From Endozoicomonas numazuensis (GTDB taxonomy: Bacteria; Pseudomonadota; Gammaproteobacteria; Pseudomonadales; Endozoicomonadaceae), in contig NZ_JOKH01000011.1 in assembly GCF_000722635.1 (NCBI RefSeq), forward strand, positions 1 to 49,462: DNA of 49,462 nucleotides, written 5' to 3'. Both the position numbers and the translations under genes were made by a program. Of the stretch, positions 1 through 49,462 are shown piece by piece. Numbering within the stretch: position 1 is the stretch's first letter; every line of letters starts with the position of its first letter. Below the pieces are notes generated by a model that saw only the letters and a program-made list of their open reading frames with translations, was not told the DNA's origin and ran no database searches.

Positions 1-76
1 GATTAAGCAGTCGGGTGTTGTTCGGCCCGAATAAATGGCATCAAAATAATCTATTGGATCGAACATTTATTAATGG

Positions 77-385
77 TCAGCGGGAATTGCTGGCTTGCTG
101 GACTCCCTGGAGCTTTCGAGGGCGGGCTATACCATTACGTTTGCTGTTTACAGCAACTTCCAGCCCCTCAAGCACACAGCGCTTTCGAGTTCTTTGCACG
201 GTTTTTGTTGTGACACCACAGGTTTGACTGACTTGCAGCTCTGTAAGTTTTGATCCATTTTCGTCCAAAGCCAAAATGACTTGGGCGTGAATGCGTTTGT
301 GTTTTGCAATGTTGTTTTGATGAATGATGTCCTTGAGCTGTTGTTGCTCAGCGGGGGATAAGAGTATGCGATAACGAGCTGGCAT
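77..385 (-). pseudogene. IS630-family transposase, N-terminal remnant
   Basis: The 102-residue frame starts MPARYRILLSPAEQQQLKDI and matches the N-terminal helix-turn-helix part of IS630-type transposases, including a VTTKTVQRTRKRCVLEGLE recognition-helix segment. It ends in a stop just where the linker to the catalytic DDE domain should begin. No DDE domain can be read in the 76 bases left in the window, in any minus-strand frame. A 9-bp hairpin (417-439, arms TGCCAGAAT/ATTCTGGCA) lies in the leader before the start codon. The gene is therefore a truncated, non-functional insertion-sequence remnant. A programmed frameshift, as in some IS630 members, is possible but the sequence beyond the stop does not support it. 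Confidence 0.75.
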
Positions 386-545
386 GGATAAAGTCCTGAA
401 CTGTGTCAGGGAAGAATGCCAGAATGGGAAATTCTGGCATTGTCATAAGACAAGTAATTTGTTTTTTTGTACTAGGGGTGATTAGAAACTCTCCGCCAAT
501 CAGCCAGATCTTCTTTTGTCTACCAGATGACAATTCGACCAGGCA

Positions 546-583
546 TAAAAAAACCCCGAAGCACAGAGCTGCAATTCGGAGGC
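546..583 (-). terminator. Rho-independent terminator of der
   Basis: On the minus strand the arms CCTCCGAA and TTCGGGG pair (seven pairs including one G-U) and are followed directly by a run of seven T residues. It lies about 25 bases beyond the der stop codon. Confidence 0.75.
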
Positions 584-607
584 CTTTTATCCGCTTAAGC
601 AGAAACT

Positions 608-2068
608 TTATCGGCGGGATTTCTGCTTTTTCTTTTTATCGTCTTTCTTCTTGCCTTTCAGCTCAATAACTCGACGTTTATGAGTCACCTTGCGCTCTCC
701 ACCCGGATTCTTCTTATGAACCGCTTTGCGTTCTGCATAAGGATTCTCTGAAGAACGGAACTCAATCCGAATAGGAGTACCCATAATTTTGAGCACCTTC
801 CTGAATGTATTTTCCAGATAGCGCTTATAGGCAGCAGGAACTTCCTCGGTCTGATTACCATGAATGATAATAGTAGGAGGGTTCATGGCACCGGCATGAC
901 AATATCTCAGCTTAATACGACGATTGCGAACCATTGGCGGCTGATGAATTTTGGTGGCATCTTCCAGAATTCGAGTCAACTGATTGGTAGACAGCTTACG
1001 CGTTGCACATTCATAAGCTTCATCAATGGATTCATAAAGGTGACCGACATTAGTTCCGTGCTTGGCAGAGATCATGTGAATACGAGCAAAATTAATGAAT
1101 TCGAGTCTTCTGCCAAGCTCCTCCTTCACCTTTTTGCGCTCTTCTTCTTTCATGCCATCCCATTTGTTAATGGCAATCACTACGGCACGCCCAGCTTCCA
1201 GTACAAAGCCCAGAAGATGAAGATCCTGCTCCACTATACCTTCACGGGCATCAACGACCAGAACCACAACATTGGCATCTTCAATCGCCTGCAGGGTTTT
1301 GATCACTGAGAATTTTTCAGCCACTTCATGCACTTTCCCACGACGACGGACGCCTGCAGTATCAATCAGGGTGTAATCCTTACCAAAACGCTCATAAGGT
1401 ATATACACACTGTCACGAGTAGTGCCCGCCTGGTCATAGACCACAACACGCTCTTCACCCAGAAGACGATTGACCAGTGTTGACTTACCTACATTCGGTC
1501 GTCCAACAATACCAATTTTGATGCCTCTGGCTTTGTCCTCTTCTGACTCATCTTCTTCAGACTCCTCAGTCTCAGGCCCCATGATTTCTTCGAGCACGCC
1601 TTCGATCATGCCCTTGACACCACGACCATGAACGGCGGCAATGTGAAAAGCCTCACCAAATCCGAGAACAGCAAAGTCTGCTTCTGCCTGATCAGCATCA
1701 ACTGTATCAGTCTTATTCAGTACCAGATGGTATTGCTTGTTTTGTTTACGAAGGTGGGCAGCAATCATTTCGTCTGCTGCGGTCAGTCCAGCCCTGGCAT
1801 CCACCAGAAACAGAACAATATCTGCCTCCTGGATAGCCGTCAGCGACTGCTCAGCCATAGCCGAATCTATACCTTCTTCATCGCCACTGATACCACCAGT
1901 ATCAACAACAATATAGGGCCTGGAGCCCATTCTGCCTTCCCCGTATTTACGATCACGGGTAAGACCGGCCACATTGGCAACCAGAGCATCACGAGAGCGA
2001 GTCAATCGATTGAACAGCGTAGACTTGCCGACATTGGGACGCCCCACCAGGGCAATTACAGGAACCAT
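608..2068 (-). CDS. der: Ribosome biogenesis GTPase Der (EngA)
   Basis: Der is a tandem-GTPase assembly factor for the 50S ribosomal subunit. Two P-loops, both GRPNVGKS, are visible at residues 9-16 and 189-196. They are separated by a very acidic linker (about 165-180) and followed by a KH-like C-terminal domain. The tail is unusually rich in lysine and arginine. The reading frame is open for 22 codons upstream, but family proteins begin [16 protein letters not shown], so the ATG at 2068 is chosen. A GGAATGAAG segment precedes it at suitable distance. The resulting 486 aa compares with 490 for E. coli Der. It lies downstream of bamB as in most gammaproteobacteria, but a strong terminator separates the two, so der probably has its own promoter. 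Confidence 0.97.
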
Positions 2069-2218
2069 ACACTTCATTCCACAGGGGCTATAGGATACCC
2101 CCAAAGCTTTAGCCAGTTTCAGACAAACGACCAATTCAGAGGGAGCCGTCTGTCCCGGAATCTGCCTGGCTCAGACCTTGCGACCTGAAACCGACCCGAT
2201 TCCTAGCATTCTAATAAC

Positions 2219-2250
2219 AGAAAAAGGGCTGAACCCTGAGGTTCAGCCCG
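2219..2250 (-). terminator. Rho-independent terminator after bamB
   Basis: A perfect 10-bp stem (GGGCTGAACC/GGTTCAGCCC) with a CTGA loop occupies 2226-2249. On the minus strand a run of five T follows. It ends the hisS-yfgM-bamB transcript and separates it from der. Confidence 0.85.
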
Positions 2251-2290
2251 GCTTTAATTCTTTGCCAAACTAACGATTTAATTCAGCAAT

Positions 2291-3445
2291 TTACTTTTGT
2301 TTCAGTGCAGTCAATGTACCGTTGGCACTGAGTACATACATGTAATCTCCGGAGACTACAGGAGGCGCCTTAATGGCTGAAGAGCCCGCCTTAAAGCGGC
2401 CCGCCATACCCCCGTCTACCTGAGACAACAAGTGCACATAACCATCAAGGTCACCAACTGCCACATAACTGCTAAAGGTTGCAGGAGCCGTCACCAGACG
2501 ATATTCCAACTGATCCTGCCTCCAGCTTACCGCTCCACTCCGTTGATCCAGAGAGCTGACATAGCTACTTTCATCCGTCACATAGAGCGATCCGAAGCCT
2601 TCCGCAATCGATTTGTAGCTGGATAGCTCACGAGTCCAGCGAACCCGGCCACTGTACATATCCAGAGCGGCAGCATTGCCCTGAAAGCTGACCATAAAGA
2701 GATTATCTCCCACGATTAGGGGCTCAGCCTTAATATCAACCATCCTCTCCAGTTCAGAAGAACCTTTTGGAATGGAAACACGACTGTTCCACAGTGGAGT
2801 TCCATCGGATATTCTGAACGCTTTGGCTTCACCGTTGGAAAGCCCTACAAAGACCGCCTGACCTTCAATACGAGGAGTACTTGACCCTCTCAATGTCAGA
2901 GCTGGCTGCAGGTTTTCCTGATTCCAGAGCGCTTTGCCGGTTTCAGCATCCAGAGCGGTGATGGTATCGTCAATGCTCTGCACCAGAACAACACGACCAT
3001 TGGTTTGTGGAGAAGAAATCACTTCACTGCTGACTCTGGCTTTCCAAAGCTGACTGCCGTCCTCTTCCTTCAAGGCAATGACATGACCGTCCAACGTTCC
3101 CAGAAGCAGCATTCCGGAGTCAGCTGTAATACCACCACCGACAGGTAATTCCAGCTCTTTCTTCCAGATTTCCTTACCGGTTTCACGGTTCAGAGCCACT
3201 ACATTACCCTGAGCACCAACAGCATAAATCACGCCACCTGACACAGAAGGCACCAGTCGTTCATAACTGTCTTCAACACCTTTACCGATTCCCTTGGACC
3301 AGACCTCTTTGAGCTCAACATCCGGTTTGAATTCAGTCAGGGTTTTTGGCTTTCGGACTTCTTCCTCATCACCGGAAAACAAACTACAAGAAGCCAGTCC
3401 CAGTGCCAGGAAAACGATCAACAGTGATCTGATTATCCTCTCCAT
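2291..3445 (-). CDS. bamB: Outer membrane protein assembly lipoprotein BamB
   Basis: BamB is a lipoprotein of the BAM complex that inserts beta-barrel proteins into the outer membrane. The 384-aa product has a lipoprotein signal peptide with lipobox LASC (Cys20). PQQ-like beta-propeller blades follow, recognisable by repeated motifs such as ALNRETGKEIWKKE and ALDAETGKALWNQE. Length is close to E. coli BamB (392). The start is preceded by AGAGGG seven bases upstream. It lies 3 bp from the yfgM stop, so hisS, yfgM and bamB form one operon. Confidence 0.96.
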   Translation of the reverse strand: MERIIRSLLIVFLALGLASCSLFSGDEEEVRKPKTLTEFKPDVELKEVWSKGIGKGVEDSYERLVPSVSGGVIYAVGAQGNVVALNRETGKEIWKKELELPVGGGITADSGMLLLGTLDGHVIALKEEDGSQLWKARVSSEVISSPQTNGRVVLVQSIDDTITALDAETGKALWNQENLQPALTLRGSSTPRIEGQAVFVGLSNGEAKAFRISDGTPLWNSRVSIPKGSSELERMVDIKAEPLIVGDNLFMVSFQGNAAALDMYSGRVRWTRELSSYKSIAEGFGSLYVTDESSYVSSLDQRSGAVSWRQDQLEYRLVTAPATFSSYVAVGDLDGYVHLLSQVDGGMAGRFKAGSSAIKAPPVVSGDYMYVLSANGTLTALKQK

Positions 3446-3448
3446 CCA

Positions 3449-4120
3449 TTAGCCCTCTTTTACGTTAGCTGCCAGATCGTCCAATTTGAACTGCAGCAGA
3501 GGCCGGGACTCTCCGTTGTTACGGGCAGCGTCCAGTGCCTTTTCATAGGATTCACGTGCTTTATCTTTCTGGCCCATGGCCAGGAAAGCATCACCACGAA
3601 CAGATTCAATGGTCGCTACAAAACCAGCTTCTGACTTGGCTTTAGCCAAAACATCCAATGCTGCCTGAGCATTATCCGCAGACTGACTCAACATCACTCT
3701 GGCCAGTCTGGCACGAGTCAGCAGTTCTACTTCCTGATCCGGCTTTTGACCCAGAACCCACTCAAGAGAGGCCCTTGCACCTTCGAGGTCATTATCCATC
3801 ACCTGTTCACGAGCCTGAAACAGAGTAGCGAAAGCGGCATACTGAGAGCTTTCATAATCAGATTGCAGTGTCTCCACAACATGTTTCACCGTGGATTTCT
3901 GCTGATCTGACAGTGGCTGCCCCTGAGCTGTCTGGGTAGCATCCAGAAGACTCTGATAAAGCTGTGACGAAGCCGCAGCTGTTTCCAGCTGATTCTTCTG
4001 ATAGGCCTTGTAACCAAAGATGGCTACGACCGTAATAGCGACACCAGCAACAACGGGCTTGCCGTATTCCTGCCAGAGATTTTTGAGCAGTTCTACTTCT
4101 TCTTCATCTGAGCGACTCAC
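3449..4120 (-). CDS. yfgM: YfgM-type periplasmic TPR protein (ancillary SecYEG translocon subunit)
   Basis: The 223-aa protein has an acidic cytoplasmic N-terminus (MSRSDEEEVELLKN), one membrane helix at about residues 22-38 and a periplasmic alpha-helical TPR-like domain. This is the architecture of YfgM, which in E. coli associates with the SecYEG translocon and the periplasmic chaperone PpiD. The gene is packed between hisS (3-bp gap) and bamB (3-bp gap), the conserved location of yfgM. Its partner PpiD is not in the window. The identification rests on architecture plus synteny. Confidence 0.9.
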   Translation of the reverse strand: MSRSDEEEVELLKNLWQEYGKPVVAGVAITVVAIFGYKAYQKNQLETAAASSQLYQSLLDATQTAQGQPLSDQQKSTVKHVVETLQSDYESSQYAAFATLFQAREQVMDNDLEGARASLEWVLGQKPDQEVELLTRARLARVMLSQSADNAQAALDVLAKAKSEAGFVATIESVRGDAFLAMGQKDKARESYEKALDAARNNGESRPLLQFKLDDLAANVKEG

Positions 4121-4123
4121 TCT

Positions 4124-5404
4124 TTACTCCTGAATTCGCTTTTTCAAAAATTCAATCACAGCAGAAATATCCATGTTTTCCTGCTCACCGTCTGTTAATA
4201 GAGGTTTAACGGATACTGTCTGATTGGCCAGTTCATCTTCTCCAATGATGAAGGCATAATCAGCCCCGCTATTAAAGGCCCGTTTCATCTGACCTTTGAA
4301 ACCTCCACCGCAATTCACTTGAATGCGCACACCTGGCAGACCCGTTCTGATCTGTTCAATCATAGGCAGAGCTTTGGCACTCACGCCATCACCACGAGTC
4401 ACTACCGCAACATCAACTGTTTTCTGAACCGACTCAGGAATCAGGTTCAGTGTTTCCAGCATCAATACCAAACGCTCGAGTCCCATGGCAAAACCAACCG
4501 CTGGAGTAGGCTTGCCACCAAGCAATTCAACCAGCGCATCGTATCGGCCACCACCGCAGACCGTTCCTTGTGCGCCAAGACTGTCTGTTATCCATTCAAA
4601 CACGGTTCGACTGTAGTAATCCAGCCCACGAACCAGACGAGGATTTACAACATAGCGAACACCTGCCGCATCGAGGATGCTTTTCAGTGTTTCAAAATGT
4701 TCAGCAGACTCGGCATCCAGATAGTCATGCAATACCGGGGCATCAGCAACAATTTCCTGAGTACGCTTGTCCTTGCTATCAAGAATTCTCAAAGGGTTGA
4801 TAGACAACCGGTTTCGACTGTCTTCATCCAGCTCCTGCTCGAACCCGGATAAGTACTCAACCAGCGCTTCACGATAGTGCTTTCGAGCTTCCAGTGTACC
4901 CAGAGTATTGAGCTCCAGGCGAACATGTTCATTAATACCCAGTTCTTTCCAGAGACGAGCCGTCAGCAAAATCAATTCTGCATCAATATCAGGGCCTGCC
5001 ATACCAAAAGTTTCAACACTGAACTGATGAAACTGGCGATAGCGACCTTTCTGTGGACGCTCGTAACGGAACATCTGTCCCATCGTCCACAATCTTTGTG
5101 TCTGGTTATAAAGAAGACCATGCTGAATACCAGCACGCACACAACCAGCAGTCCCTTCCGGACGCAACGAAAGGCTCTCGCCATTGCGGTCTTCGAAGGT
5201 ATACATTTCCTTTTCTACGATATCCGTACCCGCACCGATCCCACGACTGAACAGTGGGCTTGGCTCGACGACAGGCATCCTGATTTCACGATAACTGTAG
5301 GTCGCCATCAGGTTGCGGAGTCTGGATTCCAGATACTGCCAGGCAGGACTATATTCTGGCAGGATGTCGTTCATCCCGCGAATGGCTTGAAGTTGCTTTG
5401 CCAA
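4124..5404 (-). CDS. hisS: Histidine--tRNA ligase
   Basis: This class II aminoacyl-tRNA synthetase charges tRNA-His. Recognisable segments are the N-terminal [17 protein letters not shown], motif 2 with [12 protein letters not shown] and [17 protein letters not shown], the histidine-binding [12 protein letters not shown] region and motif 3 [10 protein letters not shown]. The frame is open to an ATG at 5479, but that extension (basic [12 protein letters not shown]) has no counterpart in the family. A TTG at 5404 begins [10 protein letters not shown], which aligns with the E. coli start MAKNIQAIRG, and GAGAGGA lies nine bases upstream. The TTG start gives 426 aa (E. coli 424). The gene normally upstream, ispG, is missing here. 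Confidence 0.96.
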
Positions 5405-5578
5405 GTTCTGACGTCCTCTCAATCCTCTACGTCGCCGCTGGTGAAGATAACTATGGCAGATAATGCCTGAAGCCTTCATATAGATCTGGCATCAAGTCTG
5501 CACCAAAAAGGTTATTCCAACGGCAAAAACGCCAACTATAACTTTTCCGGAGCCATGAGTACATGGCCGATGAATCTA

Positions 5579-5746
5579 CTAGGAGGCTGACCGAGAATAG
5601 CGTCCGAGCATAAAATTCAGTAGAACGAGTCAGCTTTTTCACTGAATTTGTGCGAATAGTTGACCTATTTAAGCAAATTCAGTGGAAAAGATGGCCGTTC
5701 TTTCTGGATTTTAGGCCGGACTGTCTATTCTCGGACAGCCTCCTAG
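5579..5746 (+). repeat. Family 1 palindromic repeat, copy A
   Basis: This is a 168-bp element in the rodZ-hisS spacer. Its ends form inverted repeats that match at 21 of 22 positions (CTAGGAGGCTG... and its complement). Inside, TTTTTCACTGAATTTG pairs with the arm CAAATTCAGTGGAAAAG, and AATAG/CTATT closes a TTGAC loop, so the whole element folds as one long imperfect hairpin. No protein is encoded. Other copies are at 7687, 23671, 24019 and 24187, with a degenerate inverted copy near 24767. The rest of the 5405-5771 spacer shows no gene. Confidence 0.9.
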
Positions 5747-5771
5747 GGATGATACCTCTACAGGTTATCAA

Positions 5772-6731
5772 TCAACTGGCATCCAAATACAGGCTGGCTA
5801 CTTTGCGACCAGGCTCAGGCACTTTGACCGCCACTTCCCTGCCATCAAACTTGAGATCAGCCACCCCATTAACATTACCAAACCGGACCTGAACAGACGA
5901 AGGTACTTCCAACTCCAGATGAGTACCGGCTTTCTGAACATCGGTATAAAGAGCATTGCCGCTCATATCCTTAATCTGAACCCAGCAGTCTTCAGCAAAC
6001 TGAATGGCCAACCTGACCAGAGAATCCCGATTCTTGGGGAGAGACTCTGTAGTATCCTGCAGAGTCTCAGGGGGTAGAATTGTTTCCGCACTGACCGATT
6101 CCGCCAGGCCTGGATCTTCTGCCTCTTCAGGCATCGAATCCACTTGAGACTCAAGTTCTGAATCCAACTCTGGCTCAATCACTTCAACTTCAGATTCGTC
6201 AAAATCAGCTTGAGCAGGCAAAAGCTCTTCTTCAGAAGGACTTTCAGGCTCAATGATCACCGGAGTTTGCTCCTGTGAGGTTATCTCTAACTCTGAAGAC
6301 GCACGCTTGTCGGAGTTCCATCCGTAATAGCTGCCTGCCCCCACCAGAATCACGGTGAGCAGAGTCGCCCCCCAGGCTATAACCGGAGACATGTGCCTGC
6401 GATTGGTTACTGGTGCGCCGGCTTTCAAGTGAGGTGTATCGACGCCACTATTTCCGGTAAAACGATCGAAGTGATCAACCAGTTCATTATCTACCAACTC
6501 AAGAATTCGGGCATAACTTCTGACATAACCCCGGGCAAAAACCAGCCCTGGCAGTTTTTCAAATTCATTATGCTCAATAGCCAGTATGTAGGACTCTGGC
6601 ACCTTAAGCCGGTCGGCCGCCTCTTCTACAGAAAGACCTGTTTTAAGCCTTGCCGCTTCCAGTACCTGACCTGGAGAGGCTTCTGAAGCCGTCTCCTGGC
6701 CTTTCTGACTGTTTCGCTCATCAGTACTCAT
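5772..6731 (-). CDS. rodZ: Cytoskeleton protein RodZ
   Basis: RodZ is a bitopic membrane protein that links MreB filaments to the elongation machinery and so governs rod shape. The 319-aa product has the N-terminal helix-turn-helix domain at about 22-88 (LSVEEAADRLKVPESYILAIE). A basic stretch and one membrane helix follow at about 115-137. Next come a long acidic linker rich in Glu, Pro and Ser (about 145-235) and the C-terminal periplasmic DUF4115 beta domain (about 240-315). The start codon lies inside the end of pilW (11-bp overlap), so the two are translationally coupled. In relatives ispG follows; here a family 1 repeat and hisS follow instead. Confidence 0.94.
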   Translation of the reverse strand: MSTDERNSQKGQETASEASPGQVLEAARLKTGLSVEEAADRLKVPESYILAIEHNEFEKLPGLVFARGYVRSYARILELVDNELVDHFDRFTGNSGVDTPHLKAGAPVTNRRHMSPVIAWGATLLTVILVGAGSYYGWNSDKRASSELEITSQEQTPVIIEPESPSEEELLPAQADFDESEVEVIEPELDSELESQVDSMPEEAEDPGLAESVSAETILPPETLQDTTESLPKNRDSLVRLAIQFAEDCWVQIKDMSGNALYTDVQKAGTHLELEVPSSVQVRFGNVNGVADLKFDGREVAVKVPEPGRKVASLYLDAS

Positions 6732-7479
6732 AACCGCTTCTACTCCGCACTCCCTCTCCGGTGGAAGAAGGGAATAAACGCCCTAATTGCAAAGAATAAC
6801 TGGCTGCAGCATCCTGATCGCCATTATTTCTGGCCAGGCGAATCCCCAGTTTCAGGGATCGTTCATTCTGACGAGAGAGGCGGGTAAAGACCTGATAGGA
6901 CTGCCAGGCTTCACGAAACCTGCCCTGCTCCTCAAGTATTGCTGCTAATTCCAGACTTGCACGGGGTAAATTACTGTTCAATTTCAGAGCTTTGTCAAAA
7001 TGCTCTGCTGCCAGAGATGATCGCCCTTGCCGCAAAGCCACCAGCCCAAGATTTTCATAAGCTCGGCTTCGACTGCCGTAACGCACATCTTCAGCGGCTT
7101 TTTCAAATTCGCGATAGGCATCCGCCAGACGGTTCTGGCTGAATAGAAAAACACCAAAATTATTATGTATTTCAGAAGAGTCAGAGTTCAGAGACAGGGC
7201 TTTTTTAAAGGATTCTTCTGCCAGACTGGCTTCTCCCTGGAGCTGATAAACCAGCCCAAGCATGCCATAGGCATCTGCAGATCGGGGTTGAATTTCCAAC
7301 GCCCGATTGATCGGTTTGACCGCATTTTCGGTCAGTCCTTGTTGTACATATCCCCTGGCCAGTTCCAGGTAGCTACGGACGGCATCGCCCTCGTTGACAG
7401 GCTCAGGTCCACCGGTCGCCACACAGCCACTCAGGATGATACTGAACAAAACTGCACTGATTCTCAGTTTTGCGATCAT
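6721..7479 (-). CDS. pilW: Type IV pilus biogenesis lipoprotein PilW/PilF
   Basis: PilW (called PilF in Pseudomonas) is the outer-membrane pilotin needed for PilQ secretin assembly in type IV pili. The protein has a lipoprotein signal with lipobox LSGC (Cys19). About six TPR motifs follow, for example AYGMLGLVYQLQGEASLAEE and HNNFGVFLFSQNRLADAYRE. An ATG five codons upstream is also in frame. The ATG at 7479 is preferred because GGGGAGAAG lies immediately upstream of it, giving 252 aa, near the family length. It overlaps rodZ by 11 bp, the arrangement typical of Pseudomonas-like genomes (rlmN-pilF-rodZ-ispG-hisS). Confidence 0.9.
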   Translation of the reverse strand: MIAKLRISAVLFSIILSGCVATGGPEPVNEGDAVRSYLELARGYVQQGLTENAVKPINRALEIQPRSADAYGMLGLVYQLQGEASLAEESFKKALSLNSDSSEIHNNFGVFLFSQNRLADAYREFEKAAEDVRYGSRSRAYENLGLVALRQGRSSLAAEHFDKALKLNSNLPRASLELAAILEEQGRFREAWQSYQVFTRLSRQNERSLKLGIRLARNNGDQDAAASYSLQLGRLFPSSTGEGVRSRSGYEY

Positions 7480-8000
7480 GCTTCTCCCCGTCATTTAATC
7501 GTTTTGATCATCTGGCACATTTATACTTGGAAAACGCCACTCCAGCAGATCACTTGCCAGTACTTCATAGAGCTAACTACTCAGGAGACTATCTATAAGC
7601 AGACAGCGCCCAGAGAGTGTCATTTCCAGCGATTGGTAACGGAATATTAATTCATTTTCATTCTGGATCAGGAACTATCTTTGCGAGGAGCCTGTCGGAC
7701 TTAAGCTTTCGAGCATGAAATTCAGTAGAGTGAGTCAGCTTTTTCGTTGAATTTGTGCGAATAGTTGACCTATTTAAGCAAAATCAACGAAAAAGATGGC
7801 CGCTCTTTCTGGATTTCAGGCCGAAATTGCCTTAAGTCCGACAGGCTCCGAGTGCACAGCGTCATGACTATTTCACCACGCCAGCACCAACACATTCCCT
7901 CAATATCACCATACTAAGTGAACCGGGATAGCCAAGGCCACAGAAATCTGGCCCTGACATCTATATTTCAGCCAACACGATCAGCTCAAGCCTGATTGAA
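7480..8000. other. Gene-free spacer between pilW and rlmN
   Basis: About 520 bp without a supportable gene. It holds family 1 repeat copy B (7687-7849). Open frames here have no ribosome-binding site or family resemblance. A promoter for pilW-rodZ must lie here if rlmN transcription stops, but no convincing -35/-10 pair was picked out. Confidence 0.6.
7687..7849 (+). repeat. Family 1 palindromic repeat, copy B (second subfamily)
   Basis: This is a 163-bp element whose ends are perfect 19-bp inverted repeats (GGAGCCTGTCGGACTTAAG and its complement). The outer arms differ in sequence from copy A but keep the same geometry. The inner stem reads TTTTTCGTTGAATTTG against CAAAATCAACGAAAAAG, with compensating changes relative to copy A. 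The apical segment TGTGCGAATAGTTGACCTAT is identical to copy A. Confidence 0.9.
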
Positions 8001-9149
8001 TCAGCCTGCCTCTGACTGACGAGCAGCGATATAACGCTCACTTCTTCGTGTTTTATCGGCAACCTGTCCCACCAGCTGCCCACAAGCGGCATCAATATCG
8101 TCACCACGAGTCCTGCGAACAGTTACATTAAAACCTGCTTCCTGCAACTGTTCCTGAAAACGACGTACCGCATTATTACTTGGACGCTCGTAACCAGAGT
8201 GCGGAAACGGATTAAAAGGAATCAGGTTGATTTTACAAGGAACGTTCTTCAACAGCTGGGTCAACTGAGTTGCATGCTCAGGCTGATCATTCACACCAGC
8301 CATCAATGTGTACTCGATAGTAACAACACGCTTGTCGGGAAGACCGCTCATATACTGGTCTATCGCATCCAACAGCTCAGCCAGAGGATATTTGCGATTG
8401 ATAGGTACCAATACATTTCGTAATTCGTCATTGGGAGCATGGAGAGATACAGCCAGGGACACGTCGGTCACCTCACCCAGCTTGCGCAGAGCTGGAACAA
8501 CACCCGATGTACTTAGTGTCACCCTTCGCTTTGACAAACCATAGCCGAGGTCGTCCATCATAAGATTCATGGCATCCACGACATTATCAAAGTTCATCAG
8601 GGGTTCACCCATACCCATCATCACCACATTGGTGATAGAGCGATCCTTCTTGGCAGGCACATTATTGAAATGACGCGCAGCAATCCAGACCTGACCAATA
8701 ATTTCCGCGACCGTCAGGTCAGAGTTAAAGCCCTGTTTTCCGGTAGAGCAGAAGCTACAGTCCAGAGAACACCCTGCCTGAGAAGACACACAAAGAGTGC
8801 CTCGCTTTCCGTCCGGAATGTAGACAGTCTCAACACAACTGCCACTGGTTACCCTGACCACCCACTTACAGGTGCCGTCTTCAGAAAACTGACTACTGAC
8901 TACTTCAGGCCCACGAACTTCAGCCACTTCTTTCAGCTTCTGCTTCAGAGTTTTGCTGATATTGGTCATTTCATCAAAGTTATCAACGCCATAGTGATGA
9001 ATCCACTTGAGCATCTGCTCGGCGCGAAACTTCTTTTCACCAATGCTGAGAAAAAAATCCACCATCTTGCTGCGGGACAGATCCAACAGGTTGACTGGCG
9101 TATTCTGAACCTCACCGGTCTCAGCACTTACGGTGATCAATTCTGACAT
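8001..9149 (-). CDS. rlmN: Dual-specificity rRNA/tRNA adenine-C2 methyltransferase RlmN
   Basis: RlmN is a radical-SAM enzyme that methylates C2 of A2503 in 23S rRNA and A37 in some tRNAs. The 4Fe-4S-binding CxxxCxxC motif is at Cys127, Cys131 and Cys134 (CSLDCSFC). The catalytic methyl-carrying Cys lies in [15 protein letters not shown] near residue 356. The SAM-binding MMGMGEPL stretch is present. Length 382 aa is typical (E. coli 384). As an Fe-S enzyme it is a likely client of the ISC system encoded next door. Terminator and promoter features on the ndk side suggest independent transcription. Confidence 0.97.
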
Positions 9150-9161
9150 CTTAATACCTCA

Positions 9162-9270
9162 AAAAGCCATGAGCGTTAAATGTCGCCCAACAGCCAAGGG
9201 GCGGAAATGCACGGTTCCTGAATATGGAAATATATGCACACCTGAAATGGCTGCATTTTCATGATAAAAA
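9162..9270 (+). repeat. Family 3 repeat, divergent copy
   Basis: The sequence contains the head motif AGCCATGAGCG at 9165 and a second degenerate head AACAGCCAAGGGGC. A stem GGAAATGCA (9203-9211) / TGCATTTTC (9252-9260) follows, then a TGATAAAAAA tail. The order is the same as in the better copies at 17093-17179 (minus) and 48205-48307 (plus). It lies upstream of rlmN but reads away from it. The assignment is by eye and the middle is divergent. Confidence 0.55.
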
Positions 9271-9314
9271 ATTTGAGCGCCATTAAACCACAATAGCCAC
9301 GGCATTTTCATAGA

Positions 9315-9369
9315 TAAAAATACAGGGCATACGCCCGAACCCTGCGGTTCAGGACGTATACCCTGTCAT
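9315..9369 (-). terminator. Terminator of ndk
   Basis: On the minus strand a long imperfect stem-loop is followed by TATTTTTAT. The arms contain CAGGG/CCCTG, ATACG/CGTAT and GAACC/GGTTC around a CTGC loop. It starts a few bases past the ndk stop codon. Confidence 0.8.
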
Positions 9370-9373
9370 GTCA

Positions 9374-9805
9374 TTATCTGGTGCGAGGACAAACGTCCGC
9401 TTCTTCAAAGAAGTAGGACACTTCTCTGGCAGCAGAAGTCGGAGAATCCGAACCATGCACAGCATTTTCATCAATAGTCTGAGCAAAATCTGCACGAATA
9501 GTTCCGGCAGCTGCATCAGCAGGGTTAGTAGCACCCATCAGATCACGGTGATGAGCTACGGCGTTTTCACCTTCCAGTACAGATACAACTACTGGACCCG
9601 AAGTCATGAATGCCACCAGATCTTTAAAGAAAGGACGCTCTTTATGCTCAGCATAAAAACCTTCTGCTTTCTCTTGGCTCAGGTGAACCATGCGGGATCC
9701 AACTACCTTCAGGCCGGCTTTTTCAAATCGGCTATAAATCTCGCCAATGACATTTTTAGCAACAGCGTCAGGCTTGATAATTGACAAAGTGCGCTCTACG
9801 GCCAT
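9374..9805 (-). CDS. ndk: Nucleoside diphosphate kinase
   Basis: Ndk balances nucleoside triphosphate pools by passing the gamma phosphate from ATP through a phosphohistidine. The protein starts [20 protein letters not shown] and contains the active-site His117 in the NAVHGSDS signature. The frame extends 14 codons further upstream, but family members start at MAVERT, and GGAGAG is six bases before this ATG. The resulting 143 aa equals E. coli Ndk. A promoter 90 bp upstream and a terminator downstream make it a probable single-gene unit. Confidence 0.98.
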
Positions 9806-9896
9806 TACACTCTCCAAACGTTCTTTTTTTGGCCCAAAATGGGTCAAGTTTATAATTCATAGCGCTACCACCAGTCATTGGGGGAGCTTGGGCCGC

Positions 9897-9925
9897 ATTG
9901 TAAACGATCACTATCCCACTGTCAG
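9897..9925 (-). promoter_or_regulatory. Probable sigma70 promoter of ndk
   Basis: On the minus strand CTGACA (-35) is separated by exactly 17 bp from TACAAT (-10). Transcription would begin near 9890, leaving a leader of about 85 bases before the ndk ATG at 9805. Confidence 0.6.
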
Positions 9926-9982
9926 TCTTATCCGCAAAATCAGCCAAGATAAAACTGATCGCATCTATCAAGATTCAAGACG

Positions 9983-10177
9983 CTATTCAACTTCCTCAAT
10001 CCAGGCCGCCTGAATAGCTTCCAGAATTTTTTCGCCACAGCGTTCCGGATTATCATCAAAATCTTCCAGAGCAATCACCCACGCTCTCAAATCGACAAAG
10101 TTAACAAATTTGGGATCAACACTCGGGTGAATATCAGCCAATTCAGCAGCAATATCGTAGATGTCTGTCCACCTCAT
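9983..10177 (-). CDS. iscX: Fe-S cluster assembly protein IscX
   Basis: IscX is a small acidic protein that binds IscS and iron and modulates cluster assembly. The 64-aa sequence is full length and shows the family pattern: MRWTDIYDIAAELADIHPSVDP at the start, then DLRAWVIALEDFDDNPERC. It has a purine-rich AAGGAAGAAAAG ribosome-binding region. It is the last gene of the isc cluster, about 90 bp after fdx, as in E. coli. Confidence 0.95.
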   Translation of the reverse strand: MRWTDIYDIAAELADIHPSVDPKFVNFVDLRAWVIALEDFDDNPERCGEKILEAIQAAWIEEVE

Positions 10178-10264
10178 AGCTTTTCTTCCTTCTTATAAAT
10201 GACAATCAACACAGTAGATAAGAAAAAAGAGACTCATAGAGCCTCTTTACCAATCGAACAGAAT

Positions 10265-10603
10265 TCAGTGCTTTTCTGACACCTGATTAATGGTGTACTT
10301 TGGAATTTCTACCACCAGGTTTTCTTCAGAAACCACCGACTGACAGCTCAACCGTGACTCAGGTTCCAAACCCCAGGCTCTATCCAGCAAATCTTCTTCC
10401 AGCTCATCAGCCTCATCCATGCTGTCAAAACCTTCACGAACAACCACATGACAGGTCGTACAGGCACAGGATTTTTCGCAGGCATGCTCAATCTCAATAC
10501 CGTTAGCCAGAGCGGCATCACACACCGTCACACCCGGCTCTACCTCAATCACAGCCCCTTCCGGACAAATTTCATCGTGGGGCAGAAATACGATCTGCGG
10601 CAT
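10265..10603 (-). CDS. fdx: ISC-system 2Fe-2S ferredoxin
   Basis: This adrenodoxin-type ferredoxin donates electrons for cluster assembly on IscU. The ligands Cys42, Cys48, Cys51 and Cys87 are in place (ACEKSCACTTC and SRLSCQSV), with the non-ligand Cys46 also conserved as in E. coli Fdx. Length is 112 aa. AAGGAG precedes the start from inside the end of hscA, and the intergenic gap is 2 bp, so it is translated from the hscA mRNA. Confidence 0.97.
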   Translation of the reverse strand: MPQIVFLPHDEICPEGAVIEVEPGVTVCDAALANGIEIEHACEKSCACTTCHVVVREGFDSMDEADELEEDLLDRAWGLEPESRLSCQSVVSEENLVVEIPKYTINQVSEKH

Positions 10604-10605
10604 TT

Positions 10606-12471
10606 TCAGGACTCCTTGAATTCGTCAATCTTGTGACCCGAGAGTGCTTTACGAATACCCGAATTCATTCGACGGGCAGCAAACTCATCACTAGCCTTGC
10701 TGATACGTTCAATTTCCAGCTTGATTGCCTCTGCACTGCCCGAACGTTTCACTTCGCCCAGGTTTTCAAGGTCAGCCACCAGCCGGTTAAACTCATCTTC
10801 ACTTAACAGTTCACGCCCATCTGCCTTGAGCGCCGTATCCAGAGCCTCCACCAGACGATCAGCCTCAACTTCCTGCTCTCGCAGCTTCCTGGCATCCCGA
10901 TCTTCTTCAGCACTGGTCATGGATTCTTTCAGCATGCGAGCAATTTCATCATCAGTCAGACCATAAGAGGGCTTAACCTGCACACTGCTTTTGACACCCG
11001 TCGCCATTTCTTCGGCCGAAACATCCAACAGACCATCAGCGTCAACTTGAAACGTTACACGGATCTTGGCGGCACCTGCTGGCAGAGGCGGAATACCTCT
11101 CAATTCAAAGCGCGCCAGCGAACGATTATCACTTACCAGCTCACGCTCTCCCTGAAGCACCTGAATAGCCATAGCAGTCTGACCATCCTTGTAAGTAGTG
11201 AACTCCTGGGCCCTGCTCACAGGGATTGTTGTGTTTCTATGGATCACTTTTTCCATCAGCCCGCCCATTGTCTCAAGGCCAAGGGACAGAGGAATCACAT
11301 CCAACAGCAACATATCTTCGGCAGACTTGTTTCCTGCCAGGACGTTGGCCTGCTGAGCCGCTCCAATGGCTACAACCCGATCCGGATCAATGGACGTCAA
11401 AGGGTTTTTACCGGAGAATTCAGCGACCGATTCACGAACCAAAGGTACACGGGTAGAACCACCCACCATGACCACTTCGTGAATTTCTTCCGCCTTGATA
11501 CCCGCATCACGCAGAGCGCGCTTGAAAGATCTGATGGTTCTGGTGACCAGAGGCTTAACTAATTCATTAAACTGAACGCGTGACAACTCCCCCTGCCAAC
11601 CATTAAACGTTACTTCAACATTGTCAGCATTCGTCAGGGCTTCTTTTACACGACAGGCTTCTATCATGACAGCCCTGTGGCTGCCACTATCCAGGTCGCT
11701 TTCAGCAACAGAAGCACATTCCAGAATCCATTGAGCCACCTCCTTATCAAAGTCATCACCACCCAGCGCTGTATCACCACCGGTCGCCATGACTTCAAAC
11801 ACACCTTTTTGCAATCTTAGAACAGAGATATCAAACGTCCCCCCTCCCAGATCATAAACAGCAATAACACCTTCAGTCCCTTCATCCAGACCATAGGCAA
11901 CTGCCGCAGCAGTAGGCTCATTTAAAAGACGATAAACGTGCAAACCTGCGAGTTTTGCTGCATCTTTGGTTGCCTGACGCTGAGCGTCATCAAAGTATGC
12001 CGGCACAGTTATAACCGCACCATCCAGCTCACCACCAAGACTGTCTCTGGCGCGCTCAGCCAGAGCACGCAAAATCTCAGCAGACACTTCAACCGGACTG
12101 ACTGCACCGCGACGGGTTTCAATCAAAGGCATGCTGCTTTCTGACTGAACAAAGTGATAAGGCATCACTTCGCCCAACGTATTAACATCTTCCAGACCAC
12201 GCCCCATCAATCGTTTGATAGAAACGATAGTATTGAAAGAATCGTCAATTACGTGAGGCTTGGCGACCAAACCAACCTCCACGCCCTGTTCTGAATACCG
12301 CACAATAGAAGGCAGGATGTGCTGACCATCATAATCTGGCAGTGTTTCTGCAGAACCAGACCTGACCGTTGCCACCAATGAATTGGTAGTACCCAGATCA
12401 ATGCCTACTGCACGTTTTTGCTGATGAGGTTCCGGAGCCAGCCCGGGTTCAGATATCTGAAGAAGTGCCAT
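10606..12471 (-). CDS. hscA: Fe-S assembly chaperone HscA (Hsp66)
   Basis: HscA is the specialised Hsp70 that, with HscB, releases clusters from IscU by binding its LPPVK motif. That motif is present in the IscU encoded in this operon. The 621-aa product has the Hsp70 phosphate-binding loop [15 protein letters not shown], the [16 protein letters not shown] loop, the [15 protein letters not shown] region and the C-terminal substrate-binding domain. Length matches the family (E. coli 616). It follows hscB by 9 bp. Confidence 0.97.
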
Positions 12472-12480
12472 ATTCGATTC

Positions 12481-13035
12481 TCAATCATCCAGGAGCTCGG
12501 ATTCCAGCTGTTCCAGTTCGTTAGACAGCTTTACCATAAATTGCATTTTTTGAACGACAGCCGAAGCCTGCTTAAGAGAAGCCTCATCCCCTTTTTGCCA
12601 AAGGAATGCAAAATCATTCTGATAATCAGTGACGGATTGATCCACCTGAGCCATCAGCCGATCCAGTTCTGCCTCCGGGTCCTGATGCTCACGCACTTCG
12701 CTGACAGCTTCCCTCAGCTCCATTTGCTCCATCAGAAATACGGTATCCATCACCGTATTATTCTCCAGATCAACGGGGTGACCCGCCAGTTCCAGCAGGT
12801 AGAGTGCACGTTTAAGGGGTGATTTCAGGGTTTCAAGCCCTTCATTAACATAGGCCGCATATTGGACTGCGATCCTCTGTTGTCGCTCACCCTCACCCGC
12901 AAAACGGTCAGGATGAACTGACTTCTGCAGCTCACGATACCGCTCGGATAACAACGCCTGATTGACCTGAAACTCGACAGGCAACTGAAACAGTTCGAAA
13001 AAATTCTTAGTTAAATCGACCACGATACCGGACAT
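12481..13035 (-). CDS. hscB: J-domain co-chaperone HscB
   Basis: HscB delivers IscU to HscA and stimulates its ATPase. The N-terminal J domain carries the HPD tripeptide at residues 41-43 (KSVHPDRFAGEGERQQRIA), and a C-terminal three-helix IscU-binding domain follows. The frame is open to a TTG at 13080. The first ATG, at 13035, gives 184 aa, nearer the family size (E. coli 171), but its ribosome-binding site is weak. A GTG a few codons further in is also possible. It is separated from iscA by 218 bp containing a terminator-like hairpin. Confidence 0.93.
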   Translation of the reverse strand: MSGIVVDLTKNFFELFQLPVEFQVNQALLSERYRELQKSVHPDRFAGEGERQQRIAVQYAAYVNEGLETLKSPLKRALYLLELAGHPVDLENNTVMDTVFLMEQMELREAVSEVREHQDPEAELDRLMAQVDQSVTDYQNDFAFLWQKGDEASLKQASAVVQKMQFMVKLSNELEQLESELLDD

Positions 13036-13158
13036 TCCGAATGAGTGGAGGCCGGAACAACGCTGCCTGATGAACAGCAACAGATATCCCGGTAGTTATT
13101 CTGCTTCGCAGCCTGGAAAACTGGCCAAGAGCGGTCAGCACTCCTACCTTTCAACGAC

Positions 13159-13196
13159 AAAAAGTCCTTCATCACCTGAGTGACGAAAGACTTTTT
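13159..13196 (-). terminator. Terminator-like hairpin between iscA and hscB
   Basis: The arms AAAAAGTC and GACTTTTT enclose an inner TCAC/GTGA pair, and on the minus strand the stem ends in TTTTT. It stands about 60 bp after the iscA stop and 120 bp before hscB. It could attenuate transcription so that iscRSUA is made in excess over hscBA-fdx-iscX. This role is inferred; only the hairpin is seen. Confidence 0.6.
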
Positions 13197-13253
13197 AAGC
13201 GTATTCAAATACGAGCGGGCTCAAGCTGCATGTATCTCACTGTACGTCGGAGT

Positions 13254-13577
13254 TCAAACGTTAAAGCTCTCACCACAACCACACTCGCTGGATGCGTTCG
13301 GGTTGTTAAACTGAAAGCCTTCATTTAACCCTTCCTTGACAAAATCAAGCTCTGTGCCGTCAAGGTAGACCAGACTTTTCTGGTCAGAGTAAATGTTGAC
13401 GCCCTGACTCTCGAAAGCCAGCTCATCATTTGACGCCTCATCTACGAACTCCAGCACATAAGCCATGCCCGAACAGCCAGAGGTGCGCACCGCAACACGG
13501 ATACCAACCCCCCTGCCGCGTTTTTCCAGTTGATCCCTTATATGCCGGGCTGCGGCTTCTGTCATGGTGATCGCCAT
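13254..13577 (-). CDS. iscA: A-type Fe-S carrier protein IscA
   Basis: IscA carries Fe-S clusters or iron to target apoproteins. The three conserved cysteines sit at 35 (TSGCSGM), 99 and 101 (SECGCGESF), the same numbering as in E. coli. The ATG at 13577 gives [13 protein letters not shown] and 107 aa. A GGAG box lies about seven bases upstream. A ten-codon in-frame extension upstream lacks family support. Confidence 0.97.
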
Positions 13578-13648
13578 GAGATACTCCAACTCAATACATA
13601 AGTCCAATAGATCAGATCATTCACGAATGAATGCAACTCATCCGTGGA

Positions 13649-14041
13649 TCAGGCTGCAGATTCGTCGTGCTTGGTACGATAATCGTCAATCGCCGCCTTG
13701 ATCGCATCTTCAGCCAGTACTGAACAGTGGATCTTCACAGGAGGAAGAGCCAGCTCTTCAGCAATATCCGTGTTCTTGATATCGGCTGCTTCTTCCAGCG
13801 TCTTGCCTTTCATCCATTCCGTTGCCAGAGAGCTGGAAGCAATCGCAGAGCCACACCCGTAGGTTTTAAAACGGGCATCTTCAATCACACCTTCGTCGCT
13901 GACCTGGATCTGAAGACGCATAACGTCACCACAGGCTGGTGCGCCGACCATGCCGGTACCTACCTTTTCAGATTTGTCATCCAGCTTGCCGACATTGCGA
14001 GGGTTCTCGTAGTGATCGATAACCTTTTCACTGTAAGCCAT
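13649..14041 (-). CDS. iscU: Fe-S cluster scaffold protein IscU
   Basis: IscU is the scaffold on which IscS-derived sulfur and iron are assembled. The ligand cysteines are at 37, 63 and 106, Asp39 follows Cys37, and the HscA recognition motif LPPVK is at 99-103. Length is 130 aa, close to E. coli IscU at 128. It lies 27 bp after iscS within the operon. Confidence 0.98.
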   Translation of the reverse strand: MAYSEKVIDHYENPRNVGKLDDKSEKVGTGMVGAPACGDVMRLQIQVSDEGVIEDARFKTYGCGSAIASSSLATEWMKGKTLEEAADIKNTDIAEELALPPVKIHCSVLAEDAIKAAIDDYRTKHDESAA

Positions 14042-14068
14042 GATATTTTCCTCCCACCCAAATCGATA

Positions 14069-15283
14069 TTAGTGCGCTACCCACTGAACAGTGTTCAGAT
14101 CAACGCCATCCTTATACATGTCCCACAGAGGTGACAACTCACGCAGCTTTTCTACGGCCTGTCTTACCTGGGTGGCGGCATAATCCACTTCTTCAGCCGT
14201 TGTGAAACGACCAAAACTGAAACGCAGGGAACTGTGAGCCAATTCATCGACAACCCCGAGTGCACGCAGCACATAGGACGGCTCCAGACTGGCAGAAGTA
14301 CAAGCCGAACCGGAAGATACTGCAATGTCTTTCAGAGACATGATCAGAGACTCGCCCTCAACAAATGCAAAGCTGACGTTGAGGTTGCCGGGAACACGAC
14401 GCTCCAGGCTGCCATTCACATGCACTTCTTCCATATCAGAAATACTGTTTAAGAAGCGCTGACGCAGCATCAGGCTATGCTCGTTATCAATCGCCATTTC
14501 TTCTTTGGCAATTCTGGCTGCTTCACCGATACCCACAATCTGGTGAGTTGGCAGAGTGCCTGAACGCATGCCTCGCTCATGACCACCGCCATGAATCTGT
14601 GCTTCGATACGAACACGCGGCTTGCGTCGCACATAAAGCACACCAATGCCTTTAGGGCCATACATTTTATGGCCAGAAACTGACAACAGATCCACCTTGA
14701 GTGTCTCCATGTCGATCGGCAGCTTACCTACACTCTGAGCTGCATCCACATGGAACATTATTTTTTTAGCGCGGGTCAGTTCACCAATAGCTTCAATATC
14801 CGTGACCACACCAATCTCATTATTGACGTGCATCAGGCTGACCAGAATAGTATCATCACGCAGCGCATTACTGACCTGTTCAGGGGTAATCACCCCTTCA
14901 GAGTCTGGCTCAAGGTAGGTAACTTCATAACCTTCGCGCTCCAGCTGACGACAGGTGTCCAGAACCGCTTTGTGCTCAATTTTGGAAGTAATGATGTGCT
15001 TGCCCTTCTTACTGTAGAAGTGGGCAACACCTTTGATGGCCAGGTTGTCAGACTCAGTAGCACCTGATGTCCAGACAATTTCACGAGGATCAGCATTCAG
15101 AAGATCAGCAACTTGCCTGCGTGCATTCTCAACAGCTTCTTCTGCTTTCCAGCCGAATACATGTGAACGGGATGCAGGGTTACCGAAGTTGCCTTCTGAC
15201 AACAGACATTGACTCATCTTCTCAGCAACACGAGGATCACACGGAGTAGTCGCTGAATAATCAAGGTAAATAGGTAGTTTCAT
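14069..15283 (-). CDS. iscS: Cysteine desulfurase IscS
   Basis: IscS is the PLP-dependent enzyme that takes sulfur from cysteine for Fe-S clusters and tRNA thiolation. The protein begins [20 protein letters not shown], has the PLP lysine in [14 protein letters not shown] and the persulfide cysteine in [15 protein letters not shown]. The ATG at 15283 is chosen over one three codons upstream, because GGAG would abut the upstream ATG but lies nine bases from this one. The result is 404 aa, identical in length to E. coli IscS. Confidence 0.98.
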
Positions 15284-15385
15284 CCCGTACATCTCCAGGC
15301 GCTCGAAGCCATATGTCGTTCGAGTCGCTCAAGGTGTTTAGCCGCTCAGGCTGTTTGTCCCTGCGATCAAAAAGCTATCCCCTCA

Positions 15386-15862
15386 TCAAAGAAGACTATT
15401 GATCGCGCTCTTGTTTTTCAGTTCCTGCTGTTCATCCTGGCGGACTGCAACATTCTGAACTTCACGTCTGGCTACCAGATCAGCAAGACTGATACCACTG
15501 AGGAACTCGTGGATTTGCTGACTGAGGTCATGCCAGAGATCATGGGTAAGGCATTTGACCCCCTTCTGACAGGAACCACTGCCGTGACATCGGGTGGCAT
15601 CGACCGATTCGTTGACCGCATCAATCACTTCAGCCACATAGATTTCATCAACATCACGACTCAGACGGTAACCACCGCCAGGACCCCGAACACTGCACAC
15701 CAGCTCTCCTCGACGGAGCCGTGAGAACAGCTGCTCCAGATAAGACAGCGATATACCCTGACGCTCGGAAATATCAGCCAGAGCCACAGGACCTTCACCT
15801 GCATGAAGAGCCAGGTCCAACATAGCGGTCACGGCATAACGCCCTTTCGTTGTTAATCGCAT
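15386..15862 (-). CDS. iscR: Fe-S responsive transcriptional regulator IscR
   Basis: IscR is an Rrf2-family repressor that represses its own operon when holding a 2Fe-2S cluster. The winged-helix DNA-binding N-terminus begins [19 protein letters not shown]. The cluster ligands Cys92, Cys98, Cys104 and His107 are all present ([17 protein letters not shown]) at the E. coli positions. Length is 158 aa. It is first in the operon, about 100 bp before iscS, and its promoter region contains a clear IscR type 1 site, indicating autoregulation. Confidence 0.97.
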
Positions 15863-15998
15863 GCTGGCACCATCTCCGAACCATCCGACCAGAGCCGGCG
15901 TTATCTAAAGAATCCAATCTACTGATTCTGCCACTTGTCCCCGCAGCAGCTTCGCCCCACGTGAACCAAAAACCAGGGCAGGACGAGTATTCGAGCGG

Positions 15999-16027
15999 AT
16001 TATGAAATACCTGAGTAATTTAGTCAA
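15999..16027 (-). promoter_or_regulatory. isc operon promoter
   Basis: On the minus strand TTGACT (-35, 16022-16027) and CATAAT (-10, 15999-16004) are separated by exactly 17 bp. Transcription would start near 15992 and leave a leader of about 130 bases before iscR. Confidence 0.8.
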
Positions 16028-16031
16028 GTAT
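16007..16031 (-). promoter_or_regulatory. IscR type 1 operator
   Basis: The 25-bp site reads ATACTTGAC, then TAAATTA, then CTCAGGTAT on the minus strand. This is the imperfect palindrome expected of cluster-bound IscR targets (ATA-YY-GACT...AGT-RR-TAT type). It covers the -35 and the spacer of the isc promoter, so binding would exclude RNA polymerase. Confidence 0.75.
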
Positions 16032-16177
16032 TATAAATGATAGCGTGAGAGGGCCATTTTCGCCTGAAAATAAGGCTGAAATGAAAAGGGGATGGGAAGA
16101 GTCAGTCAACGAATGAAGTTACGCTAACAGATACCACTATTTAGTATTGGCGAGCCACCTCATACTAAAAAGCCTTC

Positions 16178-16206
16178 TAAAAATGCGACGGCTTATAAGC
16201 CGTCGC
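16178..16206 (-). terminator. Terminator of cysE
   Basis: A perfect palindrome GCGACGGCTTA/TAAGCCGTCGC (16185-16206) is followed on the minus strand by ATTTTTA. It separates the trmJ-cysE side from the isc promoter. Confidence 0.8.
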
Positions 16207-16242
16207 TATTGTATACAAGAGGTGTTACGCATCCAAGTAAAA

Positions 16243-17049
16243 TCACGGATGTGAAACCGTTTCACCCTCAGCGTCTGACTTCACGCTTGCAAAATCCTCT
16301 TCTCTCAACTCTGGAAGTTGCTTGTCACCACAGTCAAGACCTCGCTCCCTGAGCGTCAGACAAAGCTTTTCGATCCGCCCATCAACCGCCTGCATATGAT
16401 CCAGCATTGCCGAGATCGCATTAGCGGTCGGGTCTGGCATATCCTCAGTGACGGCATAGGCATCAAAACCTATTTTTTCAGCCATCTTCTGGCGTCGACA
16501 GTCCACTTCTTCACGCTTCTTAACGATACGCCCGGGAATACCAACTACTGTCGCACCGTCAGGCACTTCACGAACAACAACAGAGTTTGAACCAATTTTG
16601 GCATTTGCCCCTACAACGAAGGGGCCCAACACTTTAGCCCCTGCCCCTACTACAACACCCTCCATAAGAGTCGGATGCCGTTTACCTCGGTTGGCAGGGT
16701 GCTCCTTACCCCTGTTAGGCGACGTCCCTCCAAGAGTCACTCCATGATAAAGTGTTACGTCGTCATGAATAATGGCGGTTTCACCAATGACTACACCCAT
16801 TCCGTGATCTATAAAAAAACGTCGACCAATAGTCGCACCCGGGTGTATTTCTATACCCGTTAGCCAGCGACTGAATGTGGACAGTGTTCGACCCAGCCAA
16901 CAGAACCCTGACTTCCAGATCTTGTGTGCTGCACGGTGCAATAATAAAGCATGAAGTCCCGGATAGTTGGTAAGAACCTCAAAGGTGCCCCGAGCTGCGG
17001 GATCACGCTCCATAACAGTTCTTATATCTTCTTTTAAACGTTCAAACAT
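16243..17049 (-). CDS. cysE: Serine O-acetyltransferase CysE
   Basis: CysE makes O-acetylserine, the first step of cysteine synthesis. The 268-aa protein has an N-terminal helical part and a left-handed beta-helix of hexapeptide repeats. The catalytic signature [21 protein letters not shown] and the [20 protein letters not shown] loop are present. The C-terminal extension is longer than in compact EpsC-type enzymes. Placement next to iscRS is conserved in Pseudomonas-like genomes and fits supply of cysteine to IscS. A family 3 repeat lies about 45 bp before its start, in sense orientation. Confidence 0.96.
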
Positions 17050-17092
17050 GGGTCAAATCGTCACTTGCTTCTTCTGGATTCCACAGATTGTT

Positions 17093-17179
17093 ATTCTTTA
17101 CTACGAAAATGCAGCTCTATTAAACCCTGTAACCATTTCATGTTTCGGGGTGAGGTGCACTTCCTGCTCATGGCTGTTT
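17093..17179 (-). repeat. Family 3 repeat upstream of cysE
   Basis: Read on the minus strand it begins AAACAGCCATGAGC, continues with the arm GGAAGTGCACCTC and a small CATGAAATG hairpin, then the return arm GAGCTGCATTTTC and the tail TAGTAAAG. The 12 of 13 arm pairs include two G-U wobbles. Its closest relative is 48205-48307, which shares the head, spacing and tail. It ends 44 bp before the cysE start codon. Confidence 0.75.
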
Positions 17180-17268
17180 ATCCTGAAAAACATCTTGCAG
17201 CATCACCCTTTCAACAAGAGCGGCAACACAAAACATTCCTCGTCACTCAGAGCGGCACAACCACATTA

Positions 17269-18039
17269 TTATGTCTTCTGAGCACTTTCACTTTTTTCTG
17301 CTTGGTCAGCCTTCTCAGCACACTTTCCGGTTTCGGACAAAATACCTCGAAGAATGTTCAGCTCGACACGATCAGGACGAATGCGCCCATACATGCGCCT
17401 GAGCTTAGCCATGATCTTCTCATGACTGCTGTGCTCAAGAAAGCCTATTTGTACAAGCGTCTTATATAAATGCTCATAGAATCGCTCAACATCCTCCTGA
17501 CTCGCAAGATCATGCGACCTCGGGATAGGCAGCGGCAACTCTCCTCGCGTCACTGCCAACCAGGCCATTCTCAACTCATAAGCCATAACCTGAACGGCAG
17601 CCCCCAGATTCAGAGAGCTGAAATCCGGATTAGTAGGAACATGCACCTGCAGATGACACATTTGAAGCTCTTCGTTGGTCATCCCGCGATCTTCTCTTCC
17701 AAATACCAGGGCAATCTGCCCCGCTCCCGCCTCTCCAAGAATCTGGCTGGCACAGGCTCGAGGGTCAACCAAGGGTAACGACACCCCACGCACTCTGGCA
17801 CTGGTACCCACTACAAAATGACAGTCCGCCACCGCTTCTTCCAACGTACCGACCACTTTGGCATTGGCTAACAAATCATCAGCACCGGATGCCAGTGCAA
17901 AAGCCTTGCCCGACGGGAACTCCAGAGGCTCAACCAGAACCAGCCTGCTAAGCCCCATAGTCTTCATAGCTCTTGCCGCCGCTCCGATATTGCCCGGATG
18001 GGTGGTGTTAATCAGAACAATGGAAATATTGTCGAGCAC
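17269..18039 (-). CDS. trmJ: tRNA (cytidine/uridine-2'-O-)-methyltransferase TrmJ
   Basis: TrmJ 2'-O-methylates position 32 of several tRNAs and belongs to the SPOUT class. The N-terminal knotted methyltransferase domain shows INTTHPGNIGAAARAMKTMG, LVFGREDRGMTNEE and the knot motif SSLNLGAAVQVMAYELR. The C-terminal part is helical and ends in a Lys/Glu/Ala tail. The frame is open to 18153 with no ribosome-binding site. The GTG at 18039 starts VLDNISIVLINT, which matches the E. coli start MLQNIRIVLVET, giving 256 aa. The start is therefore uncertain while the function is clear. Confidence 0.93.
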   Translation of the reverse strand: MLDNISIVLINTTHPGNIGAAARAMKTMGLSRLVLVEPLEFPSGKAFALASGADDLLANAKVVGTLEEAVADCHFVVGTSARVRGVSLPLVDPRACASQILGEAGAGQIALVFGREDRGMTNEELQMCHLQVHVPTNPDFSSLNLGAAVQVMAYELRMAWLAVTRGELPLPIPRSHDLASQEDVERFYEHLYKTLVQIGFLEHSSHEKIMAKLRRMYGRIRPDRVELNILRGILSETGKCAEKADQAEKSESAQKT

Positions 18040-18515
18040 CGACGGCTCAATTGCGACTGCGTCACTCACTGGGGGAAATCTCGCTTGGATCAACAACAAG
18101 GAGCCAATAATCAGCTCATCAAAATCATGAAAGCCACTAAGAACCTGCATCAAGCGGGGCTTTCACGGCGTAAATCAATCGAATCGGCAAGTGTAACCTA
18201 ATCCGATTTCAACAGCCATGAGCTGAAGACGTTCCACACCATCAATAGTAAAGCAGATAACACCTGTCCCTCTTTAGAGAAGGTGGAGACAAGTCCTGTG
18301 AGCGCCCTGCCAACAGAAAAACCACCGATCTCATCGAAGCAGCTTCGAAAGGTTTCTAACCGCAAATAACATCTGTTATACTCCGCCGACTATTTTCCAG
18401 TCACTGGCCTAATACCCGGTTTTTTTTCATTCCGGAGTAGGAAACCAGTCTGTACCAGGCTGCCGCACCCCTCGGTCAGCATATTGATCTTTCACAGTCA
18501 GACGTAGTCCAGCCT
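18040..18515. other. Divergent intergenic region trmJ/suhB
   Basis: About 475 bp. It holds the possible in-frame upstream part of trmJ (to 18153) and a partial family 3 element: the head AACAGCCATGAGC at 18208-18220 and an ATAGTAAAG tail about 25 bp later, without the middle hairpin. It also holds the suhB promoter region. No other gene is supported. Confidence 0.5.
18353..18382 (+). promoter_or_regulatory. Possible suhB promoter
   Basis: A good -10 box TATACT (18377-18382) is followed by a GC-rich CCGCCG stretch. The only -35 candidate is a weak TTTCTA 18 bp upstream. The same TATACT followed by C and G residues occurs before tRNA-Leu and valS in this window. Confidence 0.45.
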
Positions 18516-19331
18516 ATGCAACCCATGGTGAACATGGCCCTGCGAGCAGCTCGCTCGGCCGCCGAAATTATTCTTCACGCCCACCAGGACCTCGAGAGTC
18601 TCAAGGTTCAGGCAAAAGACCGGAATGATTTTGTCACAGAAGTAGACAGAGCCTCCGAAAAAACGATCATCGGCGCTCTGATGAAAGCTTACCCCGACCA
18701 CGGATTCTACGGTGAAGAATCCGGCATGACTGAAGGAAAAGGTGATGGTAAGGACTACCTCTGGATCATTGATCCACTGGATGGTACTACCAACTTCATC
18801 CGTGGCATCCCAACTTTTGCCATTTCCATTGCCTGCCAGTATCGCGGCCGGATCGAGCACGCCGTTGTACTCGACCCTATTCACGATGAAGCTTTCTGCG
18901 CGAGCCGGGGACAGGGTGCCACCCTGAACAGTAAACGCATTCGCGTAAGCGGACGCAAAAGCCTTGAAGGCGCACTGATTGGAACCGGCATTCCTTTTTC
19001 TGGCAGTAATCTCAACTATGTAGATGGCTACCTGAACATGATGCGCTCCCTGCTGGGAGACACTGCCGGTATCCGTCGTGCAGGTGCCGCCGCTTTGGAC
19101 CTGGCCTATGTAGCTTGCGGTCGCCTGGATGCCTTCTGGGAATTCGGACTGCAGAAGTATGACATGGCAGCTGGCTCCCTGCTGATTCAGGAAGCTGGAG
19201 GTCTGTGCAGCGATTTTAATGGCGGGCACGACTTCCTGGACAAAGGCCAGATTGTTGCCGCCAACCCAAGATGTTTCAAAGAAGTACTTCAGCGCATTCG
19301 CCCATTCGCGAATGAAAACATGGGACGCTGA
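18516..19331 (+). CDS. suhB: Inositol-1-monophosphatase family protein SuhB
   Basis: SuhB is a Mg-dependent inositol monophosphatase that in E. coli also takes part in rRNA antitermination complexes. Metal-binding motifs are present: GFYGEESG, the IDPLDGTTNF core and the late YDMAAGSLLIQEAGG. Length is 271 aa (E. coli 267). The MQPMVNMALRAARSAAEII start matches the family. It stands divergent to trmJ, as is usual, and ends at its own terminator. Confidence 0.97.
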   Translation: MQPMVNMALRAARSAAEIILHAHQDLESLKVQAKDRNDFVTEVDRASEKTIIGALMKAYPDHGFYGEESGMTEGKGDGKDYLWIIDPLDGTTNFIRGIPTFAISIACQYRGRIEHAVVLDPIHDEAFCASRGQGATLNSKRIRVSGRKSLEGALIGTGIPFSGSNLNYVDGYLNMMRSLLGDTAGIRRAGAAALDLAYVACGRLDAFWEFGLQKYDMAAGSLLIQEAGGLCSDFNGGHDFLDKGQIVAANPRCFKEVLQRIRPFANENMGR

Positions 19332-19339
19332 CCCCTTAG

Positions 19340-19369
19340 GGCCTTACCCTCCGGGGATAAGGCCTTTTT
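19340..19369 (+). terminator. Terminator of suhB
   Basis: GGCCTTA and ATAAGGCC form a stem around CCC-TCCG-GGG and are followed by TTTTT. It lies 8 bp past the suhB stop and between convergent genes. Confidence 0.8.
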
Positions 19370-19379
19370 CCAGACATAC

Positions 19380-19919
19380 TCACTTCACTAATTTCGCCAC
19401 ATCCCGAAACACATCACACTCTGCTGTTTTCATCAGTTCAAAGAGCACCATTTCTACACTGGTCAGCTCAACACCTTTCCTTGCCAACTTATCTAACGCC
19501 AGTCGTTTGTTATGCTTGGACCTGGACGAAGTTGCATCCACTACCACCTCAACATCATAACCCCGCTCCATTAAATCCAGAGCCGTCTGATAGACACAAA
19601 TATGAGCCTCTATCCCTGCCAGTAATACTTGAGTTTTACCTGAAGCCTTTAATGAGTCCATAAAATCCGGCTGCCCACAACCACTGAATGAAGCCTTAGC
19701 CATAGGGACCGCGCCTTTCAACGCCTCAGCCAACACGGGAGTCGTACGCCCAAGTTTTTCTGGCAACTGCTCTAACCAGAACACAGGCAGCTCCAGCAAT
19801 TGAGCCCCTTTGACCATTCTTACCAGGGCATCATGCATCCTTTCCTGTTTATACATTAACGAGGCAAGCTTACCCTGCACATCCACTACCACCAGAGCAG
19901 TATTATTCCGACTCAGCAT
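19380..19919 (-). CDS. Isochorismatase-family cysteine hydrolase
   Basis: The 179-aa protein has the alpha/beta fold of the isochorismatase (YcaC-like) superfamily. The expected catalytic triad is visible: Asp13 (VVVDVQGKL), Lys75 (MAKASFSG) and Cys108 (GIEAHICVYQTALDL), with the typical cis-peptide region just before the cysteine. It most resembles the short cytosolic hydrolases of unknown substrate. It is a single gene convergent with suhB. Family assignment is firm, substrate unknown. Confidence 0.9.
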   Translation of the reverse strand: MLSRNNTALVVVDVQGKLASLMYKQERMHDALVRMVKGAQLLELPVFWLEQLPEKLGRTTPVLAEALKGAVPMAKASFSGCGQPDFMDSLKASGKTQVLLAGIEAHICVYQTALDLMERGYDVEVVVDATSSRSKHNKRLALDKLARKGVELTSVEMVLFELMKTAECDVFRDVAKLVK

Positions 19920-20197
19920 ATTGATACCTTAAGCAGATAAAGCCTCTAGTTTAATAAACCTTCCTTTAAAAACATATTCAAACCTCTACCTGTTTACCAC
20001 CTTTCCCAAGCCCACCCAATGCCAGATAACCGTCTAAACTGGCGACAATGGTTTTCAGCCTGAATGAGGTGTGTCTAGGCCAAGAATAAGATTCAGTTTC
20101 AGAAAGGATTGAGTCTGATTCAGTTTTTCGAACTTAATGTAAGGCAGTAGTTCTGGGCATCTCTCCAAGAGAGTAAAATCACTCTGAGAGGTGACCA

Positions 20198-20437
20198 ATG
20201 ACTACCAGGAAAAATAGAAAGTTCCATTCCCCTGAATTCAGAGCTAAGGCATTGAAGCTGGCCGAAAAAACCAGAGCATCTTCTGCTGCTAAAGAGCTTG
20301 AACGACAAGAATCTCAGCTCTATATCTGGCGAACTGCCGCTAACCGGAAAAAATCAGTAAGTGAGCGTGGATCGGTACTGCAAGTACCCAACCCTATATA
20401 CCCATTGGATTTCAAGATGCTACCAGGTGACAAGTGA
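20198..20437 (+). pseudogene. IS3-family OrfA remnant
   Basis: The first 50 or so residues (MTTRKNRKFHSPEFRAKALK, then ASSAAKELERQESQLYIWRT) match OrfA proteins of IS3/IS911-type elements, with the N-terminal helix-turn-helix intact. After about residue 55 the similarity stops, and from 20397 the sequence is an ERIC-like repeat, so the gene is cut off. No OrfB is present. Upstream bases 20130-20197 probably include the left IS flank, including the AGAGAGTAAAATCACTCT palindrome-like leader. Confidence 0.75.
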
Positions 20438-20524
20438 GCGAAGCCCTGTGAGCCTACAAGTAGTAGGTGATCAGGGTGAGCGAACGCTGGCAACAACGTA
20501 GCATCTTGAAAGGCGATGGGTATA
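20397..20524 (+). repeat. ERIC-like repeat, copy 1 (family 2)
   Basis: A 128-bp imperfect palindrome bounded by TATACCCATTGGATTTCAAG and TCTTGAAAGGCGATGGGTAT. Inside are GTGAGCGAAGCCCTGTGAG and CAGGGTGAGCGAACGCTGGC. Length, the TATACCC ends, the CTTGAA arms and the central GTGAGCGAACGC segment match what is known of ERIC/IRU elements (about 127 bp) of enterobacteria and vibrios. It interrupts the IS3 orfA remnant. Confidence 0.8.
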
Positions 20525-20744
20525 AATCATACTTTCTGACTCATTGCTCTGGCAACCTCGGCAACTACTCCCGCATTGCAACTCTAGTCACATAGCTGGT
20601 TATGCTCCCGCCGTTACGTCTTGCAGGATACCTGCTCAATAAGCCAGAAACATTCGATTCCATCAGGCTGGGTAGTTACGAATAAAAATGAAACGAAGTA
20701 AGTTTAATTGATAGGTAGTCACTCAAAAGACAGGAAAGGCTTGC
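20525..20744. other. Gene-free spacer before the secF terminator
   Basis: About 220 bp with no supportable gene. It includes an AT-rich part and may contain further IS3 debris, but no recognisable transposase residues could be read. Confidence 0.4.
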
Positions 20745-20776
20745 ATAAAAAAGCCGGCCTTTTTACGGGCCGGCTT
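20745..20776 (-). terminator. Terminator of the secDF operon
   Basis: Stem AAGCCGGCC/GGCCGGCTT (20751-20776), followed on the minus strand by TTTTTTATGC. It lies about 50 bp beyond the secF stop. Confidence 0.9.
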
Positions 20777-20824
20777 CTATCAAACGTTTAAGCACTTAAA
20801 AGATAAGCATATCAATCAGTATTC

Positions 20825-21757
20825 TCAAGGCGTCTGATCAACATCATCTTCCTTAACAGGAACAATCAGATCTTCGCGACTGATCTTCATGTAGATCAGA
20901 AGATTGGAGGCAATGTAGATGGAGGAATAAGTACCCACACCAATACCGACTATCAGTGCGGTGGCAAAACCATTGATCATTTCACCACCAAACAGGAAGA
21001 GTGAAAGCAGCACCATCAGAGTGGTACCAGAGGTTGCCAATGTCCGACCGAGAGTCTGAGTCAGGGAAACATTGATTATCTCATCGGCATCCCCCTTTCT
21101 CAGCTTCCTGAAGTTTTCACGAATCCTGTCGTACACAATAATAGTATCGTTCAACGAGTAACCTATCACTGCCAGAATCGCCGCAAGAACGGTCAGGTCA
21201 AACTGCAACTGCAGCATGGAAAACAAGCCAAGCACGATAATAGAGTCATGAGTCAAGGCCAAAACCGCGCCAACAGAGAACTTAAACTGGAAGCGGAAAG
21301 CGATGTAAAGCATAACCATGCCAAGCGCCATCAGCATTCCCAGACCGCCCTGCTCTCGCAGTCGTTCACCTACCTGAGGCCCAACAAACTCAACCCGTTT
21401 AACGACAACACTGCCATCGTGATTCTGATCAAGCAGCTTGGCAATATTGTGACCCAGAGCGGGATCATCGCCAGGAATTCGAACCAGAATATCCCGGACT
21501 GAACCGAACTCCTGAACCACTGCATCACCGTATCCTGCCTCACCCAACTGCCCACGAATGTTTTCCGTGTTAGCTGGCTTATCATAGACAAGCTCAATCA
21601 GGGTACCGCCGGTAAAATCCAACCCCCAGTTAATTCCCTTGGTGGCCAGAGAAGCCAGGGAGCCAACGATCATCACAATGGAAAGAATGGTTGCGTAAGT
21701 ACGCAACTTCATAAAATTGATTGTTTTATCGCCCAAGGCTGTTTTTTGATCTGCCAT
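20825..21757 (-). CDS. secF: Protein translocase subunit SecF
   Basis: SecF pairs with SecD to use the proton gradient for late steps of protein export. The 310-aa protein has six membrane helices, the first at about residues 22-40, and the characteristic GLDFTGGTLIELVY motif just after it. The conserved helix-4 region VIGYSLNDTIIVYDRIREN is intact. GAGGTG precedes the ATG at 21757, which is preferred to a GTG three codons upstream. It follows secD by 10 bp. Confidence 0.97.
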   Translation of the reverse strand: MADQKTALGDKTINFMKLRTYATILSIVMIVGSLASLATKGINWGLDFTGGTLIELVYDKPANTENIRGQLGEAGYGDAVVQEFGSVRDILVRIPGDDPALGHNIAKLLDQNHDGSVVVKRVEFVGPQVGERLREQGGLGMLMALGMVMLYIAFRFQFKFSVGAVLALTHDSIIVLGLFSMLQLQFDLTVLAAILAVIGYSLNDTIIVYDRIRENFRKLRKGDADEIINVSLTQTLGRTLATSGTTLMVLLSLFLFGGEMINGFATALIVGIGVGTYSSIYIASNLLIYMKISREDLIVPVKEDDVDQTP

Positions 21758-21767
21758 TGTGACCACC

Positions 21768-23630
21768 TCAAATGCTCAGTTTCTTGAGATCACGACGACC
21801 GCCATACACCAGATTCACCAGTGAACGGGTTACCATAATCGCAGTGAACATGGATGTGACGATACCGATAGACAGAGTCACAGCGAAGCCCTTGATCGGA
21901 CCTGTACCCACTGCGAAGAGGATCAACCCCACCAGCAGCGTAGTAATGTTTCCGTCAAAGATCGAAACAAAGGCCCGGTCATAACCATCGTGAATAGCAC
22001 GCTGAACCGGCCGACCCAACTTGATTTCCTCACGTATTCGCGAGAACACCAGAACGTTGGCATCTACAGCCATACCCAGTGTCAGCACTATACCGGCTAT
22101 ACCCGGCATGGTCAGTGTTGCACCAAAGATACTCATCGCAGCGGTCAACAGCATCAGGTTGATAGCCAGAGCAATATTAGCCAACAGACCAAATACCCGG
22201 TATACCACCATCATGAACATGACAACCATACCCAGGCCCATCAATGTGGAGTCCACCCCCATCTTGATGTTCTCGGCACCCAGGCTCGGACCTACGGTTC
22301 GCTCTTCAACGAAGTACATAGGAGCAGCAAGGGAACCAGCACGCAGCAACAGCGCCAGCTCAGAAGCTTCTCCAGAGGAGTCCAGGCCGGTAATACGGAA
22401 CTGGTTACCCAGTGCCGACTGAACGGTTGCAAGACTGATTACCCGTCTTTCTTCACGGAAGCCAGGCACTTTGACCTTAACCTTTTCTCCGTCAACTTCA
22501 CGGGTCTCAGTACGCGTCACAGGTTTCTGCTCGATGAAAATAACCGCCATGCTTCGCCCGATATTATTTCGGGTAGCATTATTCATCTTCTTACCACCAG
22601 TACTGTCCAGACTGATGTTTACCTGCGGCTGACCACTTTCGGTATCAAAATTGGACTGAGCACTGGAAACCCGCTCACCGGTAATAATGATGTCGCGTTC
22701 CAGATTAACTGAACGACCACGATAGTCAAAAGACTCAGTATTACTGCGAGAAGCGTTTGCCAAAGCCTCAAGGCGGAATTCAAGGTTAGCGGTTTTACCC
22801 AGAATACGCTTGGCTTCAGCGGTATCCTGCACACCAGGCAGTTCAACAACAATATTGTTACGTCCCTGACGTTGTACCAGAGGCTCAGACACACCCAGTT
22901 CATTGACACGGTTACGAACTGTCGTCAGGTTTTGCTTGACCGCATAATCTTCCAGTTCACGTATATATTGTTCTGAATAACGGTAGGAAACCACATAACG
23001 CTCACCCAGATCTTCTGTCTCTACCAGCAAATCTGGAAACTCTCGCTTGATTCTCCGTTCAGCCTTATCACGAGTGGCCTCATCCAGGAAGGCCAGCTGA
23101 CGGGCTCCGTCTGTACGGTCAGGCATAGTACGATAACGCAGCCTTTCCTTTCGCAGAAGCGCTCTGATTTCTGTATTAGATATATCCAGCTTGGTCTTAA
23201 CAGCCCGATCGGTATCCACTTCCAACTGGAAATGTACACCACCTGACAGATCCAGACCCAGTTTCATGGGATAAGCGCCAATGGAAGTCAACCAATCTGG
23301 CGTAGTCGGAGCCAGGTTGATCGCAACAATATAATCATCGCCCAGAGCATCTTTAATAACTGATTTCGCCAGCTGCTGCTGATCAGCATGCTTCAGTCGA
23401 ATCAACAAGGCATTATTTTCAGTATCACTGGCTTTGGCCTCTATATTGGCCGCATCCAGTGCTTTTTGCGCCTTTGCCTGCACACCAGCAGTGATCGTCT
23501 CTGATGAGCTAGCGCCCGATATCTGTATAGCAGGATCATCGGGGTACAAGTTAGGTAGAGCGTACACAAAACCAAGTGCAACAATCATTGCAATCAGCAG
23601 GTACTTCCACAGGGGATATCGATTGAGCAT
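21768..23630 (-). CDS. secD: Protein translocase subunit SecD
   Basis: SecD is the large partner of SecF. The 620-aa product has one N-terminal membrane helix (about 9-27), the large periplasmic P1 domain and the GLDLSGGVHFQLEVD motif. Five C-terminal membrane helices include LTLGMAVDANVLVFSRIREE and FDGNITTLLVGLILF. Length fits the family (E. coli 615). The ATG follows a GGTGGG box. The upstream spacer to yajC is 730 bp long and filled with family 1 repeats, which is unusual for this operon. Confidence 0.97.
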   Translation of the reverse strand: MLNRYPLWKYLLIAMIVALGFVYALPNLYPDDPAIQISGASSSETITAGVQAKAQKALDAANIEAKASDTENNALLIRLKHADQQQLAKSVIKDALGDDYIVAINLAPTTPDWLTSIGAYPMKLGLDLSGGVHFQLEVDTDRAVKTKLDISNTEIRALLRKERLRYRTMPDRTDGARQLAFLDEATRDKAERRIKREFPDLLVETEDLGERYVVSYRYSEQYIRELEDYAVKQNLTTVRNRVNELGVSEPLVQRQGRNNIVVELPGVQDTAEAKRILGKTANLEFRLEALANASRSNTESFDYRGRSVNLERDIIITGERVSSAQSNFDTESGQPQVNISLDSTGGKKMNNATRNNIGRSMAVIFIEQKPVTRTETREVDGEKVKVKVPGFREERRVISLATVQSALGNQFRITGLDSSGEASELALLLRAGSLAAPMYFVEERTVGPSLGAENIKMGVDSTLMGLGMVVMFMMVVYRVFGLLANIALAINLMLLTAAMSIFGATLTMPGIAGIVLTLGMAVDANVLVFSRIREEIKLGRPVQRAIHDGYDRAFVSIFDGNITTLLVGLILFAVGTGPIKGFAVTLSIGIVTSMFTAIMVTRSLVNLVYGGRRDLKKLSI

Positions 23631-23670
23631 GGCCCACCGGTTCCTGTTCTATATATTAAATGCCTGGATC

Positions 23671-23871
23671 AGGAGTCTGGTCGTGAATAGTGCACAAGCA
23701 TAAAATTCAGTAGAACCAGACACAGCCTTGAACGTTCTGGGTAGCTTCGTTGTATTTGTGCGAATAGTTCAGCTATTCAATCAAATTCAACGGAGCTGTT
23801 TAGAACCACTTAAAGCTGCGGCTGTTCGTTCTGGATTTCAGGCCGGATGATCTATTCTCAGTCAGGCTCCT
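23671..23871 (+). repeat. Family 1 palindromic repeat, copy C (long, divergent)
   Basis: A 201-bp version with ends AGGAGTCTGG...GAATAG and CTATTCTCAGTCAGGCTCCT and the conserved apical TTTGTGCGAATAG...CTATT segment. The loop reads TTCAG rather than TTGAC. Extra bases on both sides of the inner stem (GTTCTGGGTAG on the left, GTTTAGAACCAC on the right) make it longer than the others. Confidence 0.8.
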
Positions 23872-24018
23872 AATGCCTGTTCAGGGAACGAATATTCTCC
23901 CTGATACCCAGGCAAAATCCGTTTCTCCAGAGATAACCGGAAACCGTCTTCGATGTCCGGTCGCGCTTTTTTATCGTGAAATAATTTTCAATCATCAAAA
24001 GTGCGAAAAATTATTTCC

Positions 24019-24186
24019 CTAGGAGGCTGACCGAGAATAGCATCCAAGCATAAAATTCAGTAGAACGAGTCAGCTTTTTCACTGAATTTGTGCGAATAGT
24101 TGACCTATTTAAGCAAATTCAGTGGAAAAGATGGCCGTTCTTTCTGGATTTTAGGCCGGGCTGTCTATTCTCGGTCAGCCTCCTAG
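24019..24186 (+). repeat. Family 1 palindromic repeat, copy D
   Basis: A 168-bp element nearly identical to copy A, with perfect 22-bp inverted ends beginning CTAGGAGGCTGACCGAG. It directly abuts copy E, forming a tandem pair of two subfamilies. Confidence 0.92.
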
Positions 24187-24347
24187 AAGCCTGTCGGACT
24201 TCAGCTTTCGAGCATGAAATTCAGTAGAGCGAGTCAGCTTTTCGTTGGATTTGTGCGAATAGTTGACCTATCTAAGCAAATTCAACGGAAAAGATGGCCG
24301 TTCTTTCTGGATTTCAGGCCGAAATTGTCTTAAGTCCGACAGGCTCC
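24187..24347 (+). repeat. Family 1 palindromic repeat, copy E (second subfamily)
   Basis: A 161-bp element close to copy B. The outer arms are GCCTGTCGGACTTCAG and CTTAAGTCCGACAGGC (one mismatch). The inner stem TTTTCGTTGGATTTG pairs with CAAATTCAACGGAAAAG using a G-U pair. It ends 14 bp before the yajC stop codon. Confidence 0.9.
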
Positions 24348-24360
24348 CAGCTAACAGCTG

Positions 24361-24699
24361 TTATTTAATGGCTTTTATAGTGCCCTTGGGCAGAGAAGCT
24401 GCAACTGAAGACTTCTGGAAGTTCAGCTCAAGATTCTCAGCAACCTGAAGAGTAATAAACTCATCAGTAGTGTTCACTACCTTGCCTACAATACCGCCTG
24501 TGGTCACAACCTCATCACCCTTGGACAGGTTTCCAAGCAGATTCTTATGCTCTTTGGCTCGCTTGGATTGTGGGCGCCAGATCAGCAACCAGAAAATCAG
24601 GACAAAACCGCCCAGCATAATCAGCTGCCCATACATGCTTGGACCCGCAGAGGCTGCGCCAGCCGCTTCAGCAAATGCCGGACTGATAAATGGGATCAT
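24361..24699 (-). CDS. yajC: Sec translocon accessory protein YajC
   Basis: YajC is a small inner-membrane protein that copurifies with SecDF. The 112-aa sequence has one membrane helix (about 24-41) followed by the family signature WRPQSKRAKEHKNLLGNLSKGDEVVTTGG and a small cytosolic beta domain. An AAGGAG box lies eight bases before the ATG. Its place between tgt and secD is the standard one, though the flanking spacers are expanded by repeats. Confidence 0.97.
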   Translation of the reverse strand: MIPFISPAFAEAAGAASAGPSMYGQLIMLGGFVLIFWLLIWRPQSKRAKEHKNLLGNLSKGDEVVTTGGIVGKVVNTTDEFITLQVAENLELNFQKSSVAASLPKGTIKAIK

Positions 24700-24766
24700 T
24701 CAAATACTCCTTAAAGACAATAAACAGTTAAATTCCATCACAACAAAAAGCAGGATCGTGTGCACT

Positions 24767-24930
24767 CCAAGAGTCTGACCCGAGAGTAGACAGCCCTTCC
24801 TAAAGCTCATAAAGAACGATCACTTTTACACTGAGCTTGATTAAATAGGTCAACTATTTGCACAAATCCAGTGAAAACGTTCTCTCGCTCTCCAAAACCT
24901 TATATTCGGACACTAATCTCTGTCAGGCTC

Positions 24931-24932
<2 letters not shown>
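24767..24932 (-). repeat. Family 1 palindromic repeat, degenerate inverted copy F
   Basis: Read on the minus strand it begins GAGCCTGACAGAGATTAG and contains TTTTCACTGGATTTGTGCAA, ATAGTTGACCTATTT and GTTCTTTATGAGC. It closes with GGGCTGTCTACTCTCGGGTC. Clear similarity extends over its whole length to copies A and D, but with many substitutions and weaker pairing. Its left end coincides with the tgt stop codon. Confidence 0.75.
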
Positions 24933-26076
<1,144 letters not shown>

Positions 26077-26192
26077 TCAGAGGGCACAGCAGCCTGCACC
26101 CATCCGACAACATTTCTAAAAAAGAATTAAATTTAAAGTGGGAGCGCATCAGGGCTTTTTCAAGCCCGATCTCCGACTTTCTTACAATCTGC

Positions 26193-27218
26193 TCAGGATT
26201 TACGAGTCAACCACATGGCATCGCCATAACTGAAGAATCGATACCCTTCTTTCACCGCCTCGTTATAGGCTCGAAGAATGGCGTCTTTACCCGAAAACGC
26301 ACTGACCAGCATCAGCAGTGTGGATTGAGGAAGGTGGAAATTTGTGATCATGGCATCCACAGAGCGGAACTCATAGCCCGGAAAAATAAAAATATCCGTA
26401 TCACCAAAGAAGGGCTTGATCTCACCGTCACGGGAAGCTGACTCCAGAGAACGAACCGAAGTCGTCCCTACAGCCACCACCTTATTACCTCGGGCACGAG
26501 CAGCCTTGACCGCTGCACAAACCGCTTCGGGCACTTCTATGTACTCAGAATGCATTTCATGGTCAGCGATATTATCAACCCGAACGGGCTGAAAAGTCCC
26601 CGAACCAACGTGTAAAGTAACAAACGCCTGCTCAATGCCTTTTTCTTTCAACCGCTGCAGCATAGCCTCATCAAAGTGAAGACCAGCTGTAGGCGCCGCT
26701 ACTGCACCGTCTTTTTCCGCAAATACGGTTTGATACCTCAGACGATCAGCACTGCCATCTTCACGATCTATATAAGGAGGCAGAGGCATATGGCCATGTT
26801 CCTGCAACTGCGGCAGTACTGGCTCATCAAAATCAATCAGAAACAGAGCCCCTTGTCGGCCGGTCACTTCTGCTTCTATACAGTCATCCGCCAGAAAGAT
26901 ACGACTGCCGGGCTTAGGCGCCTTACTGGAACGAACATGAGCCAATACCTTACGTTCTTCAAGCACTCGCTCTATCAAAACCTCCAGTTTACCGCCGGTT
27001 TCTTTGCGGCCAAACAGTCTGGCCGGAATGACACGGGTGTTATTCATGACCAGCAGGTCGCCAGGCTCAAGCAGGCTTTCTACATCGGCAAACTGGCCAT
27101 GGGTTATGGTCTCTGTTGGACCATCCAGCCGCAACAGACGACTCCCGGTACGTTCCTGAGCAGGAAACCGGGCAATCTGCTCATCGGGCAGCTCAAAATC
27201 AAAATCACTGACGCGCAT
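26193..27218 (-). CDS. queA: S-adenosylmethionine:tRNA ribosyltransferase-isomerase QueA
   Basis: QueA transfers the ribosyl part of SAM to preQ1-modified tRNA, giving epoxyqueuosine. The protein begins [20 protein letters not shown] and includes the family segments [29 protein letters not shown] and [18 protein letters not shown]. The frame is open 20 codons further upstream without family support. The ATG at 27218 gives 341 aa. It precedes tgt by about 130 bp in a queA-tgt-yajC-secDF array. Confidence 0.96.
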
Positions 27219-27519
27219 AATAGGTGTGTGGTCTGGTACCTGAAAATAAAACAGCCATAAGCCGCTCAACGACTCCATCCAGCTTCATGAAAGTATCACT
27301 CCCTTCATGAAAATGTCTGTAACAACATCAAAACAACATCAAAACAACATCAATATAAGCCATTCAGCGGTCTGGAGAGCTGACCGTTTCTGAAAAAACG
27401 CGTCAATATACTGCAAAACCGAGTCTCTGTCAGGCGACAAAACATTCCGCCTGACACATCGATTATGATGAAAGATTGATCAGAAAAGACAGGTTCAAAC
27501 TCAGGGACTAAAACGACAG
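27219..27519. other. Spacer between queA and tRNA-Leu
   Basis: Divergent control region with no gene. It includes the tandem 11-bp repeat at 27321-27353 and, at its right edge, the tRNA promoter. No convincing queA promoter was picked out. Confidence 0.4.
27321..27353. repeat. Three perfect tandem copies of an 11-bp unit
   Basis: AACAACATCAA occurs three times head to tail. It lies about 105 bp upstream of the queA start and 230 bp upstream of the tRNA. Confidence 0.9.
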
Positions 27520-27547
27520 TTGAAAACAGTTCGGGCTTATGTATACT
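27520..27547 (+). promoter_or_regulatory. tRNA-Leu promoter
   Basis: TTGAAA (-35) and TATACT (-10) are separated by 16 bp. The -10 is followed by ACGCC, and the mature tRNA begins about 40 bp downstream. Confidence 0.75.
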
Positions 27548-27588
27548 ACGCCACATCTTCTCGGGACAGCCCAGTCCTGAAAAACAGT

Positions 27589-27675
27589 GCCGGTGTGATG
27601 GAATTGGTAGACATAGGGGATTCAAAATCCCCCGCCTTCACGGGCGTGGCGGTTCGAGTCCGCCCACCGGTACCA
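27589..27675 (+). tRNA. tRNA-Leu (anticodon CAA)
   Basis: The 87-nt gene folds as a class II tRNA. The acceptor is GCCGGTG/CACCGGT with a G1-U72 pair, as in E. coli tRNA-Leu(UAA). The D arm is followed by an anticodon stem GGGGA/TCCCC with loop TTCAAAA, giving anticodon CAA, which reads UUG. A variable arm GCCTTCACGGGC and a GGTTCGAGTC T loop follow. The terminal CCA is encoded. Confidence 0.97.
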
Positions 27676-27936
27676 AGTTCAATTTATCTCCACTCAAAGA
27701 CCAACAGAGAATCCAGCTATCTGAGAGTCTCTTATCTACAAGCCACAATCATTCCTATATCTTATACGCCAATAATACCAAGCATCTAACCATACCGTTT
27801 ATAACAAACGGCAACAGAATACCTGTTATCTGACACCCACAAAAATTAACACGCTACTGCCGCACCGCTAATATTTTCAAAAAATAACAGCAGCCCCCAA
27901 ATGCTCTGCAAGCAAAATATGATATAAACCCTCCCC

Positions 27937-28470
27937 ATGAACACCATCAACATCCAATACTATAAATCGCCGGTTGGCGAGCTGATGCTTGGCACCTATG
28001 ACCAGCAGCTCTGCCTGTGTGACTGGCGTTATCGAAAGAAAAGATTGAGAGTCGACGCACGCGTCAAAAACGGGCTCAAAGCTGAGTATGTCGAGAAAGA
28101 CGACGAAATTATGGAACTCGCTCGTCAACAACTGGAAGAGTATTTTCGTAAAGAACGGAATGTCTTTTCAGTGCCGCTGCTCTTGGCAGGCACCGCCTTT
28201 CAGAAACGCGTTTGGCAAGCCTTGCTGGACATCCCCTACGGAGAGACCACCACCTACGCAGGACTGGCTGAATCCATGGGAGACAAAAACGCCCTCCGAG
28301 CCGTAGCCAATGCTAATGGTGCCAACGGAATTTCAATCTTGGTTCCCTGCCACCGGGTTATTGCGAGCAATGGTGAGCTTCAGGGCTATGCCGGTGGCAA
28401 ACCCGTTAAGGAAAAGCTATTAAACCTTGAAGGTGGACTCCCTTATCAACAGAGTTCACTGTTTGATTAA
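27937..28470 (+). CDS. ogt: Methylated-DNA--protein-cysteine methyltransferase
   Basis: This suicide repair protein removes alkyl groups from O6 of guanine. The 177-aa sequence has the N-terminal ribonuclease-H-like part, the DNA-binding helix region IPYGETTTYAGLAESMGDKNA and the acceptor Cys138 in the signature ILVPCHRVIASNGELQGYAGG. No Ada regulatory domain is present, so it is an Ogt-type enzyme. It starts a plus-strand group of three genes with a methyltransferase (30-bp gap) and rimJ. Confidence 0.95.
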   Translation: MNTINIQYYKSPVGELMLGTYDQQLCLCDWRYRKKRLRVDARVKNGLKAEYVEKDDEIMELARQQLEEYFRKERNVFSVPLLLAGTAFQKRVWQALLDIPYGETTTYAGLAESMGDKNALRAVANANGANGISILVPCHRVIASNGELQGYAGGKPVKEKLLNLEGGLPYQQSSLFD

Positions 28471-28500
28471 CATCCCTTACTTGACGATACACTCTTCGGC

Positions 28501-29244
28501 ATGAATGACTTTTACGATCAGCTCACCCCTTTTTACCCTCTTATTTTCGAAGACTGGGATGACAGCATTGAGCAACAGTCGAACCAACTTCATGCGCTGA
28601 TTCGGAAATTCTGGCCCGACACCGAATCAGTTCTTGATGTCTCCTGCGGCATTGGCACCCAAGCCATAGGACTGGCTCAGAAGGGCTATAAAGTCACAGC
28701 ATCCGATCTTTCAGAAAAAGAAGCTGAGCGCGCAAGACAAGAAGCAGACGAACGCAGCCTGAATTTAGATGTATCAGTCTGCGACATGCGACAGGCTTTT
28801 GATCATCATGGGTCTGGTTTTGATCTGGTAATCTCTGCGGATAACTCTGTACCTCACCTCTTAAACGACAATGATATCCTTACAGCCTTTAAACAAATGT
28901 TTGCTTGTCTCAAATCGGGTGGTGGCTGTCTGATCACTGTTCGAGATTATGAAAAGGAAGAACGTGGCCGAAACCTGTTAAAACCTTATGGCGTCCGGGT
29001 TGAAGGCAACAAACGATACATCCTGTTTCAAGTTTGGGACTTTGAAGGCGATCAGTACAGTCTTGCCTTTCACCTGGTTGAAGAAGACCTTTCTACAGGC
29101 AAAGCAATCACTCACACACTTCACTCTCGTTACTATGCCATCTCCACAGACCAGCTTTGTGAATTGATGAGAGAAGCAGGCTTTAAGAATGTACAGAGGC
29201 TTGATAACGTCTTCTACCAGCCTGTCATCATAGGTACTAAATAG
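28501..29244 (+). CDS. Class I SAM-dependent methyltransferase
   Basis: The 247-aa protein has motif I VLDVSCGIGTQAIGLA at about 44-60, the acidic motif II ASDLSEKEAERA and a motif IV-like FDLVISADNSVPHL. The sequence around motif I (SCGIGTQAIGLAQKGYKV) and the HL substitution near the active site resemble the glycine/sarcosine N-methyltransferase-like group. The substrate cannot be told. It is 30 bp from ogt and 40 bp from rimJ, probably in one transcript. Confidence 0.85.
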   Translation: MNDFYDQLTPFYPLIFEDWDDSIEQQSNQLHALIRKFWPDTESVLDVSCGIGTQAIGLAQKGYKVTASDLSEKEAERARQEADERSLNLDVSVCDMRQAFDHHGSGFDLVISADNSVPHLLNDNDILTAFKQMFACLKSGGGCLITVRDYEKEERGRNLLKPYGVRVEGNKRYILFQVWDFEGDQYSLAFHLVEEDLSTGKAITHTLHSRYYAISTDQLCELMREAGFKNVQRLDNVFYQPVIIGTK

Positions 29245-29284
29245 AGGACGCAGTAAGTCTCTTAAGATTGGTTATGGAATCAAT

Positions 29285-29839
29285 ATGATCAATATAAAAT
29301 CACCAAGAACTGAATTGACAATTCTTGAACCCAATAACGCCGGTTTGCTTTTAGAATACAGACTGACTAACCGGGATCACTTGACCCCGTGGGAACCTGT
29401 GCGAAATGAGAGTTTTTATACATTGGAACAGTGTGAGCGCCAGCTAACAGCACAGTGTAAAAGCTTCAAGGAAGGTACCGGCTTCCAGCTCACAGCATTG
29501 ACACCTGACAGAAAAGAAGTCATTGGCTTATGTAACTTTAACAATGTCATCCAAGGTGTTTTTCAAGCCTGTCACCTAGGCTACTCTATTTCGAAAAAAT
29601 ACGAAGGTCAGGGATTAATGCACGAGATTGTTTCCACTGGCATGAACTACATCTTTCAGGAAGCAAAACTTCATCGCATCATGGCGAACTACATTCCTGA
29701 CAACCATCGAAGTGCAACACTACTTAAAAAGCTGGGCTTTGAAGAAGAAGGAAGAGCCAAGTCTTACCTCAAGATCGCCGGAAAGTGGCAGGATCATATT
29801 CTGACTTCCAAAATCAATCCTGCCGATCATAAAGAGTAA
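29285..29839 (+). CDS. rimJ: Ribosomal protein S5 alanine N-acetyltransferase RimJ-like (GNAT)
   Basis: RimJ acetylates the N-terminal alanine of ribosomal protein S5. The 184-aa protein has GNAT features: RLTNRDHLTPWEPVRNESF, LGYSISKKYEGQGLMHEIV (acetyl-CoA loop) and the C-terminal LLKKLGFEEEGRAKSYLKI. These segments closely follow E. coli RimJ, including HRIMANYIPDNHRSATLL. A paralogous RimI/L-type substrate remains possible. Confidence 0.85.
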   Translation: MINIKSPRTELTILEPNNAGLLLEYRLTNRDHLTPWEPVRNESFYTLEQCERQLTAQCKSFKEGTGFQLTALTPDRKEVIGLCNFNNVIQGVFQACHLGYSISKKYEGQGLMHEIVSTGMNYIFQEAKLHRIMANYIPDNHRSATLLKKLGFEEEGRAKSYLKIAGKWQDHILTSKINPADHKE

Positions 29840-29923
29840 CTTAACAAGTGCGTTTTACGCACACACTTCGCCTGGCCAAGGGCCGCACTTCGACGACTCA
29901 GTACGAACGGGCTCCTGGACGTA

Positions 29924-30556
29924 TTAGAACCCCGGAATCCCTACCATTTGATCAATTCCTTTTAGACTGGCGTTAATACTCAGGGTATTCGGATCAATGT
30001 TGCAAACGGCACCGTGAAAACTGAAGGGAGTCACCACGGGCTTACCCGGCCCGCTAGCAGCAATGACAAAAGAGCACATCGCTGGCGGCGGAGTACTCTC
30101 AGCCTTCTTTAGTGAGTATGCTTTATCTACCAACAACTCATAGAGCTTGTAGTGTTCACGAAGCCTTGACCCTTCAGTTGGCATTTGAACCATGGTAATT
30201 GACAGCACGCCATAAAAGTCAGACTTTGTCCCCAGCTGATACCCCAGAATCTCGCTATCCCCTTCTGACACCACAAGGGGAAGCTGGATTTGCCTGACTT
30301 TCATCGGATCATCGTCATCCTTTTCAAACCAGGCCACTTTCTCACAGTTCTTTTCTGGAAGAACAGATGTGCCATCTTCAGCCGCAAAATGCACATAGGT
30401 TTGCCACTCACCAGACGACGACTTTACGGTGTAATTGAAGTGAGTTTTGCAATCAGACACATCCTTTACAGGAGGACTGCCTTCTGTATTCACCGGGAGA
30501 GCCAGCGAATAGGGCACAAAACAGATGAACAAACCGAAAAAAAGACTCTTCTTCAT
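29924..30556 (-). CDS. Unknown secreted (periplasmic) protein
   Basis: No family is recognised. The 210-aa protein starts MKKSLFFGLFICFVPYSLAL, a typical Sec signal peptide with likely cleavage after Ala19. The mature part contains four cysteines (DCKTHF, KNCEKV, MCSFVI, AVCNID), enough for two disulfides, and is mainly beta-prone. The ATG at 30556 is preferred to one six codons upstream, with GGAGAA nine bases before it. It is convergent with rimJ and has its own upstream region. Confidence 0.75.
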   Translation of the reverse strand: MKKSLFFGLFICFVPYSLALPVNTEGSPPVKDVSDCKTHFNYTVKSSSGEWQTYVHFAAEDGTSVLPEKNCEKVAWFEKDDDDPMKVRQIQLPLVVSEGDSEILGYQLGTKSDFYGVLSITMVQMPTEGSRLREHYKLYELLVDKAYSLKKAESTPPPAMCSFVIAASGPGKPVVTPFSFHGAVCNIDPNTLSINASLKGIDQMVGIPGF

Positions 30557-30691
30557 AGGTACATTCTCCCACAAATGTTAAGAGTCTAGTTCAAATACAA
30601 ACCTGCTTTATTAATTTACTTTTCAGGAGAACATCTGCAAATTCTCATACAAGACATCAGCAAAGTTTAACAACAATACGACAATGCTAAA

Positions 30692-31267
30692 TTATTTTTT
30701 CCCTGACTGCTCAAGTGGCACCATAAACGCCTTTTCCACTGACTCTCGAGTCAATCGTATTGCCTGCTTGATTCCGATCTCCTGATCTTCAATCCCCATC
30801 CAGGCTCCTCCAATCAGGCCATCAATCCCAGACTTATGCCAGGCCAGAGGCAGATCTTGTCGTAACACATTTACACTGACCAAAAACTGGAGATACGCGT
30901 CCCATGCCGCTTGTTGTCTGGCCAGATTCACATAGATCTCATCAGTATCTGAAACACCCCAGTCCCTGAGCAAAAAACAATACTCGCTTTCAAGCTCAAC
31001 AAAGCCTCCTATCATCTGCAGGAGCTGCTCTCGATAGTCATCAGGGTATTGAGTTTCGACAGCCATATAGGTTTGCTCTACTGCCTGAAGACAATCCATT
31101 AGCAGAGAGCCAATTAATTGCCCACGACTGGTAAAATGTCGGTGCAGTGTCGCCCTGCCAATACCGGCAGCTGCTGCCAACTCAGCCAGACTCGACCCCG
31201 GTTTTTTCACCAATAGTCGAATTGCTGCTTTCTTCAAACGTTGAACTGAACTTGGTCGCCCTGCCAA
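30692..31267 (-). CDS. TetR/AcrR-family transcriptional regulator
   Basis: The 191-aa protein has an N-terminal helix-turn-helix (LAELAAAAGIGRATLHRHFTSRGQLIG at about 25-52) typical of TetR repressors and an all-helical ligand domain with no assignable ligand. The start appears to be TTG at 31267, because an in-frame TGA lies a few codons upstream and no ATG intervenes. It is divergent from an RDD membrane protein gene about 210 bp away, which it might control. Confidence 0.88.
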   Translation of the reverse strand: MAGRPSSVQRLKKAAIRLLVKKPGSSLAELAAAAGIGRATLHRHFTSRGQLIGSLLMDCLQAVEQTYMAVETQYPDDYREQLLQMIGGFVELESEYCFLLRDWGVSDTDEIYVNLARQQAAWDAYLQFLVSVNVLRQDLPLAWHKSGIDGLIGGAWMGIEDQEIGIKQAIRLTRESVEKAFMVPLEQSGKK

Positions 31268-31476
31268 TGCTCTTATTCCATTATTTCAATTGAGCCATGA
31301 TTGTCTCATAGGCGTTCAGGATCTCAAGGTTTCTCAGCTCTGAGATCTCATAAAGTATTGAGTTTCTCATCCTGTCTACCTTTTAACGCTCACTATCAAG
31401 CTCATGAAACCTTCATACAGCTACTGCCCAACCCCATAGAAACTGATAAACTCCGCAACCTGTTACAGGAGCTTTT

Positions 31477-31953
31477 ATGTCAGACACATCTAAACAGAAC
31501 CAAGCACAACCCGCCCCCGTTTGGCGGAGACTGGCCGCCATTATATACGACAGCTTTCTGGTATTAGCCATTATGTTCCTGGTCGGCTTTATCAACCTGG
31601 GCATTCAAATGAAGGTGTATGGAGCAGAAGAGCTTAAAGCTATGACAGACAGCGGACAGTCAATAGGCGGTCCATTCTTTTATGCGGCTCTGTTTCTGAG
31701 CATTTTCAGTTTTTTTGCCTTTTTCTGGTCCCGTCGCGGCCAGACTCTCGGCATGCAGGCCTGGAAAATTCGAGTCCTGGATCAGCAGGGTGGCTTTATA
31801 TCCATTGGCCAATGCCTGATCAGAGTACTCACCGCTATTCCCTCACTCGCACTCTGCGGGCTGGGTGTCTTTTGGTGCCTGTGGGATCGAGAGAGCCTTA
31901 GCTGGCAGGACCGCCTATCAAGCTCTAAAACCCTGTATATTCCCAAACAATAA
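31477..31953 (+). CDS. RDD-family membrane protein
   Basis: The 158-aa protein begins with a soluble N-terminus, then the RDD-type PVWRRLAAIIYDSFLVLAIM, in which the usual R-x-x-D pattern precedes the first membrane helix. Three membrane helices (about 20-45, 65-85 and 112-135) follow, with GQTLGMQAWKIRVLD between the last two and a C-terminal DRLSSSKTLYI. The function of the family is not settled. AGGAG lies before the ATG. In Pseudomonas-like genomes an RDD gene also sits beside lptFG. Confidence 0.9.
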   Translation: MSDTSKQNQAQPAPVWRRLAAIIYDSFLVLAIMFLVGFINLGIQMKVYGAEELKAMTDSGQSIGGPFFYAALFLSIFSFFAFFWSRRGQTLGMQAWKIRVLDQQGGFISIGQCLIRVLTAIPSLALCGLGVFWCLWDRESLSWQDRLSSSKTLYIPKQ

Positions 31954-32206
31954 TCCTGACTCGATAGCAGGCAGTCAACCAACTTTTATTGAGATGACTG
32001 CCATACAAACCCACGAAACACCTGCCTCAACCTGCTGTTTTGATATTCCCTTTCCACTTAAAACAACCAAATAGTTTCCGAAATGCTTATTAGTATTTTT
32101 ACCTATATGAGTTAATATAACCGAAGTCCGCCACATCTTATGGCGTCTTTTGAAGCTTGGAACCGGTGAATTTATTATCTGGTACCTCTACACTCAGGAC
32201 AAAACT

Positions 32207-32356
32207 ATGAATATCCTGTTGTTCCATGAGCTGACTCGCTTGGTGACAAAAATACTGGCCTCCATGAAGCCCGTGCAGAATCAAAAACAACTCTCCAGAG
32301 CTTATATTCCTGTAGAAAAAGAGAAAAATTCACGAAAACGCTCGAAGCACCACTAA
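32207..32356 (+). CDS. Very small basic protein of unknown function
   Basis: This 49-codon gene, MNILLFHELTRLVTKILASM..., is supported by AGGAC eight bases before its ATG and by a terminator nine bases after its stop. The N-terminal half is an amphipathic helix (LLFHELTRLVTKILA) and the C-terminal half is strongly basic (VEKEKNSRKRSKHH). It might be a membrane-surface or nucleic-acid-binding peptide. A longer frame from 32150 has no ribosome-binding site. It sits between the RDD gene and lptG. Confidence 0.5.
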   Translation: MNILLFHELTRLVTKILASMKPVQNQKQLSRAYIPVEKEKNSRKRSKHH

Positions 32357-32364
32357 ACACCATC

Positions 32365-32389
32365 GAGCCAGCTTTTACACTGGCTCTTT
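32365..32389 (+). terminator. Terminator after the small gene
   Basis: Stem GAGCCAG/CTGGCTC with an 8-base loop, followed by TTTC. The U-tract is short, so efficiency is doubtful. Confidence 0.55.
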
Positions 32390-32452
32390 CATCTCTTCCC
32401 TGAATTTCGATACTTGTATACGGGCATTACCTGTCAAGATAACACCCTGTCG

Positions 32453-33511
32453 TCAGGCCGCCTTATATAATAGCAATGACCCTATACCGATACAGATCAG
32501 AACGGGCAGAAGCACAGACAATAAAGGCGGGAAACCAAATACCAGACTGGAAGGCCCCAGCAGGTTCTGAACAATCATAAACACCACGCCGGTAATGACG
32601 CCCGAGAAAATCCTCAACCCCATGCTAACCGAGCGCAGGGGACCAAAAACAAAAGAGATTCCGACTAACACCAGAGAGAAGATAGACAAAGGCTGTAAGG
32701 CTTTGGTCCAAAAAGCCAGGGCATACTCACCGGTATCAAGCCCTTGCTCCTCCAGATAATTGGTATAGGTGTTTAATCCTGAAATAGACAGACCGTCAGG
32801 CTTAACGACAACGACCTTCAAGAGTGTTGTCGTTAGACTGGTATTCCATGGTTCTGTATTCACTTTTTCAGAAACAACTTTATTGCCTTCTACACGGCTA
32901 CGGGTCACATCTTCTAATATCCAATGGTTCTGCTGATAAATAGCCCTTTTAGCAAAGGAGCTTTCCTTGAGCCTCATCTCACCATCAAATACATAGCGGC
33001 TCACACCGTAAAGCACCCCATTGGGCTCTACCGCGTTAAAATACATAAACTCATTGCCTTCACGATGCCAGACCCCCTCACCAGAATATTCTCCGTTGTA
33101 AGATCGTGCGATATTCTTACGGGTTTCAGCAATCTGTTCGGTGGTGGGCGCTACGTACTCCCCTACTACGATGCCTACGCAAATCAGTACCAGCGCTGGC
33201 TTCATGACTGACCAGACCATACGCCAAAGTGACACACCTGCAGCCCTCATGACCACCAGCTCACTGTTGGAAGCCATACTACCCAGGCCGGCCAGACAAC
33301 CGATCAGAGCCGAAACCGGAATAAATTCATAGATTTTTTTGGGAATCAGCAGCAGGATATAAACGACCACATCCACCATCTGATAGTTACCACGGACATT
33401 ATCCAGTTCACCCAAAAATGCGAACATGGATTCCAGCACGACCAGAATCACAAGCACCATGACCATGGATGCCAGAACATTCCATGCGATATAACGATCC
33501 AGCTTACGCAC
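32453..33511 (-). CDS. lptG: LPS export ABC transporter permease LptG
   Basis: LptG and LptF form the membrane part of the LptB2FGC machine that extracts lipopolysaccharide from the inner membrane. The protein has three N-terminal membrane helices, a periplasmic beta-jellyroll domain (about 130-260) and three C-terminal helices. LDRYIAWNVLASMVMVLVIL is the typical start. The frame reaches a TTG at 33532, but the GTG at 33511 (VRKLDRYIAWN) has GGAGAG six bases upstream and gives 352 aa. It overlaps lptF by 8 bp. Confidence 0.95.
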   Translation of the reverse strand: MRKLDRYIAWNVLASMVMVLVILVVLESMFAFLGELDNVRGNYQMVDVVVYILLLIPKKIYEFIPVSALIGCLAGLGSMASNSELVVMRAAGVSLWRMVWSVMKPALVLICVGIVVGEYVAPTTEQIAETRKNIARSYNGEYSGEGVWHREGNEFMYFNAVEPNGVLYGVSRYVFDGEMRLKESSFAKRAIYQQNHWILEDVTRSRVEGNKVVSEKVNTEPWNTSLTTTLLKVVVVKPDGLSISGLNTYTNYLEEQGLDTGEYALAFWTKALQPLSIFSLVLVGISFVFGPLRSVSMGLRIFSGVITGVVFMIVQNLLGPSSLVFGFPPLLSVLLPVLICIGIGSLLLYKAA

Positions 33512-34613
33512 GAGCAGCTCTCCGTTTGGCAATCATGACCTGTACAGGCTCCTGAAAATAGACCCCTAATCCAAGTAACAAATAGGCACCATGAACCCAC
33601 CAGACACCCAGCTGCGGAGATAAACGACCATCATCTACCATCCCCCGGGTTGAAATCAGCAAAGCCAGATAAAGGAGATACAACAGGACTCCCGGTAATA
33701 ACTTGGCGAACCGTCCCTGTCGAGGATTAACTTTAGAAAGTGGAACCGCCAGCAGTACAATAATAGGGATTAATAATGGCAAGGAGATACGCCACTGAAG
33801 CTCTGCAATGTAAGACGGATTATCAGAGCCTATTAATACTGACGTAGGCAAAGCCTGCTCTTTGCTGATTTCATCAGCCACAGTACTTTCTTCCATCCGA
33901 ATACCGTAGGTTTCGTATTGGGTAACCCTTACTTTTGGCGCACCTGGAACCAGGTCGTAGCGAAAGCCATCACTAAGGATCAAGTAACGCTGCCCCTCTT
34001 CTTCCGTCGTAGATATGCGACCACTCTCTGCCATCACCAGAGATATTTCCGAGCTATCTGAAGCACTGGACTGATGAGCAATAAACACTTTTTCCAGTTG
34101 TTGATTATCGTCTGTCAGCGACTCGGTATAGGTTACCCGGTTGGCCCCTTCAAACTTCTGAAACCTTCCGGGCACCAGTGTGTCAAACTCAGTCATGGAA
34201 TCTTGCTGGGAAAGAATAGTTTCTACCTTCTTTATCCCCCAGGGAGCCACCATGGTACTCAATAGAGCAACGACAACCATAATGCACAGTGCAGGGATCA
34301 TTGTCATACGCAACAGCCGCCCCTGACTTACTCCACAGGCTCCCATCACTGTCATTTCATTTTCTACATAGAGCCTTCCATAAGCCATGATAATGCCCAG
34401 AAACAGTCCCAGAGGAATAATCATCACCAGGAACTCGGGCATTCTGTAACCCATGATGGCAAAAAGGAAGTCGGCATTCAGCGAGCCGTTGGCGGCCTGT
34501 GCCAGATAATTCACAAAGCGGCCACTCATAATGATCAACAGCACAACACCGGTGACGGCAAATGTGACCTTGAGCATTTCTTTGGCCAGGTATCGAAAAA
34601 GGATCGAAGGCAT
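33504..34613 (-). CDS. lptF: LPS export ABC transporter permease LptF
   Basis: This is the partner permease of LptG. The 369-aa protein begins MPSILFRYLAKEMLKVTFAV, has a helix with GLFLGIIMAYGRLYVENEM, a periplasmic jellyroll and C-terminal helices with LAVPLSKVNPRQGRFAKLLPG. Length matches E. coli LptF (366). It is divergent from pepA, the conserved arrangement in gammaproteobacteria, but the intergenic region is about 720 bp here. Confidence 0.96.
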   Translation of the reverse strand: MPSILFRYLAKEMLKVTFAVTGVVLLIIMSGRFVNYLAQAANGSLNADFLFAIMGYRMPEFLVMIIPLGLFLGIIMAYGRLYVENEMTVMGACGVSQGRLLRMTMIPALCIMVVVALLSTMVAPWGIKKVETILSQQDSMTEFDTLVPGRFQKFEGANRVTYTESLTDDNQQLEKVFIAHQSSASDSSEISLVMAESGRISTTEEEGQRYLILSDGFRYDLVPGAPKVRVTQYETYGIRMEESTVADEISKEQALPTSVLIGSDNPSYIAELQWRISLPLLIPIIVLLAVPLSKVNPRQGRFAKLLPGVLLYLLYLALLISTRGMVDDGRLSPQLGVWWVHGAYLLLGLGVYFQEPVQVMIAKRRAARA

Positions 34614-34648
34614 GATCTGGTGTTACTGTTTCCGATAGTTCATAAAAA

Positions 34649-35005
34649 ATGTCATTCAGGCACCCAAGGCGAATGAATGATGTAATGACTCAAACATCTG
34701 AGCTGTTTTTTTTCATGGCATACAACGAGACACTTGTTGAATCAGACAAAACAAAAAAGCAGCTTCAGGCAGTATATCGACCATCAAAACATGTTTTTTC
34801 TGCCCTGAAAGACATTTGTCGACACACTGACACAATAAACGGGCTAGAATCTGTCTCTGAAAGCCTTGCGGGAATTCACTTCTGGCGCAAGCTCTGTTCA
34901 AATACCCGATCTGACAATTATCCAACAAACCTATTCGAGTTTATAGCCCAGATGAGAGAAGTCGCATCATTTACATTCCTTTTGCAAAAATCGGATGTGA
35001 CCTGA
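34649..35005 (+). CDS. Doubtful ORF between lptF and pepA
   Basis: The frame encodes 118 aa, MSFRHPRRMNDVMTQTSELF..., with no family resemblance, signal peptide or membrane segment. No ribosome-binding site precedes the first ATG or the internal MAYNETL start. It may be a decayed gene or chance. The downstream bases 35003-35212 contain no better gene. The segment around 35156-35210 looks like the right end of a very degenerate family 1 repeat. Confidence 0.2.
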   Translation: MSFRHPRRMNDVMTQTSELFFFMAYNETLVESDKTKKQLQAVYRPSKHVFSALKDICRHTDTINGLESVSESLAGIHFWRKLCSNTRSDNYPTNLFEFIAQMREVASFTFLLQKSDVT

Positions 35006-35334
35006 AGGAGTTCACAGGGCTTACTCGAGTATCTGTCGGTTCAGAATGCAATTCGGCTCATGGCTATACCAGCCCCTGACCGAAGCAAATGTATTGGTCA
35101 GAGGCTTACTCCGGAAAACTGGACAGGAATTGCACTCACAGACAAAGCTCAGAGAAACCACTTCTTTGGTGAACTTTAGACCGGGTCATTTCTTCTCAGC
35201 CAGCTTCCTGACATCAGGCCAGAGCCGTTGACCAACAGCCAGAGCGAAGCGCTACAGGTTTTGTCAGAAAGATTAACAGGAGATCGGGTCATCCCCGAGA
35301 GTTATAACCGGACAAGTGTCCTATGGGAGCAACC

Positions 35335-36816
35335 ATGCAATTTATCGTAAAAAGCGGAGCGGTAGAGAAGCAGAAAACTGCCTGCCTGGTACTGGGTGTG
35401 CAGAAGAAAGAGCTTACCACTGCTGCGTCAGCCGTTAACGAAGCCAGCAAAGGTGCCATTGATAGCATTCTCAAGCGAGGCGACCTCAAATATAAGGCAG
35501 GCCAGACCCTGTTGCTCCAACATGTTCCGGAAATTGCCCCTGAGCGAATTCTGCTTTGTGCAACGGGCGAAGGCAAGAAAGCCCTGAATGAAAGCGAGTT
35601 CATCAAACTGGCTCAATCGGTGGCTTCTGAATTGAAAGCAGCTTCTGCCAAAGATGCCCTGGTGACACTGGACGATATCGAGGTAAAAGACAAAGATCAC
35701 AGCTGGAAAGCACGCCAGCTGGTCGAAGCCATAGTGTATGCGTTCTACCAGTTCGACGAATTCAAAAGCAAAAATGCCGATGCACTGGCACTGAAGAAAA
35801 TCACTTTTCTGGCAGACCGCAAACATATAGAAGCTCTGAAAAAAGCCATTGCAGAAGGTCAGGCCATTGGTGAAGGCCGAAACCTGGCCCGGACACTGGG
35901 CAATCTGCCTGGTAACGTTTGCCACCCGAGCTACCTGGCAGATCAGGCTAAAACCCTGGCAAAATCTCATGCCAAAATGACCCCCAAGATTCTGGGCGAA
36001 AAACAGATGTCCGACCTGGGCATGCATTCATTGCTTTCCGTAGGTCAGGGCTCCGATCAGGAATCCAAGCTGATTCTAATGGACTACAAAGGTGGCAAGC
36101 GTGGCGAAAAGCCTATTGTCCTGCTGGGCAAAGGCATCACCTTTGATACCGGTGGCATTTCTCTGAAGCCTGGTGCAGCCATGGACGAAATGAAGTTCGA
36201 CATGTGTGGTGCAGCCAGTATTTTTGGTGCCATGCAGACCATCCTTGCTCTGGATCTGCCCATCAATGTAGTCGGCATGGTAGCCGCCGCCGAGAATATG
36301 CCCAGCGGTAATGCTAGCCGTCCCGGTGACATAGTCACTTCCATGTCTGGCCAAACCATTGAGATCCTCAATACAGATGCCGAAGGCCGTCTGGTTCTCT
36401 GCGACGCCCTGACTTATGCCGAGCGTTATAAGCCAAAAGCAGTGATTGACGTAGCCACATTGACCGGAGCTTGCATTATTGCCCTGGGCCATCATATCAC
36501 TGGCCTGCTGAGTAATAATGATGAGCTGACCGGTGAGTTGCTCAAAGCCTCAAAAGACGCTTCCGACCAAGCCTGGCAACTGCCTATGGGCGAAGAGTTT
36601 CAAGCCCAGCTGGATTCGAACTTTGCCGATATGGCCAACATTGGCGGTCGTTCAGCAGGTACCATAACTGCCGCCTGCTTCCTGGCTCGCTTTACTGAAA
36701 GCTATCCATGGGCCCACCTGGACATTGCCGGTACCGCATGGACTTCCGGAAAAGCCAAGGGTGCAACCGGTCGCCCTGTCCCCATGTTGATTCAATATCT
36801 GATCAACCAGTTGTAA
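35335..36816 (+). CDS. pepA: Leucyl aminopeptidase PepA
   Basis: PepA is a hexameric M17 zinc/manganese aminopeptidase that in E. coli also binds DNA (carAB regulation, Xer recombination). The catalytic domain shows GKGITFDTGGISLKP, KFDMCGAASIFGAM and the signature NTDAEGRLVLCDAL. The N-terminal macro-like domain is present. Length is 493 aa from the ATG at 35335, which has GGGAG five bases upstream and matches the family start MQFIVKSG. It is the first gene of the plus-strand pepA-holC-valS group. Confidence 0.97.
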   Translation: MQFIVKSGAVEKQKTACLVLGVQKKELTTAASAVNEASKGAIDSILKRGDLKYKAGQTLLLQHVPEIAPERILLCATGEGKKALNESEFIKLAQSVASELKAASAKDALVTLDDIEVKDKDHSWKARQLVEAIVYAFYQFDEFKSKNADALALKKITFLADRKHIEALKKAIAEGQAIGEGRNLARTLGNLPGNVCHPSYLADQAKTLAKSHAKMTPKILGEKQMSDLGMHSLLSVGQGSDQESKLILMDYKGGKRGEKPIVLLGKGITFDTGGISLKPGAAMDEMKFDMCGAASIFGAMQTILALDLPINVVGMVAAAENMPSGNASRPGDIVTSMSGQTIEILNTDAEGRLVLCDALTYAERYKPKAVIDVATLTGACIIALGHHITGLLSNNDELTGELLKASKDASDQAWQLPMGEEFQAQLDSNFADMANIGGRSAGTITAACFLARFTESYPWAHLDIAGTAWTSGKAKGATGRPVPMLIQYLINQL

Positions 36817-36824
36817 GTCTCTGC

Positions 36825-36857
36825 CAGAACGGGTCATACCTGACCCGTTCTGCTTTC
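36825..36857 (+). terminator. Terminator-like hairpin after pepA
   Basis: A perfect 12-bp stem CAGAACGGGTCA/TGACCCGTTCTG with a TACC loop is followed by CTTTC. It may reduce transcription into holC. Confidence 0.65.
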
Positions 36858-36933
36858 AATTTTCACACAAGCCCTGTTAAATCCATGACTTGCAACCTTT
36901 CCACCAGAGCCATTTCCCATTACACTCAGCTTC

Positions 36934-37371
36934 ATGTCCCGAGTAACCTTCTATTTGCTGCAACAGCAGTCCGCACAAGCCGTTAAGCAATTCGCCTGTC
37001 GACTTACCGACAAAGCGTGGCGTAATGGTATGCCTGTACATATTCATACGGATAACGACATCCAGTGCGAAACCCTGGATCGCCTGCTCTGGGAGTGGCG
37101 AGAAGACAGCTTTCTTCCCCATCAGATAATCACCAGCAAGACATCGGGCGCTCCTGTCACTCTTGGCATAGAGAAACCCGAATCATTGCACGACAATACT
37201 CTACTGATTAACCTGTCCAGTCGAATTCCGGACTTTTATAAACACTTTGTCCGGACCTGTGAAATTGTTGATCAGAGTCCAGGCCCGGTCGAGGTGCTCC
37301 GTGATAAATTCAGGGCTTATATTGCTGACGGCATCCAGCCGGAAACTCACCGAATCCAGATTGCAGGATAA
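36934..37371 (+). CDS. holC: DNA polymerase III chi subunit HolC
   Basis: Chi links the clamp loader to single-strand-binding protein. The 145-aa protein starts MSRVTFYLLQQQSAQAVKQF and has the conserved LLWEWREDSFLPHQI region and the late FRFYK-like LSSRIPDFYKHFVRTCEIV. Length is typical (E. coli 147). It sits between pepA and valS, as in most gammaproteobacteria. Confidence 0.95.
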   Translation: MSRVTFYLLQQQSAQAVKQFACRLTDKAWRNGMPVHIHTDNDIQCETLDRLLWEWREDSFLPHQIITSKTSGAPVTLGIEKPESLHDNTLLINLSSRIPDFYKHFVRTCEIVDQSPGPVEVLRDKFRAYIADGIQPETHRIQIAG

Positions 37372-37376
37372 GCCCC

Positions 37377-37769
37377 ATGAGCCAGAAAAAAACAGAAGGT
37401 CTACTGGATGAACTGGAACGACTGAGAAGCCTTCTGAAAGAAGAGAAAGATCGTAGCGATCATCTCAATCAACACATTCCTGTTCTTACCGACCTGGCAG
37501 ATCAGGAAGACTCCAGACAGACTGTCGCGGTGCTGAACGTCAAAGGGGACTACCAGCAAAGTCATCCTCAGCCCCCTACGCTTTCGCCCGTCATCCATTC
37601 TGGCGTTTCAGAATCGGAACTAAAATCCCGTTTACGTAAACAGGCCCGTTTGTTCATTCAGGAAATCATTGATGAAGAACTGGTCAGGGTTGAAGCCCAG
37701 CTGAACCGCGAACTGAACCACTATCTGGATCACCTTTTGGACCAGATGCCTGAAAATCTTTCAGATTGA
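37377..37769 (+). CDS. Conserved hypothetical protein between holC and valS
   Basis: No named family is assigned. The 130-aa protein has an N-terminal charged coiled-coil (GLLDELERLRSLLKEEKDRS), a Pro/Gln-rich middle and a C-terminal helical part with KQARLFIQEIIDEELVRVEAQL. An unnamed gene of similar size stands at this position in Pseudomonas-like genomes. The 5-bp gap to holC suggests co-translation, so a role near the replisome is possible but unproven. Confidence 0.75.
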   Translation: MSQKKTEGLLDELERLRSLLKEEKDRSDHLNQHIPVLTDLADQEDSRQTVAVLNVKGDYQQSHPQPPTLSPVIHSGVSESELKSRLRKQARLFIQEIIDEELVRVEAQLNRELNHYLDHLLDQMPENLSD

Positions 37770-37856
37770 CGCCTTTTGTCATTCAGTCATTGATGCTCTC
37801 GATGTAGACTCAACCCGAATGGCGACTCCTATTAACACTGCTCTGACCGTTCCGTG

Positions 37857-37862
37857 TATACT
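37857..37862 (+). promoter_or_regulatory. Probable -10 box of the valS promoter
   Basis: TATACT followed by ACGCGG lies 38 bp before the valS ATG. The nearest -35 candidate (TTAACA) is 19 bp upstream, longer than ideal. The string GTATACTACGC is shared exactly with the tRNA-Leu promoter in this window. Confidence 0.55.
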
Positions 37863-37900
37863 ACGCGGTTTAGATCAGAACCTGTCAGAATCCTGAAGTT

Positions 37901-40756
37901 ATGGAAAAAACGTTTAACCCTCACGCGATTGAGCGCACCTGGTATCAGACCTGGGAAGAAAAAGGTTACTTTGCCCCCTCAGGCGAAGGCTCACCCTATA
38001 CCATCATGATTCCACCGCCCAATGTCACCGGCAGTCTGCATATGGGTCATGCTTTCCAAGACTCCATTATGGACGCCCTGATTCGTTACCAGCGCATGAA
38101 AGGCAGCAATACCCTTTGGCAGGTAGGTACTGACCACGCCGGTATCGCCACCCAAATGGTGGTAGAGCGCAAGATTCAGGCAGAAGAAGGCAAAACGCGC
38201 CATGACTATGGTCGCGAAGCATTCACTGACAAAATCTGGGAATGGAAAGAAGAATCTGGCGACACCATTACTCGCCAGCTCCGCCGGCTGGGTGCATCCG
38301 TCGACTGGGAAAATGAACGATTCACTATGGACCCCGGTTTCTATAAAGCGGTTCAGGAAGTGTTTGTTCGCCTATATAAAGACGATCTGATCTATCGTGG
38401 CAAGCGTCTCGTCAACTGGGATCCTAAACTGCACACCGCCATTTCCGACCTGGAAGTGGAGAACAAAGACGTTAAAGGCCACATGTGGCACCTGCGCTAC
38501 CCTCTGGCAGACGGTGAAACCACGGCTGAAGGCAAAGACTACATTGTTGTCGCTACCACCCGCCCTGAAACCATGCTCGGTGACACAGGTGTAGCAGTTA
38601 ACCCTGAAGACGAGCGCTATAAAGCACTCATCGGCAAAGACATCATTCTGCCATTGGTGAATCGTCGTATTCCCATTGTGGCTGACGATCATGCCGACAT
38701 GGATAAAGGTACTGGTTGCGTCAAGATCACCCCCGCTCACGACTTCAATGATAATGAAGTTGGCAAGCGCTGTGGTCTGCCCATGATCAACATCATGACT
38801 CTGGAAGGCTTCATTTCAGAGAAAGGCGACACTTACAACAATGACGGCACTGTAAACGACACTATTACTGCACCTATCCCTGAAAAATATCAGGGGTTGG
38901 AGCGCTTTGCTGCGCGCAAACAGATCGTTGCCGATTTTGATGAAGCCGGGCTTCTGGATGAAATCAAAGATCATGACCTGACCGTTCCTTACGGTGACCG
39001 TTCCGGTGTTGTGATTGAACCTCTGCTAACCGATCAATGGTTTGTCCGTGCCGAACCTCTGGCCAAACCAGCTCTGGAAGCGGTAGAAGATGGCCGCATT
39101 CAGTTCGTACCCAAGCAATATGAAAACATGTACTACTCCTGGATGAGAGATATCCAGGATTGGTGTATCTCCCGTCAGCTGTGGTGGGGACATCGCATTC
39201 CTGCCTGGTACGACGAGAACGGTGCCGTCTACGTAGGTCGCAACGAAGAAGAAGTACGAGAACAGAATAACATTCCAGCCAACGTTACCCTTAAGCAGGA
39301 CGATGACGTACTGGACACCTGGTTCTCATCGGCACTCTGGACCTTTGGCACTCTGGGCTGGCCCGAAACCACTGAACGCCTGAAAACCTTCCATCCTACC
39401 GATGTGCTGGTAACCGGCTTTGACATCATTTTCTTCTGGGTTGCCCGGATGATTATGATGACTATGCACTTCATGAAAGATGAAGATGGCAACCCACAGG
39501 TTCCGTTCAAACACGTTTATGTCACGGGTCTGATCCGTGACGAGAACGGAGACAAGATGTCCAAATCCAAGGGCAATGTTCTGGACCCTCTGGACATGAT
39601 CGATGGAATCGATCTGGAAAGCCTGGTGGAGAAGCGCACCGGTAATATGATGCAGCCTCAACAGGCCGCAAAGATCGAGAAACGCACCCGTAAAACCTTT
39701 GCTGAAGGCATTACAGCCCACGGCACTGATGCCTTACGCTATACACTGTTTTCTCTGGCCTCAACCGGTCGCGATATCAATTGGGACATGAAGCGCCTGG
39801 AAGGTTACAGAAACTTCTGTAACAAGATCTGGAACGCCGCCAATTATGTTCAAATGAACACCAAAGGTGAAGACTGTGGCCAGAACGGTGGCGAAGTCGA
39901 ACTCACTCTGGCGGACAAGTGGATTATTTCCCAGCTGCAGCGCCTGGAAGCCCAGCTTGAAAAGAACATGGCCGAGTTCCGCCTTGATCATGCTTCCCAG
40001 AACCTGTACGACTTCATTTGGAATGAATACTGCGCCTGGTACCTGGAGCTGTCCAAACCTGTTTTATGGGATGAAGACGCTTCCGAAGCTCTGAAACGTG
40101 GTACTCGTCGTACTCTGGTCAAAGTTCTGGAAACCATCATGCGTCTGGCCCACCCGTTCATGCCATACATTACTGAAGAAATCTGGCAGAACATCAAGGA
40201 AGAGGCTGGCGTTGAGGGCGAAACACTCATGCTCCAGAGCTACCCGACTCTGGATGAAAGCAAGCTAGACGAGACTGCTGAGCAGGATATCGAATGGCTG
40301 AAAGGCTTTATTACCGGCATCCGTAATATTCGTGCTGAATTGAATATTGGCCCAAGCCGCGAGCTGAGCGTACTGCTGCGTAATCTTTCTTCTGACGACC
40401 AGCGTCGCCTTAATGAGAACACTGCCTTCCTGAAGTCACTGGCAAAGCTGACCGATATTCGTGTTCTAGCCTCCGACGAGGAAGCCCCAATGTCGACCAC
40501 TCAGCTGGTTGGCAAGATGGAAGTGCTCGTACCCATGGCGGGTCTGATCGACAAAGACAAAGAAATAGCTCGTCTCAGTAAAGAAGTTGAACGACTCAAT
40601 AAAGAAGTTCAGCGTTTTGAAGGCAAGCTGTCCAACGAGAAGTTTATCAACAATGCCAAAGCCGAAGTGGTTGAGAAGGAACGCAGTAAGCTGATAGAAG
40701 CCCAGGCTGCCAAAGAACGTCTGGATGAACAGCTCAAAGCTATTCAAGCTCTTTAA
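37901..40756 (+). CDS. valS: Valine--tRNA ligase
   Basis: This class I synthetase charges tRNA-Val and edits threonine. The HIGH-type motif [20 protein letters not shown] and the KMSKS-type motif [17 protein letters not shown] are present. The CP1 editing domain lies between them ([17 protein letters not shown]). A C-terminal coiled coil ([21 protein letters not shown]) ends the protein. Length is 951 aa, the same as E. coli ValS. Confidence 0.98.
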
Positions 40757-40796
40757 GCGGTAAACGTTGAATTGAGCAAATACTTGACCTGAATAT

Positions 40797-40835
40797 AAAA
40801 AGGCCTGACTGCAGATTTTCAGTCAGGCCTTTTTT
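40797..40835. terminator. Bidirectional terminator between valS and the convergent gene
   Basis: A perfect stem built of AAAAAGGCCTGACTG and its complement (loop CAGATTTT) ends in TTTTTT on the plus strand and TTTTT on the minus strand. It can serve valS and the minus-strand gene at 40852. Confidence 0.9.
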
Positions 40836-40851
40836 AATGATCTCCTGAACA

Positions 40852-41898
40852 TCAGGGAGCTAAACCTTGCCCCTGCTGATATTCCTGCAATGCCTGCATG
40901 GCTGTATTGAGCCTTCTTGTCAAATAACGTTCACGCTCAAAATTCAGGTAAGCATCCAGAGTTCCAAAGTGCTCAATTTGCTCCTGAGTCATTTCTTCAA
41001 TGGTATGCACTGGCGCCTGAAACACCACAGGATTATTCAATGCTCCACTCTCAACCAGCCCTTTGAAATCATTGCCAGTAAATACCTCAGCACCCTGATT
41101 ATGCTGAACAGTCTGAAGCTGCAAAAAGCTTTTGTAGGCGTTAAGCCCATCACAAAGCTCATCCCCATCTTCAATACCCAGATTTTTGATCAACCTCATT
41201 AACCGATCCATAAACACAGGAGCTAAATCACCTTCCGGGCTTATCTCATGAATAATATTCAGGATTTCAACGATATTCTCATCAGTGACAGGAATAGGTT
41301 CACCCGCTGCATTAGTCAGGCCCTGAACATGCTCCATGATCAGAATCTGGTCATCATTCCCCATATGATTAAACTCCCGGACTAAATCCTCGAGATCAGC
41401 AGGATTGGCATCACCCTGTTTTTCGACGATACGACGCTGCAAGTCCATCAACTGCTGGCGAATTTGCTGAACATTGGCCGCTTCACCCTGCTGACGATAA
41501 GCGATCAACCCCACCAACTTCTTACCCCCTTGTCTTGTAACAGTAAATACTGCACCAAAGACAGTTCCACCAATGGCAGCAAGCGGAGTCAGCGCAATCA
41601 ATGCAGGGGAAGTAGATGTCAGAGCAAGACCGGCACCAATGTATTTAAAAGGAGCGACCGGGACAATATTGAACGCTTCAGAAGCATCAAATTTTTTATT
41701 CTGTGGACGAAAGACATTCACGCCTTTGATCACCAGATAGCCTGGCAACCCAACAACAGCAGCAACGGATTTACCGAAGGCCAAACCCACCGCCTTCCCT
41801 GCCTTATATGAAAGCTCTGCGGGCAATAAAGCACCTCTGACAGCTCCGTTCAGTGTGCCTCTGGCAATTGACTGCCCTGTCTCCAATATCCCGGCCAT
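40852..41898 (-). CDS. Unknown 348-aa protein with hydrophobic N-terminal half
   Basis: No family is recognised. There is no signal peptide. The first 135 residues are rich in Gly, Ala and Val, with hydrophobic stretches at about 35-63 and 86-121 and short basic joints, which suggests membrane association. The rest is soluble and mainly helical, with acidic segments (MGNDDQILIMEHVQGLTN, EISPEGDLAPVFMDRLM) and a Gln-rich C-terminus. GGAGTG precedes the ATG. It opens a block of four minus-strand genes that look lineage-restricted. An effector or a membrane-remodelling protein would fit, but neither is shown. Confidence 0.7.
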   Translation of the reverse strand: MAGILETGQSIARGTLNGAVRGALLPAELSYKAGKAVGLAFGKSVAAVVGLPGYLVIKGVNVFRPQNKKFDASEAFNIVPVAPFKYIGAGLALTSTSPALIALTPLAAIGGTVFGAVFTVTRQGGKKLVGLIAYRQQGEAANVQQIRQQLMDLQRRIVEKQGDANPADLEDLVREFNHMGNDDQILIMEHVQGLTNAAGEPIPVTDENIVEILNIIHEISPEGDLAPVFMDRLMRLIKNLGIEDGDELCDGLNAYKSFLQLQTVQHNQGAEVFTGNDFKGLVESGALNNPVVFQAPVHTIEEMTQEQIEHFGTLDAYLNFERERYLTRRLNTAMQALQEYQQGQGLAP

Positions 41899-42032
41899 GA
41901 ATCACTCCTTTGACTCAATCCTTTTTTCGCTAACCTCATGATGAGGAAAGACTATCGAAAAGAAACTAACCAGACTGCAAGCATGACTAACCATGTTTCC
42001 ATGGCCTGACCGATAATAGACAGGCCATACTT

Positions 42033-42398
42033 CTAATCGTTGTTCTTACGAAACTGATCTCGAATTTGCTGCAATCGGGCCCACTCTTCTTCAGCAGCTA
42101 ACAACTCAGAAAACAACTCATCCCCTTCTACGCTTTCAGAATCATTATCTTCTTCAATCTCCTGAGCACGCTCTTCAATCCAGAAGTGCTCAAAACGGTC
42201 CTCAATCTGAAGGCTCAGTAGATTAGCTCTAACGATTCGGGAATCATCATCAATTCCAACACTCTCTTCTTCTCCCCACCTGGAGAAACATGGCTTCATC
42301 CTTGCCAAGAGCTTTTGCCACAAGGAAAACAACGCAACTGCTATACGATTATTGCCTCTGGGTGCAGCGTCTTGAGTCTGATCAGAATCGTCAACCAT
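42033..42398 (-). CDS. Unknown acidic 121-aa protein
   Basis: No family is recognised. The N-terminus is polar, a short moderately hydrophobic basic segment follows (RIAVALFSLWQKLLARMKPC), and the C-terminal two-thirds is highly acidic and helical (EERAQEIEEDNDSESVEGDE), probably coiled-coil. There is no signal peptide. It lies 134 bp downstream of the MFS-like gene start region and upstream of the 348-aa gene on the same strand. A small stem TGGCCTG/CAGGCCA (42002-42027) follows it but lacks a U-tract. Confidence 0.6.
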   Translation of the reverse strand: MVDDSDQTQDAAPRGNNRIAVALFSLWQKLLARMKPCFSRWGEEESVGIDDDSRIVRANLLSLQIEDRFEHFWIEERAQEIEEDNDSESVEGDELFSELLAAEEEWARLQQIRDQFRKNND

Positions 42399-42478
42399 AA
42401 TGCGTCCTTACTGCCTGGTCTTATAAACTGATTATAGAACTTCTGTTCCTGCGGCCAATCGACCGAATATTGACACCT

Positions 42479-43600
42479 TCACGAAATTCTAAAGGACTCG
42501 GTTCTCAGGATTACAGCAATTAGACACCCTGCTACTGCCACTGGCAGAATAAAAAAAAGATTTCCTGTCTGGAAAAAATCTGGATTTATAATCACGGCAA
42601 CATAGCCAATAATCATCCCCATTCCTGTGCTCCACTGAAACCAGGAAGCAAAGTACGGGGCATCATCGGGTGTGGCCATTATTTTTATCTTTGAAGCCAG
42701 AATCGATTCATAGAGCGTATAAAGAAAGAGCGTAACAAAAACCAGCCAGGCATTGGCTTTCAATACCAAAAATAGAACAAGCAATAATGAATAGATAACC
42801 AGAACCGGGATCTCTGGAATATTTCGACAATTATAAACCATCAATACCCCGACCATAGTGACAGCCACCCCCATCAATACAAAGTTGAAAGAGGCCTGTT
42901 GATAATTATCAAGTAATAACCACTCAGCGGATACGGTAGTGACGATAATAGTCTGTACACAACGATAATAGGTTATAAAGAGTGCTTTCCAAGGATAACC
43001 TTTTGGTAAATGAGTGACTATCGAAACCAGAATATTACCTGAGGACTCTCTGACAAGATTAAGGGTTGACCAATACAAAGCTACTGCGACAATTACATTG
43101 ATCGTACTGAACAATACCAGCAAATCACCGGCACTTATACCGTTGGATAGAAACAATGCAATAGCAGGCGTCGTAATTCTAACCAGAGAATTCAGGGAAA
43201 CTATTTTTCCTTGAAAAATAGTTTGTTGTTGGTCAGGAACGTTGCATGAACAAATGGAAAAGAACGCAATGCTTCTGGCCTGACTGAGAATCGAAAAAAT
43301 AAAGGCTATACCCATGACAACGGCCAATGACATTTCTACATCTATTAAAAAGCTGGACAGCACCAGAGACAAAATTGACGATACACGCAGAATGGTCACC
43401 GAGCTAAAGAAAGAAACGGCAGAGCCAATTACAGTGGAAAAAAGGACACCAGGTACAGCCAGAGACAAATACAAGCTAGAATAGCCTGCATTGCCTTGGG
43501 TTTCCGCAATGGCTGCACCTACAATAAAAATCAATACACCTGCCAGTAAAGTAATAATCTCATTCAAGAGCAGAATTAATGGCAGCTGAATTCGACTCAT
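42479..43600 (-). CDS. MFS-like integral membrane transporter
   Basis: The 373-aa protein consists almost wholly of hydrophobic segments, with about ten to twelve helices, and few charged residues. The central loop CNVPDQQQTIFQGKIVSLNSLVRI resembles the region before helix 6 in major-facilitator proteins of the enterobactin-exporter type. Classic MFS motif A is not obvious. The ATG at 43600 is chosen over a TTG five codons upstream, though its ribosome-binding site is weak. Its base composition is visibly more AT-rich than its neighbours, which hints at recent acquisition. Substrate unknown. Confidence 0.7.
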   Translation of the reverse strand: MSRIQLPLILLLNEIITLLAGVLIFIVGAAIAETQGNAGYSSLYLSLAVPGVLFSTVIGSAVSFFSSVTILRVSSILSLVLSSFLIDVEMSLAVVMGIAFIFSILSQARSIAFFSICSCNVPDQQQTIFQGKIVSLNSLVRITTPAIALFLSNGISAGDLLVLFSTINVIVAVALYWSTLNLVRESSGNILVSIVTHLPKGYPWKALFITYYRCVQTIIVTTVSAEWLLLDNYQQASFNFVLMGVAVTMVGVLMVYNCRNIPEIPVLVIYSLLLVLFLVLKANAWLVFVTLFLYTLYESILASKIKIMATPDDAPYFASWFQWSTGMGMIIGYVAVIINPDFFQTGNLFFILPVAVAGCLIAVILRTESFRIS

Positions 43601-43702
43601 CAAGCTGCCAGGCAATAATGATTGACTGAGTATTGATCAGGGGATATGCCAAATTGACTCATAATACGAGTATGCTTTTCATCCGCGTAAACCTCTTTCT
43701 TT

Positions 43703-43981
43703 TCATGAAAGAAAGACTCGTCGTACCAGCTGTACACCAAAACAGATTAACCGACCTTTAACGGTGATATTACGCCAATCGTATTTAGCTTCACTATCCG
43801 ACACTGACAAAAGTCGTTCATCAGACTCCTGTAATGCTTTCAAGCACTGATTCATGTTATCAAGGTCACTGAACGACATTGTCATTTCAGTAATTGCACG
43901 AGTTTGAGGAGGGTTATCTCTTAAAAACTGACTGGCAGGAATACATACAGGGTTCTGTGGAAATTCGGACATAAATATCAT
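43703..43981 (-). CDS. Unknown 92-aa protein
   Basis: No family is recognised. The frame extends to 44044, but the ATG at 43981 has GGAG nine bases upstream. The sequence MIFMSEFPQNPVCIPASQFL is followed by a helical acidic part (DLDNMNQCLKALQESDERLL) and a C-terminus with KGRLICFGVQLVRR. There is no signal peptide or membrane helix. It precedes the transporter gene by about 100 bp on the same strand and may be co-transcribed with it. Confidence 0.5.
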   Translation of the reverse strand: MIFMSEFPQNPVCIPASQFLRDNPPQTRAITEMTMSFSDLDNMNQCLKALQESDERLLSVSDSEAKYDWRNITVKGRLICFGVQLVRRVFLS

Positions 43982-44148
43982 GAAAGATACTCCTGAAGAT
44001 CGGACACTTAACCTTTTCAAGAAAATAAGCTGACGCCAAGACAAAAGGCTGCGGAAGTATAGGCTGGAGCGATAAAAGTATCAAATCCAGCTATCGGGCA
44101 ATATCATTGAGCACTGGAACCCTGTACTTTTTACAGCCCCGTAGCTAA

Positions 44149-44184
44149 GAAAATGATTCCAACCCTCGGGATGGAATCATTTTC
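44149..44184 (-). terminator. Terminator after fumarase
   Basis: A perfect 13-bp stem GAAAATGATTCCA/TGGAATCATTTTC lies 18 bp past the fumarase stop. The A/T-rich base of the stem provides TTTTC on the minus strand. Confidence 0.7.
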
Positions 44185-44202
44185 ACAATAGTAATTACCC
44201 GT

Positions 44203-45720
44203 TTATTTCAGTTCCAATATCTGCTCTTCGATTTTCTGCTTCCAGATCTGCGGGCCGGTTTTATGTACGGAATCACCCGTATGATCAACTGCCACCGTCA
44301 CAGGCATGTCTTTAACTTCAAATTCATAGATGGCCTCCATTCCCAATTCAGGAAAGGCAATCACTTCTGCCTTTTTAACCGCCTGGGAAACCAGATAAGC
44401 GGCACCGCCCACAGCGATCAGATAGACAGACTCATTATCTCTGATGGCCTCAATGGCAGCATCACCACGCTCAGCTTTGCCAATCATCCCAGCCAGGCCA
44501 GTTTCTTCCAACAGAGTCCGGGTGAATTTATCCATTCGAGTAGAGGTGGTCGGACCCGCTGGACCCACAACTTCATCACGAACGGGATCGACAGGGCCAA
44601 CATAGTAGATAAAGCGCCCTTTCAGATCCACAGGCAACTCTTCTCCACGGGACATCATATCGATCATACGCTTGTGTGCGGCATCACGACCGGTCAGGAT
44701 TTTACCCGACAGCAAAACCGTATCACCCGGCTTCCAGGTCTTGATCTCTTCTTTAGAGATATCATCAACATTGACCTTACGAACACCTTCACTCAAATCC
44801 AGAGCGACTTCAGGGTAATCGTCCAGGCTCGGCGCTTCCTGAATAACAGGACCACTGCCGTCTAGAACAAAGTGTGCATGTCGTGTAGCTGCACAGTTTG
44901 GAATCATAGCAACAGGCAAAGAAGCCGCATGAGTTGGGTAGTCCTTAATTTTGATATCAAGAACCGTGGTCAGTCCGCCTAGCCCTTGAGCACCAATACC
45001 CAGACTGTTTACTGCCTCCATGATTTCCAGACGCAATTCTTCTACCCGGTTACTGGGTCCGCGTTCTCTGAGCTCATGAATATCAATGGGGTCCATCAGG
45101 GATTCCTTGGCCAGTACCATAGCTTTTTCAGCCGTACCACCAATACCAATACCCAGCATGCCCGGAGGACACCAGCCCGCTCCCATAGTAGGAACTGTTT
45201 TCTTCACCCATTCCACTATATCGTCAGATGGGTTCAACATGGCCAGCTTGGACTTATTCTCTGAGCCACCCCCTTTTGCTGCCACCTGTACGTCGACGGT
45301 ATCACCCGGCACCAGAGTCATATGAATAACCGCTGGCGTGTTATCTTTGGTGTTTTTACGCGCTCCAGCCGGGTCTTCCAGAACAGAAGCACGCAGAACA
45401 TTTTCAGGGTGTGTATAGGCGCGACGAACACCTTCATTCACCAAGTCTTCAACACTTCGATCACTTTCGAAGCGGACATTCATACCGATCTTCAGGAACA
45501 CCGTTACAATACCCGTGTCCTGACAAATAGGTCGCTTACCCATGGCACACATTCTGGAGTTGATCAGAATCTGGGCCATAGCATCTTTAGCGGCCTTGGA
45601 CGGCTCTTTTTTCCAGGCATCATGGACGGCGTGAATAAAGTCCAGCGGATGATAGCAGGAGATAAATTGCAGAGCGTCAGCTACGCTCTCAATCAGATCC
45701 TCTTCACGAATTAGTGTCAT
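44203..45720 (-). CDS. fumA: Fumarate hydratase class I
   Basis: This 4Fe-4S-dependent fumarase of the TCA cycle interconverts fumarate and malate. Both parts of the class I enzyme are fused in a 505-aa chain. The N-terminal catalytic part has CAMGKRPICQDTGIVTVFLK, GGGSENKSKLAML and GIGGTAEKAM; the C-terminal part has DTVLLSGKILTGRDAAHKRM and FIYYVGPVDPVRDEVVGPAGPTTSTRM. The frame extends 26 codons upstream of the chosen ATG. MTLIREEDLIESVADALQFI matches the family start, and GGGGAG lies five bases before it. The cluster would be supplied by the ISC system. Confidence 0.96.
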   Translation of the reverse strand: MTLIREEDLIESVADALQFISCYHPLDFIHAVHDAWKKEPSKAAKDAMAQILINSRMCAMGKRPICQDTGIVTVFLKIGMNVRFESDRSVEDLVNEGVRRAYTHPENVLRASVLEDPAGARKNTKDNTPAVIHMTLVPGDTVDVQVAAKGGGSENKSKLAMLNPSDDIVEWVKKTVPTMGAGWCPPGMLGIGIGGTAEKAMVLAKESLMDPIDIHELRERGPSNRVEELRLEIMEAVNSLGIGAQGLGGLTTVLDIKIKDYPTHAASLPVAMIPNCAATRHAHFVLDGSGPVIQEAPSLDDYPEVALDLSEGVRKVNVDDISKEEIKTWKPGDTVLLSGKILTGRDAAHKRMIDMMSRGEELPVDLKGRFIYYVGPVDPVRDEVVGPAGPTTSTRMDKFTRTLLEETGLAGMIGKAERGDAAIEAIRDNESVYLIAVGGAAYLVSQAVKKAEVIAFPELGMEAIYEFEVKDMPVTVAVDHTGDSVHKTGPQIWKQKIEEQILELK

Positions 45721-46254
45721 TACGCTCCCCAACTCCCATGATCGGTCCAGGAGCCTGCCAAACTCATACATAGATCCGGCAGACTGCCAGCTTTGCAATC
45801 TTCAAACGATACAGATACTGAAGAACAGCCTTCAGAATCCCGGCCAGCAATCTGGCTCTGTTTTTTGCTCTGATGGCTCACTGCACAATTCAGAACTTTA
45901 ATGAAGAACCCTTTTGAAACCTGACTGTTTTCTGGCTTCATTTCGGGCTTCCCCTCCTCATTTGCCCGTGGAGTATATCAATGCTTTCCTCAGGAAACAG
46001 CCATGAGCGTAGAAAAACATTTAGTGACATCTCCAAACTTTAATAGCGATACAGATGCCTGTTTTTCACGATAATCAGGGATTGACCACAGAGCCTTTCA
46101 TTTTTTATCGCGACTGGCCGAAACAAACGACAGACGAGGCTTAGAGATTAAGTATCAAGCCCCAGGAGCCTGAAGAATTTCATAGCTTGCGTTTAAAACC
46201 GCTATGGCAATGAAATGGCTTCCACGGTAAAAAACACCAAGGTAAGATACCACC
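45721..46254. other. Divergent region fumarase / ferredoxin-like gene
   Basis: About 530 bp without a supportable gene. It holds a family 3 head AAACAGCCATGAGC at 45995-46008. Near its right end, 46208-46240, a CAATGAAATGGCTTC...GTAAAAAAC string resembles the family 3 middle and tail, so this could be a split or decayed copy. AAGGTAAG before 46255 is the ribosome-binding site of the next gene. Confidence 0.45.
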
Positions 46255-47187
46255 ATGCCTGTTATCACACTCTCTAATCGGGCTTACCCGGTCAATACCG
46301 ACAAGTGCTTGCTGGACTCTTTACTGGAAAAGGGAGAACGAATTCCTTATTCCTGCCGTTCAGGTATTTGTCACGCCTGTATGTTGAAAGCCGATATGGG
46401 TCAACCTCCAGCAGACAGCCAGACATACTTGAGCAGTGAAAAAGTTAATGAAGGCTATTTTCTTGCCTGCCAGTGTCTACCCGAAAGCGATATGACCGTG
46501 TCATTACCAGGCAGAAAACACACACAAGCCATCATTACGGCCAAACAATCTTTAAGCCCCACCGTTGTCGCCCTGGAGCTGGCTGCACGACACCCGGTAA
46601 ACTACTTTCCCGGTCAGCACATTAGAGTCGATACCGGCCTTAATCTTGAAAAAGAATGCTATCTTGCTTCTGTACCGTCACAGGATCGGTCAATGGTCAT
46701 CCATGTTCAGCGTAAGGTAGCTGAGCCTTTTAGCGCCTGGGCTCACGATTCTACCGAAGTCGGCCAAAAAGTCAGCCTCAGCAGCCCCCGCGGACTGCAT
46801 CTTTGTGGAAATCTGCCAGACACCGCTGACCAAATACTTATTGCTCAAGAAGGCTCTCTGGCTCCTTTACTGGCCTATGCCCGTGATACTCTGAGCCTTA
46901 CAACCCCTTCACCCCACACCAGAATCCACTTGATACAAGAAGCATCCAGCAGTGACAATCATTACTGCATTGAACAACTGGAGGCCCTCGCCCAACTCGA
47001 CTCATTCAGTTATACCCTGACTACAGGTCGACAGGATTATGGACAGTGGCTGCAATCTGCCCGACCTCAGCCCTCACCAATCAGAGTAATCTGTGCAGGG
47101 GACGCACCCTTCAGCACCCCCATAAAGGACTACTGTACCGATCGAAAAAACGCGAAATGCATTCTCCTCAGCAGTGAACTTTGCTAA
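46255..47187 (+). CDS. 2Fe-2S ferredoxin / flavin-reductase-like fusion with eroded cofactor motifs
   Basis: The N-terminal plant-type ferredoxin domain is intact, with Cys34, Cys39, Cys42 and Cys72 (PYSCRSGICHACML). The remaining 230 residues align with ferredoxin-NADP reductase-like oxygenase reductases: a flavin domain with YFPGQHIRVD and a nucleotide domain starting QILIAQEGSLAPLLAYARD. The flavin-binding R-x-Y-S motif, however, reads ECYLAS, and the glycine-rich GGTGIAPL-type motif reads AQEGSLAPL. FAD and NAD(P)H binding are therefore doubtful. It stands between class I fumarase (divergent) and bolA. A working electron-transfer role is uncertain. Confidence 0.8.
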   Translation: MPVITLSNRAYPVNTDKCLLDSLLEKGERIPYSCRSGICHACMLKADMGQPPADSQTYLSSEKVNEGYFLACQCLPESDMTVSLPGRKHTQAIITAKQSLSPTVVALELAARHPVNYFPGQHIRVDTGLNLEKECYLASVPSQDRSMVIHVQRKVAEPFSAWAHDSTEVGQKVSLSSPRGLHLCGNLPDTADQILIAQEGSLAPLLAYARDTLSLTTPSPHTRIHLIQEASSSDNHYCIEQLEALAQLDSFSYTLTTGRQDYGQWLQSARPQPSPIRVICAGDAPFSTPIKDYCTDRKNAKCILLSSELC

Positions 47188-47280
47188 TCCGGTTTTCCCT
47201 TCGCAACCCTCGGCATTCCTGTTAATCTAAAGCTATAAACCTGACTCTGTAAGCAAGATTAAAAAGGCGGAAATGGAAGT

Positions 47281-47595
47281 ATGAGTATGCAAGATCGGGT
47301 CAGTAAAAAACTGACAGCTGCCCTGGAACTCCAACACTTTGAAATTTTCAATGAAAGCCATATGCACAACGTGCCTCCCGGCTCGGAGTCCCATTTTAAA
47401 GTGGTACTGGTCAGCCAGGAGTTTGAAGACAAAATGCCCGTTAAACGGCATCAACTGATCTACAAGATTCTGTCTGAAGAAATGCAAGGTGGGATTCATG
47501 CTTTGGCTCTCCACACTTATACACCCGGTGAGTGGCATGAACGTCAAGAGCAGGCACCTGATAGCCCGGACTGCAAAGGTGGCAGCAAACGCTAA
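47281..47595 (+). CDS. bolA: BolA family protein
   Basis: BolA proteins bind monothiol glutaredoxins and Fe-S clusters, and E. coli BolA also acts as a morphology regulator. The 104-aa sequence contains FEIFNESHMHNVPPGSESHF, the KRHQLIYKILSEEMQGGIHALALHTYTPGEW segment with the conserved histidine region, and length and sequence follow E. coli BolA (105 aa). The ATG at 47281 has GGAAA upstream; an ATG two codons later is also possible. It is about 90 bp after the ferredoxin-like gene on the same strand. Confidence 0.95.
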   Translation: MSMQDRVSKKLTAALELQHFEIFNESHMHNVPPGSESHFKVVLVSQEFEDKMPVKRHQLIYKILSEEMQGGIHALALHTYTPGEWHERQEQAPDSPDCKGGSKR

Positions 47596-47704
47596 GTGCG
47601 CTCAAACATTAATAATCTATTGCGTACCATGAGCGCTTGAAGCAGATTGTCATCGCCATCAGGAATGAGAATCCTTCACAGTCAACAATGGAGAGCCCCT
47701 GGAC

Positions 47705-48151
47705 GTGTGCGGCGGTGTACAATTCGATCTGGATGGCCAGACCATCAAAACCTTTTTCCCGAACCCTAAAGCCCGACTGCCGGTATTGACCCGGCAGGGC
47801 CAGCAGGTCCTGGTACCCTGGGGACGCCGTGAAAGTCAGCCAGGCCTTGCCCCTCAGGGAGGCTGGGCAAGACTTGAGTCCGTAAAAAGTGGCATCTGGA
47901 GCCGTTTTAACCCCAGACCTGTAAAGATCAGTGTCGATGCGTTTATGGAAAAAGATGACGCCGGTGAAAGCCACTGGTTCATGCTGGAAAATCAGCAGTT
48001 TATTCAGGGCCTGATTGCTACAGACGGCCCTTTCACACGGCTTTATGTTGTGACTGAAGAAAACGAACAAAGCTGTCATAAAAGTCATCGCTGGCCCAGG
48101 GTGATGGATGCGCCTGAACCACTAAGAACGACATCAGGTGGACTCTTTTAG
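47705..48151 (+). CDS. Compact, divergent SRAP-like (YedK/HMCES-related) protein
   Basis: The GTG start is followed at once by Cys2 (MCGGVQF), the position of the catalytic cysteine that crosslinks abasic DNA in SRAP proteins. Later segments can be aligned with YedK: VLVPWGRR with the WGxxP region, GWARLES with NARVET, and a final HRWPRVM with HDRxPxVL. The usual Asn, Glu and His partners of Cys2 appear replaced. Length is 148 aa against about 220 for YedK. GGAGAG lies ten bases upstream. No LexA box was seen. Family membership is likely but activity is unclear. Confidence 0.6.
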   Translation: MCGGVQFDLDGQTIKTFFPNPKARLPVLTRQGQQVLVPWGRRESQPGLAPQGGWARLESVKSGIWSRFNPRPVKISVDAFMEKDDAGESHWFMLENQQFIQGLIATDGPFTRLYVVTEENEQSCHKSHRWPRVMDAPEPLRTTSGGLF

Positions 48152-48204
48152 AAGAAGAAGCCTATTATCCCTTTCTTTGAGCCAACATTTCGTTTTGCTC
48201 ATTT

Positions 48205-48307
48205 AAACAGCCATGAGCTAAACAGCCATGAGCGGGAAATGCTGCTCACCTCGAACCATGAAAATGGCTTCAGGGTCTGATAGAGCAGCATTTCCATAGT
48301 AAAAAAC
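48205..48307 (+). repeat. Family 3 repeat upstream of the DUF3313 gene
   Basis: Two tandem heads AAACAGCCATGAGC (48205-48218 and 48220-48233) are followed by a perfect 13-bp stem GGAAATGCTGCTC (48235-48247) / GAGCAGCATTTCC (48283-48295). Inside it is a CCAT-GAAA-ATGG hairpin with a GNRA-type loop. The tail ATAGTAAAAAACTCC ends 28 bp before the next start codon. The best relative lies before cysE (17093-17179). Confidence 0.8.
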
Positions 48308-48334
48308 TCCCTTAATCACATAACGACTCGCACC

Positions 48335-49021
48335 ATGACAGCTTACAAAAAAACACGCCGACTTCTCGCACTGCCCGTTGTGCTGATCAGCGCCCTGCTA
48401 CTGACGGCCTGCTCAACACAACAGAAAATCGATACTGAAGAACAACCCTACAGCGGCTATCTGGAACATTATGAAAAACTCACTCCTATTGATGACGATA
48501 CCGCCATGCGCTGGGTCAGTGGCGATCTGAAGAAATACAAAAAAGTCTATGTTGAGCCCATCAAACTGTTCCCAAATTACAACGCCACGAATGACGCACA
48601 GCGTGAAGTAGCCACCAAAGTGGCAGACTACCTGAACAATGGCTTTAAAGAAGGCCTGAAGAAACGTGGCATGCTGGCTGAAAAACCAGGACCTGGCGTA
48701 CTTGTGATACAACCCGCTATCACAGGTATTGTTTCAGAAATGAAAGACCTCAAACCCAGACAATTTGTCCTGCCTGTTGCTGTTGCCAGAACATTGATTA
48801 AAACCGCAACAGATCGTCTGGATTATATCGTTGCTCTCTATATGGAAGTTCAATTAAGAGACGGTGGTACTGGAAAACTGGAAGGCGAAGTGCTTCGTAA
48901 GGGCATTAATAAACAATCAGACAACGATGAAGTCACCAAAGAAGATGTCAAAGCCGTTCTGGACGACTGGCTTGAATTCTATAATCGTGGACTGGATATG
49001 ATTATCGGAAAAGAACAATAA
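48335..49021 (+). CDS. DUF3313-type lipoprotein
   Basis: The 228-aa protein has a basic N-terminus, a hydrophobic signal and lipobox LLTAC with Cys26, so it should be a lipoprotein. The residue after Cys26 is Ser, consistent with outer-membrane sorting. The body has KKVYVEPIKLFPNYNA and LVIQPAITGIVSEMKDLKP, typical of DUF3313 proteins, whose function is unknown. A family 3 repeat lies directly upstream. The ribosome-binding site is weak. Confidence 0.85.
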   Translation: MTAYKKTRRLLALPVVLISALLLTACSTQQKIDTEEQPYSGYLEHYEKLTPIDDDTAMRWVSGDLKKYKKVYVEPIKLFPNYNATNDAQREVATKVADYLNNGFKEGLKKRGMLAEKPGPGVLVIQPAITGIVSEMKDLKPRQFVLPVAVARTLIKTATDRLDYIVALYMEVQLRDGGTGKLEGEVLRKGINKQSDNDEVTKEDVKAVLDDWLEFYNRGLDMIIGKEQ

Positions 49022-49042
49022 TCCAGGAGTCAGGTGATTTTC

Positions 49043-49183
49043 TATACCCATTGGATTTCAAGATGCTACTAGGCGACAAGTGAGCGAAGCCCTGTGAGAC
49101 TAAAAGTAGTAGGTGAAAGTAGTAGGTGATCAGGGTGAGCGAACGCTGGCAACAACGTAGCATCTTGAAAGGCGATGGGTATA
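49043..49183 (+). repeat. ERIC-like repeat, copy 2 (family 2)
   Basis: A 141-bp copy of the element at 20397-20524 with the same TATACCC ends and CTTGAA arms. It is 13 bp longer because AAAGTAGTAGGTG is duplicated in tandem in its centre. Confidence 0.85.
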
Positions 49184-49184
49184 T

Positions 49185-49247
49185 CCGTTCGCACTGAGCC
49201 TATCAAAGCGCATTACCAGTATCCTTCGACAGGCTCAGGATGAACGG
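49185..49247. repeat. Short inverted repeat of the CAGGCTCAGG-GAACGG type
   Basis: The ends CCGTTCGCACTGAGCCT and AGGCTCAGGATGAACGG are inverted repeats with one or two mismatches. The CTTCGACAGGCTCAGGATGA string is a widely seen dispersed palindromic unit in many bacterial genomes. It abuts the ERIC-like copy. Confidence 0.7.
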
Positions 49248-49413
49248 GGTTCGTAGGAAAATTAGCTTGGCGGCACTAGCCCGGAAAATTCATAAAGCCG
49301 CTCCAGTCAGACTATAGACTGCGGAAATACTGAGATATTCGTTTGCTGATGTGAACGAAAAGAAACGAACATCGCTCGTCGGCTTCTCGCTAGCTCTTTC
49401 TCCGCCGTGACAG
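49248..49413. other. Gene-free tail
   Basis: No supportable coding frame, promoter or terminator was found between the repeat at 49247 and the palindrome at 49414. Confidence 0.4.
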
Positions 49414-49462
49414 CATTTTCTCGTCAGATCCATGCAATAAGCATGAATATGACGAGAAAATG
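49414..49462. repeat. Palindrome at the window edge
   Basis: Perfect 13-bp arms CATTTTCTCGTCA/TGACGAGAAAATG enclose an inner ATGC-AATAA-GCAT hairpin. The right arm ends exactly at the window edge, so the element may be larger. Confidence 0.7.

Follow-up and report, generated by a model that had tools for sequence, protein, structure and literature searches.

REP/REPIN elements with RAYT transposases are dispersed palindromes. MITEs of 160 and 169 bp derived from ISMac2, of the IS1182 family, are listed for Methanosarcina acetivorans (PMC3852290). Transcripts of Correia elements and other hairpin MITEs are predicted to fold (PMC10969869). The IS1182 family itself includes ISPse1, described with 4-bp direct repeats (PMC3281130), and ISPsy36, described with a palindromic 4-bp target, GGCC (PMC8027508). 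Our searches of the open-licence PMC literature returned nothing on Endozoicomonas with IS1182 or miniature inverted repeats, nothing on IS1182-family palindromic miniature inverted-repeat elements, and nothing relevant on MITE covariation.

Here we analyse a 49,462-nucleotide stretch of the Endozoicomonas numazuensis genome (the window), which contains six copies of a hairpin element, family 1 (Table 1). We put a probability of roughly 80% on these copies being non-autonomous IS1182-family MITEs, the hairpin interiors of which are kept by selection, by arm-to-arm correction, or by both.

Table 1. Family-1 copies, their component parts, and the partner insertion sequence; positions are those of the window unless a contig is given.
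Feature	Position	Strand	Description
Copy 1	5579..5746	+	A/A hairpin element, body 5583-5742; between rodZ and hisS; 185.3 bits
Outer arm A	5583..5600	+	18-bp terminal inverted repeat that follows CTAG; same sequence at both ends of the IS
Apical tip	5647..5675	+	Conserved TTTGTGCGAATAGTTGACCTATTTAAGCA; AATAG and TATT invariant in 35/35 aligned representatives
Copy 2	7684..7852	+	B/B element, body 7688-7848; 176.1 bits
Outer arm B	7688..7705	+	Terminal inverted repeat; matches IS1182-family ends in sister genome G001 (C58)
Copy 3	23669..23873	+	Diverged long form, 197-bp body; between secD and yajC; 62.9 bits
Copy 4	24019..24186	+	A/A element, body 24023-24182; 181.2 bits
Copy 5	24183..24350	+	B/B element with CCAG as its right flank; body 24187-24346; 160.1 bits
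Copy 6	24767..24934	-	Diverged copy, body 24771-24930; between yajC and tgt; 103 bits
A-type IS1182-family element	G000:C1:349709-351413		1705 bp, same genome, 504-aa ORF, intact frame

A preliminary description of this DNA had listed five copies, all of which we recovered with boundaries identical or a few bases away, and its two types of outer arm, the exchange of CACTGAA/TTCAGTG for CGTTGAA/TCAACG, and the near-fixed tip are as it described. It also had all copies in one orientation, which is wrong for the window because the sixth, also recovered as repeat pairs I1-I4, is on the minus strand. In copy 3, each arm carries an additional segment. Three of the five first-listed copies were folded singly, and none of 200 shuffles of each was equally stable; the predicted energies are -105.7 kcal/mol for 5575-5752 (z -12.9), -99.3 kcal/mol for 7682-7854 (z -14.6), and -82.9 kcal/mol for 23667-23875 (z -7.0). 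Copy 1 has CTAG on its left and right, and copy 2 is flanked by equal tetramers at a site other than CTAG (CGAG/CGAG). The right CTAG of copy 4 is common to copy 5, and copy 4 probably inserted at the CTAG flanking copy 5. The rodZ loci of relatives L152-L162 contain no family-1 motif, the site of copy 1 being alignable in L152-L155 and poorly so in L155; none of ten relatives has a family-1 motif in the yajC region, which holds copies 3-6 in the window, where the alignments for copies 3, 4/5, and 6 are too divergent for calling precise duplications.

Each end of the hairpin begins with 22 bp (CTAG followed by the 18 bp of arm A) that are identical to both ends of an IS1182-family element, whose transposase scores 363.4 bits against the IS1182 model NF033551 (cut-off 270; 463 aa scanned); further long transposase matches lie at C1:880255 and C9:92491. 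The transposon origin, offered as one option in the preliminary description, is thus well supported, and the same-genome transposase with identical ends that it had named as a point against a selected structure does exist, with an intact reading frame. That description had also taken covariation of the outer arms as structural evidence; because these arms match the ends of IS1182-family elements, their covariation is simply that of terminal inverted repeats and is uninformative on RNA. Arm B matches IS1182-family elements of G001 at 18/19 bases of one end and 16/19 of the other, the B-ended elements there being 1625 bp long with some N; a pattern search for a B-type partner in the own genome returned one solitary end and nothing more. 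A third IS1182 group has unrelated ends in the ten loci read. The ~125-bp interior has no significant match to the IS (the next best is 11 bp, E 0.053), and the tip shares GAATAG, 11 bp in all, with the A-type IS at the inner end of the latter. Sequence comparison establishes the IS1182-family ends, the presence of an uninterrupted transposase frame in this genome, CTAG on both sides of most copies, and the absence of the window copies from relatives; we infer that the partner transposase would mobilise the copies in trans.

The tip pattern has 172 matches in the 6.34-Mb genome (91 forward and 81 reverse), and the reversed pattern, used as a control, occurs at 0 places. Family-1 bodies are mostly 160-161 bp; they are short, have many dispersed copies, and carry no transposase gene. 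Among 56 distinct N-free copies, 35 are A/A, eight B/B, six A/B, and six B/A, with one unclassified, such that the matching outer arms of the preliminary description hold in A/A and B/B copies but not in the 12 of 56 in which A is mismatched with B. Since such hybrids and one-sided long forms exist, pairing is dispensable for the persistence of a copy.

CTAG flanks both sides of 58 of the 82 own-genome copies, as it does the IS itself, and 12 of 25 matches in the wider set. Such paired flanks are absent from 24/82 own-genome and 26/33 G001 copies, and in each of these groups just one copy has equal flanking tetramers, so that clean duplication is mainly a property of young copies. A target-site duplication of the partner's length is present, although older copies show it less cleanly. 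In family 2, the repeat of the window itself has a single, unfilled CTAG, and its L010 counterpart is filled. Insertion into terminator loops shows a weak excess, with 3/69 own-genome and 3/32 G001 sites over a 1% threshold calibrated on mismatched flanks, and the copies have no clear preference in orientation relative to neighbouring genes.

Other transposases were considered as partners. CTAG is a known target of IS630 too, and DDE_3 transposase pieces are present in the genome, but none of the six DDE_3 loci seems to own family-1 ends, four having family-2 ends nearby and two having neither family-1 nor family-2; a MITE of the IS630 family is thus disfavoured and very improbable. Mobilisation by a Y1 (HUH) transposase, in the manner of REP/RAYT or IS200/IS605 derivatives, might be suggested by the 22 Y1_Tnp matches in the genome and by the resemblance of hairpins with tetranucleotide flanks to REPs. 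However, when 20 of these loci were read together with 1.5 kb of flank, none had a family-1 end, tip, or middle motif, and the IS1182 ends match exactly; we therefore regard a Y1 partner as most unlikely.

The interior was compared over a wider set. A covariance model and a search of relatives, as proposed in the preliminary description, place the element in 25 of 38 family genomes and four of eight genera; these wider-family loci are mostly the best match per genome and the search model includes the tip, such that copies with a poor tip may be under-sampled. The structure model finds 11 of 11 genus genomes and the tip pattern three of 11, so a sequence pattern alone loses many members. Most interiors in the wider family are just 45-56% identical to the window type, and interior length, pairing, and tip are kept across four genera while the arm sequence turns over. 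The fixed tip of the preliminary description persists in this larger set, with AATAG in all 35 representatives, CTATT in 33, and TTATT in two; GAG is in one register in 33/35, and the partner opposite it is variable (GGCC in 15, AGAC in 11, GACC in four, and five others). In the A4 alignment of 35 sequences, 95.7% of cells are paired versus 72.3% in shuffled and at most 51.4% in slid alignments, and two-sided changes number 380, compared with 126 after shuffling and no more than 154 after sliding. These controls cannot tell an RNA from a DNA palindrome. With the tip fixed and the arms paired far above controls despite sequence turnover, these are not the plain MITEs that the preliminary description had posed as the alternative to its structure. 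One pattern scan of viral contigs with a class I segment gave 0 matches.

What keeps the interior paired admits more than one answer. Inter-arm template switching could keep long palindromes symmetric while subfamilies drift, with no structural selection at all. This is consistent with 16 of 43 interior double changes being transversion-type compensated changes with no wobble intermediate, with the lack of a G·U excess over A·C in classes I/II, and with a change frequency that is equal at paired and unpaired columns (3.32 changes per column in each). However, frequent correction should also remove asymmetric internal loops and mismatches, and the GAG register and the tip-flanking loop both persist; broken pairs are also present, uncorrected, in young copies. 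We consider correction with no selection a serious candidate, albeit a doubtful one.

Alternatively, plus-strand expression of the interior could yield a hairpin RNA that is bound or processed and on which selection acts; the transposon ends would then serve only to carry it. In the window's subfamily, the plus strand folds better than the minus strand in 83/83 cases (mean -88.4 versus -69.4), and Watson-Crick pairs altered on one side only become G·U more often than A·C, both for pairs predicted on either strand (75 versus 38) and for those predicted on both (32 versus 13); the interiors of 12 subfamily representatives give 60 versus 18. The plus strand also folds better in 20/20 class I/II representatives, with orientation assigned by the model, but these 20 give G·U 38 versus A·C 45, and three subfamily-like representatives from other genomes give 19 versus 13. 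Covariation beyond the shuffle and slide controls is present, as it would be in a structured RNA or a DNA palindrome, whereas wobble polarity does not recur in independent subfamilies (60:18 versus 38:45). The unpaired-column control has the same lean, though smaller (25:19), and the window's family-2 palindromes share it (4:1 and 3:1); the young A group has no wobble bias among its recent changes (uncompensated G·U 8 and A·C 6, compensated 2 and 2). The window has no Rfam match at the gathering score, and the 16 weak hits of copy 1 (15 miRNA and one sRNA) are to generic hairpin models and all below gathering; the lack of a clear orientation preference relative to neighbouring genes speaks against RNA as well. 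RNA polarity is suggestive in this subfamily and is not upheld in the others, and we think selection as an RNA hairpin unlikely.

In the IS1182-family MITE reading that we prefer, the transposase would cut at the border between arm and CTAG, and the element would go into a CTAG, duplicating it. Two different IS1182 transposases would be involved, one serving A-ended and the other B-ended elements, and A/B hybrids would arise by recombination between copies. Actively transposing lineages would stay hairpin-forming through selection on the folded strand, inter-arm template-switch correction, or both, and a single copy, once inserted, would decay neutrally. A bolder proposal, which we hold tentatively and at somewhat less than even odds, is that the interior is a functional hairpin of fixed architecture, carried through a bacterial family by IS1182 ends that can be swapped; its length, the AATAG/YTATT tip, and the GAG register would be held by selection while the arms co-change, making family 1 a structure-defined MITE superfamily with a recognised tip. 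The ends appear exchangeable between two transposases, and the interior conserves shape more than sequence. If selection maintains this shape, it would point to an unknown step in the element's life, for example one that involves binding at the tip, a folded intermediate, or host tolerance; if arm correction does, the family would be a natural record of palindrome repair.

Family 1 differs from REP/REPIN elements in having ends and a target that suit a DDE transposase of the IS1182 family, and none of the 20 Y1 genes read has an adjacent family-1 motif. Like the partner IS, ISPse1 and ISPsy36 are described as IS1182-family elements of about 1.65 kb (PMC3281130, PMC8027508), and the four-base repeats of the former and the four-base palindromic target of the latter are further points of resemblance, although the target is CTAG in this Endozoicomonas and GGCC in the account of ISPsy36 (PMC8027508). 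Family 1 shares with the Correia elements and other hairpin MITEs, as presented in the passages of PMC10969869, its short length, intergenic location, and inverted-repeat ends in common with an IS, but co-changing interior arms with constant pairing and tip are a feature of family 1 only when set against those passages. The ISMac2 MITEs are similar in length (160 and 169 bp), in being multi-copy (14 and 7), in their IS1182-family partner, and, for the 160-bp form, in a direct repeat of 4 (PMC3852290). In contrast to these, on whose interior that passage is silent, family 1 has an interior traced over four genera and two types of end.

All five family-1 hairpins (elements of about 160 bp) listed in the preliminary description are present in the window (contig C11), and for the three that were folded individually stability far exceeds that of shuffled counterparts; the list was incomplete, a sixth copy lying on the minus strand. 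Genes around the window copies are hisS, rodZ, pilW, rlmN, secF, secD, yajC, tgt, and queA, with RodZ having 74% identity to that of E. arenosclerae ab112. Searching with the pattern of the tip (the apical AATAG/YTATT segment; ≤3 mismatches) gave 91 forward and 81 reverse hits across the 6.34-Mb E. numazuensis genome, 18 forward and 15 reverse in a sister-species genome (G001), one in another genome of the genus (G010), and none in the remaining eight genomes of the genus; a reversed control of the pattern gave no places. Loci L165, L172, and the left flank in L017 hold much shorter derivatives, the extreme being two ends nearly back to back.

Coordinates and lengths of the repeats, long forms, and partner element
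Feature	Location	Strand	Length	Remarks
Copy 6, sixth family-1 copy	window 24771-24930	minus
Long form, both arms extended (copy 3)	window 23669-23873		197 bp
Long form, only 5′ arm extended	L097, L107, L111, L148 (G001)		179 bp
Long form, 3′ arm extended	L137			seen in alignment A2; body shortened by end search
Family-2 palindromic repeat	window 20397-20524 and 49043-49183			ends TATACCCATTGGATTTCAAG
Third dispersed short repeat, around AACAGCCATGAGC	window 9161-9189, 17136-17180, 18211-18240, 48219-48263	both
A-type IS1182-family element	C1:349709-351413		1705 bp	504-aa reading frame

The preliminary description had proposed looking for a transposase whose ends match the outer arms, and for arm A, one of the two outer-arm types, one was found in the E. 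numazuensis genome. A search for arm A followed by a base not usual there in hairpins returned 35 places, among them two facing ends 1.7 kb apart, with several others being hairpin variants. In the A-type IS1182-family element, the IS1182 transposase model gives 363.4 bits for a 463-aa stretch of the reading frame, above its cut-off of 270, and both ends of the element begin with exactly the same 22 bp (CTAG plus 18) as both hairpin ends. The sister species carries 1625-bp IS1182-family elements (with 10 and 32 N) that have B-type ends, of which 18/19 and 16/19 bases are like arm B, and in a genome of another genus (G021) a hairpin is directly adjoined by a sequence that shares 72% identity with the A-type transposase and has the same end type. 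The family-1 hairpins fit MITEs, non-autonomous derivatives, of an IS1182-family element. Two outer-arm types do exist, as first described, but because the IS ends match arms A and B, both types are transposon ends; this is why the arms pair, and their pairing does not count as structural evidence. The second-best match between hairpin and IS, 11 bp (AATAGGTCAAC; E 0.053), joins the tip to the inner side of the IS end; it is possibly a second transposase site, with chance also conceivable. GAATAG is common to end A and the tip (window 5647-5675; IS end at L195).

Flanks were analyzed in 115 copies from the loci examined (82 from E. numazuensis and 33 from the sister species), excluding those in which an end motif or 15-bp flank was not found, the body was <120 bp, or the flanks duplicated another copy's. 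CTAG stands on both sides in 58 of the 82 E. numazuensis copies, and one of the other 24 has equal flanking tetramers (CGAG, copy 2); in the sister species the corresponding counts are 7/33 and one of 26. A single CTAG is common to copies 4 and 5. At L010 and L028, family-1 copies lie within the CTAG of a family-2 repeat, of which the window holds an unfilled version; at other genomic loci (L091, L093), ends similar to those of family 2 also occur close to fragments of IS630-type (DDE_3) transposases. Family-1 motifs are absent from the yajC region in 10/10 relatives and from the rodZ loci of relatives (L152-L162; site aligned in four, poorly in one of them). No reading frame of ≥120 aa contains any of the 94 copies with enough flank, and the genes to the left and right of these copies are oriented −− in 29, ++ in 19, −+ in 21, and +− in 16, with nine not resolved. 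Some copies (L013, L097, L104, L106) sit within a flanking inverted repeat resembling a transcription terminator, with one of its arms on each side.

Mixed ends, one A and one B, occur in 12 of 56 distinct copies. Both these and the long forms would result if copies exchanged halves or segments with one another. By eye, the extra 5′ segment of L097 is complementary to the extra 3′ segment of L137, as expected had a long and a short form swapped halves.

Alignment A2 comprises 83 distinct hairpin bodies, namely 87 minus four long forms of >170 bp, with L137 kept. Its structure has 66 pairs with 96.0% of cells paired, and two-sided changes affect 35 pairs and 377 cells, compared with 120 cells in shuffles and ≤69 in slid controls. 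Using a covariance model built from A2 (E ≤ 0.001), a search that the preliminary description had suggested, we found matches in 25 of 38 genomes of the family: 11/11 in the genus itself, 1/3, 11/12, and 2/6 in three other genera, and 0/6 in the remaining four genera. Match counts per genome are rough, since ≤77 candidates were scored in each and a single palindrome can be counted on both strands. The wider-family sample consists of 25 matches in 24 loci, out of 45 listed with both strands counted; these are 158-161 bp long with one exception of 173, 12 have CTAG on both sides, and the ends are A- or B-like in most, though not in L248 and L255. Three (L246, L248, L255) are close to the window subfamily, with 71-75% interior identity to its locus L004; all others, classes I and II, have 45-56%.

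Alignment A4 combines 12 representatives of the window subfamily (E. numazuensis and sister species) with 23 from the wider-family matches, leaving out L251, L271, L273, the first match of L272, and the 173-bp match in L256. Tested for covariation on this larger set, as also proposed at the outset, pairing and two-sided changes both exceed the controls: 95.7% of cells are paired over 50 pairs (72.3% shuffled, ≤51.4% slid), and 37 pairs and 380 cells have two-sided changes (126 cells shuffled, ≤154 slid), with a covariation score of 0.616 versus 0.198. The conserved tip of the preliminary description persists, with AATAG in 35/35 and CTATT in 33 (TTATT in two), five tip pairs never broken and four invariant, although invariance is somewhat favored because the tip is part of the model and sampling mostly took the top match of each genome. 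In 33/35 representatives the 5′ arm retains a GAG, opposite GGCC (15), AGAC (11), GACC (4), or others (5).

Changes break pairs freely in the young group, and between subfamilies pairing is kept. This pattern would arise if active copies were selected for their folded form, and equally by template switching between arms. Selection, correction of one arm by the other, or both may act here; that the loops are kept too argues against correction by itself. Strong general constraint on the interior fits poorly with paired and unpaired columns changing at an equal rate. The tree shows 43 compensated double changes in the interior: 27 of transition type, where passage through a wobble is possible, and 16 of other types.

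Since a G·U wobble corresponds to an A·C mismatch on the complementary strand, G·U should predominate if selection acts on a single folded strand. In the window subfamily it does, one-sided changes being 75:38 (G·U:A·C) for pairs predicted from either strand and 32:13 for those predicted from both; plus-strand pairs alone give 69:25, a ratio biased by pair choice. The outer arms have no significant G·U bias (22:14), and the young A group is even (8:6; compensated changes, 2:2). As in the window subfamily, the plus strand folds better in 20/20 class I/II representatives, whose orientation, however, was assigned by the model. We do not claim the hairpin as RNA, because the same base changes at unpaired columns (25:19) and the palindromes of family 2 show a G·U lean as well, and the 20 class I/II representatives have 38 G·U to 45 A·C.

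Many transposases and repeats are reported in Endozoicomonas genomes (PMC5240137, PMC4781883), and our searches of open-licence papers on MITEs, IS1182, or Endozoicomonas turned up no mention of family-1 elements. MITEs with IS1182 partners, including a 160-bp one that has a 4-bp repeat, are described in Methanosarcina acetivorans (PMC3852290), and ISPse1 of the IS1182 family has 4-bp repeats (PMC3281130); the target given for ISPsy36 is GGCC, with CTAG listed for a different element, ISPsy32 (PMC8027508). The kind of element is known; what is new is an interior whose shape is kept, together with exchangeable ends.
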